Shown here: in pieces, positions 1-64,000 of the stretch
Numbering within the stretch: position 1 is the stretch's first letter
How the letters are laid out: every line of letters starts with the position of its first letter
The notes under the pieces: generated by a model
Database searches by the model: none
Seen by the model: only the letters and a program-made list of their open reading frames with translations
What the model was told of the DNA's origin: nothing
DNA from: Crambe crambe
Lineage: Eukaryota > Porifera > Demospongiae > Poecilosclerida > Crambeidae
Assembly: GCA_963924555.1 (NCBI GenBank)
Contig: OZ004584.1
Location: 186,001 to 250,000 of the forward strand
DNA length: 64,000 nucleotides
Direction: 5' to 3'
Position numbers and translations under genes: made by a program

Positions 1-281
1 TGAAGTACTTCTACTATGATTATGAATCTCAAGCCCTCGATCCTGTTGCCCTGTGGAGAGAAGCCTCTTTCAGGGACCTGATAACCCTCCACCCTGTCAA
101 ACACCCTCACAACCTTCTCAGTGTCCACCATTTTTACAAGACATTGCAATACCAGACCTTGTCACTTGACCTGGTCCATCGGCACTATCAGATAAAACAA
201 CTCTGCAAAGATCTGCCCCCTCACCTTCGACCTCATCCCACAAACAAAAGTGATCTCAGTTGTTCATACTTCGGAGCATAG
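1..281 (+). CDS. P0: 3' end of a chondroitin-synthase-family gene that stops before the GalNAc-transferase domain (partial)
   Basis: An open frame enters from outside the window (first full codon at 3) and ends at TAG 279-281. The peptide, with segments such as YFYYDYESQALDP, ITLHPVKHPHN and SVHHFYKTLQ, aligns with the linker that opens exon 3 of gene A just downstream (YFLFDYDGQSLNP, ITIHPIKNLNN, SLHHFYKTLE). In gene A this linker continues for about 400 residues into the GalNAc-transferase domain. Here the frame ends shortly after LCKDLPP and is followed by low-complexity TTTG repeats, so the C-terminal domain is missing. It is either a GlcA-transferase-only gene or a decayed copy. The N-terminal half lies outside the window and cannot be judged. 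Confidence 0.75.
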   Translation, partial: KYFYYDYESQALDPVALWREASFRDLITLHPVKHPHNLLSVHHFYKTLQYQTLSLDLVHRHYQIKQLCKDLPPHLRPHPTNKSDLSCSYFGA

Positions 282-466
282 TTATTGTTGTTTGTTTGTC
301 TGTTTGTCTATTTGTTTGTTTAGTTTTTTTAGTCAATTTGGCATAAACAAATTTCCGTGGGATAATTATTTGCGCGGATTAATGTGGGCGTATCTGATAA
401 CGAAGCCAAGCTCATCCTGTTTGCATTGTTAGATCTCCATGATCAGACTGCAAGCTGGTGGACGAG

Positions 467-3400
467 ATGCGTGTCCAATTGAGCAGCCTGAGGTCCACCT
501 TGCTCTTTCTTTTAGGCATGTTTTTCGGATGGCTACTTACCTTTTATGGTTCGTCTTCCATCCCCGAGTTCTCCTCGCTACAAACACGTGAAGTGCTCCA
601 AACTATCGAAGCATCTCCCCAGGTGGAAAACATGGAGAAGAAAGAAGACTGTGTATGTGGCATGGCGGCAGAGAGACTGAAGCGTCTCTCCAAAATGGCT
701 CTCTTTTTCAGTCATCTGAACGCGAGCAGCAAAGCCCCGCCCACTGCTGTGGAGGACAATGAAAAGGGCCTGAGGGAGTTCCTGTACCCACCCAACCAGC
801 ACCCCATATTGGACGCGGGAGATAGCATGAGATATAAACCAGATATTCAATCTGAACCCAAGATGCTTCAGGAGGAGTATCTGTTTAAAAAAATACTATT
901 TGTAGGCGTACTAACTCAAGAGGAGTACCTACCAACGCGGGCTAAATTCCTCTATGAAACATGGGGGAAGGAGGTCGATAAGTTAATTTTTTTCGTTGGA
1001 GAAGATTGCAATATATCGACAGAGCTGTCGTATTTGCCAGTTATTAAACTGAAGGGAATACCTGATAAGGTGTATCCTCCTCTCAGGAAATCATTTGCCG
1101 TCATGAAGTATATGTACGAGAACTTCAGAAACCAGTTTAACTGGTTTATCCGTGCCGATGATGACATGTATGTCCGTACCAAGAAGCTGAAAGAACTGCT
1201 GACTCAGCTACACCCTTATGAGAAGGTGTATCTTGGAAGGGCAGGGACAGGACGAAAAGCAGACCTTGGTCGGTTACGACTCTTACCACATGAGCGGTAC
1301 TGCATGGGAGGGCCAGGGATTATCCTAAGTATGGCTTCCCTAAGAGGGGTGGGACCTCACCTCTCCAACTGCCTCAATGCAGGTACGTCAAGACATTACC
1401 CCTGGGTCAATCCCAGCTATATAACTCGTCACTAGCTGCAGGATTTTTCATTAATACAGTGGAATTAACTCTCTGAAAGAGGACAAACCTCTCAACAAAG
1501 GACAATCTATATTTACTCTGTACAAAATAACCTCTAAAAGAGGACAAAAGGATGGGCCCATTATTCAGAGGTTCCCACTGTGTCCCCTTCCTAAATGGCT
1601 AGAACAGTGTTAGAATGATTTTGTATTTCTAGTGTTAAGATACAGCGAATCTAATTACAATGATGATGATGTGGAGATAGGACGGTGCATAAGCAGGAAG
1701 ATAAATATCCAGTGTTCTTCTTCCACAGAGGTTGGTGACCTTTAATATTCAAACTTGCTGTGGTCCATGCAAGAAGTGTGTTTAGCTAGAGATGTCATGC
1801 ACAGAAGTGTGTTTAGCTGGAAATGATTATCCCACATTTCAATAAACTAACACTTCTTTTCATTTGAATGCCTCCATGCAGTGGTACATCTTTTTCAAGC
1901 ATTCATAGATCTGTCATACTACATACTGGTTTACATGTATGTTGTTATTCACTAATCCTTTATTCACCATTCAGTCTCGTCAGTACTTCTTGTTTGACTA
2001 CGACGGGCAATCACTCAACCCGATGACCTTGTGGACTTCACCGATTTTCAAGAAAGTGATCACAATTCACCCCATCAAGAACCTCAACAACATGCTCAGT
2101 TTGCATCACTTCTACAAGACTCTCGAGTTTGAGAGTGACTACAAAAACCTCCATCAAATGGCAGATTACTTGAATGATTTGTGCAAGCAGTTACCGCCAT
2201 ATGCTTCTCCTCCACTGTCAGCCAGTGCTGGTTGCAATCTCACATTCCACCCTCAGCTAACTTACTTCAACCAGTCTTCAAAGCTTAGCCACCAGGCACC
2301 TAGTGGGAATGTAGTTCACAGAGAAAGAGTACCTTTCTACTTGAGACCAGTAGATAGATACGACTTACAGCCATGGACACGATTCAATGACACTATCATA
2401 CAAGAAATGAACCTTTTTGCACCTGAACATGCCCCCCAGGCTAGTCTCAAGGGAGAGATCTATCGTGTCTTAAGCATGCTCATGCCATACATCAGATCTC
2501 AGTTCACCCTCCAGACTATGAACATCAAGCATATTTTGGATGGCTACACTCGATTCAACCCTCACTTGGGACGAGAGTACATTTTCAGCTTGAAACTCAC
2601 AGCTGGAGAAACAAAGCCTCCAATTTATCGAAAGTATCATGTAGTTCGTGAGATAGAACCACAAATTTCTGTGGTGAATGTTCGTGTGAGTCCACCTAGC
2701 CACACAGTAAATGTGATTCTCCCTCTTGCAGAAGTAAACGCAAACTTTACTGAATTTTTGAAGAGTTATGCTCATGTTGGTCTGCAGTATTCTGTGAATA
2801 AACTGCATTTGGTGGTGGTGGTTTTCTCGGATGAAAATGCCAAGCTGGTGGAAACTGTACTGAATGATTTCACTGTGAACACTTTCCCACTGTCTACAAC
2901 TCTGACAAAAGCTCAGGGATTGTATAACAACCTCAGGGCATTTGACATTGGTATGGCTGTGCTTGAAGATGAAAAGGCTTTGGTTCTTTTAACGGATGTA
3001 AATCTACATTTTGCTCCAGGATTTTTCCGAAGGTGTCGTTCAAATACTGAGTTGGGAAAGCGTGCATATTTTCCCATGCCATTTATGAGTTACCAGTCTA
3101 ACTCCACTACTTTCTCTGATGGATCTCTCCCTCACATTTCTGCAGATAAGGGACAATGGGATTTCTATAACTTTGGAAGTGCGTGTTTATACAAACAGGA
3201 TTATGACAGAGTCAGAGGAGTCCACAAGAGACAACATGCTTGGGAATTGTTTGAGAGTGTTTCAGCAAGTCACCTCGACGTGATGCAGGCCCCTGAGCCT
3301 GGCCTCTTCTGGACATGGGGAGTGGAGAGGCCATGCCATAATCTGACAATGGAACATCAGAAAGACATTTGCTTGGAAATGAAGAAAGGACGGGCCCATG

Positions 3401-3477
3401 AGCAGGGTGAATTAGCGCAGTACTTAGAAGGACTGGAATCAAGGAAAGACTCCTTTTTAGCAAACACCATTTTTTAA
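467..3477 (+). CDS. A: chondroitin synthase/CHPF-like glycosyltransferase, GlcA-transferase motif intact, GalNAc-transferase motif degenerate
   Basis: Proposed exons are 467-1382, 1633-1730 and 1975-3477, giving about 838 aa (human CHSY1 is about 800). The ATG at 467 is chosen because the frame upstream of it has only GTG. A type II Golgi anchor occupies about residues 7-27. The fringe-like domain has TWG, then ADDD at 230-233 (metal/UDP-sugar site) and YCMGGPG ending at about 284. Exon 2 encodes DDDVEIGRC, which matches the DVEVGRC block of CHSY enzymes, and its donor GTTGGT is weak. In the C-terminal CHGN domain the expected CDVD is TDVN at about 679-681 and no GWGGED motif is seen. Predicted role: chondroitin GlcA-transferase or polymerisation partner in the Golgi. 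AATAAA lies at 3595-3600. Confidence 0.85.
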
Positions 3478-3594
3478 TACTTCAATTTCAACTTTCCATT
3501 TCATTGTATGCAAAGAGCAGCAGTATTTCAGGTTTGTGGTCAGTAACACAGTGTATTTCATCATGATGGACAGTTGCCCTATATACAATTCCTT

Positions 3595-3600
3595 AATAAA
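3595..3600 (+). terminator. Poly(A) signal of gene A
   Basis: AATAAA lies 118 bp after the stop of gene A, before the promoter of gene B. It is a sequence match only. Confidence 0.55.
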
Positions 3601-3841
3601 TTTTGCCATGTTTTTTTTACTGGCATGTGATGCACCCTGAATGTCTATGCCCTACCTTTTAACAATGCAAAGGGCAAACCAGACTTATACACATAATCGA
3701 TCATATCAGCACAAAAATATTCGATACCATACAAGCGCGCGGCAAGCGCTCAATTACGAGAATATTTATTACTGTTGCTAGCTAGTCTAGCCTTTGTGAT
3801 AAAATTAATTGATATGTAAAAAAAAAGGAAAAAAGACCATA

Positions 3842-3853
3842 TGCGCATGCGCG
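3842..3853 (+). promoter_or_regulatory. NRF1-like palindrome upstream of gene B
   Basis: TGCGCATGCGCG lies about 80 bp before the start codon of gene B and matches the NRF1 core GCGCATGCGC. A second half-site (CATGCGCA) follows at about 3864-3871. The surrounding 3735-3875 stretch is unusually CpG-rich for this AT-rich locus, so it is the likely core promoter. Confidence 0.5.
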
Positions 3854-3929
3854 TAATTACGCACATGCGCAGTCAAAGAATGCAAGATCCTACTGATGGT
3901 GCTATGGCTATAGACGAGGTTAGGGGAAA

Positions 3930-5265
3930 ATGAAACATCTGAAATACTTCCTCGGTGGATGTGTGACTGGCTCGCTGGTGGTCTTCATAATGTACTTTTT
4001 CACGGTGTACATACAAGACTTGAACGAGTATGAAGGATACTATGAGGACATTAGCAGCTACATCGAAAAGGAGGCCGACAGTGATACTTCCGCAGCAGAT
4101 TTCCCTGCAAGAACAGCTACAGGACAGAAAGAAACACCACAAAGATCATCAGGTATCCTTGACAGATTAAAATCTATTTTAGTCACTAAAACCAGTCACT
4201 TCTCTCCAACTAATCCGGTACTTGCAAGTGAAAGATTTCTGTTGTCTATAGTTTTAGCATCACTGAATCAAATGGAATCCACTGTAAATACAATAAATAG
4301 TACATGGGGACAGAGTGCAAAGGATTGGAAAGTTTCAGTGGGCACAAGAGGTTGGAACAAGGAAAATTTATCGTCAGTATCCAGTGTTAATGAGCAGTAT
4401 GTATTAATAGCACAAAAGTGTAAAGATTTCCCTACAGGAAAAGCACTTTCTCCAAAGCAGCTATTTTGCTTGTTAACTGAGATTCATGACTCTTACATTG
4501 GGAAATATCATTGGTTCATCATTCTCTTGAATTCCACTTATTTCTCTTACAATAAACTGACTCAAGTCTTACATCTACTCAACTCTGAAGAGGTCATCTA
4601 CATGGGTCTACCAGCAACTCATACAGTATCAAACAAAAAATCCAAACAATCTGATGTGATTCATTTCTGCCAGAATGGACCAGGGATAGTGTTGAGCAGA
4701 AGAGCATTAGAGAGGATAGTCCCACACCTTCGTGAGTGTCTGAAGGAAAAGGCATCCAGGGAAGGAGATGTAAAGCTGGGGCATTGCTTCACGAAAAAGT
4801 TAGGCATCACCTGTTCACTATCATTAAAGGTACAAATTGTGAAAAATTTTAATGGGCATAAGAAAAACTGTGCTTAAGTCGTGCATGTCAAATGAGCAAT
4901 AACCTCGAGAATGGGTCGTTCTAAGTGTTGTTATTTTTTGAATGGCATGCCTTATGGTTTCAAATATGTCTCTTTGTCATAGTTAAGAGGTATATAATAT
5001 TCACCCTTCTGGGAACTGAATAGAAGGACATGGCTATTCACAAATTGCTTTCAAGCATGCATTTAGAGTGTCTAAGCATAATGGAATACTAGTTAGAAAC
5101 ATCCATCTTTCCTTCTTCATGTCTATAAATTCATGTACCACACATTGTGTAAACAATGGAGTCATGAATGCCTGGCTGTTCTCAGGTTCATGTGAGAGCA
5201 TTCAGAATGCTCTGTATGTGTTCATGTACACAGGGGGAGGAAGGTCATCTTTTTTTCTTTTTTCT

Positions 5266-5296
<31 letters not shown>

Positions 5297-7333
5297 GGTG
5301 AGTGTAAATAAAAGTGTGACCACACTAGCATGTGAAGTGGGGGGGTCTAGGGGGCATGCTCACCTAAGCCTCATTGGATTGGATCTGGTGCATTCTCTGA
5401 GGTTCTAGGGTGATATCTCAATTCCCACTGAATATAGCTAGCTAACTACGTTTAAGCTGGAAAATAAACAACAACAACAACAACAACAACAAAAAGAATC
5501 TAAGAACATGGAAGCTTACATATTAATCTACAACCAGTTAAGCAACTACCATCAAGTAGATTACTGCTACTCAGTAGATTCACATTTATAGCTAGCTAGC
5601 TAGCAATGTCATGAAAAAAATTTATTTTGATGAATCACAGTAATGAAAAATGATCATATCACTCAAAAAAGAATGCATGATGCGACTTTTGACCATTAAA
5701 ATCTAAATTGGTTGTGGAAAAAATTTTAAGACTTGTGAAAATGATAAAATTTTTCATGAGATCAACAACACTCAAATGTGAACCTAACCATTCAGCATGA
5801 TGCCTAGATTGACTTTTGACTATTAAAACCTAAAAAGTGGTCATGAACGTGAATCTAAGCATTCAGCATGATGCCTACATGATTATCAGTAAAAAATGTT
5901 TCTCTCTCATGCAGATTGACCCTTCAATACTCTTTCTCTCTCATCCCAATGACCTGCGCATGCTTGAAAACTCCATCACCATTTCTCCAGTCACGAGCAT
6001 TGACCACATGCAATCTCTCCATCTCTACAGACTTGCTCAAGAAATGAACCAACTCAAGATTGAATTAAACCACAAATCTGAACTAGCAAGCACCACATGC
6101 TCAGACCTCTCCAATTCCAGACTGGAATTCCAATCTAATTATTGCAACTTCAGCATCATGCATTCGCAAATGTCCGCTCCAAATTTACAGCTTCTGGAAT
6201 CTCACCCATCCCGACTGAGTGAGGTGGTGAAATGGCAGTTCATTAGGGGAAAGAGTGTGTATAACAGTGAACACTCTAATCCAGTAGGTTTTCTACCAAA
6301 ACACACTCAGCAGGAGCTACTGTTTGTTTTGAACAAAGCGCTGCAGTTTCTCAAAAGGAGACAAAGTTTGACGAGAGTTCAGAACACTTATGTCCGTTCA
6401 GGAGGCAGTATTGGGAAAGAATACATTCTAGACTTGGAAATGAAAGGAAGAAAAGGAGTCATTGAAAGAAGATTTTCCATAATTCTTCCTCTTCTTGCTA
6501 ATTTGATGCTCATCGAGCAGAAAGAAGCTCCTCCTTCCTTGAACAAGATCATCCAATTCATCATCCCCTTAAGTAATGTTGGTACTCGACTTACAGACTT
6601 CTTGGCAATGTACGAAGAAATTTGCCTGAAAACAAATGAAAAATGTCGTTTAAATTTGGTCATTTACGGAGAAAAAGATGTAGAACTGATTGCTGAGTCA
6701 CTCAAAAGGTTAAAATTAAAATATCCTCAGGCAAGATTCAACTTGATAGTCGGGAAAGGGAAATTCAGTCGAGGAAGAGCATTGGGGTTAGGTCTTGCGG
6801 AATTGATGGACTCTGACCTTGCCTTCATCTGTGATGTTGATATGACAGTGGAAAGGGACTTCTTGAAGAGATGTGAGAGGAACACGATCCAAGGAAAACA
6901 AGTGTACTTCCCCGAGTTCTTTAAGTATTATGATATGGAATATGTCTATCGCTTCAGTAGAATCCCTCAGGGCAGGATCATTAGCAAGAAGCATGGACAC
7001 TGGAACACTTACTCCTATGGAATGCTATGCATTTATAAGTCCGACTACATCTCTGCAGGTGGTTATGATCTTGGAATTGAAGGGTGGGGTGGGGAAGACG
7101 TCCAGTTCGCTGAGCGGATCTTGAGAACAAATTTGACTATCTTCAGAGCTCCAGATCCGGCCCTTTCTCATCGCTACCATGACAAAGTTTGTAGCACCAA
7201 ACTTACTCCAGTGCAGTTTGCCAGCTGTATATCATCACGCAATCAAGATATTGCTGACCGTGCCCAACTGGCTGAGTATGTTTTTTACTTAGAGAATAAA
7301 TGCAAAATAAAGCATTGGAAGTTATGGAACTAA
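3930..7333 (+). CDS. B: chondroitin-synthase-family protein, GlcA-transferase motif lost, GalNAc-transferase motif intact
   Basis: Two exons, 3930-4829 and 5915-7333, joined in phase 0 give about 772 aa. A short upstream ORF (ATG 3904) ends at the start codon. The N-terminal anchor is at about residues 5-27. The fringe-like domain keeps TWG and NGPG, but the position of the DDD motif reads LLNST, so GlcA transfer is unlikely. The C-terminal CHGN domain keeps CDVD (DVD at 607-609), an HGHWNTY segment, GWGGED at 690-695 and LSHRYH, all typical of an active beta-1,4-GalNAc-transferase. Predicted role: the GalNAc-adding half of a Golgi chondroitin polymerase, needing a GlcA-transferase partner such as A or G. 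Its intron carries a dispersed repeat up to the acceptor. Confidence 0.88.
5276..5298 (+). repeat. Poly(G) run preceded by a T-rich stretch
   Basis: Twenty-three consecutive G follow a T/C-rich run (5250-5275) in the intron of gene B. It is simple sequence and its length is likely to be uncertain. Confidence 0.8.
5640..5885 (-). repeat. Dispersed repeat family R2, copy 1
   Basis: Contains two degenerate units with CATTCAGCATGATGCCTA and TTGACTTTTGAC. This is the reverse complement of the motif TAGGCATCATGCTGAATG seen near 27740 and 62855. The end of the repeat runs to within about 30 bp of the exon 2 acceptor of gene B. Confidence 0.6.
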
Positions 7334-7483
7334 TTAGTGTAGATATGGTTATGTCACATCAATGTTGAAACCATTCTGAAAGCAGCTGTTAACTGAAAAT
7401 ACTTCCAACAGCTAAAGTTTATTTTGTGTTCACTTAATACATTCAATTCTTATCCAATTTTAAAAACCAACTCAGTGGGTGAT

Positions 7484-7560
7484 CAGCTCTTGTGCTGATG
7501 TTGCTTTAAATGTGAAATTTGGTCAAGAATTGAGAAAGCGTTAGAGCAATTATAGGTGAG
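7484..7560 (+). repeat. Dispersed repeat R3, copy 1
   Basis: Contains TTTAAATGTGAAATTTGGTC followed by AAGAATTGAGAAAG and TTAGAGCAA. The reverse complement of nearly the same string lies at about 16375-16460 in the intron of gene E. Confidence 0.6.
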
Positions 7561-7667
7561 TGATCAATGCAAGTAAGCCAGAAACCACAAAGCCACTCAT
7601 ATTTTGACCTCACCACTTAATGCAGTCTCTAATTAATTAGGCCACACATATTCTATATATATATATA

Positions 7668-7670
<3 letters not shown>

Positions 7671-7713
<43 letters not shown>
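7671..7713 (+). repeat. (GA)n microsatellite
   Basis: About 21 uninterrupted GA units, preceded by a TA-rich run. Confidence 0.95.
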
Positions 7714-7719
<6 letters not shown>

Positions 7720-7872
7720 ATGGATGGATGATATTAATCATCTCTTCAGTTAGTTTAGAGAAGGTTTCTACATGATTCATAAACCCAAAAGACTCACAGC
7801 TAGAATCACAAGCTTCATTGAAACTTGGAAGTTTAATACATACATGGTATCACTATGTATACATCATCAACT

Positions 7873-7914
7873 ACAACAACAACAACAACAATAACAACAA
7901 CAACAACAACAACA
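7873..7914 (+). repeat. (CAA)n microsatellite
   Basis: About 14 CAA units with one CAATAA interruption. The polythreonine reading frame across it is not considered a gene. Confidence 0.9.
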
Positions 7915-9278
7915 TTCTACAACCTTCTCCCCCAAGTCCCCCAAGTCCCCATATTTTCCTTAGGGATGTGGATGCGGCTTTCAAGAACTCATGACTCTCC
8001 AGCTCCAAGGGAAGAAATCCGAAACCACACTCATCATCTGCACTACTCCTGAAGGTCAGCTAATCACATAGGTGGAGCAAGCAATTTTTAGGTGTATGGC
8101 TCCTTTGATGTGGATAACACAGCTAGCTATAATAGGACATCAATACACACACCATGTGTGTATTCTTTGATCATAACACTATAAAATAAGAGATTTCCCC
8201 CAAAGGCACGGCATATTTCACGACATTTAAAATAGGAAACAAGGAAACATTGTTATCCTTATCAAGTTCCCTTCAGGTTTCAGACTATCATAGTGTAAAA
8301 GTGGTAGGGCTACAGCCGTACTTGCCATACCACTTATGAATTGGACATGTTGCTATAAGAGAAGTCAGGTGTCTAAGCAATTAATTATTAATCCACTCTT
8401 TCCAGTGTGGGTGGTTAATTAGGATACGGTCTCTGGTCTCTGGTCTCTTCCACTTATGGATGGCTATCTACTTAGCTAATACCCTAGGGATTCCAAACAA
8501 AATCATGTAGCTCTGCTCTGTTAGAATCCATCTCCAACACAAAGGATTGAAGCACATTACTCATGTATGTACATACCTAATAATAGTATCCTCCAGTCCT
8601 CCCTCATACAATTATTGCCAGCAAAATTCATGAACCAAGCAAAATCTCGCCCTTAAAAAAAAAAAAATTATTATTGACCTTCCATTCATGGAAATATATC
8701 TTGTGGCACTTGAGGCATTTCAGTTTTGGATTGGTGGCTGTTGTTAATTGTTATTGTAAGGAGTGTAGCTATAACCAAGTACAGAACTCAATGCATATAA
8801 AGTACTTAGACATAACTGGCTTAATTAACTTATCTGATCACACTTCAAAAGGTAAAAAAGCTTGTATTAGTATATTTATTGAGCATGAATATAATTCCAT
8901 TGATTATTTATCTGATTCTGCAGTAACTTGCCAGAATAAGTGAATGTGAAAGCTCTCGGGCTACTGATTGATATGTACCTTCAACACAACTACATGTGGT
9001 GAGTCACTTTATATTTCAGTGGTGCAAAACTAGCTGACTTGCCCGTACAGAAAAAAACAACTTGAAATGGTTAAGTTGTCATGGTTACACACATCCCACA
9101 ATATAACTGTTGTCAAGTGGTGAACATGAAACACACCACAGATATCCAGTTACCTATTGTCAATCCCAACTTGGAAGTTGGCACTGAAACAAAAATATGT
9201 GAAAATGAACAGTATTTTACAATGTATTTGGGTGCTATTGAAACTGTTAAGTGACACGTCAAATAATTAAAATTTTCA

Positions 9279-10709
9279 CTAAAAAACCCATAATTTTCTA
9301 TGATGTAATCCGCATTGCTTCTCCAAGTAAAAGACATGTTCAGCTAGAGTAGTTCTATCGGCAATATCTTCATTCCGTGATGAGATGCAGTTTGCAAACT
9401 GTTTGGGGGTCAGATTGGTGTCACAGACTTTATCGTGGAAACGGTGTGAGAGGGAAGGATCAGGTACCCTCATAATGTCCAGTTTTGCACCAACGATTCT
9501 CTCAGCCAAGTCTACATCCTCCACACCCCAACCTGTAATGGCAGTATTGAAACCTCCAACGGCATCGTAGTCAGATTTATGGATACAGAGCATCCCATAC
9601 CCATACGTGTTCCAATGCCCATTTAATCTGTGAATGCTATAGGCACTAGATTCTGGAGGCTTGCGGTTGAATTTGTACACATAGTCCATATTGTAGTATT
9701 TGAAGACTTCAGGGTAATACACTCTCCTGCTCTGTATTGCATTTTGCCGGCAGCGACCAAGAAATGCTTTTTCAATGGTCATATCGACGTCACACATAAA
9801 TGCCAAATCGTCTCCTCTCAAACTGAGCATGCCCTGATGAAGAGCAGTGCCCCGACTGAAGTGCCCTTCTCCTCGGATGATGTCATAGTCAAAGGAGTCC
9901 TTGAAATTGGGAATTGTTTTGTTCACTACCTGTTCATCTTCATCACTGAAAAGGACTAAAATAAGTTTGCAGGATTCTTGTGTGTGGACACAGAGGTCTA
10001 AGTACATATCCAAGAATAAAGATAATCGATCGGACACTCTGTACAGGGGAATAATGAAGTTTACTGTTTTCTTTGCAGGATCATTATGGACAGAAATCAA
10101 GGTGGGTTTCGGTTGAAGTGGGCGGAGCAAGCTTATCCGTCTCTGAAAGAGCCCTTTCTTGTCTTGGAATTCTAAATCCAGAATGTACTCGCGACCTAGC
10201 GTGCTGACAAACCTGAAATACACGTTGATTATCTGTATCAAAGTGAGTGTCCTACTCTCTCTTGGCTTTAGTAGTTCAATACTATCCTTGACTATATTCT
10301 CCAATTCAACCTTCATATCTCCTACAATTCCAGAGGATGGTCTTATGGTTTCACCCTGGTATAGCAAGTTTTTGTGAATCAGCTTCCAGCGAGGAACTTC
10401 GTCTTTATTGGAAGGAACGTAACCTTTAAGTTTTCTTCTCACCTCTTTTTCCCATACTTTTCCCGTCTCGCTCGATACTTTTCCCATCTCTGGGTCCCTC
10501 TCTATGCGAGTGCTTTCGCTCTCTTCGTCCTCCGGTGTATTAGCGATTATCTCCAACCCTTCTGGGGGCTGCCTGCGCGAGACCACCTCTTGAGCATCCC
10601 TGCTTTGCATAATGACTACAGAGAAATAGCAGACAACATACAGGAGGGCTGCTGATGCCAAACTGCCTAGGAAAAAACCTCGAAGAAACGTCTTGGATCG
10701 CGACTGCAT
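9279..10709 (-). CDS. C: single-exon, single-domain chondroitin GalNAc-transferase (CSGALNACT-like)
   Basis: One uninterrupted frame of 476 aa starts at the ATG 10707-10709. The N-terminal anchor is at about residues 8-34, followed by a charged stem and then only the CHGN GalNAc-transferase domain. Visible motifs are FSRGTAL, CDVD (DVD 307-309), GHWNTYGYGMLC, GWGVED from about 393 and LSHRFHDKVC. The fringe-like domain found in A, B and D-G is absent, which is the architecture of CSGALNACT1/2 (GalNAc-transferases that initiate or extend chondroitin). The catalytic block is close to that of B and D, so it could instead be a local cluster member that lost its N-terminal half. It has no introns, although all its intact neighbours do. 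Confidence 0.87.
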   Translation of the reverse strand: MQSRSKTFLRGFFLGSLASAALLYVVCYFSVVIMQSRDAQEVVSRRQPPEGLEIIANTPEDEESESTRIERDPEMGKVSSETGKVWEKEVRRKLKGYVPSNKDEVPRWKLIHKNLLYQGETIRPSSGIVGDMKVELENIVKDSIELLKPRESRTLTLIQIINVYFRFVSTLGREYILDLEFQDKKGLFQRRISLLRPLQPKPTLISVHNDPAKKTVNFIIPLYRVSDRLSLFLDMYLDLCVHTQESCKLILVLFSDEDEQVVNKTIPNFKDSFDYDIIRGEGHFSRGTALHQGMLSLRGDDLAFMCDVDMTIEKAFLGRCRQNAIQSRRVYYPEVFKYYNMDYVYKFNRKPPESSAYSIHRLNGHWNTYGYGMLCIHKSDYDAVGGFNTAITGWGVEDVDLAERIVGAKLDIMRVPDPSLSHRFHDKVCDTNLTPKQFANCISSRNEDIADRTTLAEHVFYLEKQCGLHHRKLWVF

Positions 10710-11212
10710 AGCATTAGTAAGTTTCTTGCTGTTCCAGTAGATAGATCAGAGAGAGGCCTGCTAGCTATTAAAATGCATCGAATCGAAATCGTAGAAATTA
10801 GCACCACATGTATATTATAGCTAGCTAGCTAGCTATAATATGGTTGCCCTGCCCAAAATTAATTAAAATGGCGCGTGCGCGGTGGGGGTTTTTCCCAAAA
10901 ATTAAAAATTTATTACAGCCTATTTGAGTGCTACATCAAAGGGAAGCCACCAGTTGTAATTCTAGTACATTGTTGAGAAATATTGAAAAAAAAAAATTTT
11001 TTTTTTTAACAAGAGAAACATTAAAATTGAAGCTATAGGCCTATCAAAAAACGCAATTTACACAGAAATCTTTCAGTCCAATGCAGAACAGTCTCAGCTA
11101 CTACTATATTTAATAGAGAAGGTGATATCACCGGCAGCTTCTCAACATCAATATCGATGATACTGTCCATTTAGCAGCTAGCTAGTAGTCTAGCAAGCCT
11201 TTACCTCGGGCA

Positions 11213-11262
11213 GTATGTGATTTATCACCTTTGCCCTCGGGCTCATGTGATAAATCACATAC
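11213..11262. repeat. Inverted repeat with 16-bp perfect arms
   Basis: Arms GTATGTGATTTATCAC (11213-11228) and its reverse complement (11247-11262) are separated by 18 bp. Similarity continues outward (CTCGGGCA and AGCCCTCG). It may be a small foldback element. Confidence 0.75.
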
Positions 11263-11667
11263 AGCCCTCGAAGCCATGCTATAACTATTACTTAGCTAGT
11301 AATGATATTCAACAGTCTCTTAGGATCTCGACAAAGAAGGAACGTATTTTTTAATATAGAATGGGGTATATTTAGATCAGCAACTTCCTACTCCAGTGAC
11401 ATGGGAACTTGCTATTGACCTCACATGCAAAGCATGGCACTACAGTAAATCAGTAAATATTGTCACGTCACCTCCGGACACATGTAGAGCTATAGTTCGA
11501 ACTAGTTTGTTCTTTCTTTCTTTCTCTTTGAATAGCTGATCACCACTAGACCATGTTGGATGTTCTAGAGCATGTGCTTGATGGTCTGGTAAGACCTGTT
11601 TAGCTGGCTAAGCATAAACATGAGGGATTGTTTACATGTTGTGGGAGATTAAGAACTCTTTCAAAGG

Positions 11668-11801
11668 CAGTGTTGCCAGGTTCATGGATTTATCCACAAT
11701 CTGTGGATTTTTGGATAAGAAAAATGTCTATGAATATCTATGGATGTCTATGGATGTCTATCTGTCTGTGGATTTTTTAAGAGAGCAACCTGGCAACACT
11801 G
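11668..11801. mobile_element. 134-bp MITE with 15-bp perfect terminal inverted repeats and 6-bp target duplication
   Basis: Terminal repeats CAGTGTTGCCAGGTT (11668-11682) and AACCTGGCAACACTG (11787-11801) are perfect inverses. CAAAGG flanks the element on both sides (11662-11667 and 11802-11807). The interior is a degenerate ATCTATGGATGTCT tandem array with no coding potential. It looks like a non-autonomous DNA transposon. Confidence 0.8.
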
Positions 11802-12769
11802 CAAAGGGCTCACAATAACAGTCAGTCACAGGACATTTTCTTCATTTTGTCTGGTCATTTTTTCTGTTATAGCTATATTTAACTGCTATATAATTATTCA
11901 TATCCGGACAACAATAGGGTGTTATGGTGAGCCCTGCTTTCACTGTCTCTAAATAAGTAGCCACAGATCTATACCAAACACAAATTTATGGCCCATTCTC
12001 AACTCATTAACATCGGGAAATTGGCCCAGCAACTGAACCTAAATTGAGATGGATGCAACATAAAACTAGTCATAAGACTAGGAAAAAATTGTTACTTTGC
12101 TACAACATGGAAATGATGTGCTGTCTACAAAGAGGTAGACCACACTCAATAGCTTCAATATTCATAGGCTACTTATTATTATGAATGTATGTAATCATGA
12201 ATAGGGCTATATTTGGAAACAGCAATGTTATATTTGGAAGCACTTGTCATCTTAGCCAACAACTATGTATAATACATCTGCTAATCAGCCTAGCTAGCTG
12301 TTATGATTCTTTATCAGAAAAAGTCTTTATATGGATTTCTTTTCAAAACATTAATCAAACTTTATTGCAAACATTCCTCAAGAAACAGTAACTCAGTTCA
12401 CCACCTGCAACCAGCCCCACCCACAGCTATACAAATGGTTTTTGTAGGCTTCTTTAGTACCCCAACAGAAACCTGGCAAATTGTTTATCAACCAAATGGC
12501 ATTGATAACCAGGAAATTATTAGTAAAGGAGTAGAGTGGGCATGGATACTGATGACATGTCGATATAATAAGTACAAGTATATCAAACAAGTGTATCGGC
12601 GATACTTTACCATACAAGGGCAACGCCTCGACGACGCACGTGCACCGCAGGGTGCTACTAGCGCGCGCTAGCTAGCTATGATGCTGTTATACGTTAACAA
12701 GTATTATTGATGATACTGTACCATAATTATTATGTTTCAAACATGATTGATTTGTGTGAATCATACTTC

Positions 12770-15061
12770 CTAGTCCCAGACTTTTTTCTGCTTGTTGCAT
12801 TTATTCTCAAGATAATAGATATAATCGGCAAGTCTCCGTCTATCGGCAATGTCTTCATTTCTTGAACTGACACACTGATAGTACTGGTCCTTGCTCAACT
12901 TATTGCTACAGATCTTGGGGTGGTAACGATGAGAGAGAGCTGGATCTGGAGCTCTCATTACTTCCAAACCTTTACTTATCACTTCTTCGGCTAGCTGAAT
13001 ATCCTCTCCACCCCAACCCATAATTTTAGTGTTATACCCACCTAGTGTGTCATAGTCAGACTTGTAAATGCACAGCATCCCATAACCATATGTACACCAG
13101 TGACCGTGATTCCTGTTGATGGCGTAACCAAACTTCGGGTGCTCTTGGAATCGATACACATAATCCATATTGTAGTATTTGAACACCTCGGGATAGTAAA
13201 CACGCCTCCCTTCAATTGCATTACGCCGACAACGATCCAAGAAGCTTCTTTCGATTGTCATATCAACGTCACAAGTGAAGGCCAGAGCAGAAGGTTTAAG
13301 GGTGGAAATGCCAAGATGGAGTGCTCGTCCACGACTGAATTCACCGTTACCATAAATGATGTTGAACTGAGCCTTGGGGTACCTATTCTGGTAATCTTTG
13401 AGGGTTGATTGAATGGTGACTCGATCCTCTTTACCATACAGAACCAGATTCAACCGACAGTTTTCCTTGACTCTGAGGCAAAGGTACTCGTAGATTTTCA
13501 TGAATTCAGCAAATCTTGAGTTTACGTTGCTCAGGGGAACAATGAAATCAATCATCTTGTTCATTGACTCTGGACCGGCATCTTCCAACACCAAAGGTAC
13601 TGACTGATGTGGACGAAGAACGTGCATTCTTTGAATCTCCTTTTTCCCATTTCCATTTTTTATTTCCACATCTAAAATAAGCTCCTTCCCTCTAATGCCT
13701 AGGTAGCGGAAAAAACCGTAATCCACTCTGACGTAAGTTGAGTTGTGGACATGCAATTTCCTCTGTAATACAGTGGCCTGTTGAGCTGTCGATTCCACTT
13801 CCAGTTTCAGTTCTCCATCGTACCACTCTCGAGGTTCAAGCCGGTGACTATAATAAGACGACGTTGGATTCACGACATTCCAACCCCTAACCTCTCCCAT
13901 GCTCGGCGGCGGCAGGACTTCAACCTTAAGTGGCTGAGGTATGCAAAATGAGCTGTTATAAAGTCTGTCTTCGTATTTCTTGATCTGGTTGAGATGATAC
14001 TTCAACTCCCGTATCTGGTCAACCACATGCAAGACTTTCATATGATAAGCAGCAACCACTGGATACACGGTGATAAAGTCTTTGTGCTCTTCACGCCACC
14101 CTGAGTTGGAATCTACAGAGAGGTTTTGATCATCCTCTATAAAAAATTCATGCCCTGCCTGGAAAAAAATCAAAATAAGAATTATGAATAAAGGGGGATA
14201 AAGGGGGGTGGAGAATTTTTAAAAATAATAACTCACCTTGCCAAATTTAAAGCACGATTGATGTAATGTGTTATCGAAACAGCTTCCTAAGGCTTGGTCA
14301 CCTCTGACAGTGCCTTCTGTCCAATTGAGGCAGTTTTGCAGCTGTGGTACTATTCTGTTCAAAGCACCTTGGCTGAGAAGGATACCGGGTCCACCTAAAC
14401 AGTAACCATCTTTACTGTCTACTTTTCCCATGTAGTACGTCTCATTGGGATCCATCTTGGCTAGCAACCGTTCCAATGGCTTTACTGAGACGTACACTGA
14501 TTCTGTTACTATCAAAAACCAATGATACTCAGTTATAAACGACTCTTTAATTGCCTTCAATAAGCAAAATAATTGCTCGGGTGACATGCTTGAACCATTG
14601 GAGAAATCCTTACACTCTGGGGCTAAAAAATAATTTCCATGTCTACCAAAAGTCCTTTTGGTATCTCTGGTACCAATAGCTATGTTCCATCCATTGATAT
14701 TCTGTCCCCAAGTAGTGTTCACAACGTATTGAGATACTTCTGCACTGATCAAGGGTGTAGCTATCACTGGAAGTAAAAGTCTTCTAAATAGTTTACTCTG
14801 TCGACTTTGGTGGGCTTTGGACTGCGAAACAGTACGTGTACTTCTAGAGTTAAAACTGTAAAGCTTTCTAATGACGGCAGGACTCTCAGAATCCTCCGAA
14901 GTGGATATTTCTACTTCCTTCAAAGTCTCAGTAGCAGATAGAGGAGCATTCCACGTCAATGTCAGTCCGCTTGAAAATAGGATGTAGAGTACGGTGGTTA
15001 CTAGACAGCCAACGAAAAATCCGTGTATAGAAGGTTTACTGAATCTCATCTTTGATCTCAT
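12770..15061 (-). CDS. D: chondroitin-synthase-family protein, GlcA-transferase motif lost, GalNAc-transferase motif intact
   Basis: Exon 1 is 14237-15061 and exon 2 is 12770-14158, joined in phase 0 to give about 737 aa. The ATG at 15061 is chosen because the longer frame upstream starts with TTG. The N-terminal anchor is at about residues 13-34. The fringe-like domain keeps TWG and YCLGGPG but reads VTESV where active enzymes have a DDD motif. The CHGN domain keeps CDVD (DVD 572-574), GHWCTYGYGMLC, GWGGED and LSHRYH. It is predicted to be a GalNAc-transferase subunit of a Golgi chondroitin polymerase. The intron is only 78 bp. The gene is head-to-head with E, with 137 bp between start codons. 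Confidence 0.88.
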
Positions 15062-15198
15062 CTTCTTCGTTGTTAGGGTCAAGAGTCACTTATATTAATT
15101 ACGCGAAAGAATCCTGGGCAACGTATTAAAATTTTCGCTTTTTGCTGACTGAGCAGAAGTATAACTCGGAACTCGCTCTCGAATAGAGAGCCGAAAGA
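15062..15198. promoter_or_regulatory. Bidirectional promoter interval between D and E
   Basis: Only 137 bp separate the start codons of two divergently transcribed paralogs, so both promoters and both 5' leaders must fit here. No TATA box is obvious. Confidence 0.55.
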
Positions 15199-18100
15199 AT
15201 GGTCCTGTCAAGATACACCCAATCTTTTGTTGGAGGCGTGTTAACAGGGTGTGCGGCGGTGACTCTGCTGTTACTAGCGTCAAGCATTCTGTCCAAGGGA
15301 ATATATCTAATCTCTTGGGACGGTGATTCGAATGAAGCTCCGACTGAAGATGATATGATTGAAATATTAATGGACACCTATGAGCAAGAAGGCTTACCGT
15401 CTCCCTCGCCTGCGTTTATAGTCAAAGGCTTAGAAAAGCCAGAACCAGTGCTAAATTTCTTCACAAAAAAGGTAAAAGTATTCAAAAGGAGTGAACCAAC
15501 TCTTCATCATCCAAAGAAGCATTTTCTTACTGTTGTGGTAACATCTTCAATTCTATTGGAAAGAACTGCCAATTCCATTATGAATACATGGGGAAAGGAT
15601 ACTCCAGACTACCGTATTGTTGTGGGGACTAAAAATGATGGAGCCACCATTTCTAACCTTCCAAATATCTTGAAAACTGATCACGATGACTTCCCTGCTT
15701 TCCCTTATCTGTCGCTAGAAGAAATAGGTTTTGTATTGGATTTAGTACGACAGCATTACCTCACTCGGTATCGCTGGTTTTTTATCACTACTAGCAATGT
15801 GTATATATCCATCCAACGTTTGAGAAGTTTCCTGACTACACTGGACCCCAATAGTATGCTTTATGTGGGAAATCCCAGTAAACATAAAATGCCAAAGGGT
15901 AAACATTACTGTAATGGAGGTCCTGGAATCCTACTGAGTCACACGGCTCTGAAAAGACTAGAAGGCCAGGTCACAAATTGTCTCAACAGTTCCTCGAAAG
16001 AGTCTGGCTACGTAGCGTTTGGAAAGTGTGTCTTTAGTCGACTACATAGAGATTGTCAACTTGGCACCAATGTAAGTTTTCTTTTTCAGTTATTACCTCT
16101 TGTATATAGGTGCAAAGAATTTTTAGGGGGTTGAAAATTATGCCCCGCCCCTCCCATTTTTCAGTGATTGCTTTGTTTTAAGTGAAAGATGTTGAAGATG
16201 CCATTGTATGGCTGAAAGGTGGCATACACCCTCCTATTGATATTCTGCCAAAGCACTAAATTAAAAGTGGTGCACATTAAAAAGGATATTGGAAGTTTTT
16301 GCCAAAGTGTTGTGTGAAATCACCATCAATTTTCGGCCAGTAGTAGCTTGAGTTTCTGTAAACCAAACTCTAGCTCTAAATGATCATTCACTATATTTGC
16401 TCTAACTTTCTCAATTCTTGACCGAATTTCACATTTAAAACAACACCAGCAAGAGAGCTCTTTGTGAGCTGGTTTTTGAAATTTGAAAGAATTAAGAAAA
16501 TAAGCAGTTCTTAAGGGCAAATAGACAAAGTCAATATACTGGTTATATCTCATACTGTCCATTGCAGGTTGGTTGTCAGGAAGGTTTGGGGAATAGGTGG
16601 ATACCATTTGTCCTATGGTTTACACAACTGCATGGATTGTATAGGACATGAAAGGATCGGGTTTCTTAGGTCCTTGTAAGCCACTACCTATTTCTCATTC
16701 CTTACTGACAACCATCCTGAAATCTACAGTAGTTGGGGTGCCATATAATTTGTGTATCATTAGTTGTGGGCAAGTCAAGTGATGGGTAGTGGACCATAAA
16801 TCTGCTGTTATGGTAAGGCCACAAGTAGTAATATGGTCTCTTCTCAGTGCCAAAAAGATTGAAAGGTTGTCTCCTTTCACATCTACCTGTTTTTGGAGCA
16901 GGCCCAGGCAGGGGGAGATATGCCAATTAATTAAAGGGGCTTTGTACCACTCTATGTTCACCAATCATTGATCAGAACACTATATAACATAAAGTGATTT
17001 TCATGTGTCAATGTTTCTTCTTCTTCTATTCTTTCCTGTTTATATGAAACACAGCTACCAACTCGGCTTGTATTTAAACTGTTATATAAACATGTAGACC
17101 AGTTGCCGAAGCCTAGTAAGTTGTTTAAGAAATTTTCTATTTCAATGTCACCCCTCCTAGGCTAGCAAATGTGCATCACGTAAAACATGTTCTCCAAACC
17201 AAATGTGAAGATAGGTTATCATTACTGAATGCATAAAATAAATGTCGTTTAATTTTGTGAAAGTAGATCTTTCTACACAGTCAAGAGTAAACTGTCATAT
17301 CTGAGGACAACACAATATCATTATCAATAGTACGGGAACTTACCTGCATTAGAGGCTACAGTAAAAAGGCACCGTTTATGCTGTGATGAAATTAGTGTGT
17401 GGTGGTGAGTGGCTTGGGATATTGAGTTTGGGTAGCTTCTCTGTTGCTATTGGCATCATTGTGATTGTTGTCCCAACTGTGACCAATTATCCCAAGAAAA
17501 TATGGATCAGCTGCTTCCATAGTCAGCCCCCTAGACTCAACATCCACTTATCCAACTTCCATCAGTCTAATACAAACTTGGCTTTTCTAAAAAAAATTTT
17601 TTTAACCCTCTGCCCGCTTATTCAAGCTCCGGATCCCTCCCTCCCTCCCTCCCACTGGCTATAATACACACATATTACAGACTACCATACTTGGCGCACC
17701 TCGCATAATATCAAGTGTTAGGCACTGGTTATTAAGCTTACCTTACTTAACTTCTTTGCAGCCGTATCACGTGGTAGCTATCAGAAATAATACTCGCCAG
17801 AAATGATCTCGCTGTTAAATGCTTGACAGTGCATCTACACTACACAGTGTAATGTCAGGTAGGAAGGGAGTTCTAGACTGCACAAAGTATTTTTGTAGTT
17901 GACTGCACCTGTAACATGCTGTCCAGCATGTACTTTAACTGTGTTCTACAGTCCACTCTACACAATACAATATGTCACACACCCAATCCCTAAATTTCCC
18001 AAGGGGAAATTTACACACTAACCATAACCTTTTGTATATGGCTGGTATTACAACCACAGACATCTGATAAGTTTCCTTTGTGTCTTAGGCACTAGGCCTG

Positions 18101-20243
18101 GATTGCATTGGCACCGATTGTAGGCACTAGGCTAAGCATTACAGCTTTCTATGTATTCAGCTGCCTGCCACTTATAACTCAACAGCAAAATCTTCTCACT
18201 GTGACTCAAATGTTGCACATTGCCCTAGTAATGACATCATTGGTTCCTATACCTGCAAAAAAATAAATCATTGACAAGGTAACCCCAAATGATAATGCAT
18301 CGTAATCAAGTCTACTATGTGCCAAAGCATCAAGTCTTTTAAAAGACAAATACCTTAGCATGCTTCCAAATATTTGACCATACCTTTATTCATCTTTCTC
18401 ATGTTGCAATCACTCATTATTATTATTTAATAAGGGCACCTGGCCCATTTTTAATGAGCCTCATCATTTCTCAAATCAATGTGCTCTGATGAAATTGTTC
18501 CATCATGTTTTCTGGACTAGCCCTGTCATATATACACGATTTGGGAAATTTCTTTCTTTTCCTGTTTACTTGTACACAAATGTCTCTACGGTACAGTGCC
18601 TCCAACCTGTGAACTTTGATTCCAGTATAAAGTACATGAATTTCAGTACTTTCAGCCATTTTATAAGTAATTGTGTGTTACCTAAATAGTATTTTAGGTC
18701 AAATTTCAGTAAGAATACCGATGAATCAGTATTGTTGGTTGGAGGTGGATTTAGCTGAACCACAAATATGTGAAATTTTTCACTCCTTCCTCAGGTTTCC
18801 CTGGAAAGTTACTTCATGTATGATGGGAAAGTTATATCACGAGAACCCTCAAACCTCTGGAAACCACAGTTTGAAAATATGATTACTCTCTACCCAATAC
18901 GTGACAACCACCACATGGAGGCCGTTCATGCCTTTAGCCTCTCCAGAGAAATCAGCAACCACCAAACAGAAGCAATTTATCTTCAAACAATGCTGAATGA
19001 GAATTCTATTTGTGTAAATTCCTCCAAAGAGTGTCCATTACCTTCTCCAAAGATCTCTGCCATGACTAATTATTCCAATTTCAGTATGAAGTGTCAATTG
19101 TTCAAGCGAGGTTATATTCCTGAGCTTCGCAGGAAAGTGGTGAATTGGGAGATTGTGGAGGGTACCAGAGTTTACAATAGTTGGGATCTTTCCCCTCAAT
19201 CTATGGTGCAAGGTGACTTTAATAAGGAGTTGCAATATGTAGCCAACCAAGCCCTTGCTGTCTTGAAACAAGATATTCCTGGCGTACAGCTTCTTAACGT
19301 GGTCACTTCATATGTTCGGTATCGAGGAAGCACAGGACGTGAGTACATACTGGATTTGGAGTTAAAGGGGACCATGGGACCCTTTGAAAGGCGTGTCTCT
19401 CTCCTTTTCCCTCATGAGCCAAAATTGAAATTGTTACCCGATGCTCCACCTAATGCCAGAACGATACAAATTAATTTTATTGTTCCCCTGAAGAGTCTCA
19501 GCCGTGCCAAATTGGGAAAATTCCAAAAGCGATTTTACCTCATGTGTTTGAAGAAGAAAGAAAATTGTAAAATTATATACATTTTGTTTAGTGCCTCCAA
19601 AAGAGAACTGTCTTTTTTGAAGGCTTATTTGGCACGTTACAAACGAAGATATTCTCATTTTAGATACGACTGGATCCATGCCAATGAGAAGTTTAATTGG
19701 AGTAGAGGATATGAATTAGGAATGTCTAAACTTGCAAATAACGATTTGGCTTTCATTGTATCAACAGACTTGAGCATTGCAGAGCATTTCATGAATCGAT
19801 GTCGCAGAAATACTCTTCAGGGAACTCGAATTTATTACCCAGAGATCTTCAAGTATTATAACATGCGATATGTTTATACTGGAAAGAGACACCCTAGGCA
19901 TTATGATTATATTCGACAGCACGGACACTGGGCCTCAGATCAAGCAGCCTGCATCTATAAATCAGACTTTGTTGCAATCGGAGGGTTCAGTGTTATCAGC
20001 CAGTGGGAAATAGATCCCCATTTAATCCAAGCTCGAATCAACGGCACACTGGAAGTAATGAAAGCTCCAGATCCAGGGATTTCTCGCTGGTATGAACAAA
20101 AACACTGTGATTCCAAACTACCTCCTGCTCAGTTTTCTAGTTGCGTAAGTGCACGCAGTGACAACCTTGGGGATAGAATTAGTTTAGCAAACTATTTGCT
20201 CCTGTTGGAGACAAAGTGTGGACAAGATGATCATAAATCGTGA
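15199..20243 (+). CDS. E: chondroitin-synthase-family protein with both catalytic motifs degenerate (candidate pseudoenzyme)
   Basis: Exons 15199-16071 and 18795-20243 are joined in phase 0 across a 2.7-kb intron to give about 773 aa. The N-terminal anchor is at about residues 9-31. The fringe-like domain keeps TWG and YCNGGPG but has TTSNV in place of DDD. In the CHGN domain the position of CDVD reads STDL and the GWGGED region reads SQWEID, although RCRRNTLQG, YYPEIFKYYN and HGHW are well kept. The frame is fully open, so this is not an obvious pseudogene. It is probably a structural or regulatory partner of active cluster members, as CHPF-type proteins are in vertebrates, and that role is inferred. 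Confidence 0.85.
16375..16460 (-). repeat. Dispersed repeat R3, copy 2
   Basis: On the - strand it reads TTTAAATGTGAAATTCGGTC, then AAGAATTGAGAAAG, matching the copy at 7484-7560. It lies in the intron of gene E. Confidence 0.6.
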
Positions 20244-20452
20244 TCAATTGTGTCTTTGTTTAGTGTCATCATTATTTATTTTTATGCAATTTGTAATTAC
20301 TATCACTTCCAGGATCTTCTAATTATACGTCATTGGCAAAAAAATTAATTGAATTAAAGGGCGTGGCAGCACAACAAAAAATTTATTATTATTACACGCG
20401 CGAATCCACAGGTGCACGTGCAATTCATGTGACCCATGACCTTTGTATTACC

Positions 20453-20463
20453 TGGTGCGCGCA
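20453..20463 (+). promoter_or_regulatory. GC-rich promoter motif upstream of gene F
   Basis: GGTGCGCGCAG lies 67 bp before the start of F, in a short CpG-containing stretch (20395-20475) resembling the NRF1-like promoter motifs elsewhere in the window. This is a weak match. Confidence 0.3.
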
Positions 20464-20529
20464 GACCTCGCAGGCCACACCCCCACCAACACAAGACTAA
20501 TATAAATACTGTAGCTAGAGGAGCAGGGA

Positions 20530-23009
20530 ATGTCAACTGGAAAGCCTCAGAAAGCAGGATCGAATCAAGAGAAAGGATACAAATACTTTATATTCGGTGT
20601 TGTGACGGGCTGTATGCTCTATGGTTCCTTCAGTGCCATATCATTGAACACAAGCTGGAGTCATGGGAGAGTGTCTTCCAGTCCAGTGGATGACAACGTG
20701 GGGGGTAACAGATTACTCTCTGTCATAGTGACAAGTGTCTCCCAAGAGCTGGAAGTGTCTGAGATGATTGGAAGGACATGGGGTGCTCATAGCACCTACA
20801 GAGTTGCAACAGGGGGTGGCGAGGAAATACAATCAAACATTTTTCTACTTGCAAAGAGGTGTGGTGACTTCCCGTCTGGAGCGGCTCCATCTCCAAAACA
20901 AATGTTCTGCCTTTTGCAAGTCATCCACGATTCTTATATCAACTTGTACCAGTGGTTTCTCATTGGTAGTGTGGAACTTTATGTGGCCATACCACAGTTG
21001 GAACGATATCTGAATCAATTGAATCCATACTCTTTGCTTTATCTCGGCAGACCGCAGTATTCTGCTTTCTTTCACGGTCATTACTGCCTGGGTGGACCTG
21101 GTGTGATACTCAGTAAAGTTCTCTTGCAACAGTTGGTGTTTTACTTGCAGACGTGTGCCAACCAGGATTCTGCTGGCAACTGGGATCTTGCCCTGGGGCG
21201 GTGTCTGGGGGATAAATTACAGGTCACCTGTCGCACGTCAGATGAGGTGAGGAGGAACTAGGTCCATTATTAAGGGTAGTGGCACATTCCACTGGTTGCC
21301 AAGGAAGCCAATCTCGTTATCTTATTCACCTATTCATGTTGTATGGTAATGTCCCCTGGAAGTTATGTAAACATTTGTGACCACATGGTTACCGTGTGCC
21401 ACCACCCCCTTACAGGGTATCATCCCCTCTCCTGACAACACAGAATCTTGTATCGATGCCTGATTTAGCTACAGGGATCTCTTGGTTCCCATCTGATGGG
21501 TTTCTGATTGAGGGAAGTCTCAACCTATTCATTTTATTCTTGTAGGCTACAGGCCGCTTCATTTGGAACAAGGGTCCCTCCATCAAACCACTCCAACTTC
21601 AGACTGATGAAAAGTTCTCCAATATGCTCACCTTCTACCCCATCATAGACTCCGCCCACATGAATGTAGTCCATTATGTGGCCATGGCACGAGAGGCCGC
21701 TTACCACCAGAGCAGAGCCAATGCTTTCAGACATTTACTGAACTCCTCGCAAACTTGTACAAACTCTTCTTCTGCTTGCATTTATGTCCCAGAAGGGAAG
21801 GAGATTATGATCCAAAACTACACAAGACTAACTCGTTGTCCCAAGCAATCTAGTGGTGGGTATCATCCCGCATACGCCAGGCGGAAAGAGGAAGTCCTTG
21901 ATTGGGAAACCATTGAAGGAAACTATATTTATACATCGCACAGTACAGCTGCTGCTGTCTCATTGTTCGGTGAGAGAAAATCAGAGTTGAATCTTGTCGT
22001 AGAGAAGGCAGTTGAAGTAATAAACCAAGCCTCTTCGATTGGGTATAAATTAGGGAGGATCATTAGTGCTCACGTACGCTACAGAGGCTCTGTGGGAAAT
22101 GAGTTCATTTTGGATTTGGAGTTATCAGGAGGTGGCAAGAAGATAAAGAGAAGGGTATCTCTTATTCGACCACATACCTTTCAAGTGAGGGTAATAGAAG
22201 ACGCACCATCGAAACTCCTTGATAAGACCATCGATTTTGTAGTTCCTTTGAGTAATGTCAACAATCGCTTTGGCAACTTTATTAAGAACTATGAAGATGT
22301 GTGTATTAAGACTGGGGAAGCATGCAGGTTAAACTTAGTCGTCTACGGCACAGAAGATGTAAATAGAATAAGAACTCAAATGGAAGCGTTGAAGAAGAAA
22401 TATCCAAAGTTTCTCTACAAAGTGATTCCGGGACAGGGGAAGTTTAGTAGGGCACCATCGCTGGATCAAGGAATGGCCGTTTTAGAAAGCTCAGATCTTG
22501 CTTTCGTTTGTGACGTTGATATGTCTATAGGTCAGACATTTCTGGACCGATGCAGGCAAAACACGATACAAGGGAAAAGGGTCTATTTCCCCACAATCTT
22601 CAAGTTTTATAATATGGATTATGTGAACTGGGGCACGAGAAACAAGGTAAGTTACAGCATTAACTCCCAGCACGGTCACTGGGGGACGTATGGTTATGGT
22701 ATGATGTGTATTTATAAGTCGGACTACTCGAAAATCGGAGGTTATAACAAGAAAATCAGAGGCTGGGGAGGCGAAGACTATGCCTTCACTGATCTAACTG
22801 TTAAGAAGAAGTATGAAATATTCAGGGCCATAGAGCCTTCCCTCTCTCATCACTGGCATCCAAAGAACTGTGACGGCTTGAGCAGATGGCAACACTCCAG
22901 TTGTTTATCTTCGAGGAGTTTGGTTTTAGCAGGAAGAGGTCAGTTGGCTATGTACATTGATTTCTTGGAGAAGAAATGTGGCGTTAGGAATGGACCTGCC
23001 AGACACTGA
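20530..23009 (+). CDS. F: chondroitin-synthase-family protein, GlcA-transferase motif lost, GalNAc-transferase motif intact
   Basis: Exons 20530-21246 and 21546-23009 are joined in phase 0 to give about 726 aa. It has the shortest N-terminal half of the cluster, with an anchor at about residues 17-38. The fringe-like domain keeps TWG and YCLGGPG, but the DDD position reads GSVEL. The CHGN domain is intact: FSRAPSLDQGM, CDVD (DVD 562-564), GHWGTYGYGMMC, GWGGED and LSHHWH. Predicted GalNAc-transferase half-enzyme in the Golgi. The small intron contains a TIR element (21270-21412). It is transcribed toward DDX42, and the two stop codons are 456 bp apart. Confidence 0.88.
21270..21412. mobile_element. 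MITE of the TTAAGGGTGGTGGCA terminal-repeat family, copy 1
   Basis: Left end TTAAGGGTAGTGGCAC (21270-21285) and right end GTGCCACCACCCCCTTA (21396-21412) are imperfect inverses. It lies inside the intron of gene F. The same ends occur at 30969 and 31424 in an intron of gene G. Confidence 0.6.
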
Positions 23010-23465
23010 AAAAGGTATTGCTGCTTGCAAAACAGACTCCCCCCTCTCTCATTTCTCCATCAACAATGAAATTGTTTTACTTTCATTTTATAGTGAATGT
23101 CATTTATTAGTGAAATGAAATCCAATTAAAACAATAGATACCTTACCTCAGACTTGATTATGTGTGTGTGGCCTGTAAGTACTAAGCACTGCATTGCATC
23201 TCAGCCATTAGCATCAGAATTGATAAGGGGAGGGGCAGATGTAGAGACAAGGCAAAGGGGGGAGGGGCAGATAGGGGAGAAATAAGGGGGAGGGGCAGAT
23301 GTAGAGATAAGGGGGGAGGGCAGGTGTAAGGGATAAAGAGTTTTTGCACATTTGGTATATGTATAAAATAAATTTAATCCAATTGAGCCCTGAGGGCATG
23401 GCCTGGGGGTATAAGGGGTGAGCGAGTGGGTGTGCACTGTATGAGGGAAGGTACATGTCCTCAAG
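23010..23465. other. Convergent 3' spacer between F and DDX42
   Basis: Contains a degenerate GGGGAGGGGCAGATGTAGA tandem array (about 23225-23325). No coding sequence was recognised. Confidence 0.6.
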
Positions 23466-24132
23466 TTAGTCCCAGCGACTCTTCCGCTTCCTCTTTGGGG
23501 GAGGGGCCTCACTGGATTCAGTGGGTGTGGTTTGTGAGGGGCTTAACGTGGAGAGGGAAGAGGCTGAAGAAGAAGCTTGCTTGAATCTCATTTTGTAATT
23601 ATTGAGGTAAGTTGCTTTGAGAATGGATGTTTTGTTTCCACCAGGTCCCACCAAGGACCCCATGGGACCCAGGGATGCTGCTGCAGGAACATTCACGGTG
23701 CTGTCCCTGCTAACAGTAGCCATGGTCTGAGAGAGAGAGAGAGATGGTCACTTACACAGGAAAGAGAGAGAGAAAAAAAAATTTTTTTTACCTCACTGGT
23801 GGCTCCAAGACCAGGACGAACTCGATAAGTCCTTGATCCACCAGATCCTCGCCCTTTTCCTCCCTTCCTTGCTTCCCCTTGTCCAGCCACACCCCTTCTC
23901 CCCCCATGCTTCTGGCGAGAACGTCTGAATCGAGGATTCTGCATGGCTATGGACATCAACTCCTCAGGCACTCTCTGGTCGGCCACTTCCTGTGAGAGAC
24001 AAGGAAAAGGACACTCTGAAAGAGGACAAACCTCACAACTAAAGATGATCTAATGTCTACAAAATAAAGAGGACAACCTCTCTACAAAGGACAAAAGGAT
24101 GTGTTTCAAGTGTGTCTATTATTCAAAGGTTC

Positions 24133-24168
<36 letters not shown>

Positions 24169-27100
24169 CTTACCAAATTTCTGACCAGATCCCCAGCAAA
24201 ATGAGAGTCCTTTGCTGTGACAAGAGTGAAGGCTGTCCCTTTTTCCCCTGCCCGTCCCGTGCGACCTATTCTGTGGACGTGGGTATCAATGTCCTTAGAT
24301 ACGTCAAAGTTAATCACAGTTCTAATTGCTGGGATGTCCAGGCCACGAGCTGTAGAAAGTCATGTGATCAAGTCAATATCTATCATGTGATAGTCACATG
24401 ATCATTCACCAGAGATCACGTGATACTCAAGGTAACATATACATATGCAATGCACAATCAATGCAATCATATGATCATGTGACAATCACATGATGACTGA
24501 CCTGCTACATCAGTGGCCACTAACGTGGGGAATTCTTTCTTCTTGAAGGAAGTGATGACTTTATCTCTGTCGCCTTGACTCATATCACCATGAAGAAGTC
24601 CAACTACGTGTAGACAAGAGTATACAGTTAATTAAATCAGGCCCTTAAGGATGGAACACAGCCCTTTTTTTCCTTTGTAGAGAGGTTGTCCTCTTTTGGA
24701 GTGCTTTTAGATTGTCCTTTGTTAAGAGGTTTGTTCTCTTTTGGAGTGTCTTGATTCCACTATAACCTATGCATACTAACTCACTGACCTTGATGACCTT
24801 CTCCTCTGAGTGAGATGGCCACTTCCTCAGAGTTGACTTTGCGTGTGACAAAGATCAGGACACTTCCCTGAGACACAAACTCCACCAGGCGTTGTTTCAG
24901 CCACGCCCACTTCTCATTCTCGTCTTTCATCACCTCTACTATCTGGAGGGGGAGGGGAATATAATGCCATTAATCATGTGCCCGAGTACTAGAATGAGTG
25001 GCATAATACAACTTCAAGGATCGTTAGATTTCATTAGAGGTACAGTGTAACCTCCGATAAAAGACCATCCAAGAAAAGGACCACCTCCCAACAAAGGACG
25101 CTCTTTTGGGCTCCCTTCCCATACATTTTTAACCTCCGAGAAAATGACAACCTCTTTACAAAGGACAAAGTAGCTGCGTCCTTTACTCGGAGGTTTCACT
25201 GTGGTTAGATACAGGTCCCACACCATGAGACTGACTAGTGGGGACTGGCACATTATGCTTTTTTGCTTCCCTATTATTCTACAGTGAAACCTCTCTTAGC
25301 GGACCCTCCCAGAAGCGGACGACCTCCGTAAAACGGACAACCATCAAAGCACCGATTAAATTTACCATAGAACTAGTGTATAGTGTATTTAAAACCTCCG
25401 AGAAATGGACTACCTCCGAACTCCGGACACTGCTCAAAGTCCAAAGCAATCAGAATCAATATAAAATTGCCTCCGAAAAGCGGACATTAGGCCACACCCA
25501 CAAACCACACCCATATAGATTACTTGCTAAACGAGCATGCGAATGTTATAATGACATAGCTAGCTAAGTCTTGAGCTGTCCAGTAGCAGATTTTCTTAGA
25601 GGCAGATGAACATTTGTAGCCTTAGAGAGACAGTAATACCTACTAAATCCACCTCCTTCACTGAGTTTTAAGGAAAGCACTCATTTATGACTACTTTTCT
25701 AAACAATTCATCAGACACTCATTTTCTGCATGGAATTTGCTTGTAAAACCTCCAAGATAAGGACAACCTCCGAGATAAGGACAAAGGTCTTTTCCCCCAA
25801 GTGTCCTCTATTCGGAGGTTCCACTGTATCCAGCTGTATAAAGTGACCTATTATTCTTTAATTATGCTCGTACCTGATGTCATATGTATTAGAAAGACGA
25901 CATAAATAGCTATTTGCAATCTCACTTTTGGTCAAGCTAGTTTAGGCACACGCATTCAAGATCAACCATGCATGGAGTTCACTTTCCATAGCGCATTATG
26001 CTTCCTGCTTTGATAGACCAAAACTATGCTGGCAGAATGTGCCAGTCCCTACTGAGTGACTAGCAACCACAGGAAGTGGTGAACTCTGAGACTGACTAGC
26101 AACCACAGGAAGATATTTTAGGTCTTTGTGTAGCCGCCATGAGAGACCATAGCAACTACAGAAGTGGTCCATTTAAATATTTTGTTAGATACTTCATTGA
26201 GAAGGTGCAATAGGTCGAAGGTCCACAGGAAATGTAGACCATGAGATAACACTATGATGAAGCCCTCCATTGAAAGGTGCAATAGGAAACAGGTTGTAAC
26301 AGCTCAAAAGGTAATGTTGACATTTTGGAAATTTTTTGATTGCACACAACTTTTAGGCTGTCCCCTACATGCCAAGGTCTCTAGAAAACCTTCAGTATTA
26401 GCCTAACCAGAAAGTGTTCAATACATTTACCTATTCAAAACTCTGGACACCTCTACACAGTGGAATGGACTAATTTTTGTCCTCTATAAAGAGATTATCT
26501 TCATAGATGTATATACAAAGGTACTCCTTTGTTGAGAGGTCTGTCCTCTTTTGGAGTGTCTTTATTGCAGGTTCTATAGTTGGTGAGATTGGTTGGACAC
26601 TAATACACTGGTCATTCCCTTGAAATTAGTTGGCAGGTGACCAGTGCAGTGGTTGGTTACTGCAAGCTGCTGTGTTATGGCGTACCTGTGTGATGTCTGT
26701 ATTGGCCTCCCCCAAGTCGCCCACCAAAATGCGTAGAGGGTCCGTCAGGCAATCCCGACAAAGACGCTCCACCTTCTTACGAAATGTTGCACTGAAGAGG
26801 AGAGCTGGGAGGAGGAGGAAGGGAGGGAGGGGAGGGGAGGGGAGGGGAGGGGAGGAAGGGGAGGGGAGGGGGAAGAGAGGAAGGGGAGGGGAGGGGAGGG
26901 GAGGGGGAAGAGAGGAAGGGGAGGGGAGGGGAGGGGGAAGAGAGGAAGGGGAGGGGAGGGGAGGGGGAAGGGAGGGAGGGGAGGGAGAGGAGGAGGAAGG
27001 GGGAATCGAGGAGGAGAAGAGAAGAGAGGAAATTGAAAAGGGGGAAGAAGCAAGGGAGATATAAATATGAACATGATAGACATGCCTGACTGGTTATTAC

Positions 27101-29538
27101 TTACTTTGTCTATCCGGACGAACATGATTGGCAATAGACCTCACTTGAGGCTCTATTTATAGGAAAGAAATGATTACTATAATTATACCAAGTGTGCATT
27201 ATTTAGACTCCACTGAGCACTTACCAAAGCCCATGTCAAACATGCGGTCTGCCTCATCAAACACAAGATAAGTCACCTTCTGCAGACTCATGGCTTTGAT
27301 CTTGACAAGGTCGATGAGTCGCCCAGGAGTGGCCACTAAAATGTCACAGCCTTCCTTGACTGCGTTGGATTGCTCCCACTTGCTCCCTCCGCCATACACA
27401 CACAGGACAGAGAGTCCATATGCCTTTGCAAACTTACGAGCTTCATGGTAGATCTGAAAACAAAAGGTTTGGTCCTGATATTGGCTGCATTGAGATGCTC
27501 TGATCTGGTACTTAAACTTTTTGTTATGAACCCTTTACCAAACATACCTGGTAAAGGGTACTTGTTTAATAGGGAAACAGACGACATGATCTGACTAGTC
27601 AAAAGTTAACATTCACATTTGAGTGTTATTGGTCTCATGAAAAATATGGCCAAGTCATACATAATTATAAACTTGGTAAATTTCTGAAAAATGGCTAGAT
27701 GTGACTGATTTAAGTTTTAACAGTCAAAAGTGAACTTAGGCATCATGCTGAATGCTCAAAAAAATTCGGCGAGTCTGGTAAATGGCTAAAAGGCAAAAAG
27801 TAAGCATCAATTAGATTCATATTTGAGACTGTAATTCAAATGATCCTTTTCCTAAGTCCCCATCACACTTATAATAACACACCTGCTGACAAAGCTCTCT
27901 GGTGGACACTTATATAACACACCTGCTGACAAAGGTCTCTGGTGGACACTTATACAACACACCTGCTGATAAAGCTCTCTGGTGGACACTTATATAACAC
28001 ACCTGCTGACAAAGCTCTCTAGTGGACACTTATATAACACACCTGCTGACAAAGCTCTCTGGTGGGGGCACAAATCAATCCAATTGGCCCCTCCCCTTCT
28101 TTCAGTTCAGGCTGGTCCATGGCATGCACTAATAAGGGCCAGAGAAAGGCAGCTGTTTTCCCTGATCCGGTCTTAGCTATCCCTATCACATCTCGTCCAC
28201 TGAGCACTGTGGGGATAGCTTGGCACTGGATGGGTGTCGGCTGAGTGAACTCTGACTTTTTGATGATCGAGAGCAGCTGGTTATCAAAACCAAAGTGTGC
28301 AAACGAAACACAAGGACGTACAGGAGAGAACCCTGTCACCTAAAACATATTGAAAAAAAAGACATTTTGATCCCAAAGAGGACAAACCTCTCAACAAAGG
28401 ACAATCTAAAAGTACCCTTGCATAAACTTCAAAAGAGGACAATCTCTTGATCTGCTTCAGTGTCACATGATGTGTGTGCAAACTGGTTCTATTTTGGTTA
28501 TGTGATATCATGTGATCCACTTGCCTTGAGGCCCATTTTTTTCTTCAGGTCAAAGACTTCTTGCTTGGTGAGCTTTTCAATCTCAGGATGTTGCTCGTAG
28601 AAATCTCGATTGAAGGAAGGGTAATCAATCTAGTGGGCAGAAGAGAGTGAGATTGCAGATTATCATAAGCCATGCCTCTTTTCTTACGGCAGAATGGTCC
28701 AATGGTGGAAGGGGGTCGATGACTCTTGATTTTTCAGACACAATTGGATTTCCATCTGAGTCATAGTCTACCTCAATCTCATCATCTCCCTCGGCAACCA
28801 CTATGGGGGCGTTGGCCATAGCTTTAAAGTAAGTCTCCTGGAAAAATAATTGCGTAGTATAATAGAAGGGGATAAACTTCAGTGCCCCTCTTCATTAATA
28901 TGAAATAAGGGGTAAACTTTCAGTGTTACACACCTGATCATCCTCTTCCTCTATGTCATCTCGGATTGACCTATAAAGGTATAGGGAGAGGGGAAGTAGA
29001 GGTTATTGTGCCTTTGTGGAGGTTAAAGGTCGATCTGACCTCAGTTCTTTCTTCTTTGATGATTTTTCTTTTTCTTGTGTCTTGACTTCTTTCTACTCAC
29101 CCAGAGCAGGACAAAAAATAATAGGACAGGCTAATAACAGGACAGTAATTACCTCAATTCCAGCCATGAATGCCTCCAGGGGGTCATCATCTTCTCCTTC
29201 TTCTTCCACTTCCTCTTGCCCCGCCTTCCCTCCTCCACCCTCTCCATATCCGAATTCCCTAGCTATTCTCTGCTTTATGGCCTCCTCACTCTCACCTCCT
29301 TCGTCACTCTCCCCCGAAGAATCATTGAAGTAACTAAATATACACCAAGAGTCGTGTGACTAACAGGGTAAGGCCACTTAATAGCTCACTCATCCTCAGC
29401 TTTCGTTTTCTTTCCGTCCCAGGTCCCTCTCTCCCGAGTCTCTTGAAAGGAAGACAGCTGTCCAGCCTTGTGGAAGCTACTTGACAGTGCAAACCCTCCA
29501 AAACCGAAACTTTTCCCGCGCTTCTTTCCAAAGGACAT
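23466..29538 (-). CDS. DDX42: DEAD-box RNA helicase DDX42
   Basis: Fifteen exons give about 752 aa: 29390-29538, 29153-29333, 29040-29092, 28934-28970, 28688-28837, 28525-28629, 28043-28339, 27225-27453, 27105-27152, 26686-26804, 24789-24942, 24502-24603, 24174-24349, 23792-23989, 23466-23726. Phases close throughout. Motifs include AKTGSGKT (about 280-287), [16 protein letters not shown] (from about 390), SAT (about 421-423), ARGLD and [11 protein letters not shown]42-specific marks are the [11 protein letters not shown] block, DYDSDGNPI and the C-terminal KRKSRWD. DDX42 is an ATP-dependent RNA helicase associated with the U2 snRNP/SF3b in the nucleus. Intron 6 uses a GC donor (GCAAGT). The Gly/Arg-rich C-tail is shorter than in vertebrates. 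Confidence 0.96.
24136..24165 (+). repeat. (GA)n microsatellite in a DDX42 intron
   Basis: About 15 GA units start 9 bp downstream (on the gene strand) of the exon 13 donor. Confidence 0.9.
25030..25203. mobile_element. MITE-like repeat family R1 (AGGACAACCTC), full copy
   Basis: Ends TACAGTGTAACCTCCGA and TCGGAGGTTTCACTGTG are inverted repeats. The interior alternates AAAGGAC and ACCTCC motifs. Partial relatives occur at about 1465-1590, 24003-24130, 24655-24770, 25280-25495, 25747-25830, 26455-26570, 28375-28445, 36160-36290, 38450-38585, 51000-51080 and 63405-63585. Confidence 0.7.
25280..25495. repeat. R1-family repeat, variant with AAGCGGAC motifs
   Basis: Begins TACAGTGAAACCTCTCTTAG and contains several copies of CCTCCGAAAA(G)CGGAC-type units. 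The right end is not clear. It lies in DDX42 intron 10. Confidence 0.55.
26812..27010 (+). repeat. GGGGA-rich purine tract (CCCCT on the DDX42 strand) beside an acceptor
   Basis: About 200 bp of nearly pure purine with repeated GGGGAGGGGA and GGAAGAGAGG units. On the - strand it forms a very long pyrimidine tract that ends at the exon 10 acceptor (26804). Confidence 0.9.
27610..27770 (+). repeat. Dispersed repeat family R2, copy 2
   Basis: Contains CACATTTGAGTGTTATTG, CAGTCAAAAGTGAAC and TAGGCATCATGCTGAATG, shared with 62838-63010 and, inverted, with 5640-5885. It lies in DDX42 intron 7. Confidence 0.65.
27881..28076. repeat. 40-bp minisatellite made of the DDX42 exon 7 end plus its splice donor
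   Basis: Five tandem units carry CACCTGCTGACAAAGCTCTC followed by TGGTGGACACTTATATAACA. The highest-coordinate unit contains the real exon 7 end (codons for LCQQ) and its GTGTGT donor. The other four lie in the intron and repeat both exon end and donor. Using a downstream donor would bring an in-frame stop after about eight residues. Confidence 0.85.
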
Positions 29539-29681
29539 CTTCTAAGAATTCAAATATGGAAATTATCATCAATTGTTCTAGCTTGCCTTAATAATTGTTT
29601 TCATCTTTGATGACCATTACCATACAAAATTTGTTAAAATAAATAGAGCCCAAGGTGCTATTTGTGGGTGCAATACTTTCT

Positions 29682-32600
29682 CTAAAGTGTATCCAGCAAA
29701 TCATTGGTGATTAAGAGAGAGCCTAAAATCTTCTTGCTTCCAATGGCGTCTGCTTTGGCATGCATGCAAACAGTATGAGAGTTTCCAGACAACCCACTAC
29801 AAGTTCTTGTCCGATAATTCCTCCTCAAATAAGGCTCCAAGGCACGCATTGCATAAATATTTGTATGCAAAGTCTTGTCGATAAATCTGATATCATAATT
29901 CCTATTAATAGCACTTGTAAGCTCCACCTTCTTTATGATGTCATAGTCCGACTTGTAAATGGCAACAGGTTGATAGTTATACCAGACAAAAAATCCTGTA
30001 TCTGCTGCTATCATCATTGAGGGGAATTTGGGAAGGTGTTCAGATATTAACTCTGGTTTGTAAAAGGAGAAAAGTGTCGGGAAGTATGCTTGGTGACCCT
30101 TTACCACATTCATCTTGACGTGCCATATGAATTCTTTTGTGAAAAGGAAAGTGGGATCCATCAGAACAAACAGATCGTTCGGTGCCAATTTGCCAATTAC
30201 ATGATCGTATCCAACTGGTGAAGATGCATTTCCCTCCATCAGCTCATATGAACTAATCAATTCTTGTGGGTGATGTGAGACTACCGTGGCAACCTGTGAC
30301 CGCGCTTTCTCGTTACTGCCAAACAAGACTATATGAAGGTGTGTCTTCAGCCGATTCATAATGCAAACCTCTTCATACATCTTCAAAAACTCCCCCAAAT
30401 CTGTCGTTGCTCCAACACTAACGATCACATGAATGATTTTCATCTCTAGCGGACGTGCCAATTGATATGAAGCCATTCCTGCTCCTTGAAAAGGCAAGAA
30501 TACATTAGCAACGTATTCGATAGCACTATCCACACCTGTTTTGTGAACAGAAAGATGGAAAGTATATTGTACTCCTGATGAATGATCGATGACCAGAAAT
30601 CCATCAAATAAGTGATAAGGAGGTATGAACCTCTTCTTTCTGCTCTCTCCTTCATTCATGATATCGATGAGTACTTCAAGGGCAGAGTTTATACCCTTCC
30701 GGACTCGACTTGGCAGGGCAATGGCAGGAAAGTACTCGTGGGAAGAGAAAAGAGTGCTCGAGTTGAAATACTGCCATATTGGGAGCTCAAAACGAGAGGA
30801 AGGGTTCGTTGCTATGTCATGCCACAGCCACCTAGTAAGGGGGTGAGTTAATTAATTACTTAATGCAATCATTTGTATGGGTTCATCACAGAAAAATGTA
30901 AAAAATGTAAAAAACAAGCTGTCTTTTTTTTTTTCAAAGGAAAAGTAAGTGACTGTACTTCTGGGAGCTTAAGGTGGTGGCATACTTCTTACCACTGGCT
31001 GATTTTTGGTTTGTAGCTTTCTAGCACCACTCTCTAAAAAATTACAGAAGGGTTTGTTGATATCTATTTTATTTCTCGGTTTAGCCCAGAAACTTAAATA
31101 CTCACTTTTGGGAAGTCAAAAAGTAAAGAAGATACCAACAAATCCTTCTGTAATTTTGTAGAGAGGGCTAATAAGAAGCTCTAGGCCAAAAATCAGCCAC
31201 TTAATTCCAGCGGTCAGTGAGAAGCAATGCTTTTTTAGAGTAAAAAGACTCATAGCACCTGTAAGAATTAACATTTTTTCTTCATTTTTAGTGTGTGTAT
31301 TAGTGATATACTACCTTATAACTCTGTGCAATTTGAAGTCCATAGCTATAGTAATTTTGGAGTTATGTAAGAAAGACTAAAATTTAATTGTTAGCATGTG
31401 CGTTGCTATGTGCCACCACCCTTAAAGAATGCTTTGTATATACTCTCAGACCCTTTGAAGGAAGGTGGGGTTTTAAGGGGAGGGGCAAGGGAGGGTGGGG
31501 TTTGATGGGGAGGGGCAAGAAAGGGAGGGGTTGTGAGGCTATGAGAGGGAGGGAGACTGACCTCTTCTGCTTGTAGCGTTTCATGTTCTCTGGAACAAGA
31601 TGTGAGATTCGTTCAATGTCTTTTTGTATGAGGGCTTCCTCCTGTACCAGTTTCTTGAGTTTGAGCTCTTGGAGGTACTGGTGGACGCAGTACATGAGAC
31701 GAGGGTCTTTGATGGGGTGTAAGGTGATGGCCCGCTTAACGCTCGGACTGGTATAAAGTTCCGACGTCTTCAAGATACGCTTGTAATCTGTCCAGAAGAT
31801 GATGCGAGTCTGAGAGGGAGGGGGGAGGGGGAGGGGGAGGGGGAGGGAGAGGGGGAGGGAGGGGAGGGGAGAGGAGGTGAGAGGTGAAGGGGGAGGGGAG
31901 AAGGGAAGAGGGAGGAGGGGGAGAGAAGGGGGGAATGATTAGAAGGAGGAGATGAAAAAAAGGTGTTAAATCGTAAGATGAAAAGACTGAAAGAAGAGCA
32001 ACATGACCTACAAGATTCAACTCATTAGTCAAGGGATATTTGTAGTGGACATGTATAGACAGAGACATGCCCGTGTTCAGGGGACACCTATGCCATTACC
32101 ACTTCACAAGTGTGAACATCAATAATGCAGTGTCAATATGAGAATTTTCTCACTAGCAAGCTAAGAGTAGAGTCTTTGCTAATCTATTTTCCCATGGTTG
32201 TCAAGGTGGTGGTAATTTGGCAGAGCTGTAGAAAATGCTAACTAGGATGCATTTGGTATACAATGCTACACTCTGCAGAGATATTGTGGCATGCATAGCA
32301 ACATTGCTAGAAATATGAAACCAATTCATTTGGTGAGAAAAATTTGGAAGACATACTGAAAATATTGGTTGGAATTTCCTTTGAAATGGGTCAGTTATGT
32401 AGCAGTTATTCAGATGATATTTCCAAGAGGTCAGCAGAGGTCATGAGGTCATATATAAAGACTTTACTTACCTCCCAAGACCATGTGCACTGAAGCTTCA
32501 GCATCTTGCTCACACAACGCCCAACCTCCACGTCTTCATTATAACTCACCACCACAGTCTGGAAGGGGAGGGGGGAGTGAGGTAGTAACAAGAACGAACA

Positions 32601-32873
32601 ACAACAAACCACTGAACCAGCTGCTCATACACCAGTATTATAGCAACACAAACTATCACCAGATAAACTGAAAGCTTCTGGTGCAAAGTATCCAGCACAG
32701 AATATCCAGTGGTCTGTGCATTTTCTAAGTAAACGAGAGCCTTCCCCATTAAGTACATGTGCATAGCTCCCATAGCAACTACATGATAACTTCAGTGAAC
32801 ATTCTCCCAATGGAAAGCAAAAATACAATCTAAGGGATTGTTGATGGTATTTTAATCTATGAATGGGATAAGT

Positions 32874-32969
<96 letters not shown>

Positions 32970-34507
32970 CTGAGATGAAAGGTTTCACACATCAACACAA
33001 TAAAGAAAATTGCTCAACCAGAAGCACAGGAGGGAAGTGCTTGAGAAATATATAAAAGCTTTCCCTCATGATTTCTAGCATGGTGCATCATAGCCTATAG
33101 TGAAGCCAGTGAGATGGTCAGGGCAATTATGGAAAATAGAAAGTAACCATCAATGGGGGGGGGTGTGACGGTTCCAAGGCTTCACTCTGTTTGCTAGCAA
33201 GTGACCAAATTTCCAGGAAGTGCCATTGTGAGCAGGCACAGTCTGACAAGCACGTCTTTATTGAATACTTTGACGAAGATTTCATTCCCCATGGCAGTCT
33301 CTCTATAATATGGGCTGGACAGTTTCCATTCATTTTTACAAGCACAAGTATAATGTCTGCTTCGTTACAAGGCAAAGCATTTCATGTCAACTCGTTAGAA
33401 GCAAGCATTTAACGTCTGATGCAAGAATTAATGTCTGAAGCAAGCATCATCTATTCTACTAAAAAGCAACAAAAAAAAAAGAATTCAGTTATTGCATTTC
33501 TGTGAAGGAGGGGGATCTTTTTCTCCACACCCCCTGGTCTCCTCGTCTCCCATACTATATACAGGAGGATGCCCCTCTGATCAATTAGGATAGGATACTA
33601 ATCAGGATACTAATCAGGATACTAATCACGATACTACTCATTACTTGGTGCTTACCTCTAAGCAAGTATGAAGATGAGGAGCTAACTTTCTGAGCGCACT
33701 TCGACTGAATATGACTCCAGGACCTCCCATGCAATAATGCTCATCCTCGGTCAACTTTATCCGAGTTCTATCATCAGGACGACCAAATCCAGGACACCCC
33801 ATGTATATGTCCTGTGCTGGATTGACGGAACTCAACAGCTCAAGAAGAGGGTCCATTTTCACGTAGACGTCATCATCCGATCGCATGAAGAAGTCGTACT
33901 CGTCTATGAAATGATCATGCATATATTTGAGCATGTGGTAGACCTTTCTCTGAGGTGGGTAGACAGAGTCATTGACTCCTGGGAGGGTAATGATTGGAAG
34001 GTTTACTTTTTTATTTTCAGAATGTGAAGAGAAGTAATAAAGACCATCTATGCCTCTTCCCCATGTGTTGTTGATAGCAACTGCTCTGGTTTCTAGGTAC
34101 TTTTTCGCCGTGACAACGCCGATGAACAACAGTTTCCTGGGAGCAAGCTCGTTGGAGAGATGCCGGTAACGAGTTTTCAGATTACCAGGTGGGGAAATGG
34201 ATCTATTTAAGTACTCAAGATCAAAATGCTTCCTTTTCCGTTTTGAGTTGCTTTGGTCTATTATGCTGGCATCTTCAAATTGCCCATCAAAAGATTGCCT
34301 GTACCGCTCAAGCAATTCCAGTTCCAAATTGTCTCTAAGGTTTGCAGAATTAGGATGAGAAGTGCCCTTCTCCTGTCTTCCACTGCACAAAGGACTGAGA
34401 GACTGAAGCAGAGGGTCTTGGAAATAACTGATCCACATTATGGGAGAGATCACCATGCCTATGAAGATACCAAAGCAAACTGCTGGGATCACCTTCTTTG
34501 GTAACAT
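29682..34507 (-). CDS. G: chondroitin synthase/CHPF-like glycosyltransferase, GlcA-transferase motif intact, GalNAc-transferase motif degenerate
   Basis: Exons 33656-34507, 32472-32558, 31562-31809 and 29682-30831 give about 778 aa with consistent phases. The N-terminal anchor is at about residues 8-30. The fringe-like domain is the most CHSY-like in the window: TWGRG, VYPPQRKVYHML, SDDDVYVK (DDD 211-213) and YCMGGPGVIFS, then DVEVGRC and CTWSWE in exon 2. In the C-terminal CHGN domain the DVD position reads LMDPT and no GWGGED is found, so GalNAc transfer is doubtful. Predicted GlcA-transferase subunit in the Golgi. It has one more intron than gene A. DDX42 starts only 143 bp beyond its stop, on the same strand. 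Confidence 0.88.
30969..31424. mobile_element. Larger MITE of the TTAAGGGTGGTGGCA family with a nested foldback
   Basis: Ends TTAAGGTGGTGGCA (30969-30982) and TGCCACCACCCTTAA (31410-31424). Inside, about 30995-31070 is mirrored by 31130-31210, for example CTGATTTTTGG against CCAAAAATCAG and ATTACAGAAGG against CCTTCTGTAAT. It lies in intron 3 of gene G. Confidence 0.6.
31811..31932 (+). repeat. GGGGGA purine tract at a gene G acceptor
   Basis: About 120 bp of almost pure purine. On the - strand it is a C/T tract ending at the exon 3 acceptor (31809). Confidence 0.9.
32877..32967 (+). repeat. Long (AG)n microsatellite
   Basis: About 45 uninterrupted AG units in intron 1 of gene G, the longest microsatellite in the window. 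Confidence 0.95.
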
Positions 34508-35340
34508 GTCTCAAGTCTTTTTTGAAGTTGATTCTTCAACTGGTACGACTTGAGCAGCGGTTACCTGGATCTAGCTAGCTAGCTAAGCCGTCGAGTAGCT
34601 AGCTTGCTTGCTGATCAGATGAGGTGAAGACTGGAAGACATACAGCTAGTTATCCTGTACTGCACGATTCACGAGTTTCCAGACTTATTTTCATAACTGT
34701 CCTGGGGGTGCTCGGGAAAAAAAAATCACCTTGAGTGTTTCCTGGTGCTTAGAGTTGAATAAGCTGCAGTGGAAAAATCCTTTCAAAATCTTCATTAAAA
34801 TTAGTATCCGCCCATCGACACGCCTACTTTATATCCGGGGTAGTGTGAAATGGACAATCTTAGAATGCTGAAAAAATTGCTCTAAATATAAAATAGGTTA
34901 TGTAGAACTAATGTGTGGAGAAAGTAATAAAATTTTGTAGATAGGAGTCATGATCTTACATGACATACTCAGGAAGGTATTATGAGTCAAAGGTATGAAT
35001 TATGAGTCACTGGGGCTCTAAGAATCTAAGATTTCTACAAAATAAAAATAATAACCTTAAGATTCATTATCCCTGCGCTTTTTTTAATTCTGATTGGTCA
35101 CAATTTACACTATTTTAAAAGTATGCATGCATTTTCTGGTATGATTATGATTACGCATGAATCATAGATATTCATGAATGAGGCATTTTCTGGTATGATC
35201 AAAAGACCAAAAAAAGTTAAGTTTTCGTGCCTAAATTATCAACTCTTGTAGATTCTTATCAAGTGGTGAACCCATAATAGGGACTGACTCATAATACCCA
35301 CATCTACACTATTAAAATTAATATAGAAGAAGTCATTTGG
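34508..35340. other. Spacer between G and the SDR gene
   Basis: Upstream region of gene G. It contains GCTAGC runs at about 34570-34600 and otherwise AT-rich sequence. No coding exon or clear element was recognised. Confidence 0.55.
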
Positions 35341-37893
35341 TTAGTGTGTTCCTTCTTGTCCTCCACTTGTACCCTCAGGTTCCCCTTGCTGATTGCTTTG
35401 CTCCTCCAGTGGTTTGCTAGGGCCAAACTTCTCCATGGTCTCAGGTGAAAGATGGTCTTTCAGAAATTCAACGCTTTTCCTCCACAGCTCCTCCTGAAAT
35501 TCTTCATTCCTATGTACAGTAAAGATTTGAGTCATGACAGCTTAAAAATAATGCGCTCTGCACCATATACATAGTCTTGCAAGCCAGACCCCTTACCCAC
35601 ACACAGCTCGCAAGCCAGACCCTTCCTCCCTGGAAGGTCTGCATCTGGCTTGGCAACTACCCTTTACCTATTCTTTACCCTAAAGCTGGTAAAGGGTCTC
35701 CATGAAGCTATAACACACTTGACTTACATAGAGCTAGTACTTGGTTGTTTCGGTTGACAGCTGCTGTAGTAGAAGTGCTGCTGGGAATTGAGGTCAGGGT
35801 TCACAGCACAGTTGAGGGTGGTGACTGCTCCCTCGTCCACCTTAATCCCAACAGCTGTACACACACAATAAAACTATGCGGCATGGCAAGAAATTTTCAT
35901 GTGGTTAAGACTTAAACTTCTTGCTGTATGATGATATGGGAGTTTAAAGTTCTTTCCACTCTGCTGATTTGTACCCAGGCCTACTTGGTGGATGAAAAAT
36001 GGGCCTGAGGCACTAGGCCTGGTATCTGCCAGCTCACCTTTGATCAAAATGCTGCGAAATATCTTTAATGCTGTCATGTCTTGAATTGTACGGGGAACTT
36101 CAGTCTCAACCTAAGAGGGAAACCAGTCATAACGTTACACTGTTATAATGAAATCTCAGAATAAATTGGGACTCAGCCTTTTGAGAAGTTGTCCTCTTTT
36201 GGAGGTTATAGAGTGTAACTATACAGCTATAAAGGTAGATTGTCCTTTATCGAGAGGTTTGTCTTCTTTCAGAGTTGGCTGTTCCATCGTATATTACTCT
36301 TCTAAATCAATCTAATCTCTTCTCCCTTAGAAAATGCACTTCTAGACAGCTGTCACATGTTAGCCTGTGTTCTAGCTACTTTCCGGGACGGGGTCACTAA
36401 AATCGTGTGAAAATATCTCATTTCCAATCCCGCCTTTGTGTTTTCTATGTCTAAATACACACATACCACTCCAGGATGCAGGGAAGAAACTGTTATGGAA
36501 GCACTTTGAAGTCGTCTTTGTAGAGCAAACCCCATCATGACCTAGATTATAATACACTGTAGTCCCAACATGCAATTGATTAATGAAGTTTATAAATCTT
36601 GTGGAGTGGGTTATACAAACTTATTCCCCAAAGAGATGAAATTAATATTCCTACACTTGATACTCACATTGTATAGCTTCGAATTGTTATATGCTTTTAT
36701 ACGTTTATATCTTTCTGCATTACTGCTCAGGTTGTTAGGGTCGAATGGCTGTGCTAAGTAATGGAGGTCAGAAGACACAATCACAATACGACCATCCCCA
36801 GAGCTGGCTGCAGTCTCCAGGAGAACTGGGAGAAGTTCAAGGGTCAGCAACAGATGCCCGAGGTGATTGACCTGAGAGGGAACAGGAATCCTTTATAAAT
36901 TGAACCGAAATTAACAATAGCTAATTGCCTGAAAGTGCAGTTCCAATCCATCATCACTTGTGCCTATGCATAAAATAATTTGTAGCAAAATACTGAAGCT
37001 GTTGGGTAACTAACTCACTGAAGGGTGCTCCAAAGATTCCAGCATTATTGACAAGGATGTGAAGAGGGAGGCTCTTCTCCTTGAAGAGACGCACAAAGTC
37101 AGTGGTGGACTGAAGGGAAGCTAAGTCCAGTGGAAGATATTCCAACTTCTCCTTCATTGAGCCTTGATTACCCTCAGTGGTCTTGTCTCCCCCAACAGAT
37201 ACCCCCTTCTTGCTGTCACTGGCACCACCTTCATCTCCATCAGTGGTCTCACTCTCCACACTGGTAATCTCCTTGCCACCCAACTCCTTGCCATCGTCTT
37301 CTTCGTCATCTTTCTTTCTCCTTTCCCTTCCTCCTCCAATACCTCCAGCCTGCTGACCTAACTCACTCTTCATCCGCTCAATGGCCTAGTTGATACAGAC
37401 ACTACATCATGTCTACAGTTAGCATTGCCACAGTGTGGTAGTGTTCACAGATAAGAACCTGTTCACAGCGGGGAAAATGGCAAATCTGTATAGTATCTAT
37501 ATACTTCACCTGTTCCTTGGGAAACCCACAGCAGTGGGTATATAGGCCTTGTTATAAGCTAGCTTATACTTCTATAACCATCAAGCTGCACTGGTTTCAG
37601 TGGAATTGCTAACAAAATTAACTAGCTAGAGATAGCTACAATTATCAGTCATCTTAGCCATGTGGAGCACAGTACTGCAGTGCTAGCCAATAATGGATCT
37701 AGACCTGCTAGTGAGTTCCACATCACTCACTCACTGCTTGAGCTCTTTCCTTGGACCTGCATGCAATGAAGGTGTGGGCTCCCAACTTGACCAGACCTTT
37801 GGCTGTCTCGTACCCGATGCCAGTGTTCCCTCCAGTCACTATGGCCACCTTCCCGGAGAGATCCACATTAGGATAAGATGGCTTGTTACCCAT
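35341..37893 (-). CDS. Short-chain dehydrogenase (retinol dehydrogenase/WWOX-like SDR) with an acidic insertion
   Basis: Exons 37735-37893, 37019-37385, 36929-36963, 36668-36871, 36467-36541, 36038-36110, 35728-35854 and 35341-35509 give about 402 aa. The Rossmann motif TGGNTGIG is at 20-27, NNAG precedes the FQVNHLGH block, the catalytic Ser lies in IVIVSS and the catalytic pair is in [17 protein letters not shown] matches the C-terminal pattern of RDH11-14-type enzymes. These are NAD(P)-dependent oxidoreductases acting on retinoids or other lipids, and the substrate cannot be told here. An insert of about 65 residues rich in Asp, Glu, Lys and Gly (about residues 62-128) interrupts the fold after the second strand. 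The 35-nt exon 3 ends in a GC donor (GCAATT). No N-terminal anchor is seen. Confidence 0.9.
35570..35655. repeat. AGCCAGACCC repeat in an SDR intron
   Basis: Contains GTCTTGCAAGCCAGACCCC, GCTCGCAAGCCAGACCC and an inverted GGTCTGCATCTGGCTTGGC. It resembles a decayed relative of the hairpin at 46265-46345. Confidence 0.45.
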
Positions 37894-37928
37894 TTTCCAG
37901 ACCGCTAGCTAGCTAGCTTCCATTACAT

Positions 37929-37940
37929 GGCGCATGCGCA
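37929..37940 (+). promoter_or_regulatory. NRF1-like motif in the SDR promoter
   Basis: GGCGCATGCGCA lies 36 bp upstream of the SDR start codon, in the 103-bp gap before the next gene. Confidence 0.5.
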
Positions 37941-37996
37941 AAGAAAGCGATAACACAAATACAATGCGGTTGCAATAACATAAAGCCTTTTAAAGT

Positions 37997-39422
37997 TTAA
38001 GTCTTTTTCTTGTAATGCTTGCGGCAGCTTCCATCATAATCTGGTTGTCCAACACACTTTCCTCTGACTAAAAAATTCTGTATCATAAATATAAAAAAAC
38101 ATGCCAATCTCTCTAGCTATAATTATGTCAAAGCTGAAATACAATGACTCTGTCACACTCTAAATCTTACATATTGGAGATATGGAGATTCTCCTGTGAA
38201 TTCCACAGTCGTTTCTTCCTGTGTAGTATCCCTGAGAAATGTGATCACTGTCATCCTACAGATGTGATTATAAAAGTGTAGGTTAATTTGCTGGTGGATA
38301 TAGTCTTATCTTATTGATCCCCAGAATCCGCATCAATTCTAGATATCATGCAGCAGAAATTATACTAGCTACTTTAATAGTAAGCTAGCTACCTGTCAAG
38401 AGTCGAACTAGCTATTTCAGAACAAGTATAGATAGCTTTTGGTCATACAGTCAGTGGAACCTCCGATATTAAAAGGACCTTCCAAGAACTACACCCTTTC
38501 TCATAGCACTAGTATAATATTTTTAACCTCCGAGAAAACAATCTCACTACAAAGGACATCCTTTACTCAGAGGTTCAACTGTAACTAGTGAGTGTACCTC
38601 CAATCGACACCCCAGGGGTACTGAATTTCATAGACAGGACCTTCAGAGTTGTAACCAAAGATGTAAATGGGGTCCGTTGCATGTCCAAGGTTGTAGTATG
38701 TATCAGCAGACTGGCACATTGCACAGTCACGGTCATTGCGTGGATTGTCGAAGTGACACAGTGGGTAGCCTGTGCAGGGACTCCATATGTAAGTGTAGTT
38801 ACGATTGTCACTCACCTTCACTCTGCATATTGGATCAAGTCAATAGGGTAGCTAGGTAAGGTGGGTGCATTATGAAATAGTAGGACATTATGGCACACTG
38901 CCATTATTCTACACTGTCTCTCATAGCCGACCCTTTAATATGCGAGAAAATAACGGCTCCAGGTAGGAAAGTGGATTCCAAGACAAGTATGCACTTAGTA
39001 TCTACTCTATAACTTAACATCATTAATAGATACAGCTATGAAATTATGCCTCGTAGACAGACTACTCTGTTTGGTGGGACGTTGAGGGAGGGGAGTCTAG
39101 ATATAGCCTGACATTATTAGCTATTAAAGCATGCCATTCTCAATTTGGACTTCAATGTTTTGTTGACTCTAAAATGACAATAGCTAGCTAACTTCTTATT
39201 GTGCCCCAATTTCCCACATGAGATTTTCTATCAGCGTAGTTTAATATGCATGTGATTTAGCTAGCTATCTCACGGATAGTCAAAGAGATTGGTGATGTCT
39301 AAGGTGGTGCCATTGCATGTAGCTCTGCAGGGATTCGTTTGATCAGGCGTGCATTGGGCAGCAAATCCCGTCCCCAAGCTGCCACACACCACTAGAAGAC
39401 AAAGAATAATCGCTACTCTCAT
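37997..39422 (-). CDS. Small secreted protein with an MRH-like (mannose-6-phosphate receptor homology) domain
   Basis: Exons 39274-39422, 38598-38822, 38171-38255 and 37997-38077 give about 179 aa with consistent phases. Residues 1-21 are a clear signal peptide (MRVAIILCLLVVCGSLG then TGFAAQC). The mature part has paired cysteines and the blocks YTYIWSPCTGYPLC, CAMCQ, YYNLG and FLRDT, which resemble MRH lectin domains of M6P receptors and ER lectins. There is no later membrane segment and the C-terminus is basic (RKHYKKKT). It may be a luminal or secreted glycan-binding protein. The domain assignment rests on pattern resemblance only. Exon 4 uses the upstream of two possible acceptors because that keeps the Cys-containing frame. 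Confidence 0.65.
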
Positions 39423-39473
39423 TTCAACTATCTTGAGTACTGCCACTCCCACCTAGCCAGCCGGCGCATGCCC

Positions 39474-39510
39474 TCTGCATTGCCACGCCCACCCACCCTG
39501 TTGCGCATGC
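39474..39510 (+). promoter_or_regulatory. Paired GCGCATGC motifs upstream of the MRH-like gene
   Basis: GCGCATGC occurs at 39474-39481 and TGCGCATGC at 39502-39510, 50-90 bp upstream of the start codon. They are NRF1-like half sites. Confidence 0.4.
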
Positions 39511-39607
39511 CCGGTGCATATAAGCTATACAGACAATGACTACTATATGAGTCTATATCATGAAGATTTATGATGAATTAAAAATATATACATAATATAT
39601 AACACGT

Positions 39608-42600
39608 TCATTTGGTAAGGTGTTGTGTTCCCAGGGGCCTGGGGGAATGCCTCTGGACACACCACCCTTCCTCTCCTCCTCCAGCTCCCATGAGGAACAA
39701 TGACTGTGCAAACTCGGGTATGGATCCCTTGACATTCTTGGGAGAGAAACCTTCGAAACCATCACTCTCACTTGTGACTGCAACCCTTTCTTGCAAGTTG
39801 TTAATTAATGAATGAAACGTACCAGTCGTGTGGTCACCGCCGACTATCGACTGGAAGATCCTCTCCAGGACAATGGGTTGTATAGGTCCAAGTGCATCAA
39901 TTTCAGGGGTCATGTGATCAGGAGGAAGTGGTAGAGTGGGTGTGTCTTGTTCTTGGTGGAGGGAGATGCCTGTAAGTGGAAGCGAGATTGTTAGGGGACC
40001 AGGAGGTGGGAAGGATTGGACTGTTCCACTCTCGACTGTGAGGGAGGGTGACGGTTCTCCCTTCTTGAGCAGACGAGGACTCTTTCTAGTAAGAGGGGAT
40101 GTCCCTGGGGATAAGGTCAGTGACGAGTTAAAAGGAGAATCTCTAGTTACTTCATCAAGAAGTTCCTGTAGACAAGTAAGGAGAGGGGGAGAGGAAGGAG
40201 AGGGGAAGGGGGAGGGAGGAGAGGGGAGGGGGAGAGGAAGGAGAGGGGAGGGGGAGAGGGGAGGGGGAGAGGGAGGAGAGGGGAGGGGGAGGGAAAGGAA
40301 GGGAGGGAAAGGGGAGGGAATGTTAGAGCCAATTCCAAATTAATGCACTCTTTAGTTGTCTATAATATAGCAACCGATTGAAATGAGAAAGTAATAGAGA
40401 GCCGTGGCCCATGAGCTGGTCAGTGCAGTGACCAGGTTTTACTAAGAAGGAAGGGAATAAGCAACACTCACCTGTACATTGGTGATCTTCTTTGCTAACA
40501 TTCTTCTTTTGACGGGACTGACAAAAGTGGAGGTGCAACTGGACCCTGCATTGATCCCATTCTTGTCAGCCAACATTGCTCGGTGTAGAACCTCCTGGAT
40601 ATTGAAGAGAGGAGACCCAGAGGGTACTCGAATTGCTGGCAACTTTTCAGGAGTTTCAGGTACATAGTCTTCTCTGTCCATGTGTGAAGCATGTTTCAGA
40701 GGTGATTCTGAGTTCAGCTTCCTTCTTTTTCTCTTAGCATGCAATGATGGTGACAAATGTTCATTCAAATCTGTCTCCTTTGTCAAACTTTCTTGATTTT
40801 GGCGTCTGTTTATGTCCTTATCCTTATCCACTTTAACTTTGGATATATTTCTTGAAGGAGGAGAAAGTGGTGTCGTGACAGCGGGTACCCACACTCTTGG
40901 TGACCCTGATACTTTAACAGGGGTGAGACAGAGGGAACCCAGTTTAGGTGATGTGGCAAAACCACTGGTGATGATACGTTTATCTGGAGTTGAAATCTTG
41001 CATTGATGACTCATTGTTGGAATTGTCGGACAAGGGGAAGGGGTGTGGTCTCTATGTGCCGAAGGTGAACTTGGCGGAGTGATCAGCAGTACAGAACAAT
41101 CGTCTTGTTTTGGCAAGCATGTCTCTTTCCTGGACTGGATGAAGCTCTCATAGGTTAGATCCTTCTCTGCCACGAAAGCATCCAGTGTGGCAAAGTTAGC
41201 ATCATTGGTGGCATAGGCACGATGCTTCTTACTCTGAAGATGCTAGAAATAAAGGAACACATGAAGTAGAGACCTTTCTATCCATATTTCCTACTTCTCC
41301 CATTTTCCTAACCCTGTTACCATGGCAACTTGTGACCTTTAACCTTAATTCCTACTCTTATTGCTGTGAAAGGTATGAGCAAAGCTCACCATCTTCAAGT
41401 CTTCATATCTGAGAGAGCAGCACTCACAATAGCCTGACTTCTTCCTAGTAGTGGCAGGACCAGAGGGGGCAGGGGCAGGAAGGGAGGCCACCAAATCCTG
41501 CGTGAGTCGGGCACCCGTGGCCCGAGATAATTGGGTAACCTTGCCGCCCATCTTGGGACTATCAAACGGACAAGCACCAGGGGGGCATTTGGGATTGACG
41601 TGCGGCCAGGAGTCAGTTTCGTAGACAAGCGGACGGTAGAGGCCGGAATCATCCACTATCTTCATGAATGGCGGCTTCAACTCTCGAACAGCATCACCTG
41701 AAGCTTGAGAGCAAGAATGCAGAGAAGCATATACAATAAACAAACAAACAAGTGTTGATACAGAGCTACTACATGTTGTGTAAAACTACCTACTTCTGTG
41801 CTTGCTTTTCTTGAGACGTTCTCTCTCGGGTGTGATGGCTTTCATCTTCCTCAACTCAGCCTTGAGTTCCTCTATAGTGAAGAGTTTGATGCCCCACTCC
41901 TTGGCCATCTTGGTCACATCAACCACTTTCTTACCTCTCTGCTTCTCATACTAAAGAAAGAGGGGGTGGATAGATACAGTGTATCAGGCTATTTTGATGT
42001 ACAATTTGTATTATCATAGATTATGGTCTATGGAGATTGTACAATAAAATGGCCACCTATAAAGATGCATACAAACGCTCTATTTAAGCTAATCCCTGCT
42101 CACCGAAGCAGCCAGCATCTTGGCGGCTCTGGTTCCATGGGCAACAGGTACGGCAGTCTTGGATTTACCACCATCCACACTGTTGGGAGAGATCGAAGCA
42201 ACACTGGGAATGCCACACCCACTCCCAGGTGTATCAGGGCTAGGAGTGGAAGCCCCGCCCTTCTTTATGTTCTTATGGCGATTTGTAACAAGGTACCTAA
42301 CTCCACGATGTAAAAACTTCTCCACAATTCCACCTCTAGCAATGATTTCCTGCTCGATAGATTTATGACCTGGGATGTCAAAGAAGAAGGTTTTTCCCCG
42401 AAAAGGTTTTGCATCTCGTGAGAAGTCCAACTTTCGCTTGCCTCTGGTGGTGGCAGGCGGAGGTTGAGATTGGGCTATAGAATGTAAGAACATTCATACG
42501 GCAAGGTATACTCTTCCTACACCCTTAGCTAACCAACTAACTTACATGTCATCTATGACTAATCACTGCAGGGTCCTCCCCAGGCATCTTAAGGCATAGC

Positions 42601-42839
42601 AGGCCACTATGCCTTCAGTTCGCCTTATATCTTGCCACTATGCCTACAGTTCTTCCCCCAATGCCTTATTATTCATTACTAGTAGCTGGCTTCTACACCA
42701 AGAGCCATCTCATAATCATTCCTTCATGATGATCATTATGCCTTCAATAAAATTAATCCTAGGGAGAACCGTACCCTGTAACCCTGTAACCCCAAGATGA
42801 AGCTTACTTACAGGCATTTTGAGCTGTACTTTTGGACAT
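39608..42839 (-). CDS. DBF4: DBF4, regulatory subunit of the CDC7 replication-initiation kinase
   Basis: Exons 42812-42839, 42104-42474, 41794-41950, 41390-41697, 40472-41242 and 39608-40165 give about 730 aa. Motif N, a BRCT-like fold, is seen in KPFRGKTFFFDIPG and VRYLVTNRHKN. Motif M is KPPFMKIVDDSGLYRPLV. Motif C, the DBF4 zinc finger, is YCECC...H...H, split by the exon 4/5 intron. DBF4 binds and activates CDC7 to phosphorylate MCM proteins at origins in S phase. The start at 42839 is preferred, but an in-frame ATG at 42986 would add 49 basic residues. The long middle and C-terminal parts are Ser/Pro/Thr-rich and probably disordered. The last intron has a purine tract at its acceptor. 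Confidence 0.93.
40170..40320 (+). repeat. GGGGGAGAGG purine tract at a DBF4 acceptor
   Basis: About 150 bp of purine repeats. On the gene strand it is a pyrimidine tract running into the last-exon acceptor at 40165. Confidence 0.9.
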
Positions 42840-43054
42840 TCTTTGAAGACATGAAGCCCCCACAGTTACTTTTTGGCAGGATCTAATCTCTGGATCTTCA
42901 TTCGTCTCTCGGCGACATTCAAATAATCTTGTAACGCTCCTTTCCCACTCAATTTTGGCGCGCGATTTTTCAATTTTTCTGAGCATGCGCAGAGAATCAA
43001 CACGGGATCACGTTTTTCTCACAGGGCCTACGGGCAGCGTTTTCGGAGTGCAAA
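42840..43054. promoter_or_regulatory. Bidirectional promoter between DBF4 and ATP5F1B
   Basis: The two start codons are 215 bp apart and diverge. The interval is GC-richer than its surroundings and contains GCATGCGCAG (42983-42992), an NRF1-like site fitting a nuclear-encoded mitochondrial gene. If the upstream DBF4 ATG (42986) is used, only 68 bp remain. Confidence 0.6.
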
Positions 43055-46030
<2,976 letters not shown>

Positions 46031-46080
46031 CAAGAGCACACTTCATCCACCTCACCCTTGTTTTAGAGTATCTAGCAGTG

Positions 46081-46086
46081 AATAAA
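46081..46086 (+). terminator. Poly(A) signal of ATP5F1B
   Basis: AATAAA lies 51 bp after the stop codon. A second AATAAA is at 46188-46193. Confidence 0.6.
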
Positions 46087-46264
46087 ACTCCTTCAAAGCA
46101 CTCAACAAGACTTGATAGTTGTTTTGTATGATAAGGTTCATAGGAAAATCTATTGAAGTTGTATTTATGTATGATTTGATATTGTCTAATAAAGCGAAAA
46201 GGTGTAAAATTGAAATTTATTTTTTCATTTGAGTAAGCCTGCATGTGGAAACGTACCTTTGAAC

Positions 46265-46345
46265 TAGTCTCGCGTAGCCAGACCCAATTCTTTCCTTTTT
46301 CTTGGGGGCGGGGGAAGGAAAGAATTGGGTCTGGCTACGCGAGAC
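46265..46345. mobile_element. 81-bp perfect hairpin element with 11-bp target duplication
   Basis: Arms 46266-46297 and 46315-46346 are perfect 32-bp inverses starting AGTCTCGCGTAGCCAGACCC, around a 17-bp loop. TACCTTTGAAC flanks it on both sides (46254-46264 and 46346-46356). The paralogous position in the second spartin unit (about 48750-48760) reads GTACCTTTGAATAAGG without an insert. Confidence 0.8.
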
Positions 46346-46777
46346 TACCTTTGAACGTAGTATCTATGCGGGATCATGGTCCATGCTTTGACCAACCTTC
46401 ACATGAGAAGAGATCTGGGTGAGTGAAGCAGAAGGGTTCATCATCAGCATGTAGCAAAGTGTTTCACCAAGAGAGTCTATGAAGATCAAGAAATGTATTA
46501 TCTGCAACTAACTAAGGGTTTGGGGTACAGTCCATCTGTTGGCCTCTGGTCTGGTGACCTCAACAGACCCAGAGACCAGATCTCAGGATTCTATTCTAAC
46601 TTCCTTCCTCTTCCTTGTAGCATGAGGCATCAGACCATAGATACTCTTATCTATGGCCAGACTAAGATATCAAGCAGTGTAATGGACTCCAGTATGAACT
46701 ATAGAACCACAAGTCATTGCTAAGTCCACCTTCCCTTGCTTCCTCCACTACCAGTTGTATGCAGTACTCCACCAGGA

Positions 46778-48369
46778 ATGGAAGTAAAAGCAGAAGTTGT
46801 ATTTAACATAGACAAAGGTGAGGACGGGAAAAAAATGGTGATCCCATTATCTGATACATCCTTTCCCCTTCCAGGTATTGGACTTTTTGAAGTTGATGGA
46901 CATGGCCATGTGAGGAAGCACGAACATGCAGATACCTTCAGCATCTTCAAGTACAAGGAGCAAATAGAGGGCCAACCTCCTGCGTTCCTCCAGTGTGGAG
47001 GGTTCATTTATCCCTTGATTCCAGGGGGGTCCCCCATCCTAAAGTCCGGAGAAAGGATGTACATGTTTCCTAACCTCGAAAATGAAGGTGAGAGGTTTTA
47101 TGAGAGATTGGAAGGAAAGTTTGTGAATTGAAGGATGAAGGGAATTTAGATTCATCATTCTTTTGCCGCTAGATGGTACATCTGTGGGTGTGTGTTTGGA
47201 TGAAGCCTCTGAGGCAGAACTAGCCCAGTTGGACCAGACGTTGCAGGAACTGGCCCAACTCAAGACATCTGAGGAAATGATAAAAGATCAAGAAGGAGTG
47301 AGTGCAGAGAAGGAAGAACCCGCATGGGGGTCAACAGTGGCTGAGGTACGTCAAGTCCAACTGAGAAAAAGACTGCAACTCTTCAATCTCCTTTCCCCCC
47401 TCTCCTCTCCCCTTCTCAATCTCCCTTCCCTTCCCCTCCCCTCCCTCCCTCCCCCTCTCCCCCCCTCGCCCTCCCCCTCTCCCTTCCCTTCCCCTCTCCC
47501 CCCTCCCTCCCCCTCTCCCTTCCCTTCCCCCCTCTCTCCCCCCTCCCCCTCTCTCTCTCCTTCCTGTATTCATCTCATCAGAGTATAGAGAAAGGAGTGA
47601 ATTGGCTATCTGCTAAGATTGCCCAGGCCACAGAAGCTGCTGACAACTTCATAGTGAATGTAATTTAAGGGGAATGGAGTTGTTGTTTTTTTCCATTTTA
47701 TCACACTGATGTTTATAGGGTGCAGCAAAGCTACGAGATCACATCGAACCCAATGAGAAGCCAGCTGAGATCTCGCCTGCAGTGCTGAAGGGAGTGGTTT
47801 ATACAAACAAAGCCACTGAGGGTGTGGTGGGAGTCAGTGACTCTTTGATGACATCACTGGCTAAGCTGACAGTGAAGGCTGGCAAAAGTGTCGTGGGTAC
47901 GTCAGAGGATTCGGAGGTGAATTAAACCCTCTCCTTAGGGAGATGTCAGAGGCTGATAATTATTGGTGTTCGTTATAGGCTAAGCATGCCAACAGACCCC
48001 AAGTGAACTCACATGCTAAAGAAGCTTGGAAAGTGACAAAATCTGGCCTTCTTGGTGCGTATGTTGTTGTTTTTCCTTCCTACCCCATTAAGATCCACTG
48101 TCTTTTAACAGGGATAGCAGAGGTTTTAAGTTTAATCCCCTATCGGAGTCCACACTGAGGGATTCTACTGTAATTAACTGTCTTTATTAACAGGGGCAGC
48201 AGAGGTGTTTACTGATTTGGCGAAAGGTGCAGTGGCTGTGGTGCAGTCCACTGGGAAAGAAGCTTCTCGCACGGTCGGGCACAAGTATGGGAGTGACGCT
48301 GAAATGGTGGCTGACAAGTCTCTATCAGCAGCTGGAAACACTGCTACGTTTCTATATGTAAGTCCAGAC

Positions 48370-48415
<46 letters not shown>

Positions 48416-48645
48416 TTTAGTGTTGTATACATGGCAATCCATTCAAGACTTATCAAAAAAAAATATTTTGCAAAATGCTCAAAATTCAGACCAGATTGCC
48501 ATAGTCACACAGCTTATCTTGTCAGTGTACTCTGCATTTATCAAGTTGAAAACCACAAATGAAATATTATTTTTGATGGATGCAGAATTATGGCAGCTGG
48601 ACCTCATTGGGGATCACTCTCATAGAGAAGCTAGGAGAAGAATAA
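46778..48645 (+). CDS. Spartin paralog, first tandem copy, lacking the MIT domain
   Basis: Exons 46778-46817, 46875-47087, 47173-47345, 47582-47659, 47719-47916, 47979-48054, 48194-48357 and 48586-48645 form an open frame of about 333 aa from the first usable ATG. All junction phases match the second copy. It keeps the central plant-related/spartin block (IGLFEVDGHGHV, FLQCGGFIYPL) and the C-terminal senescence domain (VNSHAKEAWKVTKSG, VGHKYGSDAEMV). The region upstream (46360-46770) aligns loosely with MIT-coding exons of copy 2 but has no open frame, so the 5' part has decayed. It may be an N-truncated protein or a decaying copy. A 43-nt poly(A) run sits in its last intron. Confidence 0.7.
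47395..47572 (+). repeat. CCCCTCTCCC pyrimidine tract at an acceptor of spartin copy 1
   Basis: About 175 bp of C/T repeats directly before the acceptor at 47582. A shorter CT tract (50437-50523) occupies the same intron in copy 2. Confidence 0.9.
48371..48413 (+). repeat. Poly(A) run of 43 nt
   Basis: Begins 13 bp after the exon 7 donor of spartin copy 1. It is absent from the same intron of copy 2, so it arose after the duplication. Confidence 0.9.
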
Positions 48646-48806
48646 ATTTTTAATTTTTATTGTGTCTACATAATTATTGTCTAATAAAGCGAAAACGTAA
48701 AATTGAAAATTTGTTTGCTGAGTAAGCAAAATTAATAAGATGTCACATGAGTACCTTTGAATAAGGACCACTTAAAGCTCAGCCTTCGCATTGAGAGGGA
48801 AGAGAG

Positions 48807-51581
48807 ATGTCTACAATGCAGGAGCAGAGGTCTCGGCGAGCCCAGCATAAGGCTTCCAGAGATGTGGGCGTGGGTCAAATGAGTGTGATGTCCCAGTCCA
48901 TTACTAGCAAGAGAGTCCTCCTCGGCCAAAGCTACCATCAAGACGCCAAAAAGTAAGCTCTATTCGTTATCTACAACTAGTTCATGCATCATGCAGTTAA
49001 TACTAATAATACTGTGCAGAATTTAGGTTTGCATACAAAATTAATTGTGGATAGGTTTATTGGAGAGGCCCTGACTGCAGATGAGAAAGGAGATCGGATG
49101 AATGCACTGGAACTGTATAATAAGAGCTTGTCCATTATTCGATCAGGTCTGGCTGCCCTCCAAAGCAGTGTGGGCAGTGCAGACCCTCAGGATCCTCAGC
49201 TCCACGAGTTACGAGGAAAACTGGAAAGGTATGTACAACCAGCAGAGCCTCCAACCATTTTTTTTCTACTGAAATTTCATTGAAAATACTGAAACACATT
49301 TTATATTAGCATTACTTATACATTACTGAAAATACATGGTAAAATACTGAAAGCAGGTTGGAGGCACTGAACCAGGGTTAGGTGGTCCATTAGACCCAGG
49401 GTTAGGTAATGGTCTGGAGGCCTCAACGGACCAAGGGTCCAGTGATCCAATGACCTCAGTAGACCAGGAGTCCCATATTCACTACTTTTTTTCTCTTGTA
49501 TGTAGCATGAAGGATAAGATCAAGCAACGTATGGAAGTTTTACTCCAGTACGAAATAGAATCACGAGCCCTTGCCAAGTCCACCACCACACGACCACCCT
49601 CCACTTCTTCCTTTACTGCCTCCACTACCAGCCAAACTAGTACTGTATCTGGTAAAACTGGTAAAACTGGTACAGCAAATGGCACCATCAGGAATGGAAG
49701 TAAAGAAGAAGTAAAAGCAGATCTTCTATTTAATATGGACAGAGGTGAGGAAAAGAACGATTCCATGTGAGTTCTTAAAATTAACCTTTTTTTTTTTTCC
49801 CCTCCAGGCATTGGACTTTTCGAAGTTGATGGACGTGGCCATGTGAGGAAGTATGAAGATGTGGATGCCTTCAGCATCTTCAAGTATGAGGAGCAAATAG
49901 AGGGCCAACCTCCTGCGTTCCTCCAGTGTGGAGGGTTCATTTATCCCTTGATTCCAGGAGGGTCCCCCATCCTAAAGTCCGGAGAAAGGATGTACATGTT
50001 TCCTAACCTCAAAAATGAAGGTGAGAGATTTAGAAAGAAAGTTTGTGAATCGAAAAATTAGGTGCCCTATTTCGACAATTAGTAGACAGCTGTTTAGCTT
50101 TGTATACTAGAACACATGACCATACAAACTAAGAAAGGAGAAAGAATTTGTTAAACAAGTAATTCTTAAAGCCTATAGTTATTCTTTTGCTGCTAGATGG
50201 TACATCTGTGGGTGTGTGTTTGGATGATGCCTCTGAGACAGAGCTAGCCCAGTTGGACCAGATGTTGCAGGAGCTGGCCCAACTCAAGACATCTGAGGAA
50301 GTGACGGAGATGATAAAGGATCAAGAAGGAGTGGGTGTGGCTAAGGAGGAGAAGGAGGAACCCACATGGGGGACAACAGTGGCTGGGGTATGTCAAGTCC
50401 AACTGAGAAAATAAGCAATTGACCACCTATCTTCAATCTCCCCTCTCCCTCCCCCTCAATATCACTTCCCCCTCCCTCTCAATCTCTCTCCCTTCCCCCT
50501 CAATCTCCCCTCTCCCTCCCATTTCATCAGGGTATTGATAAAGGAGTGAGTTGGATGTCCACTAAGATTGCCCAGGGCACAGAAGTTGCTGGCAACCTCA
50601 TCATGAAGGTAATTAAAGGGAGGAAAACGATATTCCTCATGATTTCATTAATGTTCTGTAGGGTGCAACAAAGCTACGAGATCGCATCGAACCTAATGAG
50701 AAGCCAACTGAAATCTCACCGGCAGTGCAAAAGGGAGTGGTTTATACGAAGAAGGCCACAAAGTGTGTGGTGGGAGTCAGCGACTTTTTGATGATGTCAT
50801 TGGCCAAGCTGACAGTGAAGGTGGGCAGAGGTGTCATGGGTGTGGCAAAGGATTCGGAGGTGAATTGCGTAGGGAGACATCGGAAGTTCATAGTTATGAT
50901 TCATTATCATTATTAGTATGTCAAAGGCTACCAAGTGAACCCACATGCTAAAGAAGCTTGGAAAGTGACAAAATCTGGTCTCATTGGTGAGTATACTGTA
51001 GAACCTCGGACATTCCGAATAAAGGAGTGTTGTTGCTGTCCCACCATTGTGGATTAAAAGGACACCTCTCTATAAAGGACAATTTCAGTGACCCCAACTT
51101 GTTACAAAGATTACATTTCCTTTCCTCTCAATGAATCACAGAGCAAGCTCTCAGTATTGGGAGCAGTAAAAAATTGTCCTAAGTTTAACATCCTATTGGA
51201 GTCCACACTGAGGGGATTCCACTGTTATTAGCTATCTTTATTAACAGGGGCAGCAGAGGTGTTCACTGATTTGGCGAGAGGTGCAGTGGCTGTGGTGCAG
51301 TCCACTGGGAAAGAAGCTTCTCGCACAGTCGGGCACAAGTATGGGAGTGACGCTGAAATGGTGGCTGACAATTCACTGTCGGCGGCTGGAAACACTGCTA
51401 TACTTGTACATGTAAGTCAAATAGAAATTAGTTCTGCAGTGTATAAGTTGCAAAAAACACAGACTGCAAATTTTTGGTGCATGTATAGACTTACTGGAGC
51501 TGGAAGACATGGGGCATCACTTTGATGGGGAAGATTGGAGAGGTTATGACCAAAGAGAACAGGGAAAACAGGGGAAAATAA
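48807..51581 (+). CDS. SPART: Spartin (SPART/SPG20), full-length copy
   Basis: Exons 48807-48952, 49055-49228, 49506-49744, 49808-50020, 50197-50387, 50531-50608, 50662-50859, 50917-50986, 51248-51411 and 51489-51581 give about 521 aa (human about 666). A basic N-terminus is followed by an MIT domain at about residues 49-110 (ALTADEKGDRMNALELYNKS, MKDKIKQRMEVLL), a Ser/Thr-rich linker, the spartin core (FLQCGGFIYPL) and the senescence domain (AKEAWKVTKSGLIG, VGHKYGSDAEMV). Spartin links ESCRT-III through its MIT domain to lipid droplets and endosomal traffic. The short last exon was placed by alignment with copy 1 (SWxxxGITL). It is followed 207 bp later by ARL5. Confidence 0.9.
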
Positions 51582-51788
51582 GATAATTCATAGATCTATC
51601 CTATAGTTTATTTTTATTTATTCTTTTTATCCCATCATCATCATTAATTTTATCTATTTCAACGTTATGACGTCACTAATGTAAATTTAATTGAGAAATT
51701 TTAAAAAATGCAATGCGAGTGAACGATCGAGAGTTGTTGAGCATCCCGAAAAGCATATCTATGCGAAAAGCCAGGAAGGTAAACTAGG

Positions 51789-53190
51789 ATGGGGGTAATA
51801 TGGGCTAAGCTATGGAAGATGTTCGGAAGAGAAGGTAAAAAGGATTCTTTGTTGTTTTTGTCTAAGCATTATGCTATGATGTGTTGTACAGAGTACAAGA
51901 TGATCATAGTAGGACTTGACAACGCTGGGAAGACGACTATTCTCTACCAGTTGTAAGTAAAGAGAGCTTGCTAGTACTAGGATTGTGGAAGTCCAGAGTT
52001 AGCAAAGCTTTAATTAAGTTTGTTAGGCATGTTGTGGAATTTAAAGTGGGTGAAAAGTGGATGGAAAGCTTTGGCAAGACAACGTGTGTGAAAGAATACA
52101 TACTTGAAAACCCCAATCTTGTGCTTAAAACATAAACATATGTTTCATCATTGCCACAATCTTATTGTATTATAGTGTTATGAGTGAAGTTATACACACA
52201 TCACCAACCATAGGCAGCAATGTGGAAGAGGTAAGTCCCTTAAATCACTGGCTGTGATTGAATGATGACTCTCTGGACTATTACAGGTGAAATGGCGAAA
52301 TATTCATTTCATTATGTGGGACATAGGGGGACAGGAATCACTGAGACAGGCCTGGAACACTTACTATACAGGAACACAATTTCTATTGCTAGTTGTAGAC
52401 AGCACTGATAGAGAAAGACTGTCGATTGCTAAGGAGGAGTTGTACAAAATGCTGGGTCATGAGGTGAGCTTTGATCTCATGCAGTATTTAAGATACCTAT
52501 GGATGATGATGCATTCTCGTAGCAACTAGCCTGACTTTTGGGGCTAAGTTAATCTTTTAACTTAACAAGTGAGCATAATTACACACACATAGCCTACAGG
52601 CTGTGATGGCATGTACCCCCTGGTGGCATGTACTTTGTACCTATTGGTGTGTAGCTTATGGGCCTGTGATAGCATATTGGTGGTCTTGGCCAGCTGGTGT
52701 TAATGGAGTACTAATTGTCAGGCAGGAAGCTGGGCACTAAGTTATTGAAATGATGAGCAATAATTAAAATGTGGGACACACACCATAATACATAGTCCCC
52801 CCTATCATATTTATGCAGGAGCTGAAAAAGGCAAGTGTGCTGATCTTTGCCAACAAGCAGGATGTGAAGGGTTCTATGTCAGCTGCAGAGATCTCCCAAC
52901 ATCTGAATCTCACCTCCATCAAGGACCATGGCTGGCACATTCAGGCCTGCTGTGCCCTCACAGGAGAAGGGTCGGTCAAACAAATCTCACCAGGGCATTG
53001 TTCACTTGGCCTAGTTATCAGTTCCCCAAAAGAGGTGCCCCCCAAGTTCATTTTCTAGTCAGATAAGTGTAGATACAAGTAGGTTCATTATGCCTCCATG
53101 GTCCAATACTCTGGTTCCACCTGCTATCGTTTCATTCCCAGGTTGTATCAGGGACTGGAATGGGTTTTAGCTCAAACCAAGAACACATAG
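51789..53190 (+). CDS. ARL5: ARL5, Arf-like small GTPase
   Basis: Exons 51789-51834, 51892-51952, 52176-52230, 52287-52463, 52819-52970 and 53142-53190 give 179 aa, exactly the length of ARL5A/B. Gly2 is available for N-myristoylation. The P-loop GLDNAGKT is at 23-30, switch II is WDIGGQE, the base-binding motif is NKQD, and the C-terminus has LYQGLEW as in ARL5. ARL5 acts at the trans-Golgi, recruiting the GARP tethering complex for endosome-to-Golgi retrieval. The exon 5 donor (GTCGGT) is weak, but the joined codon restores GEGLYQ. It may use the 207-bp gap after spartin as its promoter. Confidence 0.96.
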
Positions 53191-53766
53191 CAATGAAGAA
53201 CAACTTTGTAACATTCAAATGACCAGCCAACCAACCATGACAGCCTTGCCTTCGTCTCACTCCCCTGCCATGCACCTTTTATTTTTATATGGAGCAATCC
53301 TTTGTTTGTACCATAATTACTTTTCATTATTATTTAATCAAGAAAATTTTGAATTACACATTGTTGGGAGAGCAATACAAAAACTAAGAATAAAATTAAC
53401 TCAATCACACTTGTTTTGTGTGGATGCAACTGTTCATTTTTGAGTTGATTTTGGGACCACTCGATGCAATGCTGCTTATTCTTCACACGAACCACTTGAT
53501 GTGCAGTTGGTACTGTGGTTGCAAAAACTAAGTATATCTGCCTTGTCCTCATCTAGAGTCCTGTATTGTAAGAAACTGAATCAATCCACTTGTTAAATAC
53601 TTGCAACAAAACAGCAGAAGTATTGAAAACAGGGCACCCTCAGTTGCTCAAAACAAGTTCTCATCCAGCTTAAATCAGCACAGGTCTGTGTGTTTTATCA
53701 TCCTTGAGTGCCTCCCTAACCACTTGGCCACTTGCATGTACTACTATCGACCATAATATGTTAAAG

Positions 53767-54404
53767 TAACCATTTCTAGTGATGAAACTCACAATTGCAA
53801 CCCTTTCAATTCCTGACAATCGACATGCTATACAGAGTCAGTATTAGAAACCTCCCCGTCCTGTCAAGAAAGAAAAAACAAAAAAAAACTAACAAATTGC
53901 TAGGAGCATCAGCTATCCATTATAGAGACAAATTAGTGACTATTGCCAAGTGCACTCAGACTTTTCTGAAAGGAACTAGTTCTCTTCAACGCTCTCCAAC
54001 AAAGGGAGTAGGCTCGAAGCGAGCTGGGATTATCCTGGTCATCACAGCACCAAGGCAACTAAGCAGATCAATAAACATACTTACCTAACCATTTCTAGTG
54101 ATGAAACTCACAATTGCAACCCTTTCAATTCCTGATAATCGACATGCTATACAGAGTCAGTATTAGAAACCTCCCCGTCCTGTCGAGAAAGAAAAAACAA
54201 AAAAAAACTAACAAATTGCTAGGAGCATCAGCTATCCATTATAGAGACAAATTAGTGACTATTGCCAAGTGCACTCAGACTTTTCTGAAAGGAACTAGTT
54301 CTCTTCAACGCTCTCCAACAAAGGGAGTAGGCTCGAAGCGAGCTGGGATTATCCTGGTCATCACAGCACCAAGGCAACTAAGCAGATCAATAAACATACT
54401 TACC
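53767..54404. repeat. Two tandem 319-bp units, nearly identical
   Basis: Unit 1 is 53767-54085 and unit 2 is 54086-54404. I saw only two substitutions (GACAATC/GATAATC and TCAAGAAAG/TCGAGAAAG). Both units carry the same 97-residue open frame and, on the - strand, start with a GTAAGT donor-like sequence. This is a recent tandem duplication. Confidence 0.9.
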
Positions 54405-55274
54405 TAGCAAATGTGTTATGATAATCGCATCCTGCAGTGAAAAATATACATGCTCAATTACTGCAAACTGTACAGTTGGTTATGCTGACAAAAAAGATGT
54501 ACTGACCAACCCTTACACATAATTAGTGTTCTGATCGCGGGGGTGTGTGATTCTGACTTAAAGAGGCGTTTAGTCATAATCCAGACAGAGATGACCAAGC
54601 ACTCAGATTTAGTTCAGGAACTAGCTGGAATTATTTTCAATCCTACTGTCCAGACAATAAAGGTCCAGGTGAAGGCACTTGACCAGAAAACCACCATGTT
54701 GGGCATTTCACACGCCACATGCCAAACAAGGAAGCCACAAAATATTGAACAATCTATGACTACATACTTGAAATCACCCTCAGACAATGTAGGTAAGGAT
54801 GATGTCATCAAGAATCACATGATCTCTGACCATCGCATACTCCTCACTGGGCAATTATGACCTTTCTCCCTAGATGACCAATAATATACCTTTCCATAGG
54901 TGGTGTGATGGGATTGGGATAATAGAAGTATTCACGATAACGTCAGGGCTGGTATTAGTTGTCCAACTATCATACACGACATCTTCTTGTCAAGCACCTA
55001 CAATGAAAGAGGTTTATGGAAAAAAAAAAGATGCTACACTAGACATAGCAATATTATCTCCCTTCATGCCTAGCGCCTCAGTATGAAAAGTTAGTGACAT
55101 CACCGATCTATCAGCCATATGCTTGTCACTTTTTCATCATCACGGGCTAAGGGCGCGCCAGGTAGAACACAGAAGCTATGAGACAACTTACAAGACAAGT
55201 TACTGCACGAGGTCAGTTTCCCATCCACGAGTTGTATGCGCAGAAACTTGTGCGCAGGTACATGTCCTAAGACA

Positions 55275-55313
55275 TGACGTCATCATCTCGTATGACATGA
55301 CGTCATGACGTGA
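55275..55313 (+). promoter_or_regulatory. Cluster of CRE/ATF sites upstream of MAPKAPK5
   Basis: Perfect palindromes TGACGTCA at 55275-55282 and 55298-55305, followed directly by TGACGTGA at 55306-55313. They lie about 510 bp before the start codon and match CREB/ATF binding sites. Confidence 0.65.
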
Positions 55314-55818
55314 TGCATGAGCTGAGATCGAGAAGACTAGACTAGTGAGTGTTTCTCTGTTTATCTTCAGTGTTGCGTCACTAGCCGAAGATCTGGGTCA
55401 GCTAGAGCAGCTACGTTTAGAGAAATAATTTGATCTGCTGTAGCTAAACTTGTTGTCTCTAAAGCCGTAAACCACTCTACCAATTTCCCTTCTCCGAGAT
55501 TTCTCTGGAATTGGAAGTGAAATAGAAAGGTATCAGCTACTACGTGGTCGTACAGGAAAGTGAAGTCTAAACAGGTTATGCCCCTTCATTATTACATTCT
55601 GTGTCCATAGACAATTCCCAAAAGAATCCAGCATAAACACTCTTGGTGTATAAAGTAGCAATACAGGTTCCAAGATACTCCCGACGTTGAGAGAATCTGC
55701 AGTGTTAATCACATTCATCAAGATAGGTTCTAAACAGTCCACTGGTAATCCACACAGGCCGCCATCACCAGCCTATCCGACAGAGAATAACCTTTTCTTC
55801 AGGGATTTAGCTGCTGCC

Positions 55819-57270
55819 ATGGCCAAGTATGAGAAAGACCCAACCTTCAAAAAGTATTCCATCCAGAAGGACTATGAAATCAAATGGCAGAGAAATCTTG
55901 GCTCTGGGATCAGTGGTCCCGTAAGACAATGTGTTCACAGAGAAACCGGTCAGAAATATGCTCTTAAGATTCTACTCGATCGTCCAAAAGCTCGTAAAGA
56001 AGTAACTCTTCATTGGTTGTGTAGTGGGAGTGAGTATATTGTACGAGCGATTGACGTTTATGCCAACGAGATTATCATTCCAGGAGACAGTGTTGCAAAG
56101 AAGAGAATCTTTTTAGTGATGGAATTGATGGAAGGAGGTGAGTTATTCGAGTACATCACACAGAAGCAACATTTCACCGAACAAGAGGCCAGTCAGATCA
56201 TCCGACAAATTGCATTAGCCATCCAGTACTGCCATTACAGAAACATTGCTCATCGTGACCTCAAGCCGGAAAACCTCCTGTTGCTGAAGAAAGCTGATGA
56301 TTTGAAACAAGTCCGTGTCAAACTGGCTGATTTCGGTTTCGCTAAAGTTGATAATGGGGATCTTACTACCCCTCAATTCACCCCGTATTACGTTGCACCT
56401 CAAGTATTAGAAGCACAAAAACGACAGAAGGAGATTCGATTAGGTCAAAGATCACCTGGGAGTCCCTATTATTATGACAAGAGTTGTGACATGTGGTCAA
56501 TGGGAGTCATTCTGTACATCATGTTATGCGGTTACCCTCCATTTTACTCCGAGACTCCTCACCAACCCCTTACCCAACGGATGAAGAAGAACATAATGTC
56601 TGGGAAGTTCAATTTCCCCGACAAGGAATGGGATGGTATTTCAAAGGATGCAAAGAATTTGATCCAGCAATTGCTTTGTGTCGAGGAGAGCGAGCGTATA
56701 GCAGTTGAAGAACTCTTGCGACATTCGTGGTTGGTTCATATTACGAGCATACCATCAACCGACTTACCTTCTCCTAACATCATGATGGACAAAGATGCCC
56801 TGGACCAAGTGAAAGCCATCCACAGTGAATTCCTTCAAGGCATGCGACGGGAAGAGGAAGGATTCTATTTAAAGCCCATTAGCAAATCACAAAATAAGCT
56901 TTTGACGAACAGGAAACAAGTGACTACTGAGAAATCACCTCTTGCAGTTGAGCTTCCCAAAAAGCAGGCCATTCCTGATGAGGTTTTGAGCTTGAAGGAG
57001 CTGAAAGATATATGCGTCATGCCCTCACCTATTGGAGTAGGGTCCATGGAGAGTTTTGCCGACTCTTGTCTAGTCGAGAGTGTGAAGAAAGCTATTACTT
57101 TCAATGAAGACAATGAAGTGTTGAAAACTGTATTATCAGAGGAAACGTGGAACATGGAGAAGAAAGAGTTTATGGGAATGGTGAACAGGAAACGTTTGGC
57201 ACAAAAGGTCCAGACAATAATAGACTCTCTTCCTCCACCATTACCAGCTGGTATATTGGTGGCAACTTGA
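55819..57270 (+). CDS. MAPKAPK5: MAPKAPK5 (MK5/PRAK)-like protein kinase, intronless coding region
   Basis: One frame of 483 aa (human MK5 is 473) starts at ATG 55819 in a good context (GCTGCCATGG). The frame is open further upstream but has no ATG, and TTTTCTTCAG at 55792-55801 is a plausible acceptor of a 5'UTR intron. Kinase motifs are GSGISGPV (28-35), Lys50 in ALKILL, HRD 145-147, DFG 171-173 and the MK5-type activation segment TTPQFTPYYVAPQVLEA with Thr184 in the place of the p38/ERK3 target site. The C-terminal helix region (LAQKVQTIIDSL) also matches MK5. It acts downstream of p38 and atypical MAPKs. No clear basic nuclear localisation cluster is visible. The lack of coding introns, unlike its neighbours, suggests a retrocopy. 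Confidence 0.93.
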   Translation: MAKYEKDPTFKKYSIQKDYEIKWQRNLGSGISGPVRQCVHRETGQKYALKILLDRPKARKEVTLHWLCSGSEYIVRAIDVYANEIIIPGDSVAKKRIFLVMELMEGGELFEYITQKQHFTEQEASQIIRQIALAIQYCHYRNIAHRDLKPENLLLLKKADDLKQVRVKLADFGFAKVDNGDLTTPQFTPYYVAPQVLEAQKRQKEIRLGQRSPGSPYYYDKSCDMWSMGVILYIMLCGYPPFYSETPHQPLTQRMKKNIMSGKFNFPDKEWDGISKDAKNLIQQLLCVEESERIAVEELLRHSWLVHITSIPSTDLPSPNIMMDKDALDQVKAIHSEFLQGMRREEEGFYLKPISKSQNKLLTNRKQVTTEKSPLAVELPKKQAIPDEVLSLKELKDICVMPSPIGVGSMESFADSCLVESVKKAITFNEDNEVLKTVLSEETWNMEKKEFMGMVNRKRLAQKVQTIIDSLPPPLPAGILVAT

Positions 57271-60200
57271 GATGAGCAACTAATATAATATTATGTGATT
57301 TTATTTTTAATTTTTATAAATTTTTTGGTTTGTTTGGTTCCTTCATCCTTTCATAATATTTATATTTATTCACCTATACCAGGCCCAAGTGTTGTAGACT
57401 ACTTTCTGGCAATGCGCAATGAATACAATTAGCTATCCCCACCCCCTTAACAGGACTTATAATAATGTTCAACTTGCAGCAGCAGCGCAGAGTGAGTCTT
57501 ATAATAATTATTATGAAGTGTATTCTGAAGAAGAGTATGAGTGACACCTGTGAAACACAAGCTATCACTCGGCAGAAATCATAGCTAGCGCTAGCTATTA
57601 AAGTGTTGAAAGCTGAAGGATATCGTTTGGTGGATCTGATTCTGATTAAAGTTATACTAGAAGACCTCTCCAATTATTTACAGGTGAGAAAGATAAATCT
57701 TGTGGTATTAAAAATAGAAGTTTAGTTAGGTTTGTGGGTTCTTTCTCTAGCTCTTCTCTGTAGCTGATTAATATAAAACTTAGTGATGACCATTCCTCCT
57801 ACTCTGCAAATAGCAGTTATCCAATCAGCTCTTGATCTGACTGTAGCTAGCAATAATAATTTAACTGATCATAAAGTGGGAATTCACAGTGCAGTGCATA
57901 CTAGTAAACCCATTAAACTTGGTTGGTTGAGACTGTGACTGAGTGAGGTGCATTGTGTATCAAGGAGTCCACATTGCATTGAGCTATTCCATCCACTCAT
58001 TGTAATCTCATCCTGTTCATCTCTGCTATATAATCTAGATAATATTAACTGGAGCAATGCGTGATATTCTTATCCCCATCATGTTATCGAATGTGTCAGT
58101 ATCATGTCATATGACAGGTGCCATATCAGCAGGGAAAGGGAAAGAATCTTGTCAAAATTAATCTCCTTGTCCTTCACACAGAGAGCACCCCATCAGGGGG
58201 AATTAATCAACATGTGTATTGACATTTTATTGCAAATCGATAATAGAAATTGACCATACTGGGCAGAAGGAATTTTAATTTCATTTTTCACACATGCATG
58301 CATGGAGAAGCATGGCACCCCCTTGCATGTGAAATGTCTCACACATGCATGTCACTTTGGTGTGTGTACATTGCTGCAGAGAATAATGCATGGATTTTAT
58401 TGGCTTTATTAAAAGCATTGAGGGCTGCTCACATAGTGATAATGTGGATTATCTTACATGTATGCAGTTATTTATGTGAGTGCAAAATCCATGGATGCTT
58501 GAGAAATTTAGTTAGTGATGGATTAGTTAAGCTCATAACTAAATTTGCTCCTGATTAAATTATTATTGCCCATGCCATGAATCATCATGTTACCTGCTGC
58601 TCTATTTCCTGCTGTGGTGTTCATTTGTGGTGCAACTCGGCTGATTAACTCAGCTTTACAAATCCTCAGGTGTGCCCACAATATCCCCTGGTGGAATATT
58701 TCCTTTAGCTTGTCCAACCTTGGAGGAAATACAGTTATTAATAAAACTAAGGCTGTTTTCCTTGACAAAAAGTCACTCCATAGACAGTGTTATCTGCTCG
58801 TCTGGTAAAAGTGCTATCATGGTGTCATATTAAAAGTCAGGCCAATAACATATTGTTGGTGAGAAATAATAACTGGCCACGTGACTGCACTGCTGCTGAG
58901 TCACCTGGTGTTTGCTTGCCCCAAAGTTTTACTGTTTACAGAAGCCCTAGGGCTGCTCTTGATCGATTAATATAGTATCAGGTGGTGTATCGTGTGTCAG
59001 GTGTGGTGGATGTGGTGACAATTCATGGGCAATGGGAGTGGTCATTTATAGCGAGCAGGGGGAGGGAGGAGAGGGGTTGGGGGAGGGAGGATACCCTGAC
59101 CGACTGTTATGGGCAGGGTGGTCGGAGAAGAAACCCTTAGCTACATAGTCCAGGAAGTTAGTGAAGCTGTGTTGACTATTATGCTCCCATCTTGATAACC
59201 TGTAGAGACTAAATCATATAGGATGAAGTACGTAGTCTGATGTAATAGAGTTTAAACTTCCTACACACAACATCTTGAAAACCTGTCGAGACTTAAATCA
59301 CATTGCAGCCTGGTATGACAAGTTCATTAATGCTGTGTTCACAATGCTAGCATTAATATCTAACTGTCGCAAGTGTGTTGCAATGTGGAGGCATGCTTGT
59401 AAAGAATTGCATTCATGTGTGTGTGTGTGTGTGAATGTGTCTGTATGTGACATCTGTATGTATGTGTGTGTGTAATTGTGTGGATCTCTTTTTCCTGTGA
59501 ATGTGTGTGTGGCATCCAAATGCTCTTTAGCGCACACACCAGTAAGTAAGCTCTGGCTATGACAAACTACTATACATCTGCTCTACATAAAGTCCCTTAC
59601 TAATAATATGAACGGAATTCCTAATCCTTAGAAAATAATTTGCAAGGGAAATTAGAGAACATAGAGCCTGAAGATATGAATGCCTACAAGAAGAGAGTCC
59701 ATGAAACTGTATGTTCTACTGAGTGTCTGAAAATGTTTAATAATGGCATCTCAATGACTTTTTTCAATGTACAATATATCCTAAAAGGTAGGACAACTTC
59801 TCTACAATGGATGAAATGGCTTTGGTTTTTTGGTTCGCCAGCAATCAGTGTTTTAATTCTATATCATGTGATCATTGTTCCAAGTAGCGCAGGACAAGAT
59901 TTTCGAAAGGGAGTAATATGTCCCCCCATAGAGCTGACTTGGTACCATAATATAAGCAACCTTGTCACATATCTTTCCAACTAAAAAAAATGTTTGATAA
60001 TGAGCCTCCAATTCAGACACCTTGTGCCAATTATATTGACCTACTTTTAAGCACTTAGTTTCATCCATTGTTGCTCTTTCATATAATTAGAGAAGCTTCT
60101 GAATGTGGAAGCAGGTTGGCAGTGACTTAAAATGGTTGTCATGAAAAGAAGCAGTTACTGAGAGTGAGTCTATTGCTCTCAGTGTTGGCAAGTGACCAGC

Positions 60201-61324
60201 TCCGAGTCACTTCAATAAGAAGCTTGGCTTCATGTTAATGAATTCAATCTCTTTCATTTACAAGTCTTCATTGCTAATTAGCTGTTCTCGGTGCATAGGT
60301 CACAGGAGGTGCTTTGTACCCCCCCCCCCCCCCACCTCCCCTTATCCCCTCCCTCCTCTCCCTCCCTGCCCTTCTTCTCTCCCTCCCTGCCCTTTGATGG
60401 TCAAAATATGCCTTCTTTCTCCGCATGGTTGGCATGACAGGTATGACAGGCATGCCTGGGGCATTTAATTACCTGCGTCTTGTGCTTTGCCTGGAGACAC
60501 TCCTACAGCATTCCTCCCCCCTCAGCCATGACCAACCAATAACCCTCCACCTTCTCATGGGAATTAGTCACACTGTCTGAGGATCAGTACATGTAGCATG
60601 TGAAACATGCATGCACATACATGCACATGCATGCACACTCCATGTATGCACCTGTGTAATACTGTGTCATGTATATATTATGATAATTATTATCAGACTG
60701 AAAGATAATGTTATAGAGGGCCCTGGCTCATGTTCATTATGCTGCTAAACTGGTAGATCAGACCAGCTTGACTTCCAGCTTTGTACCCTTAAGACTGTTA
60801 TTTCGGTTTTTCTGCATCTAGACCCAGCTTTGTCACCCATCACTTCCGTTTTTCGTGGATCATTAGACTCTCTACTTTTTTTTCTTTTGTTTTATGTGCG
60901 ACTGATCCTTTGCCATGGAGTTATGACTCAACTCTTTAGTTTCTCGTGCAGATGCAGTGATGATGTTGCCTTCATAAGGATTAGTCCAGCTATTGTAGCT
61001 GACCAATGGACGACCATGAGAACAATTAATTCCTTATGTGGAATATCATGTCTGCAACAAGCAATGGCTCTTTTCATCATATGCTGAAAACATCTCTAAT
61101 AAAGTCAGCGTGGGATTTCTTTTGAGGATTCCTGACGCTCACAATGTAACTCCCTCAGGGTAGTTTGTAGATTGTAAGGGTGTTTTAAAGTATTGAATAG
61201 TGCTGCCATTAGGGTCAAAAGTTCAGGTGAACAATGATACTATGCAAAGGTGCCATGAAGGAAGTCAGAATAGAGGAATTTCACTGCATTTAGAGTTGGA
61301 ATAGAGGAATTCCACCCTATATCT

Positions 61325-61485
61325 AAAGCCCCATTTATACCGGTGTTCTAGCCCGGATTCGACCCAGATTCGCTTTGCGTGTGAACGGTGCCTCGGATTC
61401 CAATCCAGGTAGCCCAACCCACATCAATTAGGTGGATTGGAATCTAACCCGGGTTGGGTGTGCATGTAAACACGGCTTATGAAGT
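61325..61485. mobile_element. MITE-like element with AACCCGGGTT core
   Basis: Left part AAGCCCCATTTATACCGG with AGCCCGGATTCGACCC is imperfectly inverted by AACCCGGGTTGGG and TGTAAACACGGCTT on the right. Internal GATTCCAATCC and GGATTGGAATC are perfect inverses. Non-coding. Confidence 0.5.
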
Positions 61486-62231
61486 GTTCAATGGAGAGAA
61501 TTTCCTCTCTGTTTGAATTGCATTATAGTGATGTGATGTCTACCACTATTGTAACACCAGCACACAATGGCGGTATCAATACACCACACATATGCTCACT
61601 ACGAGACTTTGATGTGGCTAATGCTGTAACACGATAAGGAACAATATTGACCTCAAATATGATTCAAGATGGAATGTGTAACATCCCCTTAAAACACTTT
61701 GTAATAGGAGATATCATATTTCTATGACTAATACATTGAGCCAAAAAATGTGTATATTAGCCGATAGTGTTCACCCAATGGTGGGGGGTGATATGGTGAT
61801 CTATCTAGGTTTGTAAATAAATATATGAGCATAAAAGTGTCAAAGGTCAGCCTCTAGAACCTCTGGCTCGATCTGCAAGCATTGGAGCTCCTTCTATTGT
61901 GTGTAGTTGCAATTGAATTCACCCTGAATACTAACTGCTAAAAACGTTTCTGTAACCAATATACTGTCAAGCATTATACAAATGTCTCTAGATCACGTGA
62001 GACTGGTATGGATTCCAGCTGTGGCACTACTTCGTTTGTAGTTTCTGTCAAACATTCTTTGCATAATTACCACTTGAAGCCAGCCATGTGTCCTGTCTCC
62101 GTACTGCATGTGTTTACTGCTTGCTTCAAGTATCAAGTGTGTGTTAATTAAACTCTGAGTCACTTATAATTATAGCATTAAGAGCTGGTCGAGTGGATGG
62201 TGCTAATAGACGTGTTAATATATTGTGCATG

Positions 62232-62352
62232 TTCAGGGAAGGACAAAGGAAAGGGGGAAAAGGGAGGATGGGGGAGGAGGAGGAAAGGGGAAGAGGAGGG
62301 GAGGAGAGAGGGGGAGGGGAGGGGAGGGGAGAAAAGGGAGGAGGAGGGAAGG
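62232..62352 (+). repeat. GGGGA purine tract before an unrecognised gene
   Basis: About 120 bp of G/A repeats ending about 55 bp before the start codon at 62406. Here the sense strand is purine, unlike the intronic tracts. Confidence 0.85.
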
Positions 62353-62405
62353 ATAATATTTTTCATAATTTATTATTCTGTTAATTAGATTAATACCACC
62401 TGATC

Positions 62406-63953
62406 ATGCCGGAGTTTCGTTTTCGCCGGAAGAAGCAGAATCGACGTAACACTCTCCATGACCCAGACGAGACAGCCAAGCAGATAAAAGACGCCAAGAA
62501 ACTGGTTGAACCAGTTCCAGACTCTCCACAGGATGAGCCCAAAGTTCCTCCGAAAAATGGGGGCGTATTGAGGGTGGGGCTTGAGAAGAAGCCTAGTCTG
62601 GATAAGCGGAGAAGCAGTTTCATTCAAGAAAGGGAGAAATTCTTTGAGCTGTTGAAGACGAAGTATCCTGAGCAGGCCAGTTCACTGGAAGTGGGGGACT
62701 TAGACAGGGAAGAGGAAATGGGTGTGGTTGGGGGAGGAGATCTGTCCATCTTCAAAAAGGATAAACCACTTGTGAGTATTAAGATTAATTTTTTGATAAT
62801 CCCCAACCTGTGAAATGAGTCCAGTCTGCTAATTCCAGTGAAAAGTTAATCTAGGCATCATGCTGAATGGTTGGATTCACATTTGAGTGTTATTGTTCTT
62901 GTGAAAAATTTTTCACAAGTCTATAGCTTTGGTAAATTTGTTCAAATTTTTTGTGACCAATTTAGGTTTTAATGTTCAAAAGTGAACCTAGGCATCATTC
63001 TGAATGGTCTCGCAAAAAAATTTCCCAAGTGTATACCTGGTCCCTTTCCTCGAGCCTATCACATATTATATTAATTATTGTTCCTCCATGCTGCTATGAC
63101 AGGTGAATGGCCACACCCCCAGTGGCCACTCCCCCAGTGACACAGGGAAGAGGAGCAGTGTGGAGGATGACAAGACTGAAGATGAGGACGTCAGCACTAA
63201 GACAGAGAGTCCCTCAAACTGTTCCCCCATCACATCCTCAAGTCGTTTCGGGGGTAAGCAATTATGTAGTCATGACTCTGAGTATAAATCATGAGAAAAC
63301 ATTTTTATAAAGGTCCTTTCAATTACACAATCTTTTTTTCTTTCTTATAGTTGTTTTGATTTCACAGTATTCTTCCTTCAGCATAAGGATTAGTTAGTCC
63401 ATGCTATGAGATAAACCGAACCCCTAAATGTGGACTCCCTAAAATCCAAAAAAAAAATACACTTTTTGGGATCCTAATTATTAACCACCCCTTATTAATC
63501 CACCCCTTATTAAGGACACCTCCTTAATCAGGACATTTATTACTGGTCCCAAAAGTATCCACATTTAAAGGATTCACTGTATATAGCTGCCATAAAGCAG
63601 GCATGGAGGGTTGCTAAGCAGCACCTGTGTGAATGTTTACTGCACTTCCAGTGAATTCACTCCATGAATGTCTTCAGGAGTGAAATATTCATAGCCTCTC
63701 CACTTGTGTGCCTCGTGAATATCATCAAGTCTAGCCCATAGCAGTGGCGGCATACCACAGCTCTTTGACTAATCTTTTTTTTTAATGTGAAAAAAAAACA
63801 ACACTGAACATTCCTTCCTGATCCCCCCACAATGTGCCATTACTTAGTAGAGCTGTTAGCTGATAAAACTAGTAGGGAAAATGCAAAGCATTATGGCAAG
63901 CAAAGCTTTAACCAATGACATCACTGTATTGCAGAGGACAGAACTGGAAGAAC
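62406..63953 (+). CDS. Unrecognised basic, Ser-rich protein, 5' exons (partial, runs off the window)
   Basis: Proposed exons are 62406-62771, 63103-63253 and 63935-63953, with matching phases (0, 1, 2). It begins MPEFRFRRKKQNRRNTL, strongly basic, with a RRNTL phosphosite-like motif, then Pro/Lys/Glu-rich sequence, KRRSSF, a short possibly helical stretch (REKFFELLKTKYPEQ) and a Ser/Thr/Asp/Glu-rich exon 2. No transmembrane segment or known domain is visible. It reads like the disordered N-terminus of a larger signalling or cytoskeletal protein. The family was not recognised. The frame is open at the last exon, so the gene continues past 64000. Confidence 0.6.
62838..63010 (+). repeat. Dispersed repeat family R2, copy 3
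   Basis: Contains TAGGCATCATGCTGAATG, CACATTTGAGTGTTATTG and TTCAAAAGTGAACCTAGG, shared with 27610-27770. It is in intron 1 of the unrecognised gene. Confidence 0.65.
63405..63585. repeat. R1-like repeat, diverged copy
   Basis: Contains ACCACCCCTTATTAATCCACC, AAGGACACCTCCTTAATCAG and GGATTCACTGTA, resembling the R1 family ends. It is in intron 2 of the unrecognised gene. Confidence 0.45.
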
Positions 63954-64000
63954 GTACGTATGATATATATTTATAATAGCACCCTCTCATTCGATCCCCT

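Follow-up and report, generated by a model that had tools for sequence, protein, structure and literature searches.

In animals other than the sponge Crambe crambe studied here, both chondroitin-building steps are combined in one enzyme. Human CHSY1 or CHSY3 is described as occurring as a heterodimer with CHPF or CHPF2 and not singly, and the Escherichia coli K4CP as a monomer with two active sites in a single bacterial chain, both in the accessible part of PMC12748766. Mixing of the human complexes CHSY3(D261N/D263N)-CHPF and CHSY3(D718N/D720N)-CHPF brought polymerisation back to the wild-type level (PMC12748766), which showed that half-enzymes can work in trans and that the two activities need not share one complex. 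The EXT1-EXT2 heparan sulfate polymerase is a heterodimer of two-domain chains in which the GlcA domain of EXT2 is described as inactive (accessible part of PMC9675754). For EXTL3, GlcA-transferase activity is reported though its GT47 domain was predicted to be unable to bind UDP-GlcA (accessible part of PMC10570366), and by that report motif loss would be no proof of inactivity, while EXTL3 is said to have no GlcA-transferase activity in the accessible part of PMC9675754.

A window, i.e., the whole analysed stretch of 64,000 nucleotides of C. crambe DNA, was compared with these systems. Six of its genes (A, B, D, E, F and G) share the GT31, middle and GT7 domain arrangement of human CHSY1 and CHSY3, but CHSY3 has both sites in one chain and no gene found here does. 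Human CHPF and CHPF2 are two-domain partners with lost catalytic sites, which are resembled by E and, outside the window, by M and N; CHPF has lost both sites whereas A, G, B, D and F have lost one each. C is like CSGALNACT1/2 in having a GT7 domain alone, with an intact site, and differs in grouping with the B-F clade rather than with a CSGALNACT-like gene. The cluster is like EXT1-EXT2 in having two-domain chains with a dead domain, but the families differ (GT47/GT64 against GT31/GT7 here) and EXT1 has both activities, while no such chain was found here. K4CP, with two active sites in one chain, also differs from the divided sites of the cluster.

Organisation of the cluster

A sequence check showed that all eight chondroitin-polymerase paralogs (P0 and A to G) and the motifs quoted for them in the initial annotation were present in the window, and the gene models and residue positions bore out that listing. 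A, B, D, E, F and G each gave a Pfam match to Fringe (GT31-like) in the first exon and to CHGN (GT7) in the later exons, and C gave a CHGN match; both domains were thus joined in one protein in these six, and not in C or P0. The spliced models of A to G had no internal stops and only GT-AG introns, with C being intronless.

Exon 2 of P0 (1..281, forward strand) has its first 7 bases outside the window and keeps HPVK before a stop, and exon 1, with a Fringe match and the DDD motif, is located upstream of the window at C6:184736-185641. P0 is a 397-aa GT31-only protein which is GlcA-transferase-like. The annotated lack of a second domain in P0 held, with the qualification that the protein ends at its own stop at window position 281 and not at the window edge, and that its first exon is upstream.

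Gene A (467..3477, forward strand; exons 467-1382, 1633-1730 and 1975-3477) was started at the first ATG, the spliced model itself beginning at 458, and has an intact GT31 site (DDD, HPIK) and a lost GT7 site (TDVN, no ED, no HxxH). The GT31 site is also intact (DDD, HPIK) and the GT7 site lost (LMDP, RxxR) in G (29682..34507, reverse strand; exons 34507-33656, 32558-32472, 31809-31562 and 30831-29682). The GT7 site is intact and the GT31 site lost in B (3930..7333, forward strand; exons 3930-4829 and 5915-7333), with LNS and SPVT in GT31 and CDVD, GWGGED and HRYH in GT7, in D (12770..15061, reverse strand; exons 15061-14237 and 14158-12770; TES, YPVV), also started at the first ATG with the spliced model beginning at 15082, and in F (20530..23009, forward strand; exons 20530-21246 and 21546-23009; SVE, YPII). 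Both sites are lost in E (15199..20243, forward strand; exons 15199-16071 and 18795-20243), which has TSN, YPIR and STDLS and no HxxH. The single exon of C (9279..10709, reverse strand) encodes a hydrophobic N-terminal segment, as seen by eye, a middle domain and an intact GT7 site with GWGVED as its second motif, and no GT31 domain.

Catalytic-site residues

Site residues were scored at the ligand positions of the human CHSY3-CHPF structure in CHSY3 numbering. All ten GT31 donor, metal and base positions of CHSY3 (RDYKDDDDHK) were found in A, G and P0; beyond DDD, these include the seven positions R187, D231, Y233, K238, D342, H394 and K397. H394 and K397 are encoded in another exon than DDD and both were lost in B, D, E and F. 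At the GT7 site, B, D and F matched CHSY3 at 8 of 9 positions, R630 being changed to V in all three and also in the bifunctional relative P0010. The GalNAc site was lost in A and G and absent from P0. D718 was still D in A and G despite the lost GT7 site, as was D342 in B, D, F and H despite the lost GT31 site; H and J are GalNAc-only genes outside the window. By the CHPF-type criterion, loss of both sites, only E qualified in the window, and M and N outside it. The reciprocal loss proposed in the initial annotation therefore stood for A and G against B, D, F, H and J and failed for E, M and N, in which both sites are gone.

Family members in the genome

A total of 15 family loci were identified in the genome, three with the GlcA site, eight with the GalNAc site (interrupted in one of them by a stop), four with neither (one seen only partly) and none with both. 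K was counted from its GT31-like part alone. Two weak PF05679 matches on C21 (L032 and L033; 35-36 bits, several stops) and the PF02434 loci L006-L010, L013, L016 and L017, which were judged by eye to be ordinary fringe-type genes, were left out of the 15. The absence of a bifunctional member from the window, seen earlier, extended to all 15 loci, and the genome search proposed as the main way of refuting the division recovered no bifunctional CHSY from the assembly (143 Mb, 119 contigs) with PF05679, PF02434 and exon-2-relative queries, the last being a relative with both marks (H and K of GT31 and an intact GT7 site). A bifunctional gene may be missing from the assembly. A CSGALNACT-like pair, named from its architecture, was found on contig C8, one copy having an in-frame TAG, and the genome also had matches to the xylosyltransferase, GT43 and sulfotransferase families. 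J, approximately 7 kb upstream of P0 and with the second-best PF05679 score, was rejected as a bifunctional candidate on the GDR for DDD and SPVQ for HPxK in its exon 1.

A probable divided polymerase

The cluster probably constitutes a naturally divided chondroitin polymerase with its two activities split between paralogous subunits (probability about 0.6). The residue pattern and the genome-wide search supported the earlier claim that the paralogs share out the two catalytic sites between them. The residue pattern, its genome-wide extent, the CSGALNACT-like pair and the three family matches were observed directly, and we infer enzymatic activity, partner choice and a chondroitin product. Judged from their site residues, A, G and P0 would perform beta-1,3-GlcA transfer via the GT31 domain, B, D, F, H, J and the GT7-only C would perform beta-1,4-GalNAc transfer, and chains would be extended by GlcA-only and GalNAc-only proteins in alternation. 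By analogy with CHPF, the inactive domains may be retained as structural partners. Heterodimers with one live site per chain appear the most likely arrangement, with separate complexes taking turns as a possible one. Counting against the division are the D residues that persist at D342 and D718 in otherwise lost sites, and the relatives in which both marks occur together. A tentative extension, in line with the obligatory pairing and combinatorial complexes proposed in the initial annotation, which we hold to be somewhat doubtful, is an obligately heteromeric polymerase with exactly one live site per chain, produced by repeated reciprocal loss in the tandem cluster, in which several GlcA and GalNAc subunits combine to set chain length or type.

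Two inactive domains, one of A and one of B, were modelled and still took a GT fold, that of B exon 1 being of the GT31 type, with alignments that included live relatives and so helped this fold to be reached. Such folding would fit a partner role and argues against a scheme without mixed complexes, in which GlcA-only proteins have the fully dead, CHPF-like E, M and N as partners, GalNAc-only proteins either do the same or need no partner, and the separate enzymes meet the chain in turn. That scheme, although unlikely, agrees with the lack of both sites in E, M and N, as in CHPF, with the single-domain proteins C and P0, and with the joint wild-type polymerisation of separate half-active human complexes (PMC12748766); however, human proteins are described as CHSY-CHPF heterodimers and not as single proteins (accessible part of PMC12748766). 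Nothing in the present data separates it from the divided polymerase proposed above.

The product may also be another polysaccharide, e.g., branched or fucosylated chondroitin, with the halves differing in acceptor and not in step alone. In the sponge Sarcotragus, preliminary IR and NMR pointed to a chondroitin sulphate that is fucosylated (accessible part of PMC10971851), and GAG-like bands of the sponge Chondrosia withstood chondroitinase ABC (accessible part of PMC5742840). However, the donor-binding positions are those of CHSY3 and no examined sequence feature indicates another sugar, which makes this rather unlikely; it would be compatible with a divided polymerase and not opposed to it.

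Why vertebrates have four distinct chondroitin synthases is posed as an open question in the accessible part of PMC12748766, where catalytic ancestors for both CHPF and CHSY are held conceivable. If the cluster is a divided polymerase, subunit-divided activities would represent one more result of this type of duplication, and the genes would be a source of ready-made single-activity chondroitin enzymes. A divided system would make the pairing question directly testable and would be relevant to the question of true chondroitin synthesis in early-branching animals. A literature search that had most subscription journals outside its reach gave no report of sponges having a divided chondroitin synthase.

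Relatives and phylogeny

Approximately 100 relatives of this type, the genome's own copies included, were collected; their source codes, such as lgn, ena and jgi, are presumably for the most part those of environmental or host-associated assemblies. A crystallin of the genome matched no sponge protein closely, with 41 bits for 4iau, a Geodia protein, against 68 bits for the best match. Relatives of the A type (52-58% identity with A) and of the B type (about 50% with B) had the same sites kept and lost as the window genes to which they correspond, and so did the D-, E- and H-type sequences of the tree; in the B-type P0089 several GT7 positions were changed. P0009, P0010, P0049 and P0116 each lie on a contig of 2.5-3 kb as a long open frame that spans the intron positions of the window genes, which suggests that they are spliced transcripts from relatives and is an indirect sign of expression. 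In seven relatives the H and K were found alongside an intact GT7 site, in P0010 over the full length of a bifunctional protein and in P0033 and P0111-P0115 in the second exon, the only part covered; the division is thus not a general trait of the group.

In the GT7 tree, the clade of cluster-type genes was placed outside cnidarian and bilaterian CHSY. A tree required several changes at each of the two sites. A single clade of GlcA-site-positive proteins, a trait-defined group tested after the tree was seen, was rejected (p-AU 1.9e-6). C fell within the B-F clade (support 94/83, and 100/97 for the wider clade). The tree contained no named CSGALNACT and one gene of the CSGALNACT-like C8 pair, which was separate from C and lay outside the B-F-C-H clades. 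This separate pair, together with the two independent queries of the 143 Mb and 119 contigs that gave no bifunctional gene, renders it improbable that the GalNAc-only members work as CSGALNACT-like initiators of chains or on side branches, beside a bifunctional polymerase missing from the assembly, for which the full-length P0010 and the second exons P0111-P0115 with both marks would speak. Decay of the degenerate sites, with several copies being pseudogenes on the way out, accords with the stop of P0 just past its GT31 domain, the in-frame TAG of one CSGALNACT-like copy and the altered GT7 positions of P0089, but is highly improbable given the open frames, the GT-AG introns, the fold kept in the two modelled inactive domains and the site patterns shared by A-, B-, D-, E- and H-type relatives.

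Finally, the GT7 tree joined G to CHPF (97/95). This placement was distrusted because the branch of G is very long and because the GT31 domain of G grouped with bilaterian CHSY with a support of 87.

Gene models and active-site residues

Gene models for the eight chondroitin-polymerase-like paralogues of the cluster (A to G and P0) were built from open exons spliced at GT-AG sites, and the modelled proteins A to G contained no internal stops. The predicted lengths were 841 aa (A), 772 aa (B), 476 aa (C), 744 aa (D), 773 aa (E), 726 aa (F) and 778 aa (G), with A and D counted from a few codons upstream of the first ATG. P0 comprised 397 residues with a stop shortly past the GT31 part, and its first exon precedes the window, which spans C6:186001-250000. 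In A, B, D, E, F and G, Pfam scans identified Fringe (GT31-like, GlcA-transferase) in the first exon and CHGN (GT7, GalNAc-transferase) in the later ones; C had CHGN without Fringe, and the second exon of P0 had a short CHGN stretch. The Glyco_transf_7C profile matched B, C, D and F and showed no match with A, E and G.

The positions scored were the donor, metal and base residues assigned in the accessible text of the human CHSY3-CHPF study (PMC12748766): R187, D231, Y233, K238, D261-D263, D342, H394 and K397 for GT31, and P626, R630, R697, D718, D720, E806, D807, H831 and H834 for GT7. In the alignment, A, G and P0 were identical to CHSY3 at all ten GT31 positions (RDYKDDDDHK), B, D and F kept one of ten (D342), and E kept Y233 in one of two alignments and no position in the other. 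B, C, D and F showed PVRDDEDHH at the GT7 positions, the sole difference from human being at R630, where the bifunctional relative P0010 also has V. The same positions were PVNDN--WG in A, S-SDTYDRR in G and PLWSD-DRE in E. The DDD and HPxK motifs are encoded by separate exons, so losing or keeping both together counts as an additional, distinct indication. Motif loss should not be taken as certain loss of activity, since the accessible parts of PMC10570366 and PMC9675754 conflict over the activity of EXTL3.

Genome-wide census

Profile searches of the 143-Mb assembly (119 contigs) produced 19 exon matches with PF05679 (20 of 20 candidates scored) and 17 matches with PF02434 (24 of 24 scored), which together with neighbouring sequence gave 15 family loci. 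The GlcA site was intact in P0, A and G. Eight loci had an intact GalNAc site: B, C, D and F in the window, H (C6:81.7-84.1 kb) and J (C6:about 173-177.6 kb) outside it, and two CSGALNACT-like loci on C8. Four had neither site intact: E in the window, M and N on C19 (at 435 kb and 1521 kb) and K on C11, seen in the GT31-like part only. Of the ten GT31 positions, H kept D263, D342 and H394, and J kept D231, K238 and D262; J lost P626 and R630 in GT7 and kept the other seven positions. None of the 15 loci found by the profile searches had both sites intact. A further query with P0113, an exon-2 relative carrying both H394 and K397 (H+K) and the GT7 site, returned 16 matches, namely family loci and two weak C21 stretches and nothing further, with H as the top match (41%). 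The split of the two sites described in the initial annotation was thus borne out and enlarged to 3 GlcA, 8 GalNAc and 4 neither, and its statement that no bifunctional member is visible also holds across the assembly for the PF05679, PF02434 and P0113 queries.

The two CSGALNACT-like loci, L024 (C8:6371091-6372365) and L025 (C8:6327441-6328727), are highly similar with ~44 kb between them. One copy, read by eye outside the scoring, has an in-frame TAG.

Site states of relatives

Three protein searches, the third of which scored the best 7998 candidates by shared words, yielded at least 138 related proteins. The 154 rows aligned in the state table were 138 proteins, 14 sequences of the genome under study and two human stretches. 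R630 was present in 38 of the 154 rows, which comprise the CSGALNACT-like gene and sequences from human and other animals. Of these, 29 had DDD, H+K and the GT7 site all intact, 5 lacked the first part and kept the remainder, 3 kept GT7 without H+K (CSGALNACT-like gene, P0137, P0138) and 1 was partial. Among the 116 rows without R630, both marks were readable in 86 and 30 were unreadable at one mark. Of these 86, H+K was kept with GT7 intact in 8 (P0010, P0033, P0111-P0115 and P0027, a mite protein with a gap at 630), kept with GT7 lost in 11 (A, G, P0009, P0001-P0008), and both were lost in 7 (E, M, N, human CHPF, P0108, P0110, P0129). H+K was lost with GT7 intact in 60, which include C, near-copies of window genes and a few hard-to-align starts (e.g. 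P0102). Rows that lack R630 and have an intact GalNAc site, including the bifunctional ones, were highly variable at H394 and K397, and the intervening P395 was kept in 61 of the 68 rows that could be read there. Full-length relatives were GlcA-only (P0009), GalNAc-only (P0049, P0118 and, by eye, P0116), intact at both sites (P0010) or at neither (P0129). P0033 is a B-type relative with HPIK and an intact GT7 site, and its first exon lies outside the sequence seen.

Going by equal bp figures, P0004, P0052, P0056 and P0100 (A-, B-, D- and H-type) appear to share one 430,637-bp contig, and P0038, P0057 and P0108 (B-, D- and E-type) one 10,578-bp contig. The cluster therefore seems old.

Phylogeny

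The tree used 56 rows, with 440 columns drawn from the middle and GT7 region. One clade (100/95) united the GlcA-only clade (100/100), the H clade and the B-F-C-E clade with J and the bifunctional-type relatives (91/70). Opposite it were G, M, N, CHPF, the CSGALNACT-like gene and the CHSY proteins of cnidarians and bilaterians. Five of the rows (G, M, N, P0129 and the CSGALNACT-like gene) sit on long branches, and their placement is unsure. The GT7 state required at least five changes, as did the H+K state (four without P0033), the H+K count omitting single-domain rows and rows without a readable mark, with P0116 set by eye. Such counts cannot separate gain from loss; we infer losses because regain of many ligands is unlikely. 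A constraint placing all H+K-positive rows together, tested with the tree already in view, was rejected (p-AU 1.9e-6).

Pathway and proposed division of labour

Profile searches of the same genome also matched Xylo_C, GT43, Sulfotransfer_2 and EXT-type GT64. Xylo_C and GT43 are the families for two of the four linker steps. Judged from sequence, a chondroitin-type product is plausible. The sponge chondroitin literature is thin: in the portions available, preliminary IR and NMR suggested a fucosylated chondroitin sulphate in Sarcotragus (PMC10971851), and sponge GAG-like bands were chondroitinase ABC-resistant (PMC5742840).

According to the accessible text of PMC12748766, the human polymerase pairs CHSY1 or CHSY3 with CHPF or CHPF2 in a heterodimer whose two live sites are both on the CHSY chain, whereas here the live GlcA and GalNAc sites would be on different chains. 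The inactive GlcA domain of EXT2 in the heparan system is a partial parallel (PMC9675754, in part). The same human study reports wild-type levels of polymerisation when two complexes, each with one site inactivated, act jointly, and it puts forward a distributive mechanism. Since such half-inactivated complexes polymerise together, a divided system could be made up of mixed dimers or of separate complexes. The interpretation in the initial annotation is partly supported: the two sites are divided between paralogues, and the obligatory, combinatorial pairing that it proposes is one possible arrangement.

Neighbouring genes and other families

DEAD-box helicase-like exons (Pfam DEAD, one fragment) were found between F and G at window 23300-29000 on the minus strand. 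Beside the cluster were a DBF zinc-finger exon (40445-41242, minus), an ATP synthase alpha/beta-family exon (43944-44408, plus) and a protein kinase domain within a long open frame (55654-57267, plus). Between J and P0 (L038, C6:176000-185999) were exons resembling, by eye, a disulfide isomerase-type protein with a thioredoxin fold. Elsewhere in the genome, Peptidase_C1 had 121 exon matches, many of them clustered (contigs C3, C9, C15 and C21 among others), and the beta-gamma crystallin domain had eight matches on contigs C9 and C16, several of them adjacent.
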